64,000 nucleotides of DNA, from assembly GCA_009801085.1 (NCBI GenBank), contig VNWV01000001.1, positions 682,001 through 746,000 of the forward strand. The letters are read 5' to 3'. A program made the translations under genes and the position numbers. Below, one piece after another: positions 1 through 64,000 of the stretch (position 1 is its first letter; every line of letters begins with the position of its first letter). The DNA comes from Lasiodiplodia sp. COLG20. Its lineage: Eukaryota; Ascomycota; Dothideomycetes; Botryosphaeriales; Botryosphaeriaceae. The notes beneath the pieces are model-generated. The model was not told where the DNA came from, made no database searches, and saw only the letters and a list, made by a program, of their open reading frames with translations.

Positions 1-296
1 CTGCTCCCAAGACATGTGAAGTCGCTGTGTCTAACAAGAGCCCAAAAGGTGGAAACGACGTCTTCGTCGACATTGGCGACAAATCATGGGGTGTCCTCGC
101 TTGCCAGCGCTTCTTCGGCGGCATCGAGGGCAGCAAGACGCTTCACGTTGGTGATCAATTCCTTTCCGCCGGCGCCAACGATTTCAAGGCTCGCCTTGCC
201 TGTACCACGGCTTGGATCGCCAACCCGGCAGAGACATGCTCTCTTCTGGATGAGATCGCTGAGTTGGACGAGATGCAACAAAGGAAGCAGGTGTGA
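1..296 (+). CDS. ISN1: IMP-specific 5'-nucleotidase, C-terminal fragment
   Basis: The 3' end of a gene that enters from outside the window; the frame is open from base 3 to the stop at 294-296. The residues include GGNDVFVDIGDKSWGV, then TLHVGDQFLSAGANDFKAR and TAWIANPAET. From knowledge of the family this is the C-terminal part of ISN1, the HAD-fold enzyme that removes phosphate from IMP to give inosine in the cytosol. The GDQF..GANDFKAR stretch holds the acidic Mg-binding residues typical of the last HAD motif. The upstream catalytic DxDxT region is not in the window, so integrity cannot be judged. There is no ATG in this part; any start placed here would be artificial. Confidence 0.85.
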   Translation, partial: APKTCEVAVSNKSPKGGNDVFVDIGDKSWGVLACQRFFGGIEGSKTLHVGDQFLSAGANDFKARLACTTAWIANPAETCSLLDEIAELDEMQQRKQV

Positions 297-780
297 CCCT
301 CGACGGAAATCTCTTAACTTTCCCACCTAATCGGATGTTGGAAATTTGGCTTGGAGTTATTTGGCTGACAACCATATCGGAAGGACGTCGAGTGAGTTCA
401 TGAAGATCCATGAAGTCAAGATACCAGGGAAGCATGTCGATGGAGTTAGGAAGAAATTCAATTTTGCTGTTTTGAAAGCACCCAAACCAGACCTTAGTCT
501 TGCATGCCTGCTAATACGCTATCAGTCTGCTCATGCTGATGTCGATGCTGCAGTCCAAAAATCCCAATCTAAACACCTAAGAACCCCTCCAGACCATCAG
601 AAGGAAGACCAAGGCAATGCAGTCTATTCTTCTGTACTTTTTTGTTGTTCAAAAATCCTCGCATGAAAATTCCAATTCTCCCAGTCTTGTCGCTTCTCCC
701 GCATCTTATTATCGGAGAACGATCATTTTCCAGTCCTTCCCTTGGCCCATTATCCCGTTTTCAACTCCCGCCCTCGATTC
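297..780. other. Intergenic, convergent 3' ends
   Basis: 484 bp between the stop of the ISN1 fragment and the stop of the His/Gln-rich gene. Short open frames here have no recognisable protein character. It probably holds the two 3' UTRs. No repeat or RNA gene seen. Confidence 0.6.
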
Positions 781-1866
781 CTAGGTTGCAAGCGGACAGA
801 ACTCGCCAGCCGCAGGGTTGAGCATCGATCTTTCCCTCGCGTGGCCGTTGCTCTGCCGCACGTGCGGCATACCCACCGCCTGAGGAGGAGGATGAGCATC
901 AATGATGCCCATAGCAACATCGAAGCTGTGGTGTGCCATCGGAGAAATCAATCCAGCCGGGACAAACAGCTCGCCAGACGTCTGCCTCATAACTGGACCC
1001 TCACCTGGGATAGTGTGAAAACTATCCCTCCGCGCCCAGGGCTCCATACCGTCGTGCGTAACAGTTCCCATACTTTGTGCATATGTAGCAGCCAGGGTCG
1101 GGGTCGGAAGCGGGTGAAAATCCCCGGAGGGGTGACGTTCAGCTTCAGCATGCATCTCTACGCCGTAGCTATCAAGGTGCGCAATTGGGGTGCCTTGCTG
1201 GTATTGGTGCTGGTATTGGTGCTGGAGCTGGTGCGGATGCTGATGCTGATGTTGGTGCTGACGCCGAACAGAGTCGTGGGAATGAAAGCCCCTAGCATCA
1301 CTGACAGCTTTGCCATGAAAGCTGTGCGGCCTAGCACCCATCGCGTTCCCGTACTTTCCTCGGCTGCCAGACCATGTCTTCTTCTTGATCTCGGCTTTCC
1401 TCTTGTCTTCTTCCCTCTTGCGCTCCTCTTCAGCCGCGGCGGCCTCGCGCTCGCCCTTCTCCAGCTCAAGCGCCGCCTCCAGAGCCGCGATCTCCTCGAA
1501 CTGCGCCTTTAGCCAGGTCTCCTCGTCGTCGCCGCTCACCGGCAGCTTCTCTTTCTGCGCCGTTACGGCTCCGCCATCGAGGTGAGATTCGGCAGAAGCA
1601 GACGGGTCTGAAGGAAGCGTGTCTTCCCACCGCGGATGGCACTCTGACGTCGCTGTCGCCAAACGGTCCGGCCCGGCGCCCGCGACCGCAGCGGGTACGA
1701 CCGGCTTGCGGAGCTCGTCGTAGATGTGGTGCCCACGCGTGAACCAGTGTCGCAGTTCGTTGAGCGGGCGCGGTGTGCCGACTCCGCTGACGTGGATGTA
1801 GCGGCTTGGTTCAGCTACTTTGTTCCCACCCAGCAGGGATGATGGTGTTGGGGTTGAGGCGGACAT
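781..1866 (-). CDS. Uncharacterised protein with coiled coil and His/Gln repeat
   Basis: One uninterrupted frame of 361 residues with an ATG at 1866. I do not recognise a family. The N-terminal third (SRYIHVSGVGTPRPLNELRHWF) looks ordered and may be the conserved core. Residues from about 115 to 165 are a charged helix rich in E, K, A and R (EEIAALEAALELEKGERE, then EEERKREEDKRKAEIKKK), a likely coiled coil. It is followed at about 200-225 by a low-complexity run of alternating His and Gln (QHQHQHQHPHQLQHQYQHQY), encoded by a trinucleotide-like tract near 1196-1262. The C-terminal 130 residues look disordered and rich in P, H and S. No signal peptide or membrane segment is evident. An intracellular structural or regulatory role is possible, but no function can be assigned. 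Confidence 0.65.
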   Translation of the reverse strand: MSASTPTPSSLLGGNKVAEPSRYIHVSGVGTPRPLNELRHWFTRGHHIYDELRKPVVPAAVAGAGPDRLATATSECHPRWEDTLPSDPSASAESHLDGGAVTAQKEKLPVSGDDEETWLKAQFEEIAALEAALELEKGEREAAAAEEERKREEDKRKAEIKKKTWSGSRGKYGNAMGARPHSFHGKAVSDARGFHSHDSVRRQHQHQHQHPHQLQHQYQHQYQQGTPIAHLDSYGVEMHAEAERHPSGDFHPLPTPTLAATYAQSMGTVTHDGMEPWARRDSFHTIPGEGPVMRQTSGELFVPAGLISPMAHHSFDVAMGIIDAHPPPQAVGMPHVRQSNGHARERSMLNPAAGEFCPLAT

Positions 1867-3233
1867 GGTTGCTGCCGGTGCTGCTTCGACGAGGTTTAGC
1901 TGCTGTCTGGTGTTGAGGATGGGTTCGGGTTTCTGTTGATGGGAAGTAGGATGCGGATCGGTCTTTCGGTCGTGAGCGTCTTGATCACCAGCCGATGCGT
2001 GTGCGTTGCGCTGGCACTGGAAGTAGAGGTGAGCCTATGGATGCTTCAGTCGTGGAGGCCGGGTGGGTCAGTCGGTGTTTGTAAGAGCGCGATTTGCGCT
2101 GCTCGAAGCTGGGCCGGCGCGAGCGAAAGCCCTTAGCTGTGCTAGGCGGTTGTGGAGGTGAGCGGAGGTTGACCAGTATGGCCAGCTGTCAAAAGACGAT
2201 CGTGTTCTGGCAGTGGCCGTCAGGAAGATCTAGGGTGGCATTGTAGGTGGAGGTCGTGGCGGAGGTGCGAAGGAAAGGACTCGAATGGGCACGAAGGTTT
2301 TTTTGTACCTGTGGCCCGAATAGTGACCTCACGTGCGCGAAGCCATGCAGAGGAAAGCCGCTGGCAGGGCAACTGTGTTGTTGCCTTGAGAGTGTAGCAG
2401 AACCTGTCCACTGTTTGCTGACTGGAAGACGTCGAAGTGTGAACCACGAACTACATATTTGGCTGTAATCTTGTCCAGTCTTGACGTAGCTTAATAGTAA
2501 CGCCTTAAAATAAGTGTTAGTTCTAAGAGTTTGGTCTCTGGTCTTCCCTTTCACAGTAGGACCGTTGAAAATATCAGTCTCAGTACTAGCAAATGAGGTC
2601 CTGTGTGCTAAACAACTACTTAGTAGGGCAACAGCGCTAGTACACCATTAAACGGTATATAACGAAACTAGAATCTTTGAAAGAGGATTCCAGTTACTTA
2701 TTCTAGTTTCTAATTTGCGATAGTTAATAAATAATTGGAACATTGCCCTTTATAACGCGTTCTTTTAATAGTCTCCACTATATTAGTAAATAAATCATTG
2801 CAACTGTGTCTATAAATTGGCGTCAGTGCTGTATCGGTGTTAACCATGCACACAAATTCGTCATACGTACTGTGCTGCTACTTTGAAAAAGAGTTACTTA
2901 CCTAAGTTGTGGTCTGTTGGTGTAATCGTCACGCAGTCTTTTCTCCTTGCGTTTTTTTTTTTCTGTGGAAGACACGTTGATTTAGTATTGGTTCACAAGT
3001 TATAACTACCGGATGAGATGTTTGTCTGGGCGCGTCTAATTTTGTCTAAGGAACGGGAAGTCACGTTATTGAAAGAAATTCCATATTTACTAGGAGAATC
3101 ATCTATCATATTCTCATGCAGCTGCCTTTTTTTCGAGCGGAAAGTCATTATCATGACGCGAATAATCCCATACTCCTGCAGCGAGCGCCTGCCATCCGGT
3201 ATCTAGCTACTCAAAAGAAAACTCGTACAATGT
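1867..3233. other. Intergenic region, no gene recognised
   Basis: 1.37 kb between the start of the His/Gln protein and the stop of the phosphofructokinase gene. The left 600 bp resemble ordinary promoter DNA; the right part is an AT-rich island listed separately. Short open frames (for example 2189-2554 minus, 3018-3206 plus) show no family features. Confidence 0.55.
2480..3230. other. AT-rich island
   Basis: Base composition changes abruptly here. By direct count, 2641-2820 is about 29 percent G+C, against clearly GC-rich flanking genes. The stretch is rich in TA and TAA steps and has no open frame of note. This is what a mutated (for example RIP-affected) transposon remnant looks like in ascomycetes, but no terminal repeats or transposase relic could be recognised, so the origin is not established. 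Confidence 0.45.
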
Positions 3234-5656
3234 TCACAAAACAGGCTTGGGCCTACCGCTAAGGGTGTCGATCAAGTCCTTGTAGCCCATCCAGAACTCG
3301 TCCTTAGGGCGACGGTTGGGCCAGTCGGTCTCCTCGTTCTCGACCTTCTCCATTGCGGAAAACTTGACCTTGGCGCCACGGATGCCGATGACCACAGCAC
3401 TCATGGGATCGGCGGCGATCTCGTCCTTGCTCTTGCCTACGAAAAGTTAGTCTTCAATTTCATTCAAGGGGGTTGGGAGATTGGCTTACCCGCAAAGCTC
3501 TCGAGATGCTGCATACTGCGGACACCGAACCTGGTGGCCCTCATTCTGTCCATGGGCGAAGGCTTGCCACCCTGCTGGAAGTGACCAGGCACACCGTGAC
3601 GGGACTCGAAGCGGCCCTTGCCCTCCTCACGGATGATATCAGCGATGAGCTCGGTGCTGTAGGTCTTCGACGCCTTCTCGTTGCGGAGGATGATCTTTCC
3701 ACCACCACCAAGACCCTTGTCCTTGGCGAAGCTGTCGCGAAGGAAATCGATATCCTTGGAGAGCATGCTGAGCGTGATGCCCTCCTCGGGAGTGTAGACT
3801 GCGAGAGCTCCGACTGAGATACCGGCCAGAGTAGCGATGTAACCAGAAGCGCCACCTTGGGTTTCGATGACGAAGACACGGCGGCGAGACGCAGATGCGG
3901 ATTGCCTCATGACGTCGCAGTACTGGATAAGCGCGTTCAAGCAAGTGTCGCTACCAAGCGAGTATTCGGTTCCAGGGACGTTGTTGCTGACGGTGGCCGG
4001 CAGGACGGTCATGGGAATGCGGAGGGCGGAGTAGTATTGGCGAGCCTTTCTCAGCTGGCTGACAGCGGTGAAGGCCTCGAAGCCACCGACCACGAACAGC
4101 GCCTGGATGTTGTACGTGTCGAAGATTTTAGCGACACCCTCAAGACCCTCGGCCTCGTCGGCGGGAAGTCCACGGTTGGTACCAATCTCCGAACCACCAC
4201 GGCTGACCCAGTTCTCAGCATCGAGCCAGTGAATTTCGCGGACGGAGCTGAGGGGCTTGTCAGCGTGGTGACGGCAGAGGCCGGGGAAACCGTTGTAGAG
4301 GGCGACGGGGGTGTGGCCACGGGCCAAGCAGTAAGCAACAGCCGCGCGACTGGCAGCGTTCATTCCACCTGCCGGAGCACCGACGTGGATGATACCAACA
4401 CGCATGCGCTGTATACGTTAGCTAAAGTTTCAATGCCAGGGAAGCGCAGTCATTACCTTCTCCGGGGGAAGCTGCAGGTCTGGGATCTTGGCAGAGGTCA
4501 TGATCTGGTAGGCAGCGTGGTACTCAGCAAACTCGACGTCACGCAGGCTCATGGCACGATCGAAGTCCTTGGCCTTGATGGCAGCAGCAACCTCGTGGGT
4601 CTGTTTCACGGCCTCCATAAGCGGACGGCGGACAATCTTGTTCTCCAGGATGCAAATGACAGGGCTGGCCGTCTCAGGAGTGGCATCCAAAACGGCATTG
4701 ACGGCCTCGGCACCCTGAAGAGTCGAAAGCATGCGGTCGTAGGCACTAGCCTCGCCACCTCTTTGGACGTGACCCAGGGTGGTGATTCTGGTGTCCAGCT
4801 TGAGCTGGTTTGCAAGCAGGTCCTTGACAGTATTGGGAGTAATGGGTTTGAGGTTGGAGTCGTGAGCACCCTCAGCGACAATGACCATGGTCTTGCGCTT
4901 GCCCTCTTCACGGTGCTTCTTGACAATCTTGCTGAGATCTTGCTCCCAGTCCTCGCCCGGGGGCTTCTCCGGAAGGAAGACGTAGTCGGCGCCGCTGGCA
5001 ATACCAGCCATCAGGGCCAGCCAACCGCAATGCCTGCCCATGACCTCGATGACGAAAGCTCTCTGGTGGGACGAGGCGGTGGAGTCGAGCTTGTCAATTG
5101 CCTCACAAATGACGCCGAGAGAGGTGTAGGCACCAATGGTCGCGTCTGTTCCAGCCAGATCGTTGTCAATGGAGCCAACGAGACCAACGATGTTGAGATG
5201 ACGGAAGGGGGCGACCTGGTCGGCGGTAAGCTCCTTCTTCTCGACCAACTCGTCGACCAGGCTGGGCCACTCGGATCTAAACAGGTCAGCGCCAGTCAAA
5301 CTGCCGTCTCCTCCGCAAATGACAAGGGCGTCAATGCCCTTGAGTATCATGTTCTTGGCAGCCTGCAGGCGGCCGGGGCGCTCTCTGAAGCTCATGCAGC
5401 GAGCAGTGCCGATGAGAGTGCCGCCCTCGGAGAGCCAACCGCGGACATCTTCCCAGACCATGGGACGGATCATGTCGCCGCCCTGGACAAGGCCCTCGTA
5501 GCCCTCGTAAATGGCGTAGGCCTCACAGCCGCGGTGGATGGCCATGCGTACGACAGCTCTCACAGCGCCGTTCATGCCAGGAGCGTCTCCGCCGGAGGTC
5601 ATGACACCGATGCGGCGCTTCTTGCCCTCGAGGGGCGGTGGGGGGTTGGTGGCCAT
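3234..5656 (-). CDS. PFK1: ATP-dependent 6-phosphofructokinase
   Basis: Converts fructose 6-phosphate and ATP to fructose 1,6-bisphosphate in glycolysis. Three exons (5656-4457, 4408-3490, 3436-3234) with introns 4409-4456 and 3437-3489 give 773 residues, the size of fungal two-domain PFK. The catalytic N half has [15 protein letters not shown] at 16-30, the ATP motif [11 protein letters not shown] from 114, and [10 protein letters not shown] at 162-171 carrying the catalytic Asp. From about residue 402 a second PFK-like half starts ([20 protein letters not shown]). In it the catalytic signature is changed to [15 protein letters not shown], as expected for the allosteric half that binds effectors. 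The last exon ([15 protein letters not shown]...) restores the conserved C terminus. The ATG at 5656 leaves a normal short N-terminal extension. A long open frame on the opposite strand is a shadow. Confidence 0.96.
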
Positions 5657-7771
5657 GGTGTGTTTGGTCGGCGCAAAAGCGGTGGGGTATCGGATGGCGG
5701 GGTCTCAACAGAGCTCGCGGCGAGAAATGATGGAGGGGTATAGGCAAAGAAGTGGGTGGAGGATGGCGCGCGGGAGGGTGTGAAGAAAGAACGCGGCCAG
5801 AGGAGGGAGCGGAGAGCTGAGACAGACAGCTTTAGACTCGGGCGCGCAGCTGGTGACACAGTCCCGCCGTGGCCGCCGCGCGAGCTTGCAGCTGAGATTT
5901 TTGGCCGTGGGGCCTTGCGTCATACCCAAACGCGCAGGGTCCATCCGTACCACCACTCCGACGATACCGTACGCGCTGTATTGCATTACACCTGTGCACT
6001 CCCGCATTCCTTCCGGCATGGTGCATCGCACGCCTCGCCCTCAACGCCCCGTGGACAGCAGTAGCAGCAGCAGCACCCGGCCGCTGCGAGACGCGGTGCG
6101 GCGGCACATGCAGCACGCCTCACGCATCATAGGCTGCGGCAGGCGGCGGGGGGCGCGTGTCGGCATGCCGAGCCCGGGCGGCGGCTCCGGCGACGGCGTT
6201 TGGTATCCAACGCGTTCCACAACACTGGCTGTCATCTAACGCCTCGCGCGCTGCTCGCCTCTCTCCTTCTGGTGAGCTGATGTCTCGTCTTGTGGCGTGT
6301 TGTTGGGAGCACCCTATCTCACTCGCGGCCCCGGCTCGGCCAAATGCTCCACTCCCTTGCCTGCCTCCTGCCGCCGTTGCAGCGCCGTTTTCTTTCACCC
6401 GTGCCGCGACTTTTCGCGAGTCTCGTAATGACGCAGCTCGTCGATCTAGTGATATCAACCCGATCACCTCCCGCCCGCCTCCATACTCTGCACCTTCGCC
6501 CTTTTCCGACGCCATCCGGCGCCTGCGCGATGCTCCGCGGCCGGCGGATTCTTATCGTCTGATATCTAACGTACCACGCGTCTCAGAAATAGCTCAAATA
6601 TCGCTTCACCTCACGACGCCTTCTTTTCGCTTCTGGACTGTGCGTCGGTCCCGACCGTGTAATGCCTCAGGCCCCAGTTTTACCCTTCAGATAACTTGAC
6701 ATCATTCGAACGACAGCTTTGGCGTTTCGCAGCAATCGATCCGGATGTGCACCTCCATCATCCCCCAACCCCGACGGATTTGTTCAGCAGCTCCACAAAG
6801 CTGTGCCCCGTGCCTTCCATTATCAGGTCCGCCAACTATCGCGAAATCGAGACATCAGCGTCGGAAGTGAAACCAAATTCTGTCTAGCTAATTGCCTCGC
6901 ATTTCTTCGTCTGCGTCGAGGATGGTGTGACTTTTCTAGATCGAGACTTTTCTTCAAACGACCAGAAGAGGCCAACTGCCATCCTTGAATGGAGCTTCAA
7001 GTATCATTCAGGTAAGTTCCATATCAGCAAAGGCACCGGATAGCTGCGGATACTTTATGCCAAGGCCATGTAATCAGTAGACTGCACTGAAGATCCGCCG
7101 ACATGGTTCACTCACTCGACATGGTCTATTGCGGCTTTTTCGGAAGATCTTCAGACTCCCGTACGCTCTATTCTATTCCTGACTAGACGGCCAACCCTCG
7201 GAGCCGGAAATGTATGAATGGTCGGGATCAGAGCATGCTCAATAATTTGGCGGTAGACTGGTGGCCGCCTGACAGAGCCAAACACTGGTCGATATCTACA
7301 AAGAGTGCAGTGGACCGGACCAGCACATGCGGATACTCAGCTAAAACTCATCTAGTGTACTATGGCTAGTTCGAGGCAAATTGGTCACCACCGCTACAGG
7401 TGTTTATTCATAGGTAGGGTATTCGCACTGTTCGGCAGTTTGTAAATTTCCTTAAATTTTTAACAGCAACCTCTGTTAATTTTGCTATCCTTTTTGCTCC
7501 TTTTCCACTACCCCGCATCAACACCAAATACAGGCCCAAATCTGGCATATTGATACTCCGCGTTGTGTCCCGTGGCCTCCCACAGATGGCGCAAAAAAAA
7601 AAAAAAACAAAAAAAACGGCAGTGATGTGATACCTTTTCGAACTGTGATCTGCAGCTTCCTCTTCCATATATCTGGGATGTAAAGCTTCACGGCGAAGAC
7701 CAAATCAAAGTCAATGATCGCTGTAATAGCGCAACTATGCGGTCGATACGAGCACTAGGAAAAAACGTAAT
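5657..7771. other. Long intergenic region, no gene recognised
   Basis: 2.1 kb between the PFK start and the stop of the C2H2 gene. The part nearest PFK is GC- and CT-rich and probably includes its promoter and 5' UTR. Open frames around 6157-6699 and 6290-6562 are low-complexity (A, P, R, S) and overlap each other on both strands, with no family resemblance. A poly-A tract lies near 7588-7618. No tRNA recognised. Confidence 0.5.
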
Positions 7772-8669
7772 TCATAGAAGTGTTCGTGACAATTGTTGAT
7801 TGGCGAGAGTTTGCGTGGTCTTGTGCGCTAGCCATGCCCTCAAGCTTGACAGAACCCCGTCGTTCAAGCTAGCTGGGCACTTTCCAAACTCGGCATGCTG
7901 AAATAGACCGCTCAGGGTAGTGAAGACTCCATGGCACGAGACGTCCGGGCACATGAACGGAGCGAGGTTTCCCGCGGGGTACTCCTGGGCGAACTCGGCG
8001 GAGTGAATCAGCTCATGACGGTGGGTTGTATCTACGAACTTCCACGATAGAATGAAAGAAGCCGCGTGCTGGTTCAGGGTGCGACGGTCAATGCCGGACG
8101 GGCAACCTGCCTCCAAATGGAGCAACATTGCTGAGAGACTTGTGAAGGCCCTGTCGCAACCCCAGCAATCCACGTTAGGCTCGCGATGAGTGATCATGTG
8201 CTGTTCCCGGTGAGTGAAACTTCGGTAGAAATTCATACGGCACGATGCCTACCTGCTCGACGCTATTCTCTGTGTCGTGGTGTTTTTGGCATTCCGGACA
8301 AGCGAATTCCCGATCGAGATGGTCCATGTACACGTTGAAATCGACGAAAACTTGCAAGCATCCTCGGCATGATTGAAGATTGTGAGCGATGAGGTAATGC
8401 TGAAGTAGCCCCTCAATAGTAATGCCGTCGAAGTTGCATCGGTTGCCATTATCCAGGGCGAGGCAGATGAAGTGTTGGCCCGACGCCTCCCAGTGCTGCT
8501 CTCTGGCTGACCGGCTGCCAAAGACTCTGTCGCAGCGCCTGCATTCGAAATTTCCAGAGACATTAGCAGCAGTTGCCCTCTCGATTAAGTTGAGTAGCTG
8601 AGTGTTGTCATGGTAGACAGCATACTCTCCCAGGTGGGAAGGCATGTAAGGCGTTTCCAAGCCTGGCAT
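7772..8669 (-). CDS. C2H2-type zinc finger protein, uncharacterised
   Basis: Two exons (8669-8253 and 8200-7772) joined across a 52-nt GT-AG intron at 8201-8252. The join, SVEQ followed by HMITHREPNVDCWGCDRAF, gives 281 residues. At least four imperfect C2H2 units are visible: FECRRCDRVFGSRSAREQHW, SCRGCLQVFVDFNVYMDHL with CPECQKHH, DCWGCDRAFTSLSAMLLHLE, and MCPDVSCHGVFTTLSGLFQH. Spacing is irregular and some His positions are non-classical. This is typical of a loosely conserved fungal family of small cytosolic or nuclear zinc finger proteins of unknown function. No activation domain or nuclear localisation signal stands out. Without the intron the reading frame breaks in the middle of the third finger, which supports the model. 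Confidence 0.8.
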
Positions 8670-10493
8670 TTCTCTACCGGTATACGTGTGCGTCGGAATG
8701 TCACTTCAGTCAAGGCTGTTGCAACACTTTGTTGGTGTAATCGAGACGGCGAACGAATGCAGGGTCCAGGACCAGGGCATGCCAGTGATAGGTCGTCGGC
8801 GCTGCAGGCTCACCAAGAGCCAATGAGGAGCGATGGCGAAGCTGGGAGAATGGATCCGTCACTGGGCGCACTCAGCAAGTGAGAACGGAGCGACGACAGA
8901 TGATTCTGTTGAAGGGGATGAGCTAATTGAAATAGTGTGTGCCGAGGCCCATTGCCTGAGTGCAGTAGCGCGTACCGCACACGTCGATCTGCAACCGGGT
9001 TTGCTGCAGGAACGGGCTTTCCTGGAGCACTTTGCATTTTTTTTTTGGGAGTACCAGCGAGGCATGGCTAAGCAGCACCCGTTTTTCACCCACAAAAAAA
9101 AAAAAGAAATAAAAGAAGAGCCAGTTGTAGTGGTAGCTGAAGCAGATGTCCGGACAAAGGCGTGAACTCAAATAGCATAACGATGATATGCGACTACTTA
9201 TGCGAATGGAGAACAATATCTCGTGGAACATGCCTACATCCCTACAAAGGTCGTGCAATCTATTATGGCACTCTGCACTACGTCGTCACACGAAAGGCAA
9301 AAATTTGACAGGAAAATTGAGACTGCAGACAAATCAAGAGCCGAACCTTTCTGGGTCGTGACAGCGAGCATTTATCTGGACATAAACGCATGAGAGATTC
9401 GCGAACACAGAAGCCCCAATAAGAAGTTCAACTCCTGCTCTCGTCACGACCCAGGCGAGCCGACAACGCGAGGCCTAGCCGGTAGTAGCACAAAATTCAA
9501 ACCTTAGAGATTGCATTCTACTTACGTGTATAGTTTACGTCTGGATGCTTCTACTGATGGTAAAGCTACATCTGCCTCCGGATGTTCGCTCCGGTAGCCG
9601 AGGATCAAGAAAAGCTGATCTCGCCGAAACTTTTGCCAGAATCTTGGCAAGAAATCAGTGTGACATCGTTTTTGCGGCACAGAGGGCTCAAATTTCCTGC
9701 TACCTACCGTGAGCTGGCGTAAAGGTTCACGGAGCAGGGGTGGATGGTGGAGCGGGTGTTTTCCGTGGAGGAAGCCTTCGCCGACGGGCTAACGCGATTC
9801 GCTGGGTCGTGCACTCGCACCATTTCCGCGATAAGGCATTGTTATCGCGTCACGGCTGTTGCTTGCACCTTCATGTCCATTGGCAATTGCCCACGGAGAT
9901 TGTGTCATGCCACCGATTGCGACTGTTGACGTCCAATCAGAACTACATGCTACCATATCATCGTTCGCTGCAAGCTCCAGTCCCAGGTCTCAGGACGAAG
10001 GGGCATTGCAGCCGAAAGCTAGCGCGAGGAACATGAGGGCCTTTAGGAGATGGGGTAACTAGGTATGCCCCATCGATTTTCCCTACGAAATAACATCTGT
10101 GGGTAGTTGAAGCTGTCATGCAGACGTGAATGTATGGTTTCAATTCGACGTTGAAGCCCGGTCAATCGCTTCAACTACCCAGGACATGAAAATCCGGCTG
10201 CGACACCCCATCTGTAGGTCTGGCGGAGTTAAATGCGCACTGCATGTGACGGTGGATCAACCTTTGAGGGGCGCTTAATCATCCTTTCCGTCTGAGCCCG
10301 ATCTGCTATCGCGTCAACGAATGGGAAATGATGCACAGTGCATTTGAGCAATGACTAGGCTAAAGTCCGTCCGATGGCGGCGGGCTTTGGATTTAACCCC
10401 GCCGTGGGGTCGACCGATGCCATCATACAAAAGAGTCGACGCTGCCCACAAACAAACGCCCGCCACTCTTCCAATTCCACACATCTGAACACA
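8670..10493. other. Intergenic region holding a palindromic element
   Basis: 1.8 kb between the divergent C2H2 gene and the GRE2-like reductase. Homopolymer tracts occur near 9034 (T) and 9093 (A). No protein-like frame was recognised. The palindromic element at 10088-10190 is listed separately. The last 100 bp before 10494 should contain the reductase promoter. Confidence 0.55.
10088..10190. repeat. MITE-like palindromic element, copy 1
   Basis: The left arm contains TGTGGGTAGTTGAAGC at 10099-10114 and the right arm GCTTCAACTACCCA at 10168-10181, an exact inverted match of the core. The outer left end AAATAACAT also occurs in copy 2. The centre shares the ACGTGAATGT and ATTCGACGTT motifs with the other copies. 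The right outer end has diverged. It lies about 300 bp upstream of the GRE2-like gene. Confidence 0.75.
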
Positions 10494-11626
10494 ATGACGC
10501 GCGTACTCCTTACTGGTGGCTCGGGCTTCATCGCAGGCCATGTGCTCGAGTATCTGCTGAAGCGCGGGTAAGTCACGAGCTCCCTGGCACTCCACCATGC
10601 CGTCTTCTCACTGCCGGCTTAGTCACTCCGTCGTCACGACTGTCCGTAGCCAGGAGAAGGCAGACAGGATCAAGGCAGCCCACCCTAGTTACGCCAAGGA
10701 TAAGCTCGACTTCTCAATCGTCCCGGATATCGCGCAGGAGGCCGCCTTCGACGAGGCCGTCAAGTCGGACCCACCTTTTGAGGCCGTCATCCACACCGCG
10801 AGCCCCTTCCATTTCAATGTCACCGACGTCCAGAAGCAGCTGCTTGACCCCGCCGTCATTGGCACAACTGGCATTCTCAAGTCCATCAAGAAGAGTGCGC
10901 CGACTGTCAAGAAGGTCGTCATTACCTCTTCTTTTGCTGCAATTGTGAACCCCTTCAAGGGCAACTGGCCAGAGCACACGTACTCTGAGAGTGATTGGAA
11001 CCCCCTGACGCACGAGGAGGCGCTGAAGGATCCCGCCAACGGCTACAGAGGTAAGCTTGCATTTAGCAGCAGGAGATTCAGACTGACTCTGGATTATAGC
11101 GAGCAAGACATTCGCTGAGCGTGCCGCATGGGACTTCCTTGAGAAAGAGAAGCCCAACTTCACAATTGCTACCATCAACCCGCCATTCGTCTTCGGTCCC
11201 ATCGTTCACTATCTGAACTCGCTCGACGCCCTAAACACCTCTAATCAGCGCATCGGCAACTTTATCCTTGGCAAGTTCAAGGACGAGATCCCACCGACCG
11301 GCACCTATATCTGGATTGATGTGCGCGATGTAGCCCTGGGCCATGTCAAGGCCATGGAGCTTCCTGAGGCGGACAACAAGAGGTTCTTCTTCACCGCCGG
11401 CTACTTCAGCAACAAGGAGCTGCTAGAGCTCATCAGGAAGAACTTCCCCGAATACAGGGACAAGTTGCCTGCCCCAGAGGTCACCGGCGCTGGCGTTGAC
11501 TATCCTGCCGAGGGCGTTTACAAGATTGACAACTCAAGGACGAAGGACGTCCTGGGCATTGAGTTCACACCATTCGAGAAGACCGTCGTAGACACCATCA
11601 ACTCTCTCAAGGCTGTGGGCGCATAG
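10494..11626 (+). CDS. GRE2-like NADPH-dependent aldehyde/ketone reductase (extended SDR)
   Basis: Three exons (10494-10567, 10623-11050, 11100-11626) with introns 10568-10622 and 11051-11099 give 342 residues. The first exon encodes the Rossmann nucleotide motif TGGSGFIAGHV. Exon 2 has the substrate-side HTASPF and the catalytic Ser in ITSSFAAI. The catalytic tetrad Tyr and Lys are in YRASK, which is created exactly by joining exons 2 and 3, strong support for the splice. Then come INPPFVFGP and the IDVRDVALGHV motif of the dihydroflavonol-reductase/GRE2 group. Such enzymes reduce methylglyoxal, diacetyl and other carbonyls with NADPH in the cytosol; the actual substrate here is unknown. No clustering with other metabolic genes is evident. 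Confidence 0.9.
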
Positions 11627-12520
11627 ATGATGGGGTAAACAAAGACGCGGACAAAATCAGGTAGACATAGAAGAAATACGAGCTGGTAGTCCAATCGCGA
11701 GTATCTTCGTCACTGAGATGCTAATTGTTTCCCTGCCAATTTTCCGGTAATTCCCCATCTTTTAAACTCAGCGCTAGCCTAGTTCCCTACCTATCCTTCT
11801 TGGTCTCATGTCAAAGTATCGACTGCCCAAAACGCCGCCTTGTCACGTATTGAGATATGCAAGAGGACCTATTAGTTGCCTTTTTTTCAGTCAGCCATCA
11901 GGCTCCGGCGAGCAGAACACTTTAGCAAAAAATAGGTGTGTGTAGCTGGGTCAGACTGTTGAGCTTGAATATTTTGAAATATCATGGATGACTCATAAAT
12001 GTAGTTTGAAGAAGAAGACATCATTTAAAGCGGTAGAGTTACGTCTGAGGAAGCTTTGCTTACCTGATAAGATTAGTGGCGCCTGGGCTATTCAGCTCCA
12101 TGTGAGAAGCAGCCGACAGCCCTGACTGTAACGATGTACTCCAAGTCGTCTGGTAGCCTGCCCAATCACTATGGTCACTATGGTCCCCTGGTTAGTCGCT
12201 CGCTTGCGCCGGGCTGAAGACGCCTTGTTCATGGAGGTGTGTTCGGGGACATGGGTGTGGTTTTTCGGTCTAGTGGTTGTAGAGTGTGCGTCACAGCTCC
12301 AAACGCGCAGAATTTCAAGCGGCTCTCGGTGGCCGAATTTACCCGCCCGGCAGCGCATGGGCCCGCAGAAGCGCAAGAGAGAAGCAGCCCCACCAAGCAG
12401 GACCCCCCACGACAACAAGCAGTTTCGGGCCTCAACTACCGCCTGACACGACCAACTCCCTCTAACCCACTCCTCACCACATCTTCACCCAAAGAGCCAA
12501 ATCGCTACCCCTCCATCAAA
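11627..12520. other. Intergenic region
   Basis: 894 bp between the reductase stop and the NTF2 start. A short tandem duplication (CACTATGGT twice, near 12167-12184) is the only structure noticed. Open frames around 12092-12446 overlap on both strands and look like chance. The last few hundred bases are CT-rich, consistent with the NTF2 promoter and 5' UTR. Confidence 0.55.
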
Positions 12521-13221
12521 ATGGCCGGTGAGTATCCTACATTGCGCGCCGTGTTTGCCGGCGATGCGGCGCTAACATGACTGGATTACAGACTTCCAGA
12601 ACATCGCGAGTACGTACCCGGGGATCCTACCACAAGAGCGCCTATTGTTGCGCTCGATGCGACACCAGCTTTGATCGGCGCAGTGGAACTAATGGCCGCA
12701 CAGCTCAGTTCGTCCAGTTCTACTACAAGACCTTCGATGAGAACAGGGCACAGCTTGCGTCGCTTTACGTACGTGGACACACAAGGCTATCTACACGCGC
12801 GGTTGCTGATGAGATTTACAGCGCGACCAGTCCATGTTCACCTTCGAGTCGAACTCGATCCAGGGCACCGGCGGCATTATGGAGAAGCTGACGGTAAGCA
12901 TCGGTCGCAGCATCTGTTGTGTAGCCCCGCACTAACAGCGTCTGCCGCAGAACCTTCCCTTCCAGAAGGTTGTTCACCAGGTTGCCACCCTGGACGCCCA
13001 GCCCTCCACCGAGGATGGCGGTATCCTCGTCCTTGTCACCGGCGCTCTGCTCGTAAGTTCAGCCAGCCTTCCGGTCGCGGACCCACCTACTCTGACACAT
13101 TGTGAAGGTCGACGAGGAGCAGCGCCCCATGAGCTACACCCAGGCTTTCCAGCTTCGCCCCGACGGCGCTGGCAGCTACTTCGTCTTCAACGACGTCTTC
13201 CGTCTCGTCTACGCCGCATAG
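12521..13221 (+). CDS. NTF2: Nuclear transport factor 2
   Basis: Carries Ran-GDP from the cytoplasm into the nucleus through FG nucleoporins. Six small exons were reconstructed: 12521-12527, 12592-12609, 12704-12768, 12822-12893, 12951-13052 and 13108-13221. They sum to 378 nt, giving 125 residues, exactly the yeast NTF2 length. The spliced protein begins MADFQNIATQFVQFYYKTFD, then has LASLYRDQSMFTFES, QGTGGIMEKLTNLPFQKV and the C-terminal SYTQAFQLRPDGAGSYFVFN. All introns are GT-AG. The first exon is only 7 nt and the second 18 nt, so automated gene finders may miss the start. The neighbour TVP18 follows 740 bp downstream on the same strand. Confidence 0.96.
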
Positions 13222-13958
13222 AGAGCTCAAAGAGCCCTAGACTTGGAGCATGGTAGCTAGGTTGGGTTACGAAGCAATGCGTTAAATGCGGACGTGTGCA
13301 TTTAGGAGGCTAGTCGATGACAGCAATCAGAGGAGGGACTCTTGGACATACCCACATACCAATATGGACGGCGCCACAGCTATCTCGTGAACATAGTGTA
13401 AATTGTCGTGTGCAAGGCTCCATCCGCGCTGCAGCCTGGAGCAGCGTGTGGCCGTGTCGCAGGCTGTGGAGCGTGCGGAGAGGCAGGATCAAAGACCCCT
13501 GGACCCCTGCAATTGTGACGAGTGTATTTTTGATGGAAGCACTGGCCGCGGCGCTGAAACGCATGGTGATTGCTGCGTCGCTTGGTCGCGGTTGCGTTCT
13601 GCCTGCGATCCTTGTCAGGTGGCACTGCTCGGGACGCGACTGCCGTGGCTGAGTCTGAGCTGCTGCGGCAGGGTCTCGCGCTCCCGAAACAATCCATCGA
13701 TTCGTATACACAACAACACCTTCGACATCCACGCTCCCCTTGTCTGTACGCAGTCCCCACCAGTGTACCGGCCGGTATTCAACAATCCCAAGTCCGCGAC
13801 ACGCTGGCCATTCACAGCCGCATTCCCACCCCTGCAGCAAGCGATCAACATCTCGCACGGAGCCTCAGAGATCGACAGCCAACGGCCGTTCGCAACCCAG
13901 GCATCACTCCACAGTCGTCGCGCCGCCGTCACAGTCGCAACATCGTTAGCCAGAAACC
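13222..13958. other. Intergenic region
   Basis: 737 bp between NTF2 and TVP18. Overlapping open frames on both strands (13310-13858 minus, 13403-13999 plus and others) have no family features and reflect GC-rich composition. Probably the NTF2 3' UTR and the TVP18 promoter. Confidence 0.55.
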
Positions 13959-14718
13959 ATGACTTTCAGCGAGGAGCTCAAGTCCAGGAACTTCAGTGAG
14001 TCTTTCCGCAGGACCGGCGCGGCTGAAGCGAGTGCTTTCTGACACGTTGGTCATAGGTATATACGGACAATGGTGCGTACAATCCGACTTTTCCGCGACC
14101 ATCGCCCCTCCCTTCGCCCTTCCTGCCCAGACCCGAGCTTCTCTTGCGCTGTCGTCGTAGAGGCGCCGGAACAGATACATAGGCAGCAAAAGCTCCTTGG
14201 CGGTGTGCGGGGAGCGGAGGAGCTCAACAAAGCGCATGCATAGGAGATGACCGAGGCTGACCACAAGACAGGACCGGCATACTGTGTGTGATCCTGTGCT
14301 TTGCCATGGGTATCGCCAACATCTTCAGCCGCTTCCCCATCATCATCTTCTCCATCATTTGCCTGTAAGTAACACAGCGCCGCCAAGCCCCAGTGCGCCC
14401 AGCTAATGCCAAAGCAGGGCATATGCACCGATCATCTTCTTTGTAGAAGTAGCCTTCTTGCTCAAGCTTCCCATCTGGTCTGAGGGCTTCCGCAGCTTCT
14501 TCCGCCGTCTCCAGGAGAACTGGCCGCGCATCATCATGTACCTGGTCATGAGCATTGTGCAGTGGATCAGCCTGGTTGGCGGGGCTAGCAGCCTGATTGT
14601 GCCGGCCATTTTCCTCCTGTTCGCCGGCCTCTTCTACCTGCTTGCGGCGCTCAAGCACCAGGAGTTCCAGAGCAGCAAGATCCTGGGTGGACAGGGTGTT
14701 GCTCAGATGATCATCTAA
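13959..14718 (+). CDS. TVP18: Golgi apparatus membrane protein TVP18
   Basis: A small tetraspan protein of late-Golgi vesicles. Exons 13959-13995, 14057-14072, 14272-14364 and 14418-14718 give 148 residues, the normal size. The protein starts MTFSEELKSRNFSIYGQW, then has membrane segments TGILCVILCFAMGIANIFS, FPIIIFSIICLAYAPIIFFV, IIMYLVMSIVQWISLV and SLIVPAIFLLFAGLFYLLAA. It ends with the cytosolic tail LKHQEFQSSKILGGQGVAQMII. Exon 2 is only 16 nt, and intron 2 (14073-14271, 199 nt) is long for this window. Each splice junction is GT-AG and restores a family residue. The family is linked to vesicle trafficking and is not essential in yeast. Confidence 0.94.
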
Positions 14719-15833
14719 GCGCGGAACGCTGTCACGGAGGATTGCATGGTGACTGCTGGGCCACGGGCGGGGCGTGCAGCCAATGTAATTTTGGGTTTGG
14801 ATGCTCGACGGCGCGTGTCACAGTGTTGGCACGCTCGACAAGTTTCATTGCTTTGGCGGACCCCTCCGCAGCAGGACACAGGCGTTACTGGGATAATATC
14901 CGGCAAAAGCCACAGCTGATAGGGAGGAGCCATGATACCTGCGGGAATTGTTGTCATACTTTTTTTTTGTTCTTTATCGGTAAAGGCGGAATGCAGTTCG
15001 ATGGCGTTGAGTTCGAATCACATAGTGGTGCGTGTCACGACGGGTGGCGCAAAAATGTAGGGCGCGAATGTTCGACACGCCGCACGGCGTGGGTGGAGGC
15101 GGTGACCCAGCAAGCGTCGTGGCTAGCTTGGACATGCTCTGCTGTGGTCACGAAGCTTGCTTGGCGGGTGACGACGCGAGCATTCAGGAACGGGTGCTGG
15201 CCATCACGTGGCGGGCCGGATCGCGGGGGTGGCGCTCGCAATGGTGGCATCACGATGCAGTGCAGAGCCTTCAGGGCGCAGCAAACTTGGCAGTGGGCCC
15301 AGCGAGCGTTCGCAGCGTTCTGGAAGCGTTGAATGCGGGCGTCGCGATACGCGCCTGCGAATCAGAGGCGCGCCAAATGCTGCTGCGAATTGGCAGACGC
15401 TCACCGGCGGCGCTGAGGGCGGGCGTGTTCCATGCAAAATGCCGCAGCCCGGGGCCAATGACGCTGCTGGCGCATCCTGGGCCTCGATCTGACGAGCACC
15501 CCCAGCAGCCAGCGTCACAGCAGAGTCGCGTCACTTAAAGACACGCCCGCCAACCCTGCAGCTGACTTCACTGCCTCGAATTTCCTCTGTTATCTGCTCC
15601 TGTCCTCCTATCTGCACCCATCCCGTCTTCGGTAAGTGCCCTGGCGCTTTGTCCGCTCCCTTTGGTGCCGCTAGCTCCATGCAAGCACCTTGGGCCTCAC
15701 TATTCTGCTGCCCCGGGCCACCGGCCCATGGCCTACTTATTCTCGGTTGCAAGCCACTTGCTGATCTCACTCTGTACTTCAGTATCCCTCTGCACACGTC
15801 ACTCCTCCCTCACAGCCGCGCTGCACACCCAAC
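14719..15833. other. Intergenic region
   Basis: 1.1 kb between TVP18 and AIM21. Several overlapping open frames (14742-15332, 15032-15538) are rich in A, G, R and W and do not resemble known proteins. The last 250 bp are pyrimidine-rich, typical of a fungal promoter and 5' UTR. No RNA gene seen. Confidence 0.5.
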
Positions 15834-18800
15834 ATGGCTGCCCCTACGATACCGCAGCGCCCCTCTCGCTCCCAACAGAGCCAGAACGTGCCCACAATTA
15901 CCGGCGACGTCCCCAGGATCCCCCCGCGTCCGAAGCGCAACATCGAGCGCTCTGTCTCGCCCAATAGGGACTCCTTCGCCCGCTCCCCGCTGAACGACCC
16001 CTCCTTTGTCAATGGCTCCAGCAATGCCAGCAAGAGGCTCTCCGCTTCCGACCTGCCTCCTCGGCCCCCGAGCGTCACCCTCCCCTCGATTGGCCAGGAG
16101 GGCAGCGAATACGCAAGTCTCGAGACCCCCCCGGTGGACGAGAGTGTGCCGAGGGAGACCCGTGACGCCGAGGGCCTGAAGCTGTACGCCCCCACCGCAG
16201 AAATGCCCCAGTCAACAGCCCGCTCGAGGATTGCCGCCGTCACTCGCACCGACTCCCAGCAGGCCGCTGCCGCCGGTTTCGGGAGAGCTTCTTCACAAGA
16301 CACCGAGCGCCACACGCGGAACAGCTCGTCCACCGGCCGCCGCTCCCGCCCCCAGTCTATTTACAACAACGGCGACGAGGAGCATGGAATTCCCGAGATC
16401 GGTCTCCAGGTCCCCATGTACCCCAATGCTGGCGATGTCCAGGCTCCCACGCCGTCCAACAACTCGAGTATGCCTGCCACCGGCGTTGGCTTCTTCAACA
16501 GTGGAGGCCAGAAGCACCACACCCGCACCAAGAGCGGCCGCGAAATCTTCCACGGTCCTCCCGGCAGCTACGGCCTTCACGGCCACGGCGTCAAGCCGCA
16601 GGATGATTTCGAGAGACAGTGGTATGCCAAGCATCCCGATGATGCCGCCCGTGAAGCCAAGGGCGAGTACGGCCCGGCTATTCAGCAGAACAGGAAAGAG
16701 TGGGCTCTGAGCAGTGAGGAGCTGAACAAGATTGTTCAGGATAGCGCTACGAGGGGTGTCGGAATGGGTAAGCTATTGCTAGCATGTTAGGTCGACCGCG
16801 ACCTTCGACAAACTAATCGTCCACTCAGGTGCGTCCCCCGGCGCAATTGGTACTCCTGCCGAAGAGATTGGCTACATGGCATCTGAAGAGTATGCTTCCC
16901 GCATGGCCTCGCCCCAACCGTCGTCGAAGGTTCCCAAGGAGCGCAAGGCTAGCTCGCAGACGAACATCGAATCTCCTCTCCGCCAGAGCAGCTTCCCTGA
17001 GAACGTCATGGACAGGGATTCATCTGCCATTGAGGCTGATGACGACGATGTGATCCATATCGACCCTCCCACCAAACAGCGGAGCCATATCCATGGCGGC
17101 GGCCCCGAAGCCGAGAACTTCGCTCCTGGTGGCGGAAGCAGTGATGCCGACGACGGCTTTATTACCGAGGAAGGCCGACGCACGCCAATTCTGGCCTCAG
17201 ATGAGTTGGAAAGGCACAAAACTCCTGGCGCTGAATTCATGCAGCCAGCCGTGCCACCTGAACTTGAGCGTGAGCGCAGGTTGAGTCAAGAAGCTGACAA
17301 CCACCGCCGTTCCAGCAGTCGTTCGACCAGCAGACCCACCAGTGGTATCGGTCTTTCTCGCTGGAAGAGCGAGGAGGATCGCACAAACACGCCTCTTGAC
17401 AATGTGAAGGAGTACGAGCCCCTTTTCCCTGATGAAGACGAGAAGAAGCCTGCAGACAAGCCGGCCACGGCTGCCGACAAGCTCAGGCGCCCTGATCTTG
17501 CTCGCCATCATTTCCCCAGCCAAGATGTCTGGGAGGATACTCCGAGTAGTTTGCAACTCCAGACCGAGGTCGAGACTCCTGAGAATCCTGATGAACCGCA
17601 ATCTGCTACAACCTCTCTGCAGTCTTCTCAGGTCCTTGAGAAGCCCGAAGCAGACAAGGAACGTAAGGCAGAGCCTGCGCCCAAGCAGGAAGAAGAGAAG
17701 AGCTTCCTCGCAGATCATCAGAAGCGCCCAAGCAAGTCTCACTTCAACAAGGATGTGCTCAACGATATGCCATCTCGCCCTGGCATGCAACACAGGTTCC
17801 CTAGCCAAGATATCTGGGAGGATACTCCGAGCGAGCTCCAACTCGTGACCGAAGTCCACACTCCTCAGACTGATGAGACAGAGAGCCCGGTGGAACCCAA
17901 GTCTGCAACCGAGCAGCGCCCCCAGGTTCCTGCTCGACCCCATCTTCCTGCTCGACCAGCTGGCCGTTCAAAGCTTGGTGAGAGCCAAGAGGGCTCGCCG
18001 GTCGAGAAGAAGGTTCCCGTGATTCCTGATCGTCCTAAGCCGCAGGTGCCAAGTCGTCCAGCCAAGCCCAGTCAGAAGCCTTCTGATGAGCACGTGCCCC
18101 TTGCGAAGGTTGGGTCACAGGGCAGCACTGGTAGCGAGGGTGCACCGGCCGCCGCAACAAAGCCCAAGCCTCCGGTGCCCTCTCGTCCTGGTGGTAGCAA
18201 GATTGCAGCATTGAAAGCTGGCTTTTTGAGTGACTTGAACAGCCGTCTCCAACTTGGTCCCCAAGCCCCGAAGCCCAAGGAAGAAAAGAAGGAAGAGGAA
18301 GAAGAGCCGAAGGAGAAGGCGCCTCTTGCAGATGCTCGCAAAGGCCGCGCCAGGGGACCGGCGCGCAGGAAGCCTGCCGCATCGGCGGCTGCAGCGGCTG
18401 CAGCGGCTCCTGTCGAGGTCAAGAAGGAGCAAGCGCTTTCCATCGGCACCATCCAAACCGTCTTCTCCATCTCTGATGATGGCGATCTCGATGTTCCGTC
18501 GTCGACTTCTGCTGGGACGGAGGCCGAGGCGACTGAGGAAAAGCTTCCAGCAGCCGCAGAGGCGTCTGTTGCTACCCAGGTCCCTGCTGATCCTAAGCCC
18601 GCCCCCAGCGACGATCCAGCTGAACCAGAGCTCGAACCGCATATTGTCAAGGCAAGCGAGACAGAAGCCACACAGGCCGAATCTACGCCCGCTACAACGG
18701 AGGAGAAAGAAGCCGAGTTGGAGCCCACCGAAACGAAGACCTCTGACTCGGCCGTGCAGACTGGCCAGCAAGACATCGAGATCCCGAAGGAGGAAGGCGG

Positions 18801-18933
18801 TGTGGAGAAGATTACTGCTTATCTAGGCGCCAATGCTCCTGAGGAGGGAGATGTCGTGGTGAACGATGGTGCTGAGGCTGTTGAGAAGGTAGATGAGAAA
18901 CATGAGGCTGAGAAGACTAGCACTAGCACTTGA
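15834..18933 (+). CDS. AIM21: AIM21-like actin-patch protein
   Basis: Two exons (15834-16767 and 16829-18933) around a 61-nt intron give 1012 residues. In yeast Aim21 sits at cortical actin patches and, with Tda2, binds capping protein to tune actin assembly during endocytosis. Here the N terminus is MAAPTIPQRPSRSQQ with a further PRIPPRPKR motif. A duplicated unit follows: HHFPSQDVWEDTPSSLQL near residue 536 and HRFPSQDIWEDTPSELQL near 632. Proline-rich repeats (QVPARPHLPARP, PQVPSRPAKP, PPVPSRPGG) lead into the conserved SKIAALKAGFLSDLNSRL helix near 770. The C-terminal 250 residues are acidic, repetitive and probably disordered. No membrane segment. Length and layout fit filamentous-fungal AIM21 homologues. 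The ATG at 15834 is the first in frame. Confidence 0.9.
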
Positions 18934-19658
18934 GGTGTTAAGAGGAAACGGGCTGCATAATGATAGCGAGTGTGATGAGTGGGTCAACGGAGGGCTATAG
19001 TATTCGGTAAAATTAGATCTTAACCAGTGGTTGTCTGAGAAGCTAATATGTTCCGGCGGTCAGCAAGACGTGAGAGAAGCGCTGTTCACCTCTAAACAGG
19101 GCGTTTGTTGCACTAGCAACCTTTGCTACAAGGCAGATACTCGTCAAAGGCGTTCGTTTCAACTTATCCAACATACTAGATCAAAGTCCATGGACTTCGT
19201 GAGCCTACTTTACATTGCACGAAGCTAGGCATCCGAGGCATTCATCGGACATGATTGCATGTCATATTTAGAAACAAAAGTGTCCGGACGATAGCCCCGA
19301 CTTGTTTCGACATTAAGCCAACCGACCTCATAACGCCTTCCTCCTGTTGATGTTTCTTTCCGTAGCGTGGCTGCCGATTATGGAAGCCCACCGCCGCCTG
19401 CATCTTCTTTCCTCACTACTGCTAACACCAACCCTCTTCTTCTCATGCGTTCACACAACCTCCGCTAACATCGAGCATCGATAACGCAGTAGCTTCTATC
19501 ATTTCAATTAAAGATATCCCCGTACGCCCGCAGTTCCGCTCACGAGGTGACTCTTCTACACGCTGAGCAGCAACAAAAGCATCACATTCCATCCTGGGAT
19601 TGATTCACTCCTTTGAACAGTCAGAATCCCCCTCTTCCTACTCTTTCTATCTCTCAAA
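18934..19658. other. Intergenic region
   Basis: 725 bp between AIM21 and the helicase-like gene; AT-richer in the middle. The last 250 bp are CT-rich, promoter-like. No repeat, RNA gene or convincing open frame. Confidence 0.55.
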
Positions 19659-22125
19659 ATGCAGCCGCGGAGAGCACCGCCCGATGAACGTGCTAATCTG
19701 CCTTCTCATTTGGCGAATCGCTTCAAACCACACCGTCCATCCCCACTCCGAGAAGTCCATCCGGCACCAACTTCTTCTCCGTCGCAGTCTCCAGAAAAGG
19801 TGTCGTCAGCTATCTCTAGATCCTCGGAAAGGAGAAATGACCCAGAAGATAGAGACGGCTACGATGGGGACAGAGATGAAGAGGAAAATGAGCCTGGACA
19901 AGCAGACACGAAGCGTTCGAGACGGAATACGAATGCCGCGCAGCTGCGGATGAACGAGCCGCGAGCGTTGGAGAAAGCGCGTGAGGCGAAACAAAGACAA
20001 AACAAAAATGCAGTTGCATGGTCTGGCCCAACGACACGAGCCAGTTGGCGCAAGTATACTTCGGAAACAGCATCAGAGAGGTCCAGTTCGGAAGCAGCAC
20101 CAGATGCTACAACGCAGCGTAGGAAGCGCCCGAAGGCGGTCTCAGGATCCATCATACTCGCAAGAAACCTTCAGATGCTCGGAGTAAATGCCGGACAGGG
20201 AGTGATGAGGAAAGCTTGCGAAGCGTCAGTACTGCATTGTCTCGCATTGTCAATTCTACAAAGGACATCGCATGTTGGCAAATTGAAGGGCTGACAGTGT
20301 CCAAAGTGCTTTTGAGCAAGGCCGTGACCTCGTCATCGACCGTCCGCTTAGCTATAACCAGACTGTCACTGTCTATTTTTTGCTCTGTCTCAACTTGTTG
20401 AAGAGATTGAAGCAACAAGGGTATATACCAGAGACGGTTGATGAGCAAGTAGAGGATCCACGGACAAAAGCTACCGAGAATCTCCTTGTAGATAGCTCGG
20501 AGCATTCGTCGACCCAAAATCCTGTTGATGCGCGGTCTCCCGGTACCGCAGCGTTCTCTCCTGCCGGAACAACATCTAGTCTGCCGGAACAGCTAGCCAA
20601 AAATCCCGGTGGAGATGGATCTTCGCTGGAAGAAGAGGATATTGTACGACTAACAATTGAAGAAGATGAGGGCGGAGGTGTTCCAGGAGAGCACAACAAC
20701 CCGATCGTCCTCTCCGAAGATTCGATTAGCGAGGGCTACACGAGCAGCGAGAAAGACGGGCCTCTCAAATTACCCCACGGGCAGGCCAACCCCACTGGTG
20801 CCGATAATCCAATAGTTCCGCCACCGCGTTCGCGCTTGCCGGTCCCGGACCGCCCAACTCCCGGGTCGAACTCTCTTGATACGAGCAGCAGAAATGACAC
20901 GCCTCTCTGTGTAAACTTAGACCTTCCAACGGGAATTCAGTCTTCGATTGAACGCAACCCTATCGCCTTTAATGTCGTCATTCTATGTTCCAGTCCCGAC
21001 CTTGCTATCTGCTACTACGACATAGTCCGCACATTGATGCGCGGTATTGGTCTGGCCGTTTCACTTGCGATTGAGACGGACGACCACGAAGCTCAGGAGC
21101 GAGAAATCTCGAGAGGATGCAACATCTTGATTACTGACCTTCCAAGGCTCGTTAAGCTAATCCAAGTCTTTGAGACGAAGATTTCGGTCTTGGTGGTTGA
21201 AGACGTGAACGGTGTTTTCCAGAACAGCCACAAGAACGAATTAGAAAAACTTAACAGTAAGCGGAATCGCCCCGTCTGCGGTTGCCCATGGGTGGATTCT
21301 TTCTTGTTTCCCTGCCACTAATACTTGGCACACATTCCGCCGCTGGCGATATTCTTTTTCTACGCTAACTTGACCACAGATGTCTGTACTCAAGAAACTC
21401 GGTTCATCTTCATCAGCGCCTACTGGAACGCTGAAGCGCAATCTTTCGTTCCGGACTTATTTCTCGCTTCTTCCAAGCAAAGGCGCGACAATGTAGTTTG
21501 CCATACGGACGAGGAGTTTGTTCCGACCGGCCAGGCTGCTGAAAAACAATTGTATGCCCAACATGAAATCAAACTCCGCGGGGCTGAGAACATGAAGACT
21601 TTGTATCAAAGACTGGCTCCGCTCAAAAAGAGAGGGGAAGCAAAGGTTCTGATCCTGTGCCGTGAGGCGCAAGCGGCGGATATTATATGCCATTGGGTCG
21701 AGGAGTGGGGCTTCGTCGCGAGGACGCATTTGACTGATCGGCTGGAGAGGGACAGGATTCTGGACGGATGGAACTCGGGCAAGATCAGGGCGGTAGTTAC
21801 GACGGAGGACCTCGCGGATGGCATGGCGATGGAGGGGACCACGGATTTGGTAACGTGGCAACTGCCGAAGAACAAGAACATCAGATTTAGCGAGTGGAAG
21901 TATTGGAGGCGCTTGGAGCGTGATCACATGGAGGCGCTGCGGACGCTCGTTTTCATCGGGACGCACGACCAAGAATTATTTCCGTTTGTGGCGAGAATAG
22001 CGGCGTTGGGGGAGCCCTCGGTTTCTGGGAACTTGGAAAGGCTACAGAAGAAGAAGGACTTTCTGGAGGCTATGTGGAAGCTGTGCCTCCCTGACCAGAG
22101 ATCACCCGACGAGGAGGAAAAATAG
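19659..22125 (+). CDS. Degenerate DEAD-box helicase-like protein (pseudoenzyme)
   Basis: The C-terminal 570 residues follow the DEAD-box helicase fold, but every catalytic motif is changed. GRDLVIDR is followed by PLSYNQT in the exact place of the Walker A ETGSGKT. VVEDVN replaces VLDEAD. FISAYW replaces FSATW. After a normal-looking second RecA domain (AKVLILCREAQAADIICHW, then RDRILDGWNSGKIRAVVTTEDLADGMAMEG), the HRIGRTGR arginine motif is lost, with EWKYWRRL there instead. ATP hydrolysis is therefore unlikely; an RNA-binding or scaffold role is an inference. The N-terminal 130 residues are basic and disordered. Exon 1 probably ends at 20053 (intron 20054-20145). The next junction, near 20185-20320, could not be settled among several weak splice sites. 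The intron 21257-21379 is clear. Intact frames over 1.8 kb argue against a dead pseudogene, though an indel near 20284 cannot be excluded. Confidence 0.7.
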
Positions 22126-22577
22126 TTGTCTGAAGGCTCTCTTTTTAAAGGAAACAAGTGTGGGTTAGGAGGTCCTGAGCGGGCTTCTCTGTCACAGCTC
22201 TTGGGTATGTCATTCTAGTATGATTCAGGAGAGAACGGGGAGAAGCTATTGATACATATTGGCTACGGCGTGCACAGCATACCACAAAGGTTTCGGCCTT
22301 TCACTGGCAATATGTCATCTTGCTTGTGTAAGCATTCAAATGCATTATGTGGGCGTGTTTTTATGTGCCATTGTTGAAGTGACTTCTGCATCCTGATGTA
22401 TGCTTTGACTGCTCATAAAGGACCGGGCACTGGGAGCAAAATCAGACATGTCTTTCACTGAGTAAGACACTGGATTGACAAGACTTTAATATCATTGAAG
22501 AGGACACGATAAAGCGGTAGTGACTGAGAGAAGACTACAAATAACGCAGTGATCAGCGGCACGATGTCCCCATCGCA
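22126..22577. other. Intergenic, convergent 3' ends
   Basis: 452 bp between the stops of the helicase-like gene and the uncharacterised gene on the other strand. AT-richer than both genes. No structure noticed. Confidence 0.55.
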
Positions 22578-23423
22578 TCACTGGACAGTGACTTGCGGCA
22601 GGGCCGGGAAATTGGGCGTATGCTGCGGCACTCCGCCGGCGGCGCGCGACACGGGCAGCCAGTTCTGGATGAAAGGGCTGGTCCGGTCGAAGGCGCTCTC
22701 GCACTTGACCGGAAGCAGCGGCAGCAGCAGCTCGGCGCCAATCGACGGCATCGCCTCCAGCCGCGCCACGGCCGCGTCGACGTCTTCTCCGTCCAGCCGC
22801 TCGGAAACCACGTGCGTCGCGATCAGCCGCTCGTCCGGCGAGTGCAGCAGCCAGAAGGCGGCGGCGCCGCGCTGCTGGCGCGCCGCGTTGAGGAGGGCCG
22901 GGTAGGCGGCGTCGAGCGCGTCGCGGACGGCCGTGGGGGCGTCGATGAGGCTGCTGTCGTCGTCGCCGCCGTAGGCGTAGGAGAAGTGCTGCACGCGGCT
23001 CAGGGCGTGGTGGGCGGGCAGCACCAGGTTGTGGGCGCCCACGACGTCCCAGGACCAGCGGCGCACGTCGTGGAAGATGGGGCGGTCCCAGAACTTGACG
23101 CCGGTCGAGGGGTCGCGGAAGGTGTGGGTGGTCCACGAGGCGAAGGAGGCGCAGGCGGCGGGCGTGGTGAAGAGGTAGGCGCCGCCGGTGAGGAGGTGGG
23201 TGTCGATGCTGGACGGCGACGAGGAAATGCGCGCGGGCACGTATTTGATGTACATGTTGGCCGGGTCGTGGTCCATCATGGCGCGCCGGTCCAGCTCGAG
23301 CCCGTCGAGCATCGACTGGAGCGTACCGCCGTACTCGGAGGCGTGCATGACGAAGGCGGAGGTGAAGGCGGCGGTGGCCGGGATGGGCCCCGTGGTGTAG
23401 CCGAGGATTTGGTCGGACGACAT
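22578..23423 (-). CDS. Uncharacterised protein, 281 residues
   Basis: A single exon with very high GC. I chose the ATG at 23423 (MSSDQILGYTTGPIPATAAF) because it has a good context, ATCAACATGTC, and the upstream in-frame residues look like translated 5' UTR. I do not recognise the family. Two stretches (TGGAYLFTTPAACASFASW and VVSERLDGEDVDAAVARLE) with alternating strands and helices could be dimeric alpha/beta-barrel (ferredoxin-like) units, but this is only a structural guess. No signal peptide, membrane segment or catalytic motif is clear. The gene shares a 491-bp divergent promoter with the regulator at 23915, which may control it. A palindromic element sits in that promoter. Confidence 0.7.
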   Translation of the reverse strand: MSSDQILGYTTGPIPATAAFTSAFVMHASEYGGTLQSMLDGLELDRRAMMDHDPANMYIKYVPARISSSPSSIDTHLLTGGAYLFTTPAACASFASWTTHTFRDPSTGVKFWDRPIFHDVRRWSWDVVGAHNLVLPAHHALSRVQHFSYAYGGDDDSSLIDAPTAVRDALDAAYPALLNAARQQRGAAAFWLLHSPDERLIATHVVSERLDGEDVDAAVARLEAMPSIGAELLLPLLPVKCESAFDRTSPFIQNWLPVSRAAGGVPQHTPNFPALPQVTVQ

Positions 23424-23914
23424 GTTGATGAAATGTTGGGAGATGTGGGATTTGGTCGTGAGTGTTTTGGTGTGAGGGCTCATATTTATTCTCTGCTCCC
23501 AAGTCTTTGTCAGACTGCATGTCTTGGCCGACATGGTGTTGCGCGTCGACCTAAGGGTGTGCACAGGGGGTGAAATAACATATGTGGGTAGTTGACGTTA
23601 TCGTCTAGACGTAAATGTGAATTATTAACTCGACATCTGCGTCCGGAAGATAGCTTCAACTGCCCATGGTATGTTATTTTTGGACAGTAAAATTCCTGAG
23701 GCATAGCTACCCCATGATCGACTGTTCTTCGGCGGCAATACCCCACTGTAAGCTCAATGCTGACAAGGATGACATCCGTCGGCATCCCGCCGGCTACTGC
23801 CGGCATCCCGCGCGCTCTTAAAGCTGCTTACGCGTCTCTTTCGCCTGGACTTTCGTTCGTCCTCTTTTGATTATTATTTTCTGTGATTTGAAGACCCCAC
23901 ATCCGACCACAACC
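23424..23914. other. Divergent promoter region containing a palindromic element
   Basis: 491 bp between the starts of the uncharacterised gene (minus) and the zinc finger regulator (plus). It contains copy 2 of the palindromic element at 23573-23679. A short direct repeat, GGCATCCCG twice near 23781-23811, is also present. Confidence 0.55.
23573..23679. repeat. MITE-like palindromic element, copy 2 (most complete)
   Basis: The left end AAATAACATATGTGGGTAG and the right end CCCATGGTATGTTATTT are inverted copies. Arms of about 45-48 nt match at roughly four positions in five, leaving only a short AT-rich centre (GAATTATTAA). Inner motifs TATCGTCTAGACGT and CGTCCGGAAGATAGCTTCAAC pair with each other. 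It lies about 150 bp upstream of the start at 23423 and about 235 bp upstream of the start at 23915. Confidence 0.8.
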
Positions 23915-25421
23915 ATGTCTTCTTCCGAGGTATCGGCATCCCGCCAGCAGCCGATTCGGAATTTCCGCTGCACGGAACCCGGCTGCGGCGCTAGCTACGT
24001 ACGGAAAGAGCACCTCAACCGTCACCGCAGACAGCACCAACAGCAATCCCAAGTTTTTTGCGAGCATTGTGGCCATTCTTTCTCCAGGAGGTATGTTGCT
24101 CATCAGACTCCGCCGCTGTCAGTCTGACAGGGAAACGCAGTGACATTCTTCGTCGGCATCAAAAACTGTACCATGATGATGTCACCGTCGGCCGTTCTAG
24201 GGCTATCCAAGCCTGCGACTACTGTCACTCCCGAAGGACTCGGTGTAAAGGAACATCGCCTTGCGATGCGTGCTTGGACCGCGGCATCCCGTGCACATTC
24301 AGCCGAGGAAAATACCAAGCCGATGTGGAGACGGACAGCAGTGACACCGCCCAAGTTTCGAATCAGCACACATCTGCAACTTCGACCATCGATGCCCTAC
24401 GTCCGCTACCAACAGAGGTATCGCTTGAGGGAAATGTCCATCTGTGGGATATTTTGCAGCAGTATGAGCGGGATTATGGCCGTTTACAGACCACGCCCAT
24501 CCCGGGGGAGGTGGAAATGACAGATGCATCCGAAGAGAGGACTGCACGCCGGCAGCCCCCGGGCTCAGTGAGTGAACTGGATGTCCAACGACATGTCGAC
24601 GTCTACTTCGCGAAGTTCCATGACAAGTGGCCGCTGCTCCATCGACCGTCGTTTCGTCCCGAAACCGAGCCCCAGTTTCTCGTACTCTCAATGGTCATGA
24701 TCAGCCTGTGGATAAGCGGTGATAGTACAGCTCAAAATGCTGCAGTCAGAATCCACGAGCGGTTTTTGGTGTTGTTGCAGGAACAGAAGGTACGTACTTT
24801 GCAATCTCGCTCGACCCTTGCATCTCGTCTAAATCGCGATAGGACAAATGGGACACGACGCAACCAACATTAAAGAACGGAAATGCCACGTGGCCCATGG
24901 GCATCTATCAAAGCATCCTCTTGCATATTATCTTCGCGACAATGCGTAGTAGTGCTGAAGGAAAGCCAAGCAGCTCGAGCCTACGCCTTCCCCTGGCCAT
25001 CCACGAGCTTTTGGAGTCCGTGCTGAGGAGCTGCTTGCGGCTGGGTGTCTTCCACTACCCCAAGATGCTTGAACAATACAACCACATCGACTTTGCATTT
25101 CTGACTTGGGTCCGTGTCGAGGAAGTTAAGCGATTCGCTCTCCTCCTATTTAGAGTTTGGAGGCTGTGCTATGGGATTCCTTTGAAGAGAGAGCCAGGCA
25201 TAGACTACTGCCCTCATTTCACGCTATTAGATCTCCGCTTCCCTCTGCCGGAGAGCAAATACCTCTGGGAAGCCGAGGCCATAAGAGAGCTAGTCTCTCG
25301 GCGGGACAAGGAGGTAAGGGAAAGGAGCGGCGTGAGGGAAGAAGAGCAGTTTTGGATCTCCAATTTAGGGATTGATGACCTTCAGGCATCCAAGAACTGG
25401 CAGGATCTGCCCATGGAGTAG
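23915..25421 (+). CDS. Dual C2H2 / Zn2Cys6 transcription factor
   Basis: Exons 23915-24090, 24141-24789 and 24843-25421 give 467 residues. Two C2H2 fingers come first: FRCTEPGCGASYVRKEHLNR..H, and VFCEHCGHSFSRSDILRRHQ, the second formed across intron 1. A complete Zn2Cys6 cluster follows directly (CDYCHSRRTRCKGTSPCDAC then LDRGIPC; spacing C-x2-C-x6-C-x5-C-x2-C-x6-C). Further on, SVSELDVQRHVDVYFAKFHDKWPLLHRPSF is the start of the fungal-specific transcription factor domain; it is interrupted by intron 2 and continues as MGIYQSILLHIIFATMRSS. This combination is a known fungal class of nuclear DNA-binding regulators. The protein is shorter than many such factors, so the C-terminal activation part may be reduced. 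The target may include the divergently transcribed neighbour at 22578-23423. Confidence 0.9.
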
Positions 25422-26144
25422 ATGTCGGGGTGGGGAGGGCGCTGACGTGAGCCGGACGGTAGACGTAGCACGAGAGCAATAGAGTCTAACATCGAACGCC
25501 TACGCGTGAATGGTTCCCTTTTGGTCGACAGCCAGGCAGCATGCATAGTCAGCTGAAGCAGCTTGGCGTGGCGATAAAGCGTTGGGAATGGTCCACGCAG
25601 CGGCGCTCGATGTTAACCCTTTCTGGCAATGTTCGCGCCTAGCGCACACACACAGCAGGGATATCCTCCGTCCAAGCTCCCCACGGCTGTTGCGCATACA
25701 AAAGCATCAGGTCCATCAGCATTTCATCATCTCGACTCTTCTGGACTTTGGCTTCTGCCTTCCAGAATGCTTCTTTGCTTGTCCAAGCTGACCCAACCCT
25801 TCATTTGCTCGCCTCTTCGACGCCTAGACCGTTCAACACAACGCGAATATCCGAGAGCCACGTCTTGGCCCAAGAGTTCCGTCTTGCTACTACGCGTCGT
25901 CTTGTACACCGCTTCGCGGATGTGTCTCAACCGTTACAGCGCCGATGCCTTTTACTTCGTCGAACGGCCCGAATAATGCCACCGATAACGTTAGGGGCGG
26001 GAGGATACCTTGGCGATGGGCGTCATGATCGAACGGTCCTCGGGCTTTGCGCAGGCCCTCATGTGAAGAACGAGGGGTGTTCTTTCATGAACGAAGGGGA
26101 CCGGCAATACTGGTTATAGAAAAGGGGTTTCGTGATATTCATTA
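25422..26144. other. Intergenic, convergent 3' ends
   Basis: 723 bp between the stops of two regulator genes. Overlapping open frames at 25582-26119 carry no recognisable features. Nothing else seen. Confidence 0.5.
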
Positions 26145-27708
26145 TCACAACGAACCAGAGCTGCCGACAAGGCTTAACTGCGATTGGGTCGAGGAAATGC
26201 TCTGCAGATAAGTCAGGCCGTCCCTTAAAAACGTGCCTGCCGCGTACCCTTTGGCTATGATGGAGTTGTACAGGGCCACGATGCGCTCTCTCACGCCAAA
26301 GTCATTGACCTCAAGTGAAAGACTCAGCAGCATCGGGAGCAGCGAGAAAACCTCGAAGTCGACGACAGCGATGCGCTTCTCAATGGCGTCCAGGCGCGTT
26401 GGCCAAGGCAAACCTGTATCCGCAGAATCGACCAGCGGTCGGACGGCGTCAGGGTCAAAGCTGCTCCATGCTTCATCGGCATACAGCGAGGCTATGCTGA
26501 TGGCGCACGCGTGGTACCAAGCCGGTGCGATACTGCTCCAGTACTTGGGGTCCGTCGTTGCTTGGGCGTTTTCGCTCATGGCAATGGCGAGGCGCTGCAG
26601 CTCTTCGAGGGCAACAAGACCTTGTTGCACCAACTGCTCACCGCACGGGTAACAATGCAGCGTGTCACCTCCGGCCGGATCCTGCCCACAGTGCGGACAA
26701 GCCTCTGCGAAGTTGACGACTCGACTCAACCAACGCGGCACTCTAGGAATGGTCAATAAAAAGGGCTGCGGATGGGGCGACATGGAACATACCGTGAGTG
26801 CAACGAAGAAAAAAGGGAGAGAAACTTCACGACGTGGTAGAAGACAAGCTGCTCGGCCGACGAGGTTTCGGGAGGCGGTGGAGTCATGGGGCATGAGGCA
26901 GGCTCTTCCCTGGTGTACAGGGCTCGGCCGGTATCCAAGTAATTGTAGAGGACGAGCAGCCAGTTGTTCTCAGGACAACTGTTCGCAACACATTTGGCTA
27001 TGATGCGTGCGGAGACGGTGTTCATGACTGTGAAGAAGCCAAGACCACTGGACTCGTACAAGAACTAGGACTCGATTATTATCGGCGTGAACGGACGGGG
27101 TTCCTCGTTTCTTACCTCGAATATAGCCAGAAGTAGACTGAATAACAGGTGGCTGAAGGGATCATCAGCATCGATGTGCAGCACGCTGTGTAAGCTGCGG
27201 CGGGTGTTTGCGAAGGTGTGGAAGTAGTTAGCGGCAGGGTTTTGGCGCTTTGTTGACACCAGAGCGCCGATTGCGGCAGCAACAGCCTTCACAGGACCAG
27301 AGCGGCATAGATACGGGCGGAGAGCGGTAGGACTGAACTGCAAGCTGATGGGCGAGTGGGGTTCGGGGCCTACGAAGGCGAAGAAGGCTTCAAGTGAGGC
27401 CGTCTCGTCAAGCGAAGGATGCGGCGTAGTGAGTTCGGGCAGGTAGTGGAGGAAGGTAGGCTGCTGGCGCTGCGACGACACAACGGCCTCGGTGCACTGC
27501 ACGCGGCGCACGCGGCAGGTGGAACATGGACGTTGGCCATCGCACTGCAGGCAGAGTCATCAGCTAGAGGATGGGGAAAGGGGGCAAGGGAGCGGGACGG
27601 CCCGCGGTGGCTGAGGACCTTTGTGCGAGCGCGGCGGCAGTTCTTACAGCGGTGGCTCTGCAGCCTTTTATCGCGGGGGCCGAGTGCCCTTGCCCTGTGT
27701 GGTGGCAT
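26145..27708 (-). CDS. Zn2Cys6 transcription factor
   Basis: Four exons (27708-27619, 27544-27116, 27064-26793, 26742-26145) give 462 residues. The Zn2Cys6 cluster is assembled across intron 1: CKNCRRARTK from exon 1 joins CDGQRPCSTCRVRRVQC from exon 2, giving perfect C-x2-C-x6-C-x5-C-x2-C-x6-C spacing. The donor of that intron (GTCCTC) is unusual, but the zinc cluster leaves little doubt. The rest has no strong match to the common fungal transcription factor domain. Helical stretches such as PFSHLLFSLLLAIFE and ALYNSIIAKGYAAGTFLRDG suggest a regulatory region. In exon 4 a second cysteine motif, CPHCGQDPAGGDTLHCYPCG (C-x2-C-x11-C-x2-C), could bind another zinc. The gene is divergent from the D-lactate dehydrogenase gene across 940 bp, so regulation of that gene is possible but unproven. 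Confidence 0.85.
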
Positions 27709-28648
27709 CGTGTGGTAATAGGCGGCGCGACTTTCCGATGCGAGGGTGGTTGTGGCAATTCTCGGTCGGCCAACGTGACCCGATTCTCTGAGCACGGGAA
27801 ACAAGAGGGAGCGGATTGATCCGGGCCAGCAACGGATCAATCCGGTAAGCAACAAGTGGAACGACCCGACCTTGGAGGCTATTTCGGCCAGCTCAGTCAC
27901 TTCGGGCTATTCGGCTTTTAGGACGGCGTCGAATGCGCACGCATGTTGGAAATGTCGCTGCAGCCCCGGCTGAGGCTTCGAGAGCCAGAGAGAGGCTTCG
28001 AGATGGCGGGCGTGAGCCAGTGTTGGTGTGTGGTAGCCGAGTTGTGAACTAGTACCCACTAGTTTGCCTATTCGCAAGACCCGTCCAATCAGAGCCGGCC
28101 TAATTCTCTGACTGATCGACTAAGTACTTGGAGACACGATTACTCAACGACCAATGACAGCCTGTCAATCCGACTATACAGTATATAGAGGGCTAGCGCG
28201 AAGATCCAGACGAGGGTGTGCAATCGTTACATTTACACGGTAGCGTCGACCAATGAAACTTCTCGCCAGCCTTCAACTGGAATACTCCTCTGTACTGCCT
28301 TCACTACCCTTGCCTGTTTGGTACCGACCTACCTACCTCATGGAGCGATCCATCTGTGGACCTAACGACCGTTATCATCGCCTTGCATTGGTGATCGGAG
28401 GTGATCAAGGTCTAAGATTGCACGACGCTGGATGGTGGTGAATGAGCAGTCATGTGTTCCCTGCTTCGAGTGGACGCGCCTTCCCCGCGCGAGCGAATGA
28501 CGTAAGCGAGTGCCGACGCCTTCTGTGCGACTGATTGACCAACTACACAGCTCACCTCAGCTATTTCTCTTGACTTGACCTCAGCTGACAATGCCGACAT
28601 AAAACCAAACCGTCAGATCAATTTTCACTCGTCTCCCAGATTAACATC
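27709..28648. other. Divergent promoter region between regulator and DLD
   Basis: 940 bp between two divergent starts. A direct repeat, GAGGCTTCGAGA, occurs twice near 27971-28003, and a TATA-like run (CAGTATATAGAG) lies near 28179-28190. No gene recognised. Confidence 0.5.
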
Positions 28649-30385
28649 ATGTTCCGGCTCACGAGGTCGCTAAGGCGGCCTTTGAGCCAAAGCTTACCCT
28701 CAACTTTAAAGTCGCATACGCGGATAAGGTCAATCCATGCCAAGCCAGCCGTTCGACACGCCTGGACAGCTGGTGGCATTTTCTTGCTCATGTCAATAAC
28801 GACCTTCCTCGGATACAAAGCAGGCCTCAAAGACGCTACCCCACTTTCCCCCACTGTACAGCCAAAGTATGCATCCAAGAAAGAAATGGAAACGGCCATC
28901 CAAGAGCTGAGGACCCTTCTCGGACGAGATGCCATTAGTGTTGACCCAGACGATCTACATCGCCACGGATACTCCGATTGGTCCACCACCAACGTCGATA
29001 CGCTTCCAACAGCTGTCGTCTATCCCACTTCGACCCTCGAGGTTTCTCAGATTGCGAAAATCTGTGCTAAATACAAAATTCCCATCATCCCCTACTCTGG
29101 TGGCACTTCGGTCGAGGGCCAGTTCACCGCCCCCGTCGGCGGCTTCAGCATCGACTTTGCCAACATGGACAAGATTCTCGCCATCAACGACGACGACCTC
29201 GATGTAGTAGTCCAGCCCTCGGTACCGTGGATCGAACTTAACGAGCACCTCAAGCCCGCCGGACTTTTCTTCCCTGTCGATCCAGGTCCGGGTGCCCGCA
29301 TCGGCGGCATGGTCAGCACTAGCTGCTCTGGCACCAACGCTGTGCGCTATGGAACCATGAAGGACTGGGTCGTCAACCTTACCGTCGTTCTCGCCGACGG
29401 CCGTGTTATCAAGACGCGCCGTCGGCCCCGCAAGACGGCTGCCGGCTACAACCTAACTGGCCTGTTTGTGGGCGCCGAAGGCACCCTCGGCATCGTCACC
29501 GAGATCACGCTGCGGCTGACAGTGCTCCCGCAGGAGACGAGCGTCGCTGTCGTTACCTTCCCTACCATTCGTGACGCGGCAGCCGCGGCATCGAACGTCA
29601 TGCGTGCTGGCGTGCCTGTCGCAGCTATGGAGATGATGGACGATGTGCAGATGGGCGTTATAAACAAGGTCGGATCTACGAAGCGTAAGTGGAAAGAGGT
29701 GCCGACCGTGTTCTTCAAGTTCTCGGGTACCAAGGCAGGCGTGAGGGACAATATAGAGACGGTCAAAGCTATCACCAAGTCGAATATGGGCGGCGATTTT
29801 CAGTTTGCTGCAAACCAGGCCGAGCAGACAGAGCTGTGGAGCGCGAGGAAGGAAGCCCTGTGGAGCATGTTGGCGCTGAAAGGAGAGGATGAGGAGCTGT
29901 GGAGCACCGATGTGGCAGTGCCGTTGAGTCGGTTGGCGGAAATAATGGGTGAGTTTGTCGCGTGTTGGGTGGGTTTGAGAGTTGAGGACTGATGTACCAT
30001 GTTGCAGAGGAGTCAAAGAAGGACATTAGTGGACTTGGTATGTTTGCATCCATGCTGGGGCACGTTGGCGACGGGAATTTCCACTCGGCCATCTTTTACA
30101 ATAAAAAGGACCCGGAGCAGGTGGAGAAGGTCAAGCGGGTCGTGTGCAAGATGGTCGACAGGGCTTTGGAGATGGAAGGCACGTGTACAGGCGAGGTCAG
30201 TCATGCGAGTTTTCTTCAATCGTATTCCTCTGGAAGCTGACTCTGCGTAGCACTCGGTCGGGTTGAGCAAGAAGGCATCGTTGGTGAAGGAACTTGGCCC
30301 GGAGACGATTGGCGTCATGAGGGAGCTGAAGCGGGCTCTGGACCCTCATTCGCTCATGAACCCCGGCAAGATTTTTGACCTTTGA
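28649..30385 (+). CDS. DLD1: Mitochondrial D-lactate dehydrogenase (cytochrome)
   Basis: Oxidises D-lactate to pyruvate and passes electrons to cytochrome c at the inner mitochondrial membrane. Exons 28649-29948, 30008-30195 and 30251-30385 give 540 residues. The N terminus MFRLTRSLRRPLSQSL is an Arg-rich targeting sequence; a membrane segment follows (GGIFLLMSITTFLGYKAGL). The FAD-binding PCMH domain shows IPIIPYSGGTSVEGQ, DPGPGARIGGMVSTSCSG and GLFVGAEGTLGIVTEITLRL. The C-terminal FAD-oxidase domain has GHVGDGNFHSAIF and TGEHSVGLSKK, completed only after splicing. The usual TGEHGVGLGK is altered to HSVGLSKK, a mild change next to a metal-ligand His. The end is HSLMNPGKIFDL. A palindromic element starts about 10 bp after the stop, so it is likely transcribed in the 3' UTR. 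Confidence 0.95.
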
Positions 30386-30395
30386 AGTAAAACCA

Positions 30396-30476
30396 CGACA
30401 TATGTGGGTAGTGGAAGCTATCGTCCGGATGTGAATTTGACATTTTCGTCCGGACGATGGCTTCAACAACCCATGA
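30396..30476. repeat. MITE-like palindromic element, copy 3
   Basis: The left arm ATGTGGGTAGTGGAAGCTAT, then CGTCCGGATGTGAAT, pairs with the right arm CGTCCGGACGATGGCTTCAA, then CAACCCAT. About 81 bp, nearly a perfect hairpin with a very short centre (TTGACATTT). It lies between the convergent DLD and MFS genes. Confidence 0.8.
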
Positions 30477-30594
30477 CTTGAGCGAATATCAATTCACCTT
30501 ACCCATCGGCCCCAATACCTCTCTGCAACTACTTCATTGGGCATGGTCTGAAAAGAAGTTCTTTCATTTCGTCCTCACCAATTGTCTAATACGT

Positions 30595-32225
30595 TCACAG
30601 ACTGTATCTGAACTCAAGGTTTTCTTTATCCGTCAGATCCAAAAATTCGACATTTTCCCGGTGGCTGACAGCCAAACGATCCCGCCTTCTATTTTCCCAG
30701 ACATAGTAAAACCGCAGGATGATGACTACGATAATTGAAAACACATCAGCGACAATGATTGCAATCTTGGCCGGCATGTACTCGGGTTTGTCGCCGTCAC
30801 GGAAGGTCAGAGGCCCGATAATGTTTCCGAGACAGAAACTGATCAACAGCACGGCATTCATGGTGACCTTCTTGGTATGGCCGGCGATGTTGGCTGATAC
30901 ATAGGCGTACATGAGCGGCAAGCCGGCCACAATGCCGTTCATGATGTAAATACCGATCAGCCTACCGACCTTGTTATCGGCAGGCAGAAAGGCAATCTGC
31001 GAGAGCGAAGGTCAGTGCCATGGAATTCAGCAGACACTACGGAATCCGAACTCACCAAACATCCACCCAATACACCAGTTATCTGCGTTACGATGGCCGG
31101 CGGGCTCCTTTGGTTGAAGCGGTTTGCGGTATATGTGGCCAATAAAATTGAAACGATGATGACGGCACCAGCGGGGATGCTCAACAGAGCGGTCGTCTTG
31201 CTATCATAGCCGAAGCCCTTGATGATGGTGGCCTGGAAGCTGCTGGTGGCGGCATTTGGGATATTGCTTGCGACAGTGGCTAGGGCAAGAAGCCAGGTCT
31301 GCGGATCAGTAAAGCACTCGCGCGCTTGGGCCGGCTTGAAGCGCACATTCTCGATGCCCGTCTGGTTGGCGCGCAGCCGCTCGACCGCCCACAGCTTTTC
31401 GGCGTGCGTCAGGCGCGCGCAGGTCATGGGATTGTCGGGCAGCAGCAGCACGACGAGCACACCAACCGCCACCGTGACCAGCCCAACGACCAGGAACATG
31501 ATCTGCCAGCTGTTGAAAGCCGACGACGAGTAGTGCTGGAAGCCGAAGGAGACCAGGGAGCCGATGACGGTGCCCACGCCGGTGCCCAGGTACCACAGCC
31601 CGACCCGCCACGGCTGCTCGTCGCGCTTCTTGTACCACATGCCCGTCACCAGGATCAGTGCCGGCGCCACGGCGCTCTCGAAGACGCCGAGCAGCACGCG
31701 CGTGGTCACCAGTGCGCCGTACGTCTTGCACGCCGCCGTCGCCGCCACCGCCACGCCCCACAGCGTGACCATGGCGCCCAGGTACTTGGCCGTCGGCAGC
31801 CGCTGCATGGCGTAGCCGTGCGGGAACTCGAATGCTAGGTACGAGGCATAGAAGATCCAGGCCAGCGTCGAAAACTGGTCCGTGTTGATGGCCGCGTCCT
31901 CGTAGAGGCCCATGACGGCGGCATAGTTGACTGAGGTCTGGTATTAGCGTTGATGAATCCCATATAGAAACTGGTGAGTCGTACTCAACGTCTTGTCCAG
32001 GTACTGCAGGCAGTAGCAGCACCACATGAGCGGAATGATCATCCAATCGATCTTGCGCACCAGGGCTTTCTCGTCAACGACGTCAGAGAGTTCGCCGGCA
32101 TTCGTGGCCTCGGCGGCGAGGAACTTGAGTGCCTCGTCGCCATCTCCTTTGGCGACGGCGGCTTTGACCTTGTCGTCATCTTGCACGGAATGCGCTTCGA
32201 CATCTTGTTTGGAGTCTGAGACCAT
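30595..32225 (-). CDS. MFS transporter, allantoate/nicotinate-type (DHA/ACS family)
   Basis: Exons 32225-31985, 31930-31056 and 30996-30595 give 505 residues. After a hydrophilic, acidic N terminus of about 55 residues comes KIDWMIIPLMWCCYCLQYLDKTLINYAAVMG, the first membrane segment and the conserved loop start of the Dal5/TNA1-like anion:cation symporters. TRVLLGVFESAVAPALIL and WYLGTGVGTVIGSLVSF follow, then a central cytosolic loop (PDNPMTCARLTHAEK...), and six more membrane segments ending EYMPAKIAIIVADVFSIIVV and a charged tail. About twelve segments can be counted. This family takes up organic anions such as allantoate, nicotinate, pantothenate or small carboxylates at the plasma membrane; the substrate here cannot be told. 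It is convergent with DLD1, so they share no promoter. Confidence 0.9.
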
Positions 32226-32912
32226 TGTAGCCCGGATCCAAGCATGGAATAGAAGAAAGAGTATCAAGCGGATGCGACAAGAGCAATGGTGCGTCAAGAC
32301 CTCTAATATGATCACTGATGTTATTTTGAACCTCAATTGTCCCGCTTGAACCCCAGTCTTTTCTCCCCACTTATGTCTACGGATGTGGGTATTTGGGTGA
32401 TATCTTATCAGAAGCTCACCCATTTCGTCATGGATGCTTGTCTTATCGCATGAGCGCGGGGCAACCATTGAACAGCCGAAGTGCGCATATACAAAAGCTT
32501 CACAATGGTTGACAGAAATCCTGAGCCGTCTGTGCCATATGAAAGTTACACTCTTCATTTATGGGCAAATGAGGCAAATCCCAGAACGCTAGAACAAATG
32601 GGTAAATTTAAGTTTCTTTACCAAAATCGATTACCCATGATATGATCAAAAACAAAAGAATTCACGCCAACCTGCGGTTGCGGAGCAATGTAGATCTCCA
32701 CTACGTTATCAGGATATCCTGGGGCTGGGGAAAGATGCTGGGGTGGAGACTCGAAACACCTTTTCGCTTATCTAACCCGGACGAGAAGGTGCTTATTAGT
32801 CCATGTTTGGTCGGCGGTGGCAAACTCATGGCCGAACAAGTGTTTTATGCATACAACATTGCCACTACAAGTGCATGATACTTCAAACATTCTTTCTGGA
32901 CAAAGCAATATT
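32226..32912. other. AT-rich intergenic region
   Basis: 687 bp between the MFS start and the F-box protein stop. A small inverted repeat, ATGGGTAA at 32598-32605 and TTACCCAT at 32631-32638, flanks a nested GGTAAA/TTTACC pair. It is too short to assign to the palindromic family. No gene recognised. Confidence 0.5.
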
Positions 32913-34202
32913 CTATGGGAAATACACCGCAACCCCGTTTGACTGAAGTACCTCGACTAAATGTTGAGTGAGCTCGAGCTCGAGTGGAAGGCGGTTCATC
33001 GATGAGCCATGAGAACCTATGGAGATGTGAACCTCACTTAGCTGGGGACAACAGAAATGTTTGTGCTGGGCTAGTTCAGCAATGTACGCAACCAACTGTT
33101 TCGTTTCGGAGCTTGGCTCCCTGCTGTCCCAGTCGCCCCACCAGAAATCTCGGTCCAACTTCAGGACGAGGACCTGAATGCTGGGAGGCAAGCGTGTGTG
33201 GAGTGGCGGAGCGTGGTCGTAGGAATCCGGTGTTTGAGGGTCATCGCTATCAGAAAATTCCATCAACATGGCCAGTGGGATACCCAGGCGGGACAGCTTG
33301 GTGAACGGTCGGAAGCCATCGTCCTGGAGCGGTTCGCCTAGCCACCCACCGCCATGATCAAAAATATCGACGTTCAAGTCTTGGAGGCAGTGCTCTACGG
33401 GCGACAGTGCTTTCCGGATGTTGAGGAAACTGATGGAGCCAGAGTCAAAAGCATATCGATTCAACCCATCTGCCAAGTCCATCCCAAAATCAAGAACCTG
33501 AAGGTCTTTGGGCCAACTTAGAAGGTGTGCGATCTCTGGGCTTACAGGCCCGCATTGGACGAATCTCAGGCTCGTAACATTGGACGTCCCGGGCTGGCGG
33601 CAATGCTCGGGTACGGTGCAGTTCAGACGAAGCATTTGAAGCAGCCCCACCTGCCTGAGGGACGGAATCTGAAACAGCCTCAGCAACTTCGCAAAGTCCG
33701 GGTCATTGTAAAGGCAGTCGGTAATAGGTATATCCAAAGAATTCAGGCGGTCCACACCGAATGGAACGAGCGAGTCCAGGCGTGGAATTGACATGTGGAG
33801 GTTTTTGAGTACCGCCGACTCGGCCAGCAAGTTCGCCGTCTCCTTCACGAGCTCGTTGAGCTGGAGCTCTTCAACTGTTTCGAAGCGCTCCGGCTCCTTC
33901 CAGCAGCAAGGAGTGCCGTTGGTAGTCCAGCGCAGTCGCACGTTTTGGACTGCCGACCGCCATCCCGGCCAGACGGAGAGAGATTGCCGAAACATTCCTA
34001 ACTTGTAAATTCGTGTCCCAGAGCGCCTCAAATTGTGCCTGCTGCCGTGGGCAAAGTAGAGCGAGCGGTAAAGGTATTTGCGGGCCTCTTCATGGCAGCC
34101 ATGGGAAACGAGTGCGAGACTTTTCAGAGTCTCCGGTGGACAGTATCGCATGATATTTGCCCACAGCTCCACGGGAAATACTGGCGCGCGATCGCGAGTC
34201 AT
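32913..34202 (-). CDS. F-box-like domain protein
   Basis: A single exon of 429 residues starting at the ATG at 34202; the longer open frame upstream begins with TTG, not ATG. Near the N terminus, APVFPVELWANIMRYCPPET followed by LKSLALVSHGCHEEARKYLYRSL is the F-box pattern that binds Skp1 in SCF ubiquitin ligases. The remainder has leucine-rich-repeat-like segments, for example ETVEELQLNELVKETANLL, LKNLHMSIPRLDSL and LQVLDFGMDLADGL, expected to bind a substrate. Fungal genomes carry large, fast-evolving families of this type and the substrate cannot be predicted. No nuclear or membrane targeting is visible. Upstream lies a palindromic element, about 165 bp from the start. Confidence 0.8.
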   Translation of the reverse strand: MTRDRAPVFPVELWANIMRYCPPETLKSLALVSHGCHEEARKYLYRSLYFAHGSRHNLRRSGTRIYKLGMFRQSLSVWPGWRSAVQNVRLRWTTNGTPCCWKEPERFETVEELQLNELVKETANLLAESAVLKNLHMSIPRLDSLVPFGVDRLNSLDIPITDCLYNDPDFAKLLRLFQIPSLRQVGLLQMLRLNCTVPEHCRQPGTSNVTSLRFVQCGPVSPEIAHLLSWPKDLQVLDFGMDLADGLNRYAFDSGSISFLNIRKALSPVEHCLQDLNVDIFDHGGGWLGEPLQDDGFRPFTKLSRLGIPLAMLMEFSDSDDPQTPDSYDHAPPLHTRLPPSIQVLVLKLDRDFWWGDWDSREPSSETKQLVAYIAELAQHKHFCCPQLSEVHISIGSHGSSMNRLPLELELTQHLVEVLQSNGVAVYFP

Positions 34203-34549
34203 GTTTACAGTTGGAGAGCGGAAAGTATGAAAAGAGAGTTCAAGTGGACGTTCGGGATTCAGAGACAAGAGAGCCGAAGGCTAGCGCGAAGAACTGAGAC
34301 AGGGGATTGACTAAGCTCACCCAAAATACATGATTTTTCACAATACTCGCGAGAAATTATTCAACTTGTGTGGGAACTTGAAGCTACCATTCGGACGTAT
34401 GTATAATTGTTAATTCGACATTTATAGCTTCAACTGCCCATGACATGAGAGAAAACAGAGTCATGCTAGCCTTCAGCTGCACGCTAAGGCCGAATGCAGA
34501 AAAGGCTGCCTATCACTGTTGATGAATATGAAAACTGACCAATCGTTGC
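34203..34549. other. Intergenic region containing a palindromic element
   Basis: 347 bp between the F-box start and the RidA stop, both on the minus strand. It holds copy 4 of the palindromic element at 34366-34446 and otherwise nothing recognisable. Confidence 0.55.
34366..34446. repeat. MITE-like palindromic element, copy 4
   Basis: The left part TGTGTGGGAACTTGAAGCTA, then CCATTCGGACGT, is followed by TTAATTCGACATTTATAGCTT and CAACTGCCCATGACATGAGA. The left arm has decayed more than in copies 2 and 3, but the right arm keeps GCTTCAACTGCCCATGACAT. About 81 bp. Confidence 0.7.
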
Positions 34550-35022
34550 TTATTCCTTGTCGCCAACTCCCGGCTCATCCAGAGCTACCACCTCAATCTC
34601 TACCCTCATGTCGTCCTCGCCAAGCCGAGTAACACCGACGCAAGTCCAGATGGGACGGTGATTTGGCATCCACTTCTTAAAGTTGCGAACCATTGCCTCC
34701 AAAGCCTCGTTGTTGAGCGGCACATGGTAAGAGTTAACGCGGAAGACCTGAGACCAGCCCTTTCCGCCGGCATCTCGTAGGTTTAGGTCGACGTTCTTGA
34801 ATGCTTGATCGATCTGGGCGTTGATCTCCTTGTAGAAAACCTTGGTTTCGGGATCCCACCCACCTGTTCATGTCAGCATTTGTATCTCTGGCGGAAACGT
34901 TTCGGCGTACCTTGGCCAGCGCATTCAATTCGGTTTCCTACGCGGACAGCCTGGCTGTAGTAGAAATTTTCAGCGGCGGCTTTTCCAAACCCCTCGTAAC
35001 TGTAGTACTTGAGGCCTGACAT
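34550..35022 (-). CDS. RidA/YjgF/YER057c family protein
   Basis: Exons 35022-34911 and 34863-34550 around a 47-nt intron give 141 residues. The family hydrolyses reactive enamines/imines released by PLP-dependent enzymes, or has related deaminase roles. The splice creates IECAGQGGWDPETK. The fold signature near the C terminus is HRPIWTCVGVTRLGEDDMR followed by VEIEVVALDEPG, with the Arg and Glu that line the RidA pocket at the expected places. There is no mitochondrial presequence if the ATG at 35022 is used. An upstream in-frame ATG at 35070 (MVEKNQSPFSLNPSAI) could add 16 residues. It lies about 300 bp from the divergent regulator at 35326, which may control it. Confidence 0.88.
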
Positions 35023-35325
35023 GATTGCAGATGGGTTGAGAGAGAAAGGAGATTGATTCTTTTCCACCATGGGCGATGGTTGTTCAAATAGTAAAAGTCA
35101 CGTGATAGGGACTAAGGGCGGAATATATATTCCTCTTCCGGCTGAGAGAGCTGATGACAAACCTACCACCACTCAACCCGCAGAGTTCCGCTCGAAAAGC
35201 CAATTCCTGGGTCTGTAACGTCACAGTACCGCGTTCTCTTACGTTTTCCTGCTTCTCCAACAGCCCGTGGTTCGGCTCTGTTGTCTTACCCGACGATTAA
35301 CAGAACCGCTCTTCTCGCCACATCA
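35023..35325. other. Short divergent promoter region
   Basis: 303 bp between the divergent RidA-family gene and the Zn2Cys6 regulator. A run of the form GGAATATATATTCC near 35118-35131 is palindromic and TATA-like. Nothing else was seen. Confidence 0.5.
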
Positions 35326-37593
35326 ATGGCTCCAGAGCAGTTGCTGAATGCACAGCAGCAATCAGGCACTGCTACGGCGTCTAGGACAGTTAGGAGGAAA
35401 TACACGTCCAAGGCCTGCGAAGAATGCCGGCGTCGACGGGCAAAGGTAGGGTCGAGCATGGCCCGATCCGGTGTAATGTTTCCATGCTGACCCTGGCTAG
35501 TGTGACGGTAAAAGACCAACCTGTTCTCGATGCACAGACCGGAAGATCGACTGCCGTTATCGCTTCGAGGAAGATGGGCGCCGCCCAGCCCCCAAGTCAT
35601 ACGTCCAGCTGCTCCGGAACCGAATCGAAGTCCTGGAACGAGTCCTGCGCTCGCACGGCATTGATTTCGATGCCGAGGTAGCAAGGCTCACTGCAGAGGA
35701 TGGCGCCTCCCAGACAATCCAGGCATCCGCCTCCACTTTTCCCCAAAGCCAGAGCTCCGCCGAGTTTGAAGAGCTTTGCGTAGCATTCGAGGGGGCCCTT
35801 TCCTTTGACGAATCTTTGAATTTCGATCAAGACGGCGAGCTTCGCTATTTCGGATCCACAAGTGGTCGCCTCGATTTCCACCCTTGCGGATACAAAGGCA
35901 CCGATTTTCCAAGCGATGCACCACAGCCGCTGCCGCACGAGACCCAGCCAACCACTCTCACCCCACCCTTCGAAGAAGACCCAATCGTACCGGAACATGT
36001 CAGAGAAGAACTCATCGGCCTTTACTTCCTCTATGACCAACCTTGGCTTCAAGTGGTGAATGAGGCCCTCTTCCGAGAAAGCTACCGCAACGGTGGCCGC
36101 TTCTGCACCCCATTGCTGCTGAATTGCATCCTCGCGCTCGGGTCCAGGTTTACAGAAAGGCCGGAGCTACGCTCAGATCCGGATGACTCCAACACGGCGG
36201 GGATCGTGTTTCTCGACAAGGCGAAAGTGCTGCTCTCACTTGACATGAAACGGCCGAGCACCACAACACTTCAGTCTCTTTGCCTTATAGCAACCATGTG
36301 CTTCGTAAGTAGAAGATCAGGACCATGAGCAGCTGGAACTGACTGACGCAGGCAATCGGAGCTGATGCCGCTGGATGGCTCCATAGCGGCATGGCGATGC
36401 GCTTAGCTCTGGACATGGGAATGAACCTGGACTCGGACCTGCTGGCTCGATCCGAACTCATGTCCGCAGAAGAAGCAGATCTGAGACGACAGATATATTG
36501 GTCGCTATACTGTGACGATAAGCTGGCGGCAAGCTACACTGGTCGAGTTTGTACCATGTTGGTGAGTTTCTGTTCCATCTCGTTGTTCAGCGCAATGTCA
36601 CTGATGCATTGAACAAGGATGCTCAAGGCGTCGTCAAAATCCCGTCAAACTCAAAGCCACCTCTGACTGCTCTCATTTCACTGTCTCGTATCTTGGAGAA
36701 GATCCTCATGGGCTTGTACGTTCCCGTTACCCTGCACTAGAGCCGAGCTAACTTTCAGCAGATACGCCCCGAAACCTGCATTAAAAGGCCCACAGAAAGC
36801 CCAGTTCCTTTCATGCTGCATTCTAGAACTGAAAAACTGGTTCTATGATCTCCCGAGCGAGATGCGCATCGATAGGCTCACGGAAAAACGCGCCCCGCAA
36901 GTGTATACGACGCACATGGTCTACCACACGTCGTTCATCCTCCTCATGAAACCCTTCCTGGCCAAGGATCAGCCGGAAGCCCAAAGCGCCGAGCGCAACG
37001 ACATGGCCAAAAAGGCCGCTGCCATCTGCTACGAGGCCAGCCGCCAGATGATCCTTGTCGCCCGCAAGTACCAACACCTGTACGGCAGCTTCCGCAAGAG
37101 CCCCGTGACGGCCACACACTGCTCCCTCTCGGCCGCCCTGACCCTGATGCACATATCGAAGCTGAACGGAGAAAAAGTGCCCAAGGCCAACAGCAAGCAC
37201 GCGCGGATGATCGAGGCCTGTCTCGAGGTTCTGAAGGAGCTGTCTACCTCATGGGATATCGCAAGACGGCTTAGAGAGAACCTCGTGAAGCTTTACGAGC
37301 AGTTCTGCGGCAGTGAGGGAACCCAGAGTGGCGCGCCGGGCAATGTTGAGAAAACGCTTGACCGTGTTTCGCAGCTTACGAGTCCGGCCGCCGACGACGC
37401 GTTGCCCTTCTTCCTGGAAGGGCCGTCCACCGAAGTTGGCGGCTATACCGCTTTGGGAGATTTCACAGAGGACATGCTGTTGGATGAGTCTTTGTGGGGA
37501 ACTGCGGGCCAAGACCTCGCGTTTGACCCTCTACAGAGCGAATACATGGGAACCAATTCTCTCGATCGCTGGCGCTTTGACGACATATGGTAG
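35326..37593 (+). CDS. Zn2Cys6 transcription factor with fungal-specific domain
   Basis: Five exons (35326-35445, 35501-36304, 36352-36561, 36618-36715, 36762-37593) give 687 residues. The zinc cluster is built across intron 1: KACEECRRRRAK plus CDGKRPTCSRCTDRKIDC, with regular spacing. A linker and coiled coil follow (RRPAPKSYVQLLRNRIEVLE). This arrangement is often labelled NIT-4/NirA-like in databases, but that does not prove a nitrogen role. The middle homology region shows PWLQVVNEALFRESYRNGG, then WLHSGMAMRLALDMGMNLDS and RRQIYWSLYCDDKLAASYTG, the hallmark of the fungal transcription factor domain. The C terminus is acidic (LGDFTEDMLLDESLWG) and could activate transcription. It ends 230 bp from the 3' end of the siderophore synthetase, so a link to that pathway is possible but not shown. 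Confidence 0.92.
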
Positions 37594-37822
37594 AACGCAC
37601 TTCTGCATGGGGAACCGAACATTTGAAGGAAGTGATTATATACGTAATAACAATAAACTCTTTACAGCCCTAGTCTAACCCGTAGCTATTCTAAACGATG
37701 CGTGAATACAAAGGTTACATAATTGAATACAGAAGGAAATTTTTCTCTACCAAGTAGGAGCGCTCATCCGATAGGGTCAATCTGTATATGCAGATGAGCA
37801 TTCACCACTGTACAAGGAGCAT

Positions 37823-40800
37823 CTACTCCATCATGGTCTTGAACTCCTCGGCCATGTCGTTCACCAACTGCTCGGCCTTCGCGAGATCCAGCAGTTCGAC
37901 GTTGCAAAAGACGCCCATGTCCAATTTTCCTCCCCTGGTGGTCGCTTCGACATCGAGAGAATGCTGCAAAAACCCATGTTAGCAGACTGCACAAAAAAAA
38001 AGGCGCACGGTTAGGTCCGGATCTAAACTTACCAGGTAAGCGTCACCAACCACGTTGTTCTTCAACTCGGCCGGCACCTCAAAGGGCCCGTCTTCGCTCT
38101 TCTCCACCCTGCTCCATCCTCCCTTCATGTCCTCGTTCTCCACCTCCCGTACCCTCACACCAGCCTCGCTCTTGCCCACCTCCTCGCCCTCTGGCAGCTT
38201 CAAGAAGTTCACAAACGAATCCACCTTCACGCCCGTCCAGCGCTCAATCTGCCACAGTCCGGCCCCGGCGTTCTCCACGCTGCCGATGCTCCTCAGATCC
38301 TCCTGAACCTCCCTCGCCATCTCGAAGACGCTCCTCCGACCGAGCGGTCCGCGCACCCGCAGCGGCACGAGGTTGACCGTGGGCGCCGCGACCTCTGCGA
38401 GCCCGTCGATGGCGTGCGAGCGGTTGGCGAGCCAGATGCCGAACACGACGCCCTGGCCGTCGCCGTCGTGGCCCGCGAGGCCGGCGTAGAGCCGAGCGTA
38501 CGCGGCCAGGAAGAGGGACTGCACGTTGAGGCCTTGCTTCATCGCCGCCGCCTCCAGCGTGGCGACCGAGTCGCAGATGTTGGGCTTGAACACGCTGACG
38601 CGGCCCGGGCGCGCGGATCGGGGCTGCTGCAGCAGCCTGGCGGCCGGCGCGGCGTCCTTGAGGTAGCTTGACCAGAAGGCCTCTGCCTTTGATGCGGCGT
38701 CGGCGGATGCTGACGCGGCGATGAGCGCAGGGAATGCCGCTGGAGGGTTCGGCTTTGCCGAAGGCTGGTTGCACAGAGCTTCGTACTGCTGCATCAGGAT
38801 GGGGAGGCTGACGCCGTCGTAAAGCGCGTGGTGGAGCTTGACGGTGAGCAGCCAGCCGTCGTGCTGCTTGTTGGCAACAAGTTTGGCGAAGGGTTGCCTG
38901 ATGTTTGATGGCACCGGCTCCCAGCTCTGCAGCGGCTCACGCTCTCCCTCTGAGTGTCGGCCCAGCACATTCTTGAATTTCTGCGAAACCTTGCGAATCA
39001 ATGACCTGGTTCTGGAGGTGCTCCGCTTCTTCTGAAGCTTCTTGGGGCTCGATGTTGGAGTGTAGGCGTTGATTGCCTGGAATCCTTGCTCAGACTGCTT
39101 CAAGACAACCTGGATGAACGGTGTCTCCTTGTTTCCACTGGCAACCAGCATGGTTCGGAGGATGGGGTTGGCCGAAACAAGGGCGGCCCATGCCTCGCGG
39201 AGACGTTCCTCGTCAACAGCGTCCTTGATGTGATACTTGAAACTGGGGAACAGAAGAGATCCTTCGGTTTTCTGCCACACAGACAGCATGAATACCTGGC
39301 CGGAAGTGGCTGGTATGACTTGTTCGACGTCCTCAGGTGAGATCTTAGCATCTTTCAAGAGGCCCTCCACCTTCAGCGGGTGGAGGATACTTGTCAAAAC
39401 CTTGGCCGGGTCAGCGTCAGGCGCCGTGATAGCATTCGATTTCCGACTCTCAATGACTTGAGCCATCTTTTCAACAGTAGCCGCGCGCAGCATCTCGCTA
39501 ACACTGAGCTTGATCGACTTCTTCTTAAGCAGCGAGGATACCTTGATAGCGCTGATTGAGTCCAGACCCAAGTGGAATATGGTCAGATCCTTTGTGATGT
39601 CCAGTTCTGGAACCTTTGAAACTGCGGAGAGAACCTCACGGATCATCTTTTCGGACTCGGTCCACTCCGTCGAAGCGCTAGTGCCATTGGTCAGGGCTCT
39701 GTCATCTTCAGCATCGCTATTCTCGGCTGACTGGTCCCTGAACGGAGGTAGGCCGCAAACCGAAGCGCCGTCATCGCCGTATGAAACGACGCCAGCATCG
39801 GGCGAGGCAATGATGCTCTTCATGACGGCATCAACACGGTCGAGAAGCTGCTGGGAACCTTCTTCATCAAACACGTTCGACTTGCAGGCCGTGCGCCAGA
39901 CGAGGTTGTCTCCTACGGCCTCCATTTCGACAGCCACAGGATACTCGACATCAGCGGCGCCTCCAACAGACTCATACAGTGCCTCGGAGGCTCCTTGGTC
40001 GTCGTCGCCGGGTCGAGTTTGGAAGATGAACAGCGTATCGAAGAGGGATTTGCCGTTGGTCTCTGCTGCAGCCTTGGCCTTACGGAGTGGGTAGTGCTGG
40101 AACTGCCTCATGGTGCTGATGTTCTCTTGCATATACCTCAGCATATCCTTCCTCGTGCCATGAATGATGGATCTGACTGCCACGGTATTCATTGTCGGAA
40201 ACATGACATCTTCCGCTTCATGACTGTCTCTTCCCGACAGGACCACGCCGAAAACGAGATCTAGTCTGCCGAGATAAGAGGCCAGAACAAGCGACCAGCA
40301 CGTCTGTCCAAGAGCTTGCAGGGTAATGCCGGCATTCTTGCAGAAGGCACGGAGAGTTTCAACAGAGACGGATCCCGTGTGCTCCTTGCGGTGAACCTGT
40401 AGCCCGGTGCTGAGATCTTGCACGCGACCTTCTGAAAGAAGTCCGCTCGGCGCTCCACCGAGGAAGTCGCGCCAGAAAGTCGCAGCCTTCTCTCCCGATG
40501 CGTTAAGGATATCCTCTAGAACATGGTCATACGCAGGCCGGGCATTGACGTCACCGGCATATGCAGCCTGCACGTCATTGTGAAGGAGCCCCAGAGACCA
40601 GCCATCGTACAGAGCGTGCGCGATGGATAGAACAAGGTAGACGTCGGACTTGCACCGGATGATGTTGACTTGGAACAGGTCTGCCTTGCCACCATGTTCG
40701 GCAGTTTGGGACCTGATCCTATTCACTATCGTGTCAATGTCATCGAGTGAAGCGGCCTCGATTTCTCCAACGATGAAGCCTTGGGGTTTGTGGACAACCT

Positions 40801-43800
40801 GCGCGAATGACATGTCGAGGTCAGGGTCGTCCACTTCTTCAAACGTCGTGCGAAGAATAGCTGAGCTGCGGTACACGCCGACCCACGCCTGTTTCATCTT
40901 CTCGATATCCATGCCTGGCGCGAGTTTCATGACGTCATGGTTGAAGTAGTGATGGAACTCTGAGGACAACATCTCGGCAATCATGGCTTCCTGCAGAGGA
41001 GTAGCTGGTAGGATTCGCTCCACATTCTCCAAGTATTCTCCACCAGCATTCCGGAAATGGTCTGTAAGTTTGGCTTGCTGAGAGTCGAGAGTAGCGCCTG
41101 GAGTCACAGCTTGGCTATCGGCAGTCTTCTCAGTGACCTCGTTGGTCATCCTTGGGATCGTCAAGCTACGCATGATCTGACTGACGGGCAGGTTAATTCC
41201 GCTCTTCTTCAGTCTTGAAGAGAGCTTGATGGCATCTATACTGTCCAAGCCGAGCTCGAAGATGGTTGTGTGCTCATCTACCTCGGACGGCTCGATTCCT
41301 GCAAGAGTCGCGATCTCTTCCTGAAGGCAGCGGGCAACGGGCGTCCATTCAAAACCTTCGACACCGTTTAGGTGGCCGTTGGCATGCCCATTGACACCGT
41401 TGACGTAGGCTGAGCTGACTGAGTGGATCTCCCCGACAGTGTCTGAAACGAGCGCCTCGGGGTTTTCGAGTAGGTTTTGAAGAGCATTCCGGAACTCACT
41501 CAGGAGGGCGGTCAATGCCTCGCGATCAGCAATGTGTCCTTGAGCTACGATTGTCAAGCCCAACGATCCATTTTGCTTTTGCTCCACTTCAAGTGCAAGC
41601 GGGTAATCGGCTTCGGGCTGATCCTCCAGCAATGACCACAAAGACTTGTCAGGCTCACCATCCTCAAGCTCCTTCTGGAAGACGAAGAGAGTGTCGAACA
41701 GAGGCTCACTGGGGGCCCGCTTACTCCACTTCATGATGTCGCGAAGTGGGGTATGCTGATACGGAAGGGCAGAAGTATTGAAATCATGACACCTGCGCAC
41801 GACCTGGGACCATGTGTCGTCCTGGGTAAAGTTGATATGGAAGGGAATCGTGTTGAACATGGGTCCGATGGTGCGGTCAGCTCCCTCAAAGTCGATTGAC
41901 CTGCCAGAGACGACCATACCAAGCGTGACGGCGCCATCAAAGTGTTCCTGGAGAACAGATGTCCAGCAAGCTTGTATCAATGCTTGGTGCGTCACATCGA
42001 GTTTTCTCCTGGTACTTTCAAACGACTCCAAAGCTTCTAGAGTTCCATTGACGGTGATGTCCTGGTCTTGAGGGGAGGAAGTAAGACCACGCATGATGCA
42101 ACTGCGAGCTGTGGACAGATGCGCAGTCCAGAATGACTTGGCTTCAGGCATGTTCCTCAGGGGGCCGTAAGGAAGTACCTCTAAGAAAGCAGGGCCAAAG
42201 TCGACTTGCTGGTTTCCCTTGTATTCAGCCTCGACTGCTTGAAGAAGCATTGGAAGACTAGCACCGTCGTACAAAACGTGCATGATGTGGACCGATAGAA
42301 TCTTCTTTCCGGGAGAGACAGTTGTGACGAGCTCGAAAGGCCGCATAAGCTTGTCTCTGTTTTGCAACCACCACTTGAGCTTTCGCGTGTCGAGATACTC
42401 TTCAACTTCTTCGGGATTTGTCACTGACGTCTCAACCCAAGGTAGTGGCTGATTTCGGAGAACAACTTGGATGTAGCCGTTATCCGTGGGAATGAATCGG
42501 GCACGCAGAATCTGGATCGATCTGTACGCTTTCTCCCAAGCGGCCTGCAACTTGGATAGGTCAACATCTGGAGAAAGTTCAAACCTGAAAGTCGCAAAGT
42601 AGACTGGTTTATCGCTTTCCAGTGAGCGAGAGATGATGCCTTGCTGGAGCGGAGAGCAAGGGGCGATGCCTTCGATTGCATCCTGCTGCACACCAAGCGA
42701 CCGGGATGCGATCGCCTTATATTGATGCTGGCACGCAGAAACCGTCTGTTTGGCTGCTTGAATAGAGGCTCGGTCCGCTCCAGAATCCTTCGAGGAGAGA
42801 GCCTTAGCAAGGCGACTAAGGACAGGATTCTTCATGACAACTGATGCGTGAGCGTTGCGGAAACCGGCCTTCCTCAGCGCACCGGCGAAGCCGATGACGG
42901 AAATCGAGTCGAGACCGAGCTCAAAGATGCTAGAGCTCCTTGAGATGTCGCTGCCATCAACCGATGCCATTGACGCGAGTACCTCGGCAACCTTCTTCTC
43001 ATCGGCAGTAGAAACAGCACCACCGTCTCCCGATGATGTTGAGATAGACTGAAGTTGCTCGGGACTAAGTTCGGAGTAGAGCTGCTTGAGGTGCTTGCCA
43101 TCGGCCTTGTTGTTCGGAGAGAGCGGCATTGACGTAAGAGGGATGAAGTGAGTAGGAACCATGTAAGCTGAGAGCTTCGACCGGCATGCTTCTGCAGCCA
43201 CCTGCATGGCCTCTTTTCCACTCTGGCTCACGGCAGGTTTTTCCTTCTTGACAAGCGTCGACTTGGTGACAATGAAGCTGACAAGCTGGTCCTTTTGCTG
43301 TTTGGGGTGTTTCAGCACCAAGGTAGCGACATCCAAAACCTCAGCTTCCGACTGATTGATGACGCTGTTGATCTCGCCTATCTCCAAGCGCTGACCGCGG
43401 AGCTTGACTTGGTCATCCGCACGTCCCAGGAAATCGAAGGATCCGTCGTGCAGGATACGAACCAAGTCGCCGGTGCGGTAAACCTTCTCGCCAAACTCGT
43501 CCAGATACGGGAACTTCTCATTGGTGAGGTCTGGACGGTTAAGGTATCCTTTGCCAACCAGCTTTCCGGAAACGCAGAGCTCACCGACCGCACCTCGCAT
43601 GACCGGAATACTTGTCTTGGGCCTGAAGACGAAGGAGCCAACATTGTCGAATTGAGGGCCAATGTTAGAAGGTTTGCCGTTGGCCGGAACGCGAGGGAAC
43701 ATGGTCACACCGATGGTTGCTTCTGTAGGGCCGTAACCATTGTGGATTACCTCGTATCTGCCAAAGTCATCAAGAATCTCCTGTTTCAGCGCCTCGCCGC

Positions 43801-46800
43801 CAGTAATGAAGACACCCTTCAGAAGAGTTGGCACCTGATCCGGTGTCAACTGCTTGGCCAAACTGGGCGTCAGGTCAATGTGAGTAATGCCGAGGGCAGT
43901 GATAGAATCAGCAAGATCTTCGAAAATCAAGTCTCTCGGTGCAGACACGAGCCTAATACCTTCAGACCAGGTCCAGTATTGCTCGAGGACTGAAACGTCG
44001 AAATGGAAAGAAGCGAACTGGAGCCATTTTGAGTCTGCATCCCAGCGCGGGTAGAAGAGCCTCGAGAAAGCTAGCATAGCCTGTACCGCGTTCTCGTGAG
44101 TAAGCTCGCATCCTTTTGGAGTTCCCGTCGTCCCGGAAGTGTAGAGGCAGTAGCTGAGGTCTTGAGGGGTGATGGCTCTTGACAGTTCAGGCTTTCCGGC
44201 CGAGAGCTTCGAATAGTCGACTTCATCGAGGTTGATGATTGGCACGCTGACCTGGCCTTGTAGAGGTTCCGTCTGGCTCCTCATCGACACAACCATGGAT
44301 GCCTTCGAATCTTGAGTAATGAATGCTTTGCGGGCGACGGGTGCTCCGGGGTCCAAAGCAACGTAGGCACATCCCGCTTTCAGGATACCCAGAATACCGA
44401 AAGAGGCTTCAGGGCACTTGTCGAAACAGATCGCCACAAGACCACCTGGCTGGACGCCGTAACTCTTTAGGAGGTTGGCAATCTTGTTGCCCTCTTCGTC
44501 CAGTTCCTTGTAGGTCCAGCATCGACTGGTGACCTTCATATCCTCAATCTCCGTTGCGAACTCGAAGGCAATCTTGTCAGGGTGCTGGCGGGCACTCCTT
44601 TCAACGAATTCATGGAGAAGGCTGACGTCTGTCTGAATCTCGCGCTCTTTGGGAGGTGTGATGGAGAGAAGCTCCTGCGACTTTTTGAAGGCATCATCCA
44701 CCTGTCCGTCAGGATGAAAGATGAGATCAACCAATATCTGGTCTAGCTGATCGAGCATCACCTTGGCCTGCTCCTCAGGAAGGCGATCTGACCTGTAAGT
44801 GATTCTCAACTCGAGCTTGTCTCCATCAGTAGGCTCAAGCTCAATGGACACAGCGGCATCGACGGTTGCATCTTCATCAACCAGCTTCCAGTGAGTTTTC
44901 TTGCCGCTTCCGCTTGAGAGCTTCTGGTAGGCAAATATGGTGTCGAACAGAGCCTCATCCGGATGGCCCGTCCAGCGCTGAATCTTTGTCAGAGGCGTGA
45001 ACTGGTGCTTGCGGACAGTAGTGGTGAATGCCATCATGCTATCGAGAAGAGCACGGTTGCTCGGGTTATTCCGAGCCGGCAGTGGAACAGTGGTGATGCA
45101 TGGGAAAGCAACCTCCTCAACGCTCTCGTCATTCCGACCGGAGAAGACGACACCGAAAGTCGCAGCATCCTCCCCAATGTACGCCGAAAGGAGGCGGGCC
45201 CAAGCAGCTTGGCCGGCAGCTTGAACAGTGATTCCGGTCTTGCGGCAGCCTGCCTCGAGTTGAGTTTGACTTTGAGAGCAGGTCTTGGACAAGACCAACG
45301 TCCGACCTTCCTTGACACGGAGCGGGGTCATACTGGGGAAAGCGTTGACAAAGACGTCATTTCCTTTCTCTTCCCAGAAGTGCTTGCGTTCTTCGCTTTC
45401 ATCACTGCTTGAAAGGAGGATGGAGCTCAGGACGGGTTGGAATGGCTTAGGTGCGGGCACCTTCCCATCAAGACAAAAGGCCGTAACCTCGTCAAGGAGA
45501 ATGCGCAAGCTCTGGGCATCGTACAAAGAGTGTAGGATGGAGAGATGAAGAGAGACTCCGTCCGTGGAATCGACCAAGAGCGCACGGAAAGCATTCTTGT
45601 GGAGGCCACGCAAGATATCCCGCCGGGAATCTTCTCGCCATTCTAGAACCTGTGCCTCAACGGATTCAGACTCTTCCATCCTAGATACTGGCGCAAGGGA
45701 AGCGTCATGTGCGTACGTGACCAAGGCGAATGGTGACTGAGTACTATTGACATGCACAAATCCAGACCGCAGGATCTCATGCTTCGCGTAAAGCAAGCGC
45801 AATGCCTGTTCCAAGGAGTCCAGGCTGATGTTTTCAAACCTGTATTGCATGTAATTGAGGTACATCATGCCCTCGGAGTGGAGAAATTGCGAGATCATGC
45901 CAGCCTGTAGTGGAGTACACGGGTGGACGGCGGCGATATCGTCAGCGTTGATTCCAAGATCTCCAGAGATATCCTGCCGGTGACGCTCTTCGAAGCCCTT
46001 GAAGTCGAACTTCTGCTCGTTCGATACGTGAGATCCTCCACTTTGCAGAAGCAGCGCGAGCTCTGCGCAGGTTGGGCGATCAAGGACGTCCGATGCGGTG
46101 ACCTTGAAGCCCCTCTTCCTCAGTCGGGCTGCGACCTGCACGGCACTGATACTATCGAGACCGAGTTGGTATATGGTTGTCTGCAGGCCAATACTTCCAG
46201 GTGCAACCTTCGACAGGCTTGCCAATGCCTCCCTGATTTCGAGCTCAGTGGGAGTCCAGTCGCGCTCATCATGGACTTCAGCGGTCTCCTGCCTTGCCTC
46301 CTCAGAATCCTGGAAGATTGTCTTGAGAGTCCGCTTGTCCACCTTCCCGGCAGCAGAAAGTGGGATGCGATCGATCAAGATAAGGAAGTTTGGCACCATG
46401 TAGGACGGTAGCTCGTCCGCGGCGGATTTCTTGGCTTTGTTCTTGATCTCATCGGCGTCGAGGCTGTCTTTGTCCGATCCCACTGCCAGGAAAGCCACAA
46501 TCTGATCCCTAGAAGACTCGGAGGCCTTGAGGACCTGCGTGGAGACAGTGGTAATGGCATCGTGAGAGTCTCGCAGAACAGCGCTGATCTCGCCAAGCTC
46601 AACACGAAGACCACGAATTTTGACCTGATCATCAGCACGTCCAACGAACTCAAAGGTGCCGTTTCCGAGCATTCGAACCACATCTCCCGATTTGTAGAAG
46701 CGCTGGCCGTGGCAGGAAACGAACCGTGCTTGAGTCATTTCGTGATTGGCATGGTACTCGCGAGCCACTTGAGAGCCACCAATGTACAGCTCACCAACAC

Positions 46801-49800
46801 CGAACACGGGTAGGGTAGAGAGGCCATCCTGAGACTGCACAAGGAAACTTGTGGTGGGGAATGGTTTTCCGATAACAGCCGACTTGGTATCCTTCGATAC
46901 GGGGAAAATGGTAACACAGAAAGCAGCTTCGGTAGGGCCGTAAGAGTTGACGAGCTTTCCAGCCCATCGATCGACAAGCTCCTGCGGCATCGCCTCTCCA
47001 ATGCAATACAAATATTGCAGGGTAGGAACAGCGTCTTGCGGCAAGCTCAGAGCAACTGAGGGGGTTAGATCGGCCAAAGTAACCTGCATTGAGTCGATTA
47101 TCCCGGGCGTATCATTGAGCATCATTGGTTGCTCAGCGGCGCAAAGAGTGAAGCCGAAGGACCAAGCGAGGAAGCAGTCGTAATAACACATGTCGAATGT
47201 AGTCGCAGCAAACTGAAGGAGGCGAGACTCCGGGGTCCATGGAATGATAGTTCGGGACGCCTCTACCGTTTGGACAGGATTGCGGTGCTCAACGCTCACT
47301 GCCTTTGGTGTTCCCGTCGAGCCCGAGGTATACAGCCTATAGGCAAGATGATCTGGCCTCAGGCCTGTGACGTTCGGATTCTGCGTCGAAGAGGATCCGA
47401 TGGTTTCGACAAACAAGATCTGCGTCCTTCCACACCAGTGCGTGTCTACCATTGTGTTCGATATGACCACCTTCGCACCGAGCTCTTGGAGCATGAATTG
47501 CTTTCGAGACACAGGAAGGTTGACATCGATTGGTGTGAATGCTGCTCCGGCCTTGAGCACTGCGAGAACACTGGCGTAATAGTGCGGCGACTTCGGCATG
47601 CAAATCGGAACGGCCTCATCAAAGCCCACGCCGTGTTGCAGGAGAGCGTGGGCAATTTGGTTCGAGATCTGGTTCAGTTCGTTGAAGGTCCATCGACCAC
47701 GGCTTCCATCCGCATGTTGGAAATCCAACGCCAGCGCATGGGGAATTTTCTCGGCATTGCGTTCAAACGCCGAATGAAGGAATGGCCCAGCGGGAGGCTC
47801 AATTGCCCTGAAGTCAAGATTACTCGTGGAAAGGAGGCCCTTGGGAAGATGGGTGACATCGGAATGGCGCGCGGAGGGGTCTTGAGTGCACGCCTTCAGC
47901 GTTGCAGCGTACGTGTCGTGGATCACACGAATATCTTTCTTCGCGATAAACGCTCTACAAATTCAACCTTTAGTCAGCCATTCATGGGATCACTGCAGAT
48001 TGACTTACTCATGGAAATGCAAGACGAGTGCAAGGGTATCATTGTGACGATCGGGAACAAGCTCGCAAACAAGAGGAAACTGTGATGATCAGCTTCAGCT
48101 CCCTCGTGGAAGGTTAAATTACTTACATCCATCTCTCCGGAATCTTCCTCCAAAGACCAGATGTTTTCATCCAGGCTGTAGGTGGACTGCTGAAGAATGA
48201 AAAGGGTATCAAAAAGACGGGTGCCATCGCCGCTCAACTTGGCCTGGATGCGTCGAAGAGGCGTCAGCTGGTAAGGTAAAGAATCCGCATTAAAAGAAGA
48301 AAGGTATTCAAGTAAATCGGAGTTCTTGCTCTTCGCAGAAAGATCCACTCTGACCGGCAGAGTGTTGAAACACGGCGCAACAAGTCTATCGAGACCATCT
48401 ATAGGGAGAGTCCGTCCACTGACAACATTGCCGAAGCAGACGTCGCTCTCGCCAGTGTACAGAGACAAAATCTTTGCCCACGCAGCTTGGCATAAGGCTA
48501 AAAGTGTGCAAGAGAGTTTCCGACAATCAGACTCGAGAGTGCTGAGTGAGAGCGGCAGATTTTCCACAAAGACGGATCGGTGGGTTCTAGCCTTTCGGGC
48601 GGCAGCAGAAAGACCAGTGAGGTCCGGGAAAGAAGTTGGTTCGAGACTCTGGAGGCGACCAGACCAGAATGCGTCAGTCTCCTCCGATCGGACTTGGATC
48701 ATCTCGGCCAGGAATTGGTCGAAAGATGAAACCAGTGGCAGGTCGTTTCCACGATACATCTGCTCCACTTCTGTCATCAATTGACCCATGGCTGCGCCAT
48801 CATACAGGGCATGGTGGCAGCAGAAGAGAAGGTAGCTGGAGTTTTCTGTCTGTATTGTTGCAAACCGAAGCGGAGGTTGTGTGGATTCAGCCATGGATGC
48901 GACAATCGATTCCACGTATTCGTTTATTCTGGCATCGAGCTCGGCGTCATTTGCATCGATCTCGTCCCAGTGAGGCGCACTTTCCTCAAGAACAATCTGT
49001 GCAAAAGCATATCGATGGTCTTCTGTGGCGACGAAGCAGGTCCTGAGAATTTCATGCCGTTTGCACATGGCAGTCCAGCATTCCCGTAGGCGAGCGTGAT
49101 CCCCTTGGACTTTGAAAACCATCTTGTTGAGATACGTAGCTGTCTCAGAAGCCCCTCCAGCCGAAAGCATGGCCTCCTGCAGAGGACTGCACGGCAGGAT
49201 TTTGGAGACACGGATCTTCTCGTCGCCAAACGCGGACAGAATTTGTTCCCGAGTAGACTCACTGAAAACGGTGGTCGGGTCTATAGCTTGAGGCCGAACA
49301 TCGGAACCCGAAGTCTTTTCCGAAATGAACCTCGCCAAGCGCACGATGGTTGCGTTCTGAAGGATGGCTGAGACTGGAACACGGGGTAAGTTGGCTTCCT
49401 TGAGTCCGTTAGACAGAGAGATAGCGGAGATTGAATCCAACCCATAGGCAAAGAATGAAGCCTGCCTCTTGATCTCATCTGTTGGCATCTTGAGAACGTT
49501 GGCAAGGATGCTGGCGATCGCACTCTCAAGTTCGGACCAGTCACCAGTTTCGTCGGGCTCCTCGGACTTTCGTGAGACCATATCGATATAATCCGGCTTC
49601 AATTGCTCATACAGGGCTGTAAGCTTGCGTTTGTCCGTCTTGCCTTGAGTGGTCATCGGAATGGATGTGACAGGAACAAGAGCGTTGGGCAGCATATAGG
49701 CTGGGAGCTTGTTTGCTAAGTTGCTGAAAACCTCGGCTGCAGTCTTCTGCGTCTTGTCCTCAATAGGCACAACTTGAGTGTCCGGGGAAGAGAAGCCAAG

Positions 49801-52800
49801 GGGTACCCAGAAAGACACCAGCTGCTGAGCAGTTCGATTCTGAATACCCATTAGGAGAGTGACGCAGTCTGTGACCGATGCCGAGTCGAGGATGCAGCTA
49901 TTGATCTCTCCAAGTTCTATCCGCTGACCGCGTAGCTTGACCTGATCGTCTGACCGACCAGTGAACAGAATTGATCCATCGGGGCAGAGGCGGCCCATGT
50001 CTCCGGATCTGTAGATCCGACCCCACGTGGGGTGGTCAATGATCTTTTTCGCGGTAAGTTCGGGCATGTTGAGGTAGCCGCGGAAGACCTGGTCTCCACC
50101 AAAGCACAGCTCGCCAACGCCACCTCTGGGAATGAGAATGTCCCTAGTCTCATCCATAACAAAGGCAGATGTATTGGTGAATGGGGCACCAATGTTGTTG
50201 ATCAAATCATCCTCGGTGACACTGGGCCTGACCGTGCAGATGTTCGTTGTTTCAGATGGACCATAGCCTTGATAAAGACCCTTGCCCGCCCAGGTTCTTT
50301 TCACGTGCTCAGTGACAGCCTCACCGGCTGTGACGAGGAACTTGACATTTGGAACATTTTCTGGGTTTACCAATGCTGCCACCGTCGGCGTGAAGCTAAG
50401 ATGAGTAATTCCCATTTGGCGAATTGCAAGTTCCATGTCCTGGAAGAGCTCATCCTTCGTGCCAGAGCAAAGGCACATGCCTGCGTACCACGAAAAGAAT
50501 ATTTCGAAGACGGAGACATCGAACGCCTGAGAGCAGGATTGGAGAAGCCGAGAACCCTCAGGGCAGGGATATATCTCGGAAAGGACTTTCAGATTGCTCA
50601 CGAGATTGTCCTGTGTGACAAGAACTCCCTTAGGTTTACCTGTGCTGCCGGAAGTGAACACTGCGTACGCCACACGAGATCCATCGTAGGGCACGTTTGG
50701 ATTCTCGGTGCTGAAACCATCTAGGTTGACTTTGTCCACGTCCAGAACATCACGCTCTCCCAGTGAACGGATATCGGCAAGGCAGTCGCTCCTTGTTAGG
50801 CAGATGCGTACTTTTGCCTCATCGAGGATAAATCGAATTCGCTCAAGGGGTGTCTCTGGAGTGATGGGAACGTATCCGGATCCAACTTTCAAGGTTGCAA
50901 GGATCGAGACGTATAGATCGGTTGACTTTTCCATGCAGATGCAGACGAGCTCCTCGGGTCCGACGCCGTGAGAGAGGAGAAGACCTGCAAGCTGGTTCGC
51001 TCTCTCATTGAGTTGTCTGTAAGACATCGTTTGCGTCTGGATGCCACCTTCAGTGATATTACTGCTGAAGGCAATTGCGGGAGCATCTGGACATTGCTTG
51101 GCCTTGGTTTCCACAGCGTGGCTGGGTCCTTCCAGAATTTCCTCATGTTTGAAGTCGGCATTTTCAATTGACAGTACAGAGTGATCCAAGCCTTGGATTG
51201 ACTGAGTAAGCTCCATGTCAACATTCTGTGAGAAGAAGCCAACCAGCTGTTCGATTTGCGATATTATGATGTCAACTTGAGCCTTAGGCAGAACAGCAGG
51301 GTCGTAAGTTGCCTTGGAGACAACACCAGTTGCGCGGGGCTCAAACTCTAGGGTCAACCTAAACTCGAGCTGATCCGCGCCATCGACTTGTGAGACTAGG
51401 CTGTCCTGATTTTCGCTACTTTGCAACGATTCTTGCCATACGAAAAGCATGTCGAAAAGCGGACTACCAGGTGCCAAACCACAGGTTTTCTTGACGTCGC
51501 GCAGCGGCAACTCACAATGCCTGAGCATTGCACGATTGAGCTCATGTATTTGAAGAAGTAGGTCCTTGACTGTGCGAGAACGAGAAATGTCCAACCGGAG
51601 AGGCAGGGTGGCGATGCAAGGCCCTATGATTTCTTCAATCCCTGAGACAGGAATGGTTCGACCAGAAGTAACGGTTCCGAAGGTAATGTCGTTATTGTTG
51701 AAGTAGAAACTTGCAAGGACCGCAAGAGCCGCTTGGAAGAACACCTGGGTATTAACTTTGATTGTGCTGGCTTGATGCCTCAGATGCTCAAGAGGTGTGG
51801 ACAGCATGCGTCCCGTGACGGCAAGAGTGTTTGCATGCACGTTCCTGCCATTGAAATTGGGAATTGGAGCATACGTGTAGCTCTCCAACTGCTTCTTCCA
51901 ATAACTAAGCGAAGGTTCGAGATCAGTCGCCGATGTGGTAGCAAAGTGGACAGCTACATCACGGAATTGAGGTCTCGCTGGGATCTCGCCGCCGGAAATG
52001 AGAGTATTCAGGTCAAACACAATCAGATCCATAGACCATCCATCGTACAGGGCATGTGGAATCTGGCAGAGAATCCTGGGGCGACTGGTCGAGGTCAAAA
52101 TTTGGAACTTGAGCGGCCTTAGCAAAGACTCGGGTGCGCTGAGCTCGTAGTTCTTTTCAAATTCACCGACTTCAACCATCTGGCTGTCAGACAGCGCCGA
52201 CCAGATGACCTGCGCATAGGAATGCGTCGAACCTGTCAGGCTACAGAAGCCGGAGCGCAGAATGTTGTTCTTATTTGCTAGCTCTGTCAACCAACCCTTG
52301 AGCTGGGATGCGCTGCAATCTTGATGAACTTCAAGTTCAACCCAGTTACAGTACGCCCGTGGGTTGATGGAAGTCTCGGCAAGCATGGCGGCTTGCAAAG
52401 GTGTGCATCCAAGAACATCTTCAACGTCAGAGGTGTGGCGGCGAACCTCGTTCAGGTTTAAGACGGTTTGCTTAAGGTCCTTGAACGTGTCATTCGAGGA
52501 GCTCGAGAGTCCTGCCGCGATGCTACGATCTCTGAGCAGTAATCTGAGAGACTGAGCGTCGCGTGCAGACAGTACATCAACAGCACCCAGCGAATAATCC
52601 GACAACCGCAATGCCGAAGCTACCCGTATCGCCTTCAACGAGTCAAGGCCGAGGGCGGCAAGGTTGCTTGTTGGATATACCGTCTCTTGGAGGACACTAG
52701 TGAGTACAGTGCAAATGCGCCGTTCAGTCTCGTCTGCATGTTCAGTTCGCACAGGGCGCTCAGTGCCTTGTTGGTCCCTGTAGCTAGCCTCGAGCGTTTT

Positions 52801-54825
52801 ACGGTCAACCTTGCCGGAGGGCAATCGAGGGATGTCATCCAAGATGACGACATCTCCAGGCACCATGAACGCTGGAAGCCAACGCTTGGATTCTTCAATG
52901 ACCTGTTGAGCGGTGAGGCTGCGATCTTGCGCGAGAACAAAAGCGATGAGAATGCCCGAAATGACACTAGCGGTAACAGTGCGACATCCTTTGATGTTTG
53001 TCAAGGCTTGCTCCACTTCTCCAAGTTCAACGCGTTGGCCTCGCAGTTTCACTTGGCCGGAAGAGATGCGGCCCAAGCACTCCAGGGTACCGTCGGGCAA
53101 CAACCTTGCCTTATCTCCCGTTCGGTACAAGCGCCCGTACTCCGGGTGATCGACGAAAGCTGCAGCCGTCTGCTCGGGCCGGTTGAGATAACCGACGGCA
53201 AGTTGGTGACCGCCGACGGCAAGCTCACCAACCTGACCAATGGGAAGGATTTCCAATGGGGCGGGTATGGATTGATCTTCGGGCGGGGGAGCGACGATGA
53301 AGGCTGAAACGGTGTCTAGTGGGACTCCGATATTGCCCACCTTAGATTGCGCGCTAAAGCTTGGTTGGAGGGTACAGTGTATGGCAGCTTCCGTGGGGCC
53401 ATACATGCCCCACAGGATGCTTGGCCGGCCTTCGTTGCCGCCGAACTCGTGCACGATCTGGGTACTCAGCATTTCGCCGATCGTAAGGAGAAGTTTCAGT
53501 TTCGGGACAGCACTGCGCGTCTGCAGCAGGGTCCCTGCAACGGTGGGGGTAAGTTCAGCGGCATCCACCTCCAGCGTTCTCATGGCTGCCGGGAGATCAT
53601 TAAGTAGAACTGTGCGGTCGCACGCGACAAGCGTGCAACCTCTGAACAAGGGAAAATATATTTCGAAGACCGACACGTCGAAGGTGGGTGCGGCGAATTG
53701 AAGGAAGCGCGAGAACGAAGGTATGTGGTGATCGTGGGCCAGCAGACTCTGAGTGGCAGCGGAATGCGAAACGCCGACTCCTTTCGGAGTGCCGGTCGAG
53801 CCCGAGGTGTACATGACATAGGCAAGGTCTTCCGGACTGGGGTCTGGGAAATCCGCGCAATCTGCCGAGTCCAGATTGGAACAGCCGTCTTCTAACAGCA
53901 AAACATGAACATTGCTGGCTGGGGGTATCTTATCGCGAAGTGAAGGAGTGGTGATGACGAGTCTTGCGGAAACGTCCTGGATGATGAACTTCACACGTTC
54001 GGGGGGCGCATCTAAGTTCAGGGGGCAAAACGCGCCTCCTGCCTTCAGAATGGCAAGCTGGGCGACGTAGAGCTCCGGAGACTGTGGTACAAGCAAGGGC
54101 ACCACAGGGTGCGGCCTCGACGGAGTCAAGTGGGAGAGAATTATGCTCGCCAGCGACGTCGTCAGGCGGTCCAAGGCGGAGTAGGACAGCTCGGCGCGCT
54201 TCCCATCGGCACCGAGGTAGTCGATGGCAGGCCTCGCGGAGTGGTCCGTCCATTGCACCAGGTGATGAAGCAACCGTGGGCCTTCCAGCGCCTCCGGGTG
54301 CGGGTTGAGGACTGACAGAGAGACAGGCGGCGAGCTTTCGCTCGAAGCGTGCGCCTGGGCGATGCAGCGTCTCAGCTGCGACGCCATGTGGCGGAGGTGC
54401 TGGACGGGCAGATAAGCCGAGGAGATGAGGCGTCCCCGGGCCGCGTCACGGTCGTATTGGAAAGTAAGGGCCTGCGGCGGGTGGGCCGAAGGAGTCTGTC
54501 GGAGCGTCAGAGGAGAATTTGCGGAGAAGGGGCGGGCTGGGCAACATACCGAGTTGATGCAGACTCGAGTGACGTTGGCGAGGTCCGACGCGGGCTGCGG
54601 TGGCGCGAGTGTTGAGATGGTAGCGCCAACCTCGACCGCAGCGTCGTCGACCAGGAAGCGCACCGCATCTGCGCCAGTGTATGCGCGCAGCAACGCAGCC
54701 CACGCGCGCAGAACTACCTCGTCTGGCAGCTGGGGTAGGCCCGCGAGAATCTCTTCTGCGAGGGCTGCGCCAGCATGCGCAGGCAACTGCGTGGAGTGAA
54801 GATTTGGGAAGGCCGTGAGGTCCAT
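37823..54825 (-). CDS. NPS2: Ferrichrome-type siderophore nonribosomal peptide synthetase
   Basis: Assembles an intracellular hydroxamate siderophore from small amino acids and N5-acyl-N5-hydroxyornithine. Exons 54825-54550, 54495-48127, 48079-48009, 47954-38033 and 37963-37823 sum to 16779 nt, 5592 residues. Order (approximate residues): A1 320, T1 710, C1 908, A2 1371, T2 1779, C2 1987, A3 2449, T3 2839, C3 3048, A4 3510, T4 3921, C4 4133, T5 4474, C5 4686, T6 5037, C6 5282. A domains keep YTSG(S/T)TG, YGPTE and YxxGD-like cores. All six carriers keep the GLDS serine. Condensation motifs are HALYDG, HHALYDG, HSLYDA (altered), HVLYDG, HALYDG and HHALYDG. Absence of an N-terminal C domain and the trailing (T-C)x2 identify the SidC/NPS2 group. 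Four A modules match NPS2 of Cochliobolus and Fusarium (ferricrocin) rather than the three of SidC. Apparent separate genes on either side of 47950 are one, joined by two introns. Confidence 0.93.
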
Positions 54826-55439
54826 GGCTTGCGCAGTCACCGCACGAATTAGGAAATTAGAGACAGACTGGCGGGAGGAACGGCGCGTTCAAGTGGTACA
54901 AGTATAGAGACGGGCGGCCGACGGGATAGTGGGATCAGCGAATCACGGCCCAGGGATCTCAGCGGTGCATAATTTGCGGCCACAGGCGATGTATAATGAG
55001 CGCGCAGGCGGCCGCGTCCATGGCGCCCAGGCGTGCCGGATGCTGAGGAGAGCGGGCGCGTGAAGTCGTGGTCGATGACGATGCTCGCCGTGGCCCATGC
55101 CGTGCTGGGGCCCACGCCCGCTAGGGTCGGCCGCCGCGGGGCCACCGCCCGGCGCTCGTCCTCGCTCCGCCGCGCACTGCATCGCCCGCTCTCTCGTCTC
55201 GTCTCGTCGCCGCACCCTCCCTTTGGGACGCCGTTTCTGCCGTGGCCTCCCGGTGACACCTCCGCACGCCATCATCATGCAGGCTTCCTCTCTAGGAATT
55301 GTTCCGCCGCTCCTGCGTGCCCGCCGACATGGTCCGCCATCGGAGCGCCCACGCGAGCAGCCCCGGCACGCGGGCACCCAAACTGCGGGCACCAAACGCC
55401 GCAGTGGAGCATGTGTGTCAACGGAAATCTCATCTGATC

Positions 55440-55448
55440 ATCAGATAA
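55440..55448 (+). promoter_or_regulatory. Predicted SreA-type GATA site 1
   Basis: ATCAGATAA, an exact match to the ATCWGATAA site recognised by the iron-responsive GATA repressor SreA/SRE. It lies 615 bp upstream of the synthetase ATG and 595 bp upstream of the ABC ATG. Confidence 0.6.
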
Positions 55449-55564
55449 TTCGACCATCGGGCTAACGTAGCATGCAAAATCTTCCACGAGCTTGGCGCCC
55501 GGAAACACAGCCCCAAAAGGCTTAACTGCAGCCTCTTTTGCCCTAGGCCGAGTCCAGCAGGCGG

Positions 55565-55573
55565 ATCTGATAA
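55565..55573 (+). promoter_or_regulatory. Predicted SreA-type GATA site 2
   Basis: ATCTGATAA, a second exact ATCWGATAA match, 117 bp to the right of the first and in the same orientation, about 470 bp upstream of the ABC transporter ATG. Confidence 0.6.
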
Positions 55574-56042
55574 GCCCCACACTGCAGGGGTCGCGCCGCT
55601 GGCGCCGGCCCTTACGTGCGTGCGCGGTCCGCTGGCGTCGATTTGCACCTCCATCCACACCAGCTCGTACCCAGCCGCCCGATGGCGAGCCCTGCATCCC
55701 GGCCCAGTCGGCGAGCCGTGGACTGTCACCATGGCCCCAGCATCGGTAAAGGCGCCGCCCGGAGGCGGCACAACGCCACCGGCACCGGCTTTCTCTCTTG
55801 GCCGTTTGCTCCCGCTTCACCGACCTTGACTCTGTGCTATCCTCATCCCGCCGGAAATTTCTGCCAGCTTACCAAGGCTTGGATCATCCCCGGTTTCCCC
55901 TTTGGGATTGAACGGAGTTTGAGCTGTGCTGGCCTAGCATTCGCCATTTCTAGAAGACATGGCCGAGGTCCAGTTCCCATATACGTAAAATTCTTGCTAA
56001 GGACATCCGGGGAAAACGCCTCCTCCTCCATCTCACATCCCC

Positions 56043-59000
56043 ATGGAGGCCTCTGTTGTACCGCCAGAGCCCACGGCTCTCGAACCCGTCCGTACGCGTA
56101 ACGATGCCGACCCTTCTGCTGGAGAAACCCGCTCCCAACACGCACGTCATAGCCGAAACATCAGCGCCGGCGACTCCCAATGGCGCCGAGACATGGACGT
56201 AACCTCGCTCAGCACTGCTCAGCCGAGAGCCTGGCATGCTGAGATTGGCGGCGTCTCCAAGATATTCTTCAGACGCATTGCTGGCCTCAATCCCTTCAAG
56301 ACGTCCTACTTCTCGCTCTACCGACCGCTCAAGAGCTTCCAGGACCGATGCATCCTCATCGCTGGTGTAATCCTGGGCATCGCTGCTGGCGTGCCTCTAC
56401 CCTTGATTGGCGTCATTTTTGGCCACATCATTGATGCCTTCCCGCCATCAGAACACGAACTCGCCGTACGCATTTCGCAGTTGCTCGGGGTTGCTGTGGC
56501 ATACTTTGTCGTCACTTGGGGATGGGCTGTGTGCTGGGGCATTATCGGCGAAAGGACCTCCCGCGGACTACGGGAGGCACTTGTCGAACGTGCTCTTGGA
56601 ATGGAAATGGCCTATTTCGACGTCGAAGCCCCTGACATGACCAGTATTCTCACGGAAAAGACCCAGACCGTGCAGCTTGGTACCTCGGAGAAAGTTGGCC
56701 TCTTCATCCAGTCAATCTCGTACTTCGTGGCTGCTTTCACAGTCGGCTTTATCCTAGATGCCCAATTGACCGGAATTCTCTTGGTGGCAGTCATCCCAAC
56801 CATGTTCATCATCATCACTTTCGGCTCAAAAACCGTCTCAAAACTTCAGAAAAGCTCGGCAGATGTTGCAGAGAACGCTGCTGCCATCGCATCGAGCGCC
56901 TTGAAGGCCGTTCAGGTCGTTCAAGCGTTTGGCATTGCGGACAAGTTGGCCGATGAATACCTCGAACTCCTGAAAAGGTCCGTCCGGATTGGGGTTCGAA
57001 AGTCGATCGCAGGAGCAGCTATGCTTGGGTGCGTCTACTTCACTGCTTACTCTGCCAATGCCCTTGCCTTTTGGTATGGAACCAAACTCCAAGAAGATAG
57101 GGGCGCAGATGGCGGTGCTGGCACAATCTACGCGGTCGTCTTCCTCATCCTTGACGCCTCCTTTGTCGTCGGCCAGTTCGGTCCTTTCATCCAAACTTTC
57201 GCCATGGCAGCAGGCGCCGGTGAATCCATTTTCGAGGTCCTGGACCACGCAGATCCACATATCGATGTGTACGCAAAAGATGGCGAGACTCCTGCCGCAT
57301 CTGACTTCGCGGGTGGCATTCGTTTTGAAAACGTCACTTTCGTCTATCCTGCAAGGCCGACTGCGAGAGTTCTGAATCACGTAAACCTCAACTTCCAGCC
57401 CGGTGCTGTAAACGGCATCGTCGGTGCTTCTGGCTCCGGCAAGTCTACCGTTGCTGGCCTTCTCCTGCGGTTCTACGACCCCTCTTCGGGAAAGGTCACT
57501 ATTGGCTCAAAGGACATCAAACAATTCAACGTTGGTGGACTTCGTTCTCGGATCTCAATGGTCAACCAAGAGCCAGTTCTCTTCTCCGGCACGATTTTCG
57601 AAAACATCAAATACGGACTGGATGAAGACCACGGACTCTCCGATGAAGAGGTTCTCCGACGCTGTGAAGAAGCAGCACAGGAGGCGGCTTGCGACTTCTT
57701 CGACATTCTTCCAGATGGCATCCATACTGCCATTGGAAGTTCGGGCCACACTTCGTTGTCTGGCGGTCAAAAGCAACGGATCTGTCTTGCGAGAGCCCTG
57801 GTTGGAAACCCTTCCCTGCTGATCCTTGACGAATACACCAGTGCCATGGATGCCACCAGCGAGGCTCTGGTCCTCAAAGCTCTGGATCGAGCTACATCTG
57901 TGTCCGGTCGAACGACTATCATTGTCGCCCATCGTCTAGCTACGATCAAGAACGCCGCAAAGATCATGGTCATGGAGCAGGGAAATCTCATCGAAGAGGG
58001 CACACATGAAAGCCTTATCGAGATGAACGGCACCTACAGCCGTCTAGTTGAGGCTCAAAAATTTGATAAGAGCCCCCTGGATTCGAAGACGTCATCGATA
58101 ACGGCAACCCCCAGCATCGCTCCGATGACCACCGAGATGGATAAAGATGCTGAAACCCCTACTGCCGAACGAGCGCAACCATCGCAAATCAGCCAGCCTT
58201 CCAAGCCATTCAGTATCGCCCAAGTTCTGCGCAGAGCGTTTCTTCTCAGCAAACCGGAGACCCTGTACATCATGCTGGGACTGTTCGCCTCTATGTGCAG
58301 CGGAGCTATCATTATTGGCGAGGCGATTATCTTTGGCAGCCTCGTGTCCACTCTAAACACCGATTTTAACGATCCCGATTTCGACAGCCAAGTCAACTTC
58401 TTTTGCCTGATGTTCTTCATCTTATCTCTTATCGCGTTATGCGCATATATGACAAGCGGATCTTGCTTCGGTGTCGTTTCTCAGTGGCTCCTCTGCCGTA
58501 TTCAAGACACTTCACTCAGAAACATCCTCAGGCAAGATGTGTCCTGGTTCTCGAAGCCAGGAAGGTCATCCCATGCCCTTATGTCAAGTTTGAGCATGGA
58601 TGCTGGACACATTAGCGGTCTTTCTGGCGTCATCATTGGCACGATCTTCTCGGTTACTACTTCAATCTGCGGTGGGATCATTCTCGCCCACGTTGTGGCC
58701 TGGAAGATTGCAGTCGTGTTACTTGCTGCGGTCCCGATTATGCTTGTCGCGGGCTTTTTCAGACTTCGCGTCCTGTCCATGGCGGAAGAGCGCCACGAGA
58801 CTGCCTATAACGATGCTGCAGCGTTGGCCTCTGAGGCTTGTGCTGCCATTCGCACTGTCTCTGCACTCGGGCGAGAGCGCGGTGTGTTGAAGCAGTACAA
58901 GCAGGCCATCCAGGGTCCTTACCAAGAGAGTCTCAAGTTCACCTTGATTGGAAACATTTTGCTTGCGTTTTCGCTTTCCATCACGTACTTTGTGTACGCC

Positions 59001-60067
59001 CTGGCCTACTGGTGGTAAGTTTGGTCTAGGTGATGATAATTACGCCAGAGCTTTACTAATTTTTTTTTCCCACCAGGGGCTCGAAGCAAGTGCGCGAGGG
59101 CATGTATGGCATGCGCGACTTTTTCATCGTTCTACCGGCGCTTCTGTTCTCCGCACAGTCAGCTGGTCAAATGTTCTCGCTTGCCCCAGAGATCACCCGG
59201 GCCAAGTCAGCGGCACGCAACGTCTTCAAACTCCACGACGAAAAGCCCTCGATCATAGTCGACGAACTTAACACAACGAGCGCAAGCTCGGATAACATGG
59301 CTGAGAAAGCAAAGGCTGGGCGCAAAGGGACGCTGGAGCTGAGGAATGTCAGTCTTGCCTACCCTTCGAGACCCGACACTCTAGCTCTGAAGGGCATAAG
59401 TTTGTCGATTCGAGCGGGTGAATATGTCGCATTTGTGGGACGGTCCGGAGCTGGCAAGTCATCGTCAATCGCTCTCATCGAGCGCTTCTTCGACCCGACG
59501 TCAGGCACCGTGTTCATGGATGGCGAGAACATCAAAAACAAGCCGGTCTACTCGCACAGGGCGAGGATTGGTCTTGTCGAGCAAGAGCCGAACCTGTTCC
59601 CTGGAAGCATCATGCACAACGTATCGTTGGGGGCGAGGCCCGGGGTGACGCCGACAAGGGAAGACGTGGAAAGAGTGTGCAAGATGTGCGCGCTGCACGA
59701 GTTCATCATGAGTCTACCAGAAGGCTACAACACCGAGGTGGGCGCCAACGGGGGCCGACTATCAGGTGGGCAGCGACAGCGGCTAGCGATAGCACGGGCA
59801 CTTATCAGAGACCCGGAGATCTTGCTGCTCGACGAGGCTACCTCGCAGCTGGATGCGACGAGCGAAAAAGAGGTTAGAAGGGCGATCGCAGCCGCGTCGT
59901 CGGGGCGTACCACGATCATGGTAGCGCACCGACTGGCCAGCGTGCAGAAGGCAGATCGGATTTTCGTCTTCGAGAACGGCAGGATTGTGGAGCAGGGCAA
60001 CCACGACGAGCTGGTTGCGCAAGGGGGCATCTATTCGGGCATGGTCGAGACGCAGCAGCTGACTTGA
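56043..60067 (+). CDS. Full-length ABCB (MDR-type) transporter
   Basis: Two exons (56043-59014 and 59077-60067) around a 62-nt intron give 1320 residues in the layout TMD-NBD-TMD-NBD. The N-terminal 80 residues are hydrophilic. Membrane helices include CILIAGVILGIAAGVPLPLI and LLGVAVAYFVVTWGWAVCW. NBD1 has Walker A GASGSGKST near 460, signature LSGGQKQR near 572, Walker B LLILDEYTSAMD and switch IIVAHRL. NBD2 has GRSGAGKSS near 1112, LSGGQRQR near 1219, LLLDEATSQLD and IMVAHRL. Both sites look catalytically competent; the Tyr in DEYTSAMD is a small deviation from the usual Ala or Pro. The family exports lipophilic compounds. Its position between the siderophore synthetase and sidA, with shared GATA sites, suggests transport of siderophore, precursors or breakdown products across the plasma or vacuolar membrane. 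A general drug-efflux role is the alternative. Confidence 0.93.
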
Positions 60068-60625
60068 TAAGGCTTGCTTCCATAGTGCTTCCAGCAGGGC
60101 GTTTAGGCGTGGTGGGGTTCAGCGTCACGGCAGGGATCTGCTCTTCATTTCACACAACGAGTACTTGGTTGTCTGGAACAGGCAAATATGTTGCGCGTCC
60201 GGCTGTTTGGAGTAAAAAGTTTCCAGCTCAAGGGACAAAACGCGCTTAGCCGGCAGAGAAAGACAGGTGGACGCGTCAGCCTGAAGGATTGTAATACAGC
60301 TACTGTGCTCTAGCCGGTGGGACCCACGCTGCCCAGCAACTATACATATATCAGGGTGCTGTGCCTGATCTACAGTGCGTGGTTCTACAGTGATTTCCTG
60401 ATTGGGACGTGCAGAATGCGTTGCAACGTGAAAGCAGCTGTTCGCCACAACGTGACAGCGGCGGAATTGTCAGCCATGGGCCGGGCGGCAGACTGCAACC
60501 TCGGCTCGAGCAGGAAGAAAAATTTGGACGTTATGGTGTGTGCCTCTAGCGCGGGCAGACGTCTGTGGCTGGCCCCCCCGGACGGTTGCATCGGGTCCGA
60601 AACTCGGCGCGCTAGCGGGAAACGG

Positions 60626-60634
60626 ATCAGATAA
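60626..60634 (+). promoter_or_regulatory. Predicted SreA-type GATA site 3
   Basis: ATCAGATAA, an exact ATCWGATAA match 855 bp upstream of the sidA ATG. Confidence 0.55.
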
Positions 60635-60850
60635 CTGTATCCAACATAGGCGCGGTGGGCCGGGCTTGGGCATGTCTTGGGAGGCGAAGCGAGGCTCGGC
60701 GATGGACAGGGGCCCGGCAGGGCACGCGCGGTTTTTCGCAATGCACTTGCTCCTTCCAGACCAGCGCCCGACTCGCGCCAGGCGCCCTGCACGTCGAAAA
60801 AATTTGTCGCCGTGTCCCACCCCGCCGACCGCGCTAATCTTATCTAATAA

Positions 60851-60859
60851 TTATCTGAT
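60851..60859 (-). promoter_or_regulatory. Predicted SreA-type GATA site 4
   Basis: TTATCTGAT on the plus strand, ATCAGATAA on the minus strand, exact. About 620 bp upstream of the sidA ATG; another GATA core on the same strand lies about 10 bp to its left (60840-60845). Confidence 0.55.
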
Positions 60860-61396
60860 TCAGATCATCGCCAGCGGCTGCCCTTTGGGCTAGCTGTGGG
60901 TTGCGCCGCCGGACGAGTACCGCGATGCGCTTTGCTAACAGGAACTTCTCGTCCGATGGTCTGCTGAGACCGCGTTGCCTGCGCCTCGAGCTGCCTGCGG
61001 GCCCTTGGCGGACGGGTCGAGCCGGGCGAAAGCGCTCCGCGGGCAGCAAGCATAAAACGCCAGGCGGCCGCGACTGCAGTGTTGCTCCCCAGCCTGCCGC
61101 TGCTGCGACTTCTGTTGTCGTTGTGTTCCTACCTAGCTGAGCGGTCCTGTACGTAGCCCGCCCCCGCGCCTGCCGCAAGAAAGTCATTGCGTCATCGTCT
61201 CTCAACTCACCCAGAGCAGCCGCTGACACGCTCATTCAGAAGCTTTGAAATCCCTGCCCTGCCATTCGCCCGCCTTCGCAGCGCCTATCCAGAGCAGAAC
61301 TGCCAGGTGAGCTCCAACAGCCAATGGCCGCGCGTCCGCCGGCCAGGGCACCATCACAAAGTGCCCCGCCGCCGTCGGAGAAAAAGTGTGGCTGAT

Positions 61397-61407
61397 GTAT
61401 ATATATC
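61397..61407 (+). promoter_or_regulatory. TATA-like element of sidA
   Basis: GTATATATATC about 75-85 bp upstream of the ATG in an otherwise GC-rich region. It could be a core promoter element if transcription starts close to the ATG. Confidence 0.35.
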
Positions 61408-61480
61408 AGTTTATGTTCTCAGAACTCTCCTCAGTCACAACTCCAGTGCCTGTCTTGCTCGACCTGTCCACCCGCACACA

Positions 61481-63317
61481 ATGAGCCCTCACGCCGACTA
61501 CTCGTCTCCTCCCCAGCACAACAACCAGCCCCTGCGCAGCGTCCACAGGGCCACCCAGCCCAAGATGCATCGGAACACCAGCTACCTGAGGCCCTCCTCC
61601 GAGGACGAGCTGCACGACATTATTTGCGTCGGCTTCGGTCCTGCGTCGCTTGGCATTGCCGTGGCCATGCACGACGCCATTGAGGCCTCAGGCCATGTGG
61701 GGCAGCTCGACAGGCTGCCCAAGGTTGCCTTCTTGGAGAAACAGCCCGAGTTCCGCTGGCACGCGGGCATGCTCCTCGAAGGCGCCCACATGCAGATTTC
61801 TTTCATCAAGGACATGGCCAGTCTGCGCAACCCGCGCAGCAACTTCACTTACCTCAACTACCTCCACAAGAACGACAGGCTGATTGACTTCACCAACCTG
61901 AACACCTTCTTGCCCCCGCGTGTTGAGTACGAGGACTACCTGAGGTGGTGCGCCAGCCACTTTGACGACGTCACCTCCTATGGCCAGGAGGTCGTCCAGG
62001 TCGTCCCGGAGAAGACGACCATTGACAGCGCCGCTGTCGACTCCTTCGTCGTCAAGTCCAGGAACACCGTCACCGGCGAGACTACTTCTCGCAGGGCTAG
62101 GCACGTCGTCATTGCCACTGGCGGCAGGGCCAAGATCCCCGAGCCCTTCCCCAAGGACCACTCCAGGGTCATCCACTCTTCGGCCTTCAAGTACACTGCT
62201 CCCAAGCTTCTGCCGGAGCGCAATGCTCCCTACAAGATTGCCGTCATTGGTGGCGGTCAAAGTGCTGCCGAGATCTTCGAGAACCTCCAGAGCAACTACC
62301 CCAACTCGAACACCAACCTCATCATCAGGGCCCAGCACCTCCGCCCCAGTGACGACTCTCCCTTCGTCAACGAGATCTTCAACCCCGAGAGGACTGATGA
62401 CATGTTCAGCCGTGACCCTGAACTCCGCACCAAGACCATCCTCGACGACAAGGTCACCAACTACGGTGTCGTTCGTCTCAACCTCCTTGAGAGGATTTTC
62501 GAGACCATGTACCTCCAGAAGATGAGGTACGGCGCCCAGGAGAACTGGCCTCACAGGATCCTGAACTTCCGCACTGTTGTTGAGGCTGGCCAGTCCCCCG
62601 TCATCAAGGGCGGTGTTCGTCTGGTGGTGAACAACCACAGCAATGAATTCTGCGCTCGCAAGACTGCAACTGAGGAGGTTCACGACTACGACCTGGTTGT
62701 CGTCGCCGTCGGCTATGAGCGCAACGAGCACGAGGATATCCTGCAGGGCAGCCGCTGGCTGATGCCCGGTGGCGGCAGTGCCGGACAGAAGTGGGAGGTC
62801 AACAGGCACTACGGCGTTTTGTTCGAAGAGGGCAAGGTTAGCCCTGATGCTGGCATTTGGTTGCAAGGTTGTAATGAGATGACGCACGGTGTAAGTTTTC
62901 TCCAGTCCTTCCTGCTACTTTCCCCTCCCATCACCCCCGCCACCTCGCTTCCCAGCAGCCTGTGATTCGTTCGCCAAACTTGATTTCTCACCTTCCTATT
63001 CCGCCTCGCAAACCCTTCTCCATCATGTACAGGAAACCCATCTTCCGAAGGATCGGCAGATGGTACTCTTGTATATCACTCCACCCCCACGGGATTCTAG
63101 ACCTGATCCTCCACGATTTGAGGGATTAAATGCTGACAAGGCTTGGCGCTTACAGTTAAGTGATACCCTACTCTCCGTTTTGGCCATTAGAAGCCAGGAG
63201 GTTGTTTCTTCGATTTTCGGTCCACAGGTTGAGCATAGCAACGGCGTTCATCACGAGGAGGCTTCTCAGTCTCAAAACGGTCACCACGCCTCCCACCAGA
63301 CTCAGCTTCAGGCTTAG
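61481..63317 (+). CDS. sidA: L-ornithine N5-monooxygenase
   Basis: Catalyses the first committed step of hydroxamate siderophore synthesis: L-ornithine + O2 + NADPH to N5-hydroxyornithine, using FAD. Exons 61481-62890 and 63156-63317 give 523 residues, close to SidA of Aspergillus (about 500). Key parts are the FAD motif CVGFGPASLGIA near 50, the ornithine/flavin segment FRWHAGMLLEGAHMQISFIK, NADPH motif VIGGGQSAAEIFENL near 254, and VVVAVGYERNEHEDIL near the end. Splicing the 265-nt intron joins NEMTHG to LSDTLLSVLAIRSQEVV, the conserved C-terminal segment of the family. The ATG at 61481 is the first in frame. The intron is several times longer than most in the window; failure to splice would give a protein of similar length lacking the LSDTLLS segment. 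Neighbouring synthetase and GATA sites fit an iron-repressed pathway gene. Confidence 0.95.
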
Positions 63318-64000
63318 ACCTGAGGCATTGGTGAGGGATTGACGCGGATTATGCAGTCCTCAAGTTATCATTTCTGGGCTCGCGACTGTTCAAATTTGCT
63401 TTCTACAGTTTGATAAAAATATAGCTGTTTATGGAGTCTTTTTCAAAAAAGGATAAATGGGAACGAAATCTACACCTAGCTATTGCGACTTTTGAAATTT
63501 GCTCGGCGGTCCCGACTAAGTCCGACCCGGGCGCTGGGCTTCAGACCACTCCTTTGTTGTCGCCGAGCAGTGGTCGCTCTCGCCGTCGGAGGCCGCGGGC
63601 AATTCCGATGACGAAAAAAGCAGATGGAATGGCACTGAGGGACCGAAAAAAAAATGGGGCTGCTGGATCTGCAATTCGCCTGCATATGCGTGCGGGCATT
63701 GTAAGTCTCGCCAAATTCCGCTACTAAGAATGTTTCGGCCACCTACCATGTCCGCGTGAGGGCCCATCCCTTCAGGCAGGCTACCAGTGAGAGCATAACA
63801 GCGGAGATTGATGTGATCGTACCTGGCTATGCTTTAATCTCACTGTGACGCCTTTGCCACCCGATGTACGGGATGGGAGTGAGCAGCGGCGGATCCGGCG
63901 GAGAATCAAGTTTGCCTACCTACTAGCCTGGACCCGCCTAGCTGGCTCTGCAGCGGGTAAGTAGCATGGGGCTTCAAGCCCGACTTCCTTCACATGCCTT
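63318..64000. other. Region downstream of sidA
   Basis: 683 bp to the window end. Short frames at 63431-63767 are not protein-like. An imperfect hairpin at 63785-63845 is listed separately. No start of a further gene is recognisable. Confidence 0.5.
63785..63845. repeat. Imperfect inverted repeat (hairpin)
   Basis: CAGTGAGA at 63785-63792 pairs exactly with TCTCACTG at 63838-63845. The next five bases, GCATA, pair with TATGC at 63828-63832 across a 5-nt bulge. It is unrelated in sequence to the four-copy palindromic family. It may be chance or a small foldback relic. Confidence 0.4.

Follow-up and report, generated by a model that had tools for sequence, protein, structure and literature searches.

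What kind of sequence are the four nearly palindromic segments that lie between open reading frames in a 64,000-nucleotide stretch of the Lasiodiplodia sp. COLG20 genome (positions 682001-746000 of contig VNWV01000001.1, hereafter the window)? We compared them with one another and searched the whole genome (43.5 Mb, 88 contigs) for their relatives. The four palindromes are very probably decayed members of a high-copy, non-coding MITE family of the Tc1/mariner type. As a MITE family it is ordinary; the behaviour of its central hairpin is the part deserving study.

The copies in the window

All four palindromes described in the sequence-only reading are present and mutually homologous. When 33 full-length copies, with no window copy among them, were made into a profile, it matched copies 1, 4, 2 and 3 with E values of 1e-33, 3e-28, 2e-26 and 2e-26 respectively, and a repeat finder put the left halves of the four palindromes in one group. 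That each copy could fold is also borne out, as single-strand DNA folds of all four are stronger than those of shuffled sequence, with z values of -4.4, -6.1, -7.6 and -2.6 for copies 1-4; among 200 dinucleotide shuffles of each copy, 0, 0, 0 and 3 respectively folded at least equally well. The inner CGTCCGGACG arms had been described as shared and pairing. By eye, copy 3 shows this pairing clearly and copy 2 in part, but it is decayed in copy 1, and one side is lost in copy 4. The palindrome is real but forms only the core of the repeat, beyond which the arms of the element extend in copies 1, 2 and 4.

Copy 1 occupies positions ~9994..10216 on the plus strand (profile match 10000-10191, ends placed by eye) with its long arm on the left and its short arm on the right. 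Its palindromic core of 82 bp lies at 10100..10181 (+), the right end CTGTA is found at 10212-10216 and the left TA is decayed. Copy 2 lies on the minus strand at ~23562..23750 (profile match 23584-23750, left end placed by eye) with a core of 82 bp at 23585..23666 (-); its long arm is on the right, where TA stands at 23749-23750, and its left arm is shortened. Most of the long arm is missing from copy 3, located at 30389..30525 (+; profile match 30389-30515, envelope to 30525, right end uncertain), and its core of 69 bp at 30405..30473 (+) has a shortened loop. The match of copy 3 starts, by eye, three bases after the stop codon (30383-30385) of a D-lactate-dehydrogenase-like gene. Copy 4 at ~34260..34490 (+; profile match 34272-34480, envelope 34260-34490) is the most decayed, with a core of 70 bp at 34371..34440 (+), and stands upstream of an ORF on the minus strand that has its first ATG at 34202. 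The profile also located a relic at 32507..32692 (+, E 3e-5) with a still readable short arm and a weak, possible relic core at 19206..19317 (-, E 0.004), both of them absent from the earlier reading.

The placement of the copies between genes, judged from ORFs rather than from annotation, is correct for ORFs of at least 200 aa, save that copies 2 and 4 overlap such ORFs marginally, by a few bases. Differing ages of the copies had also been suggested, which fits the number of mismatches to the consensus of the arms (54 bases compared): 4 in copy 3, 6 in copy 2, 9 in copy 1 and 16 in copy 4, the median being 3 among 111 copies catalogued from the genome, a sample biased to well-kept ones. ORFs of the window include the fungal families Aim21 and Fungal_trans, and the D-lactate-dehydrogenase-like ORF has its named best matches in Diplodia and Botryosphaeria. 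At 37979-62965, the window carries a grouping like that of a siderophore-type gene cluster: giant ORFs of 3327 and 2304 aa, both on the minus strand, together with a SidA-like ornithine monooxygenase and an ABC transporter. The SidA-like ORF has its best match in Lasiodiplodia theobromae, with 98% identity across 78% of the query, and the next match is at 88% in Neofusicoccum ribis.

Family size, anatomy and target site

A 24-base half-palindrome, allowed up to 3 mismatches, matched the genome 774 times, and its reversed control pattern 0 times. Since each palindrome contains two halves, at least ~387 palindromes are present; the further copies for which the earlier reading had proposed to search thus number in the hundreds. 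Two versions of the outer end gave 316 and 121 matches (controls 0), and the inner motif TCGTCCGGACGT occurs exactly 386 times (control 12). The catalogue comprises 111 distinct palindromes in which each arm has at most 6 mismatches, the arm-to-arm length is 41-109 and none lies within 30 bases of a locus end. It is a biased sample, its loci having been chosen because they matched window copy 2 best, fitted a search pattern exactly or nearly so, or surrounded a transposase match.

The complete element mostly measures ~225-240 bp and consists of CAG-initial outer inverted repeats, unequal arms and an 83-bp palindrome. The core is exactly 83 bp long in 98 of the 111 catalogued palindromes. It is flanked by a long arm of ~100 bp (including TA) and a short arm of ~55 bp, both ending in CTG-TA, and the terminal inverted repeats (CAG..CTG) exist in several versions which are also mixed within one element. 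Both outer ends were recognised by pattern in 58 of the 111 copies, one in 33 and none in 20, while the profile found outer arms on both sides in 67, on one side in 33 and on neither in 11. Without the duplication, two-ended copies range from 180 to 319 bp, with 36/58 at 224-241 bp, and an element of this size is too short to code for a transposase. The outer-end versions CAGTCCCCTCTCG, CAGAGGGGTGCTG and CAGGGGGGTATCG are seen among two-ended copies, often two different ones per element, and the versions T1 and T2 partly resemble inverted forms of each other. RIP-type decay left no strong sign in the 33 aligned full copies, where 82% of cells at consensus CpG retain it and 8% of those at CpA read TpA.

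The target-site duplications that the earlier reading had named as a check are evident at the ends. TA stands on both sides of 48/58 two-ended copies, counted with end patterns that themselves include TA; the count was repeated for this reason with patterns stopping before TA, which gave TA/TA in 39/49 two-ended copies and TA after 108/133 single ends. In the window, TA makes up 2.9% of dinucleotides. A perfect TA pair is missing in 10/58 copies (10/49 by the TA-free patterns). Any longer duplication would require G before the left TA, seen in 9/48, or C after the right TA, seen in 18/48. Identity among the 33 aligned copies reaches 98-99% in the best pairs, whose flanks differ, and is 80% in the median pair.

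The clearest single case is the copy at L046, a younger copy sitting at a TA inside the long arm of an older family copy. When its flanks are joined with a single TA, they align across the junction to model positions 1-199 with 112 bits. Among the 48 copies put to this joined-flank comparison, an alignment across the junction was obtained at L046, L050 and L022, and it is clean only at L046. The target at L050 is a 20-base tandem array, and leaving one TA keeps the 20-base period. This array (L050:1640-1750), which the MITE interrupts, carries a core-like motif CGTCCGGAYGATTG. Further copies, TA duplications and one copy nested in another uphold the MITE half of the earlier "MITE or foldback" reading. 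The family would have spread by cut-and-paste transposition at TA, with a transposase acting in trans.

The foldback half of that reading, in which long inverted repeats of the FB/Galileo type are the mobile unit, seems hardly credible. The consensus does fold nearly end to end (with RNA parameters), but outside the core and the outer ends its arms are unequal and for the most part do not mirror each other; the inverted repeats do not span the element, and beyond the core the outer ends alone pair again. The duplication is moreover TA, whereas FB/Galileo elements make longer target duplications. It is also improbable, to a lesser degree, that the 83-bp core represents an independent mobile element inserted into a different MITE. 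Such an origin would agree with the 11/111 cores without recognisable outer arms and with tandem cores 136-142 bp apart. However, a core arm stands beside the exact outer end in 20/20 fetched sites (from 29 exact sites listed) and no core-free MITE was seen there, and we therefore take the core as part of the mobile unit. The 11 solo cores have, by eye, no shared duplication, and 5 of the 11 lie in arrays. A 30-base left flank is common to the cores at L051 and L067 (26/30), yet when 90 bases of the L051 flank were searched against the genome, only L051 itself matched. An independent core transposon was rejected. Tandem cores at this spacing occur in L003, which has five cores, and in L019, L041, L064, L103 and L097 (where the spacing is 98 bp). 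Linkers of L019, L041, L064 and L097 look alike, and the two-core form may therefore have spread as such.

Loop orientation, arm co-variation and symmetry of the core

The outer arms define a direction against which the 31-bp loop of the core can be read. The comparison covered 47 copies that combine an 83-bp core with clearly unequal arms. By overall identity, 25 of them carry the loop in one orientation and 8 in the opposite one, and 14 are unclear. Scored at six diagnostic sites, 25 copies are forward and 11 reversed, the other 11 being unscored. The reversed copies L072, L097:2023 and L044 were left out of the count because their arms are aberrant (in L044 both are long-arm-like), which leaves 25 forward and 8 reversed among 33 scored copies. 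A tree of the outer arms alone needs at least 6 changes of orientation (25 vs 8 copies; 25 vs 9 and 7 changes with L044 counted), and 145 of 1000 label shuffles need no more than 6. On this weak arm tree, orientation hardly follows descent, a result which fits frequent flips but also the poor resolution of a weak short-arm tree. The most direct case is the pair L008 and L045, whose arms are identical at 137/146 positions and whose loops agree at 31/31 positions after inverting one of them and at 20/31 directly. In one further copy (L088:3858-3940) the outer loop is reversed and the three central bases are forward, a pattern that may reflect another inversion nested within the first.

The two arms of the core also change together. 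Across 98 copies, 30 two-sided compensatory changes were counted in 27 pairs, compared to 12 +/- 3 in shuffles (maximum 23, n=500), although the relatedness of copies can inflate such counts. Pairs with a two-sided change amount to 15/36 vs 9.4 +/- 1.6 in shuffles, a value reached by 1/500, and the covariation score lies above all but 2/500 shuffles. The share of pairing cells is not higher than in shuffles (90.7% vs 90.6%). After sliding the partners by +2, 15 pairs likewise carry a two-sided change, but the cells (31 vs 48) and types (41 vs 52) are fewer.

Mirror symmetry extends well beyond the core in 2/111 copies. At L061, 104 bases on each side of the core are symmetric without a mismatch, reaching ~50 bases past the TA of the element, and at L003 the symmetry extends 42 bases beyond the core with 2 mismatches by score. 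In the remaining 109/111 cores it stops within ~30 bases outside the core. The extended palindromes at L061 and L003 could be assembly errors. The symmetric MITE copy at L061:2126-2416, including the ~50 bases of flank on each side, lies beside a decayed DDE_3 region.

It appears that the central hairpin has repeatedly flipped and copied itself. Template switching at the hairpin would explain loop inversion, arm matching and extended symmetry alike, and we lean towards it as the cause of this behaviour. During DNA synthesis, short switches of template at the hairpin would copy one arm onto the other and so keep the palindrome, the same switching would invert the loop between the arms, and copying would occasionally run on into neighbouring DNA. 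With more reserve, we suggest that the constant length of the core may be kept by this self-templated copying (loop flips, arm-to-arm copying and flank overrun) without selection for a product, and that the same process perhaps drives duplication to dimers and arrays. If so, the hundreds of copies would document template switching across a whole fungal genome.

Recombination between the two 27-base arms, by cruciform resolution or homologous recombination, is a rather doubtful source of loop inversion and arm matching. An exact loop inversion with intact arms, as between L008 and L045, would be the product of inverted-repeat recombination as well, but recombination between the arms alone leaves the symmetry 104 and 42 bases beyond the core unexplained, and arms of 27 bases are short for homologous recombination. 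The copy at L088 hints, by three bases, at inversion of only a part of the loop, which would count against it. A far less probable reading makes the palindrome a conserved binding site for a protein or a conserved regulatory RNA, with the repeats as functional elements near genes. The stable hairpin, the position between ORFs with one copy directly behind a stop codon, and the compensatory changes, which the earlier reading had named as a sign of functional RNA, speak for it. Such changes do exist in the palindrome, but they are accompanied by inverted loops and copied flanks, neither of which is expected from selection on an RNA. Hundreds of genome matches, differing flanks around copies that end at TA, the nested insertion at L046, the inverted loops and the decay of the window copies also argue against it. 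With 0 matches in an Rfam search over positions 9900-34600 of the window, the copy number and the TA ends, functional RNA was set aside as the main account.

Transposase search and comparable systems

The TA duplication and the CAG ends are taken by us to point to Tc1/mariner, from which we infer the transposase type. A genome-wide search for transposase domains located 5 DDE_1 and 3 DDE_3 regions and 0 Transposase_1; the Transposase_1 search was silent in control genomes too, so that its silence does not show absence. In the fetched stretches of ~2.1-3.5 kb around the 8 DDE_1/DDE_3 regions, no ends matching the MITE were found. Ends are readable only in the DDE_1 regions L057 and L058, where they differ from those of the MITE. 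The decayed DDE_3 region at L061 adjoins the MITE copy and is not enclosed by MITE sequence.

A large class of the genome's short repeats is accounted for by this family, which would also provide markers for strain comparison. Since the core stands at many unrelated places with its orientation fixed by the outer arms, the rates and boundaries of hairpin-templated mutation could be measured within one genome, and the core copies would serve as a natural record of mutation at hairpin DNA.

No such family is described in the titles and abstract beginnings, among the matches listed, of the MITE and transposon literature on Botryosphaeriaceae, Botryosphaeria, Neofusicoccum and Lasiodiplodia. The nearest comparison is with mimp (miniature impala) of Fusarium oxysporum. 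According to the sections consulted, mimps are Tc1/mariner MITEs of 200-220 bp with terminal inverted repeats of ~27 bp, 103 of which are tabled for the Fol4287 genome (PMC3599309). The present MITE resembles them, as far as those sections describe them, in its uniform short length, its non-coding nature, its terminal inverted repeats, its relation to Tc1/mariner and its subfamilies arising from bursts (PMC3599309). Unlike mimps, compared here by description and not by the letters of their TIRs, it has an 83-bp palindromic core, unequal arms and several hundred copies, and the transposase regions surveyed yielded no matching ends. The pogo-like MITE mFot5 of Fusarium is, in the same partial account, likewise short, non-autonomous and thought to depend on a transposase in trans, but its ends are like those of Fot5, whereas the readable DDE_1 ends here do not match the MITE (PMC3599309).

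For the hairpin, the closest parallel is template switching in RNA genes. In the portion of that study consulted, loop inversion and multiple compensatory changes are explained by one template switch, and loop inversion alone is enriched whereas loop inversion combined with compensatory change is not (PMC8794818). These are, on that portion, the same kinds of change as in the MITE core; they were found there in orthologous RNA genes, whereas here they are seen in copies of a mobile element, for which a function as RNA is not needed (PMC8794818).
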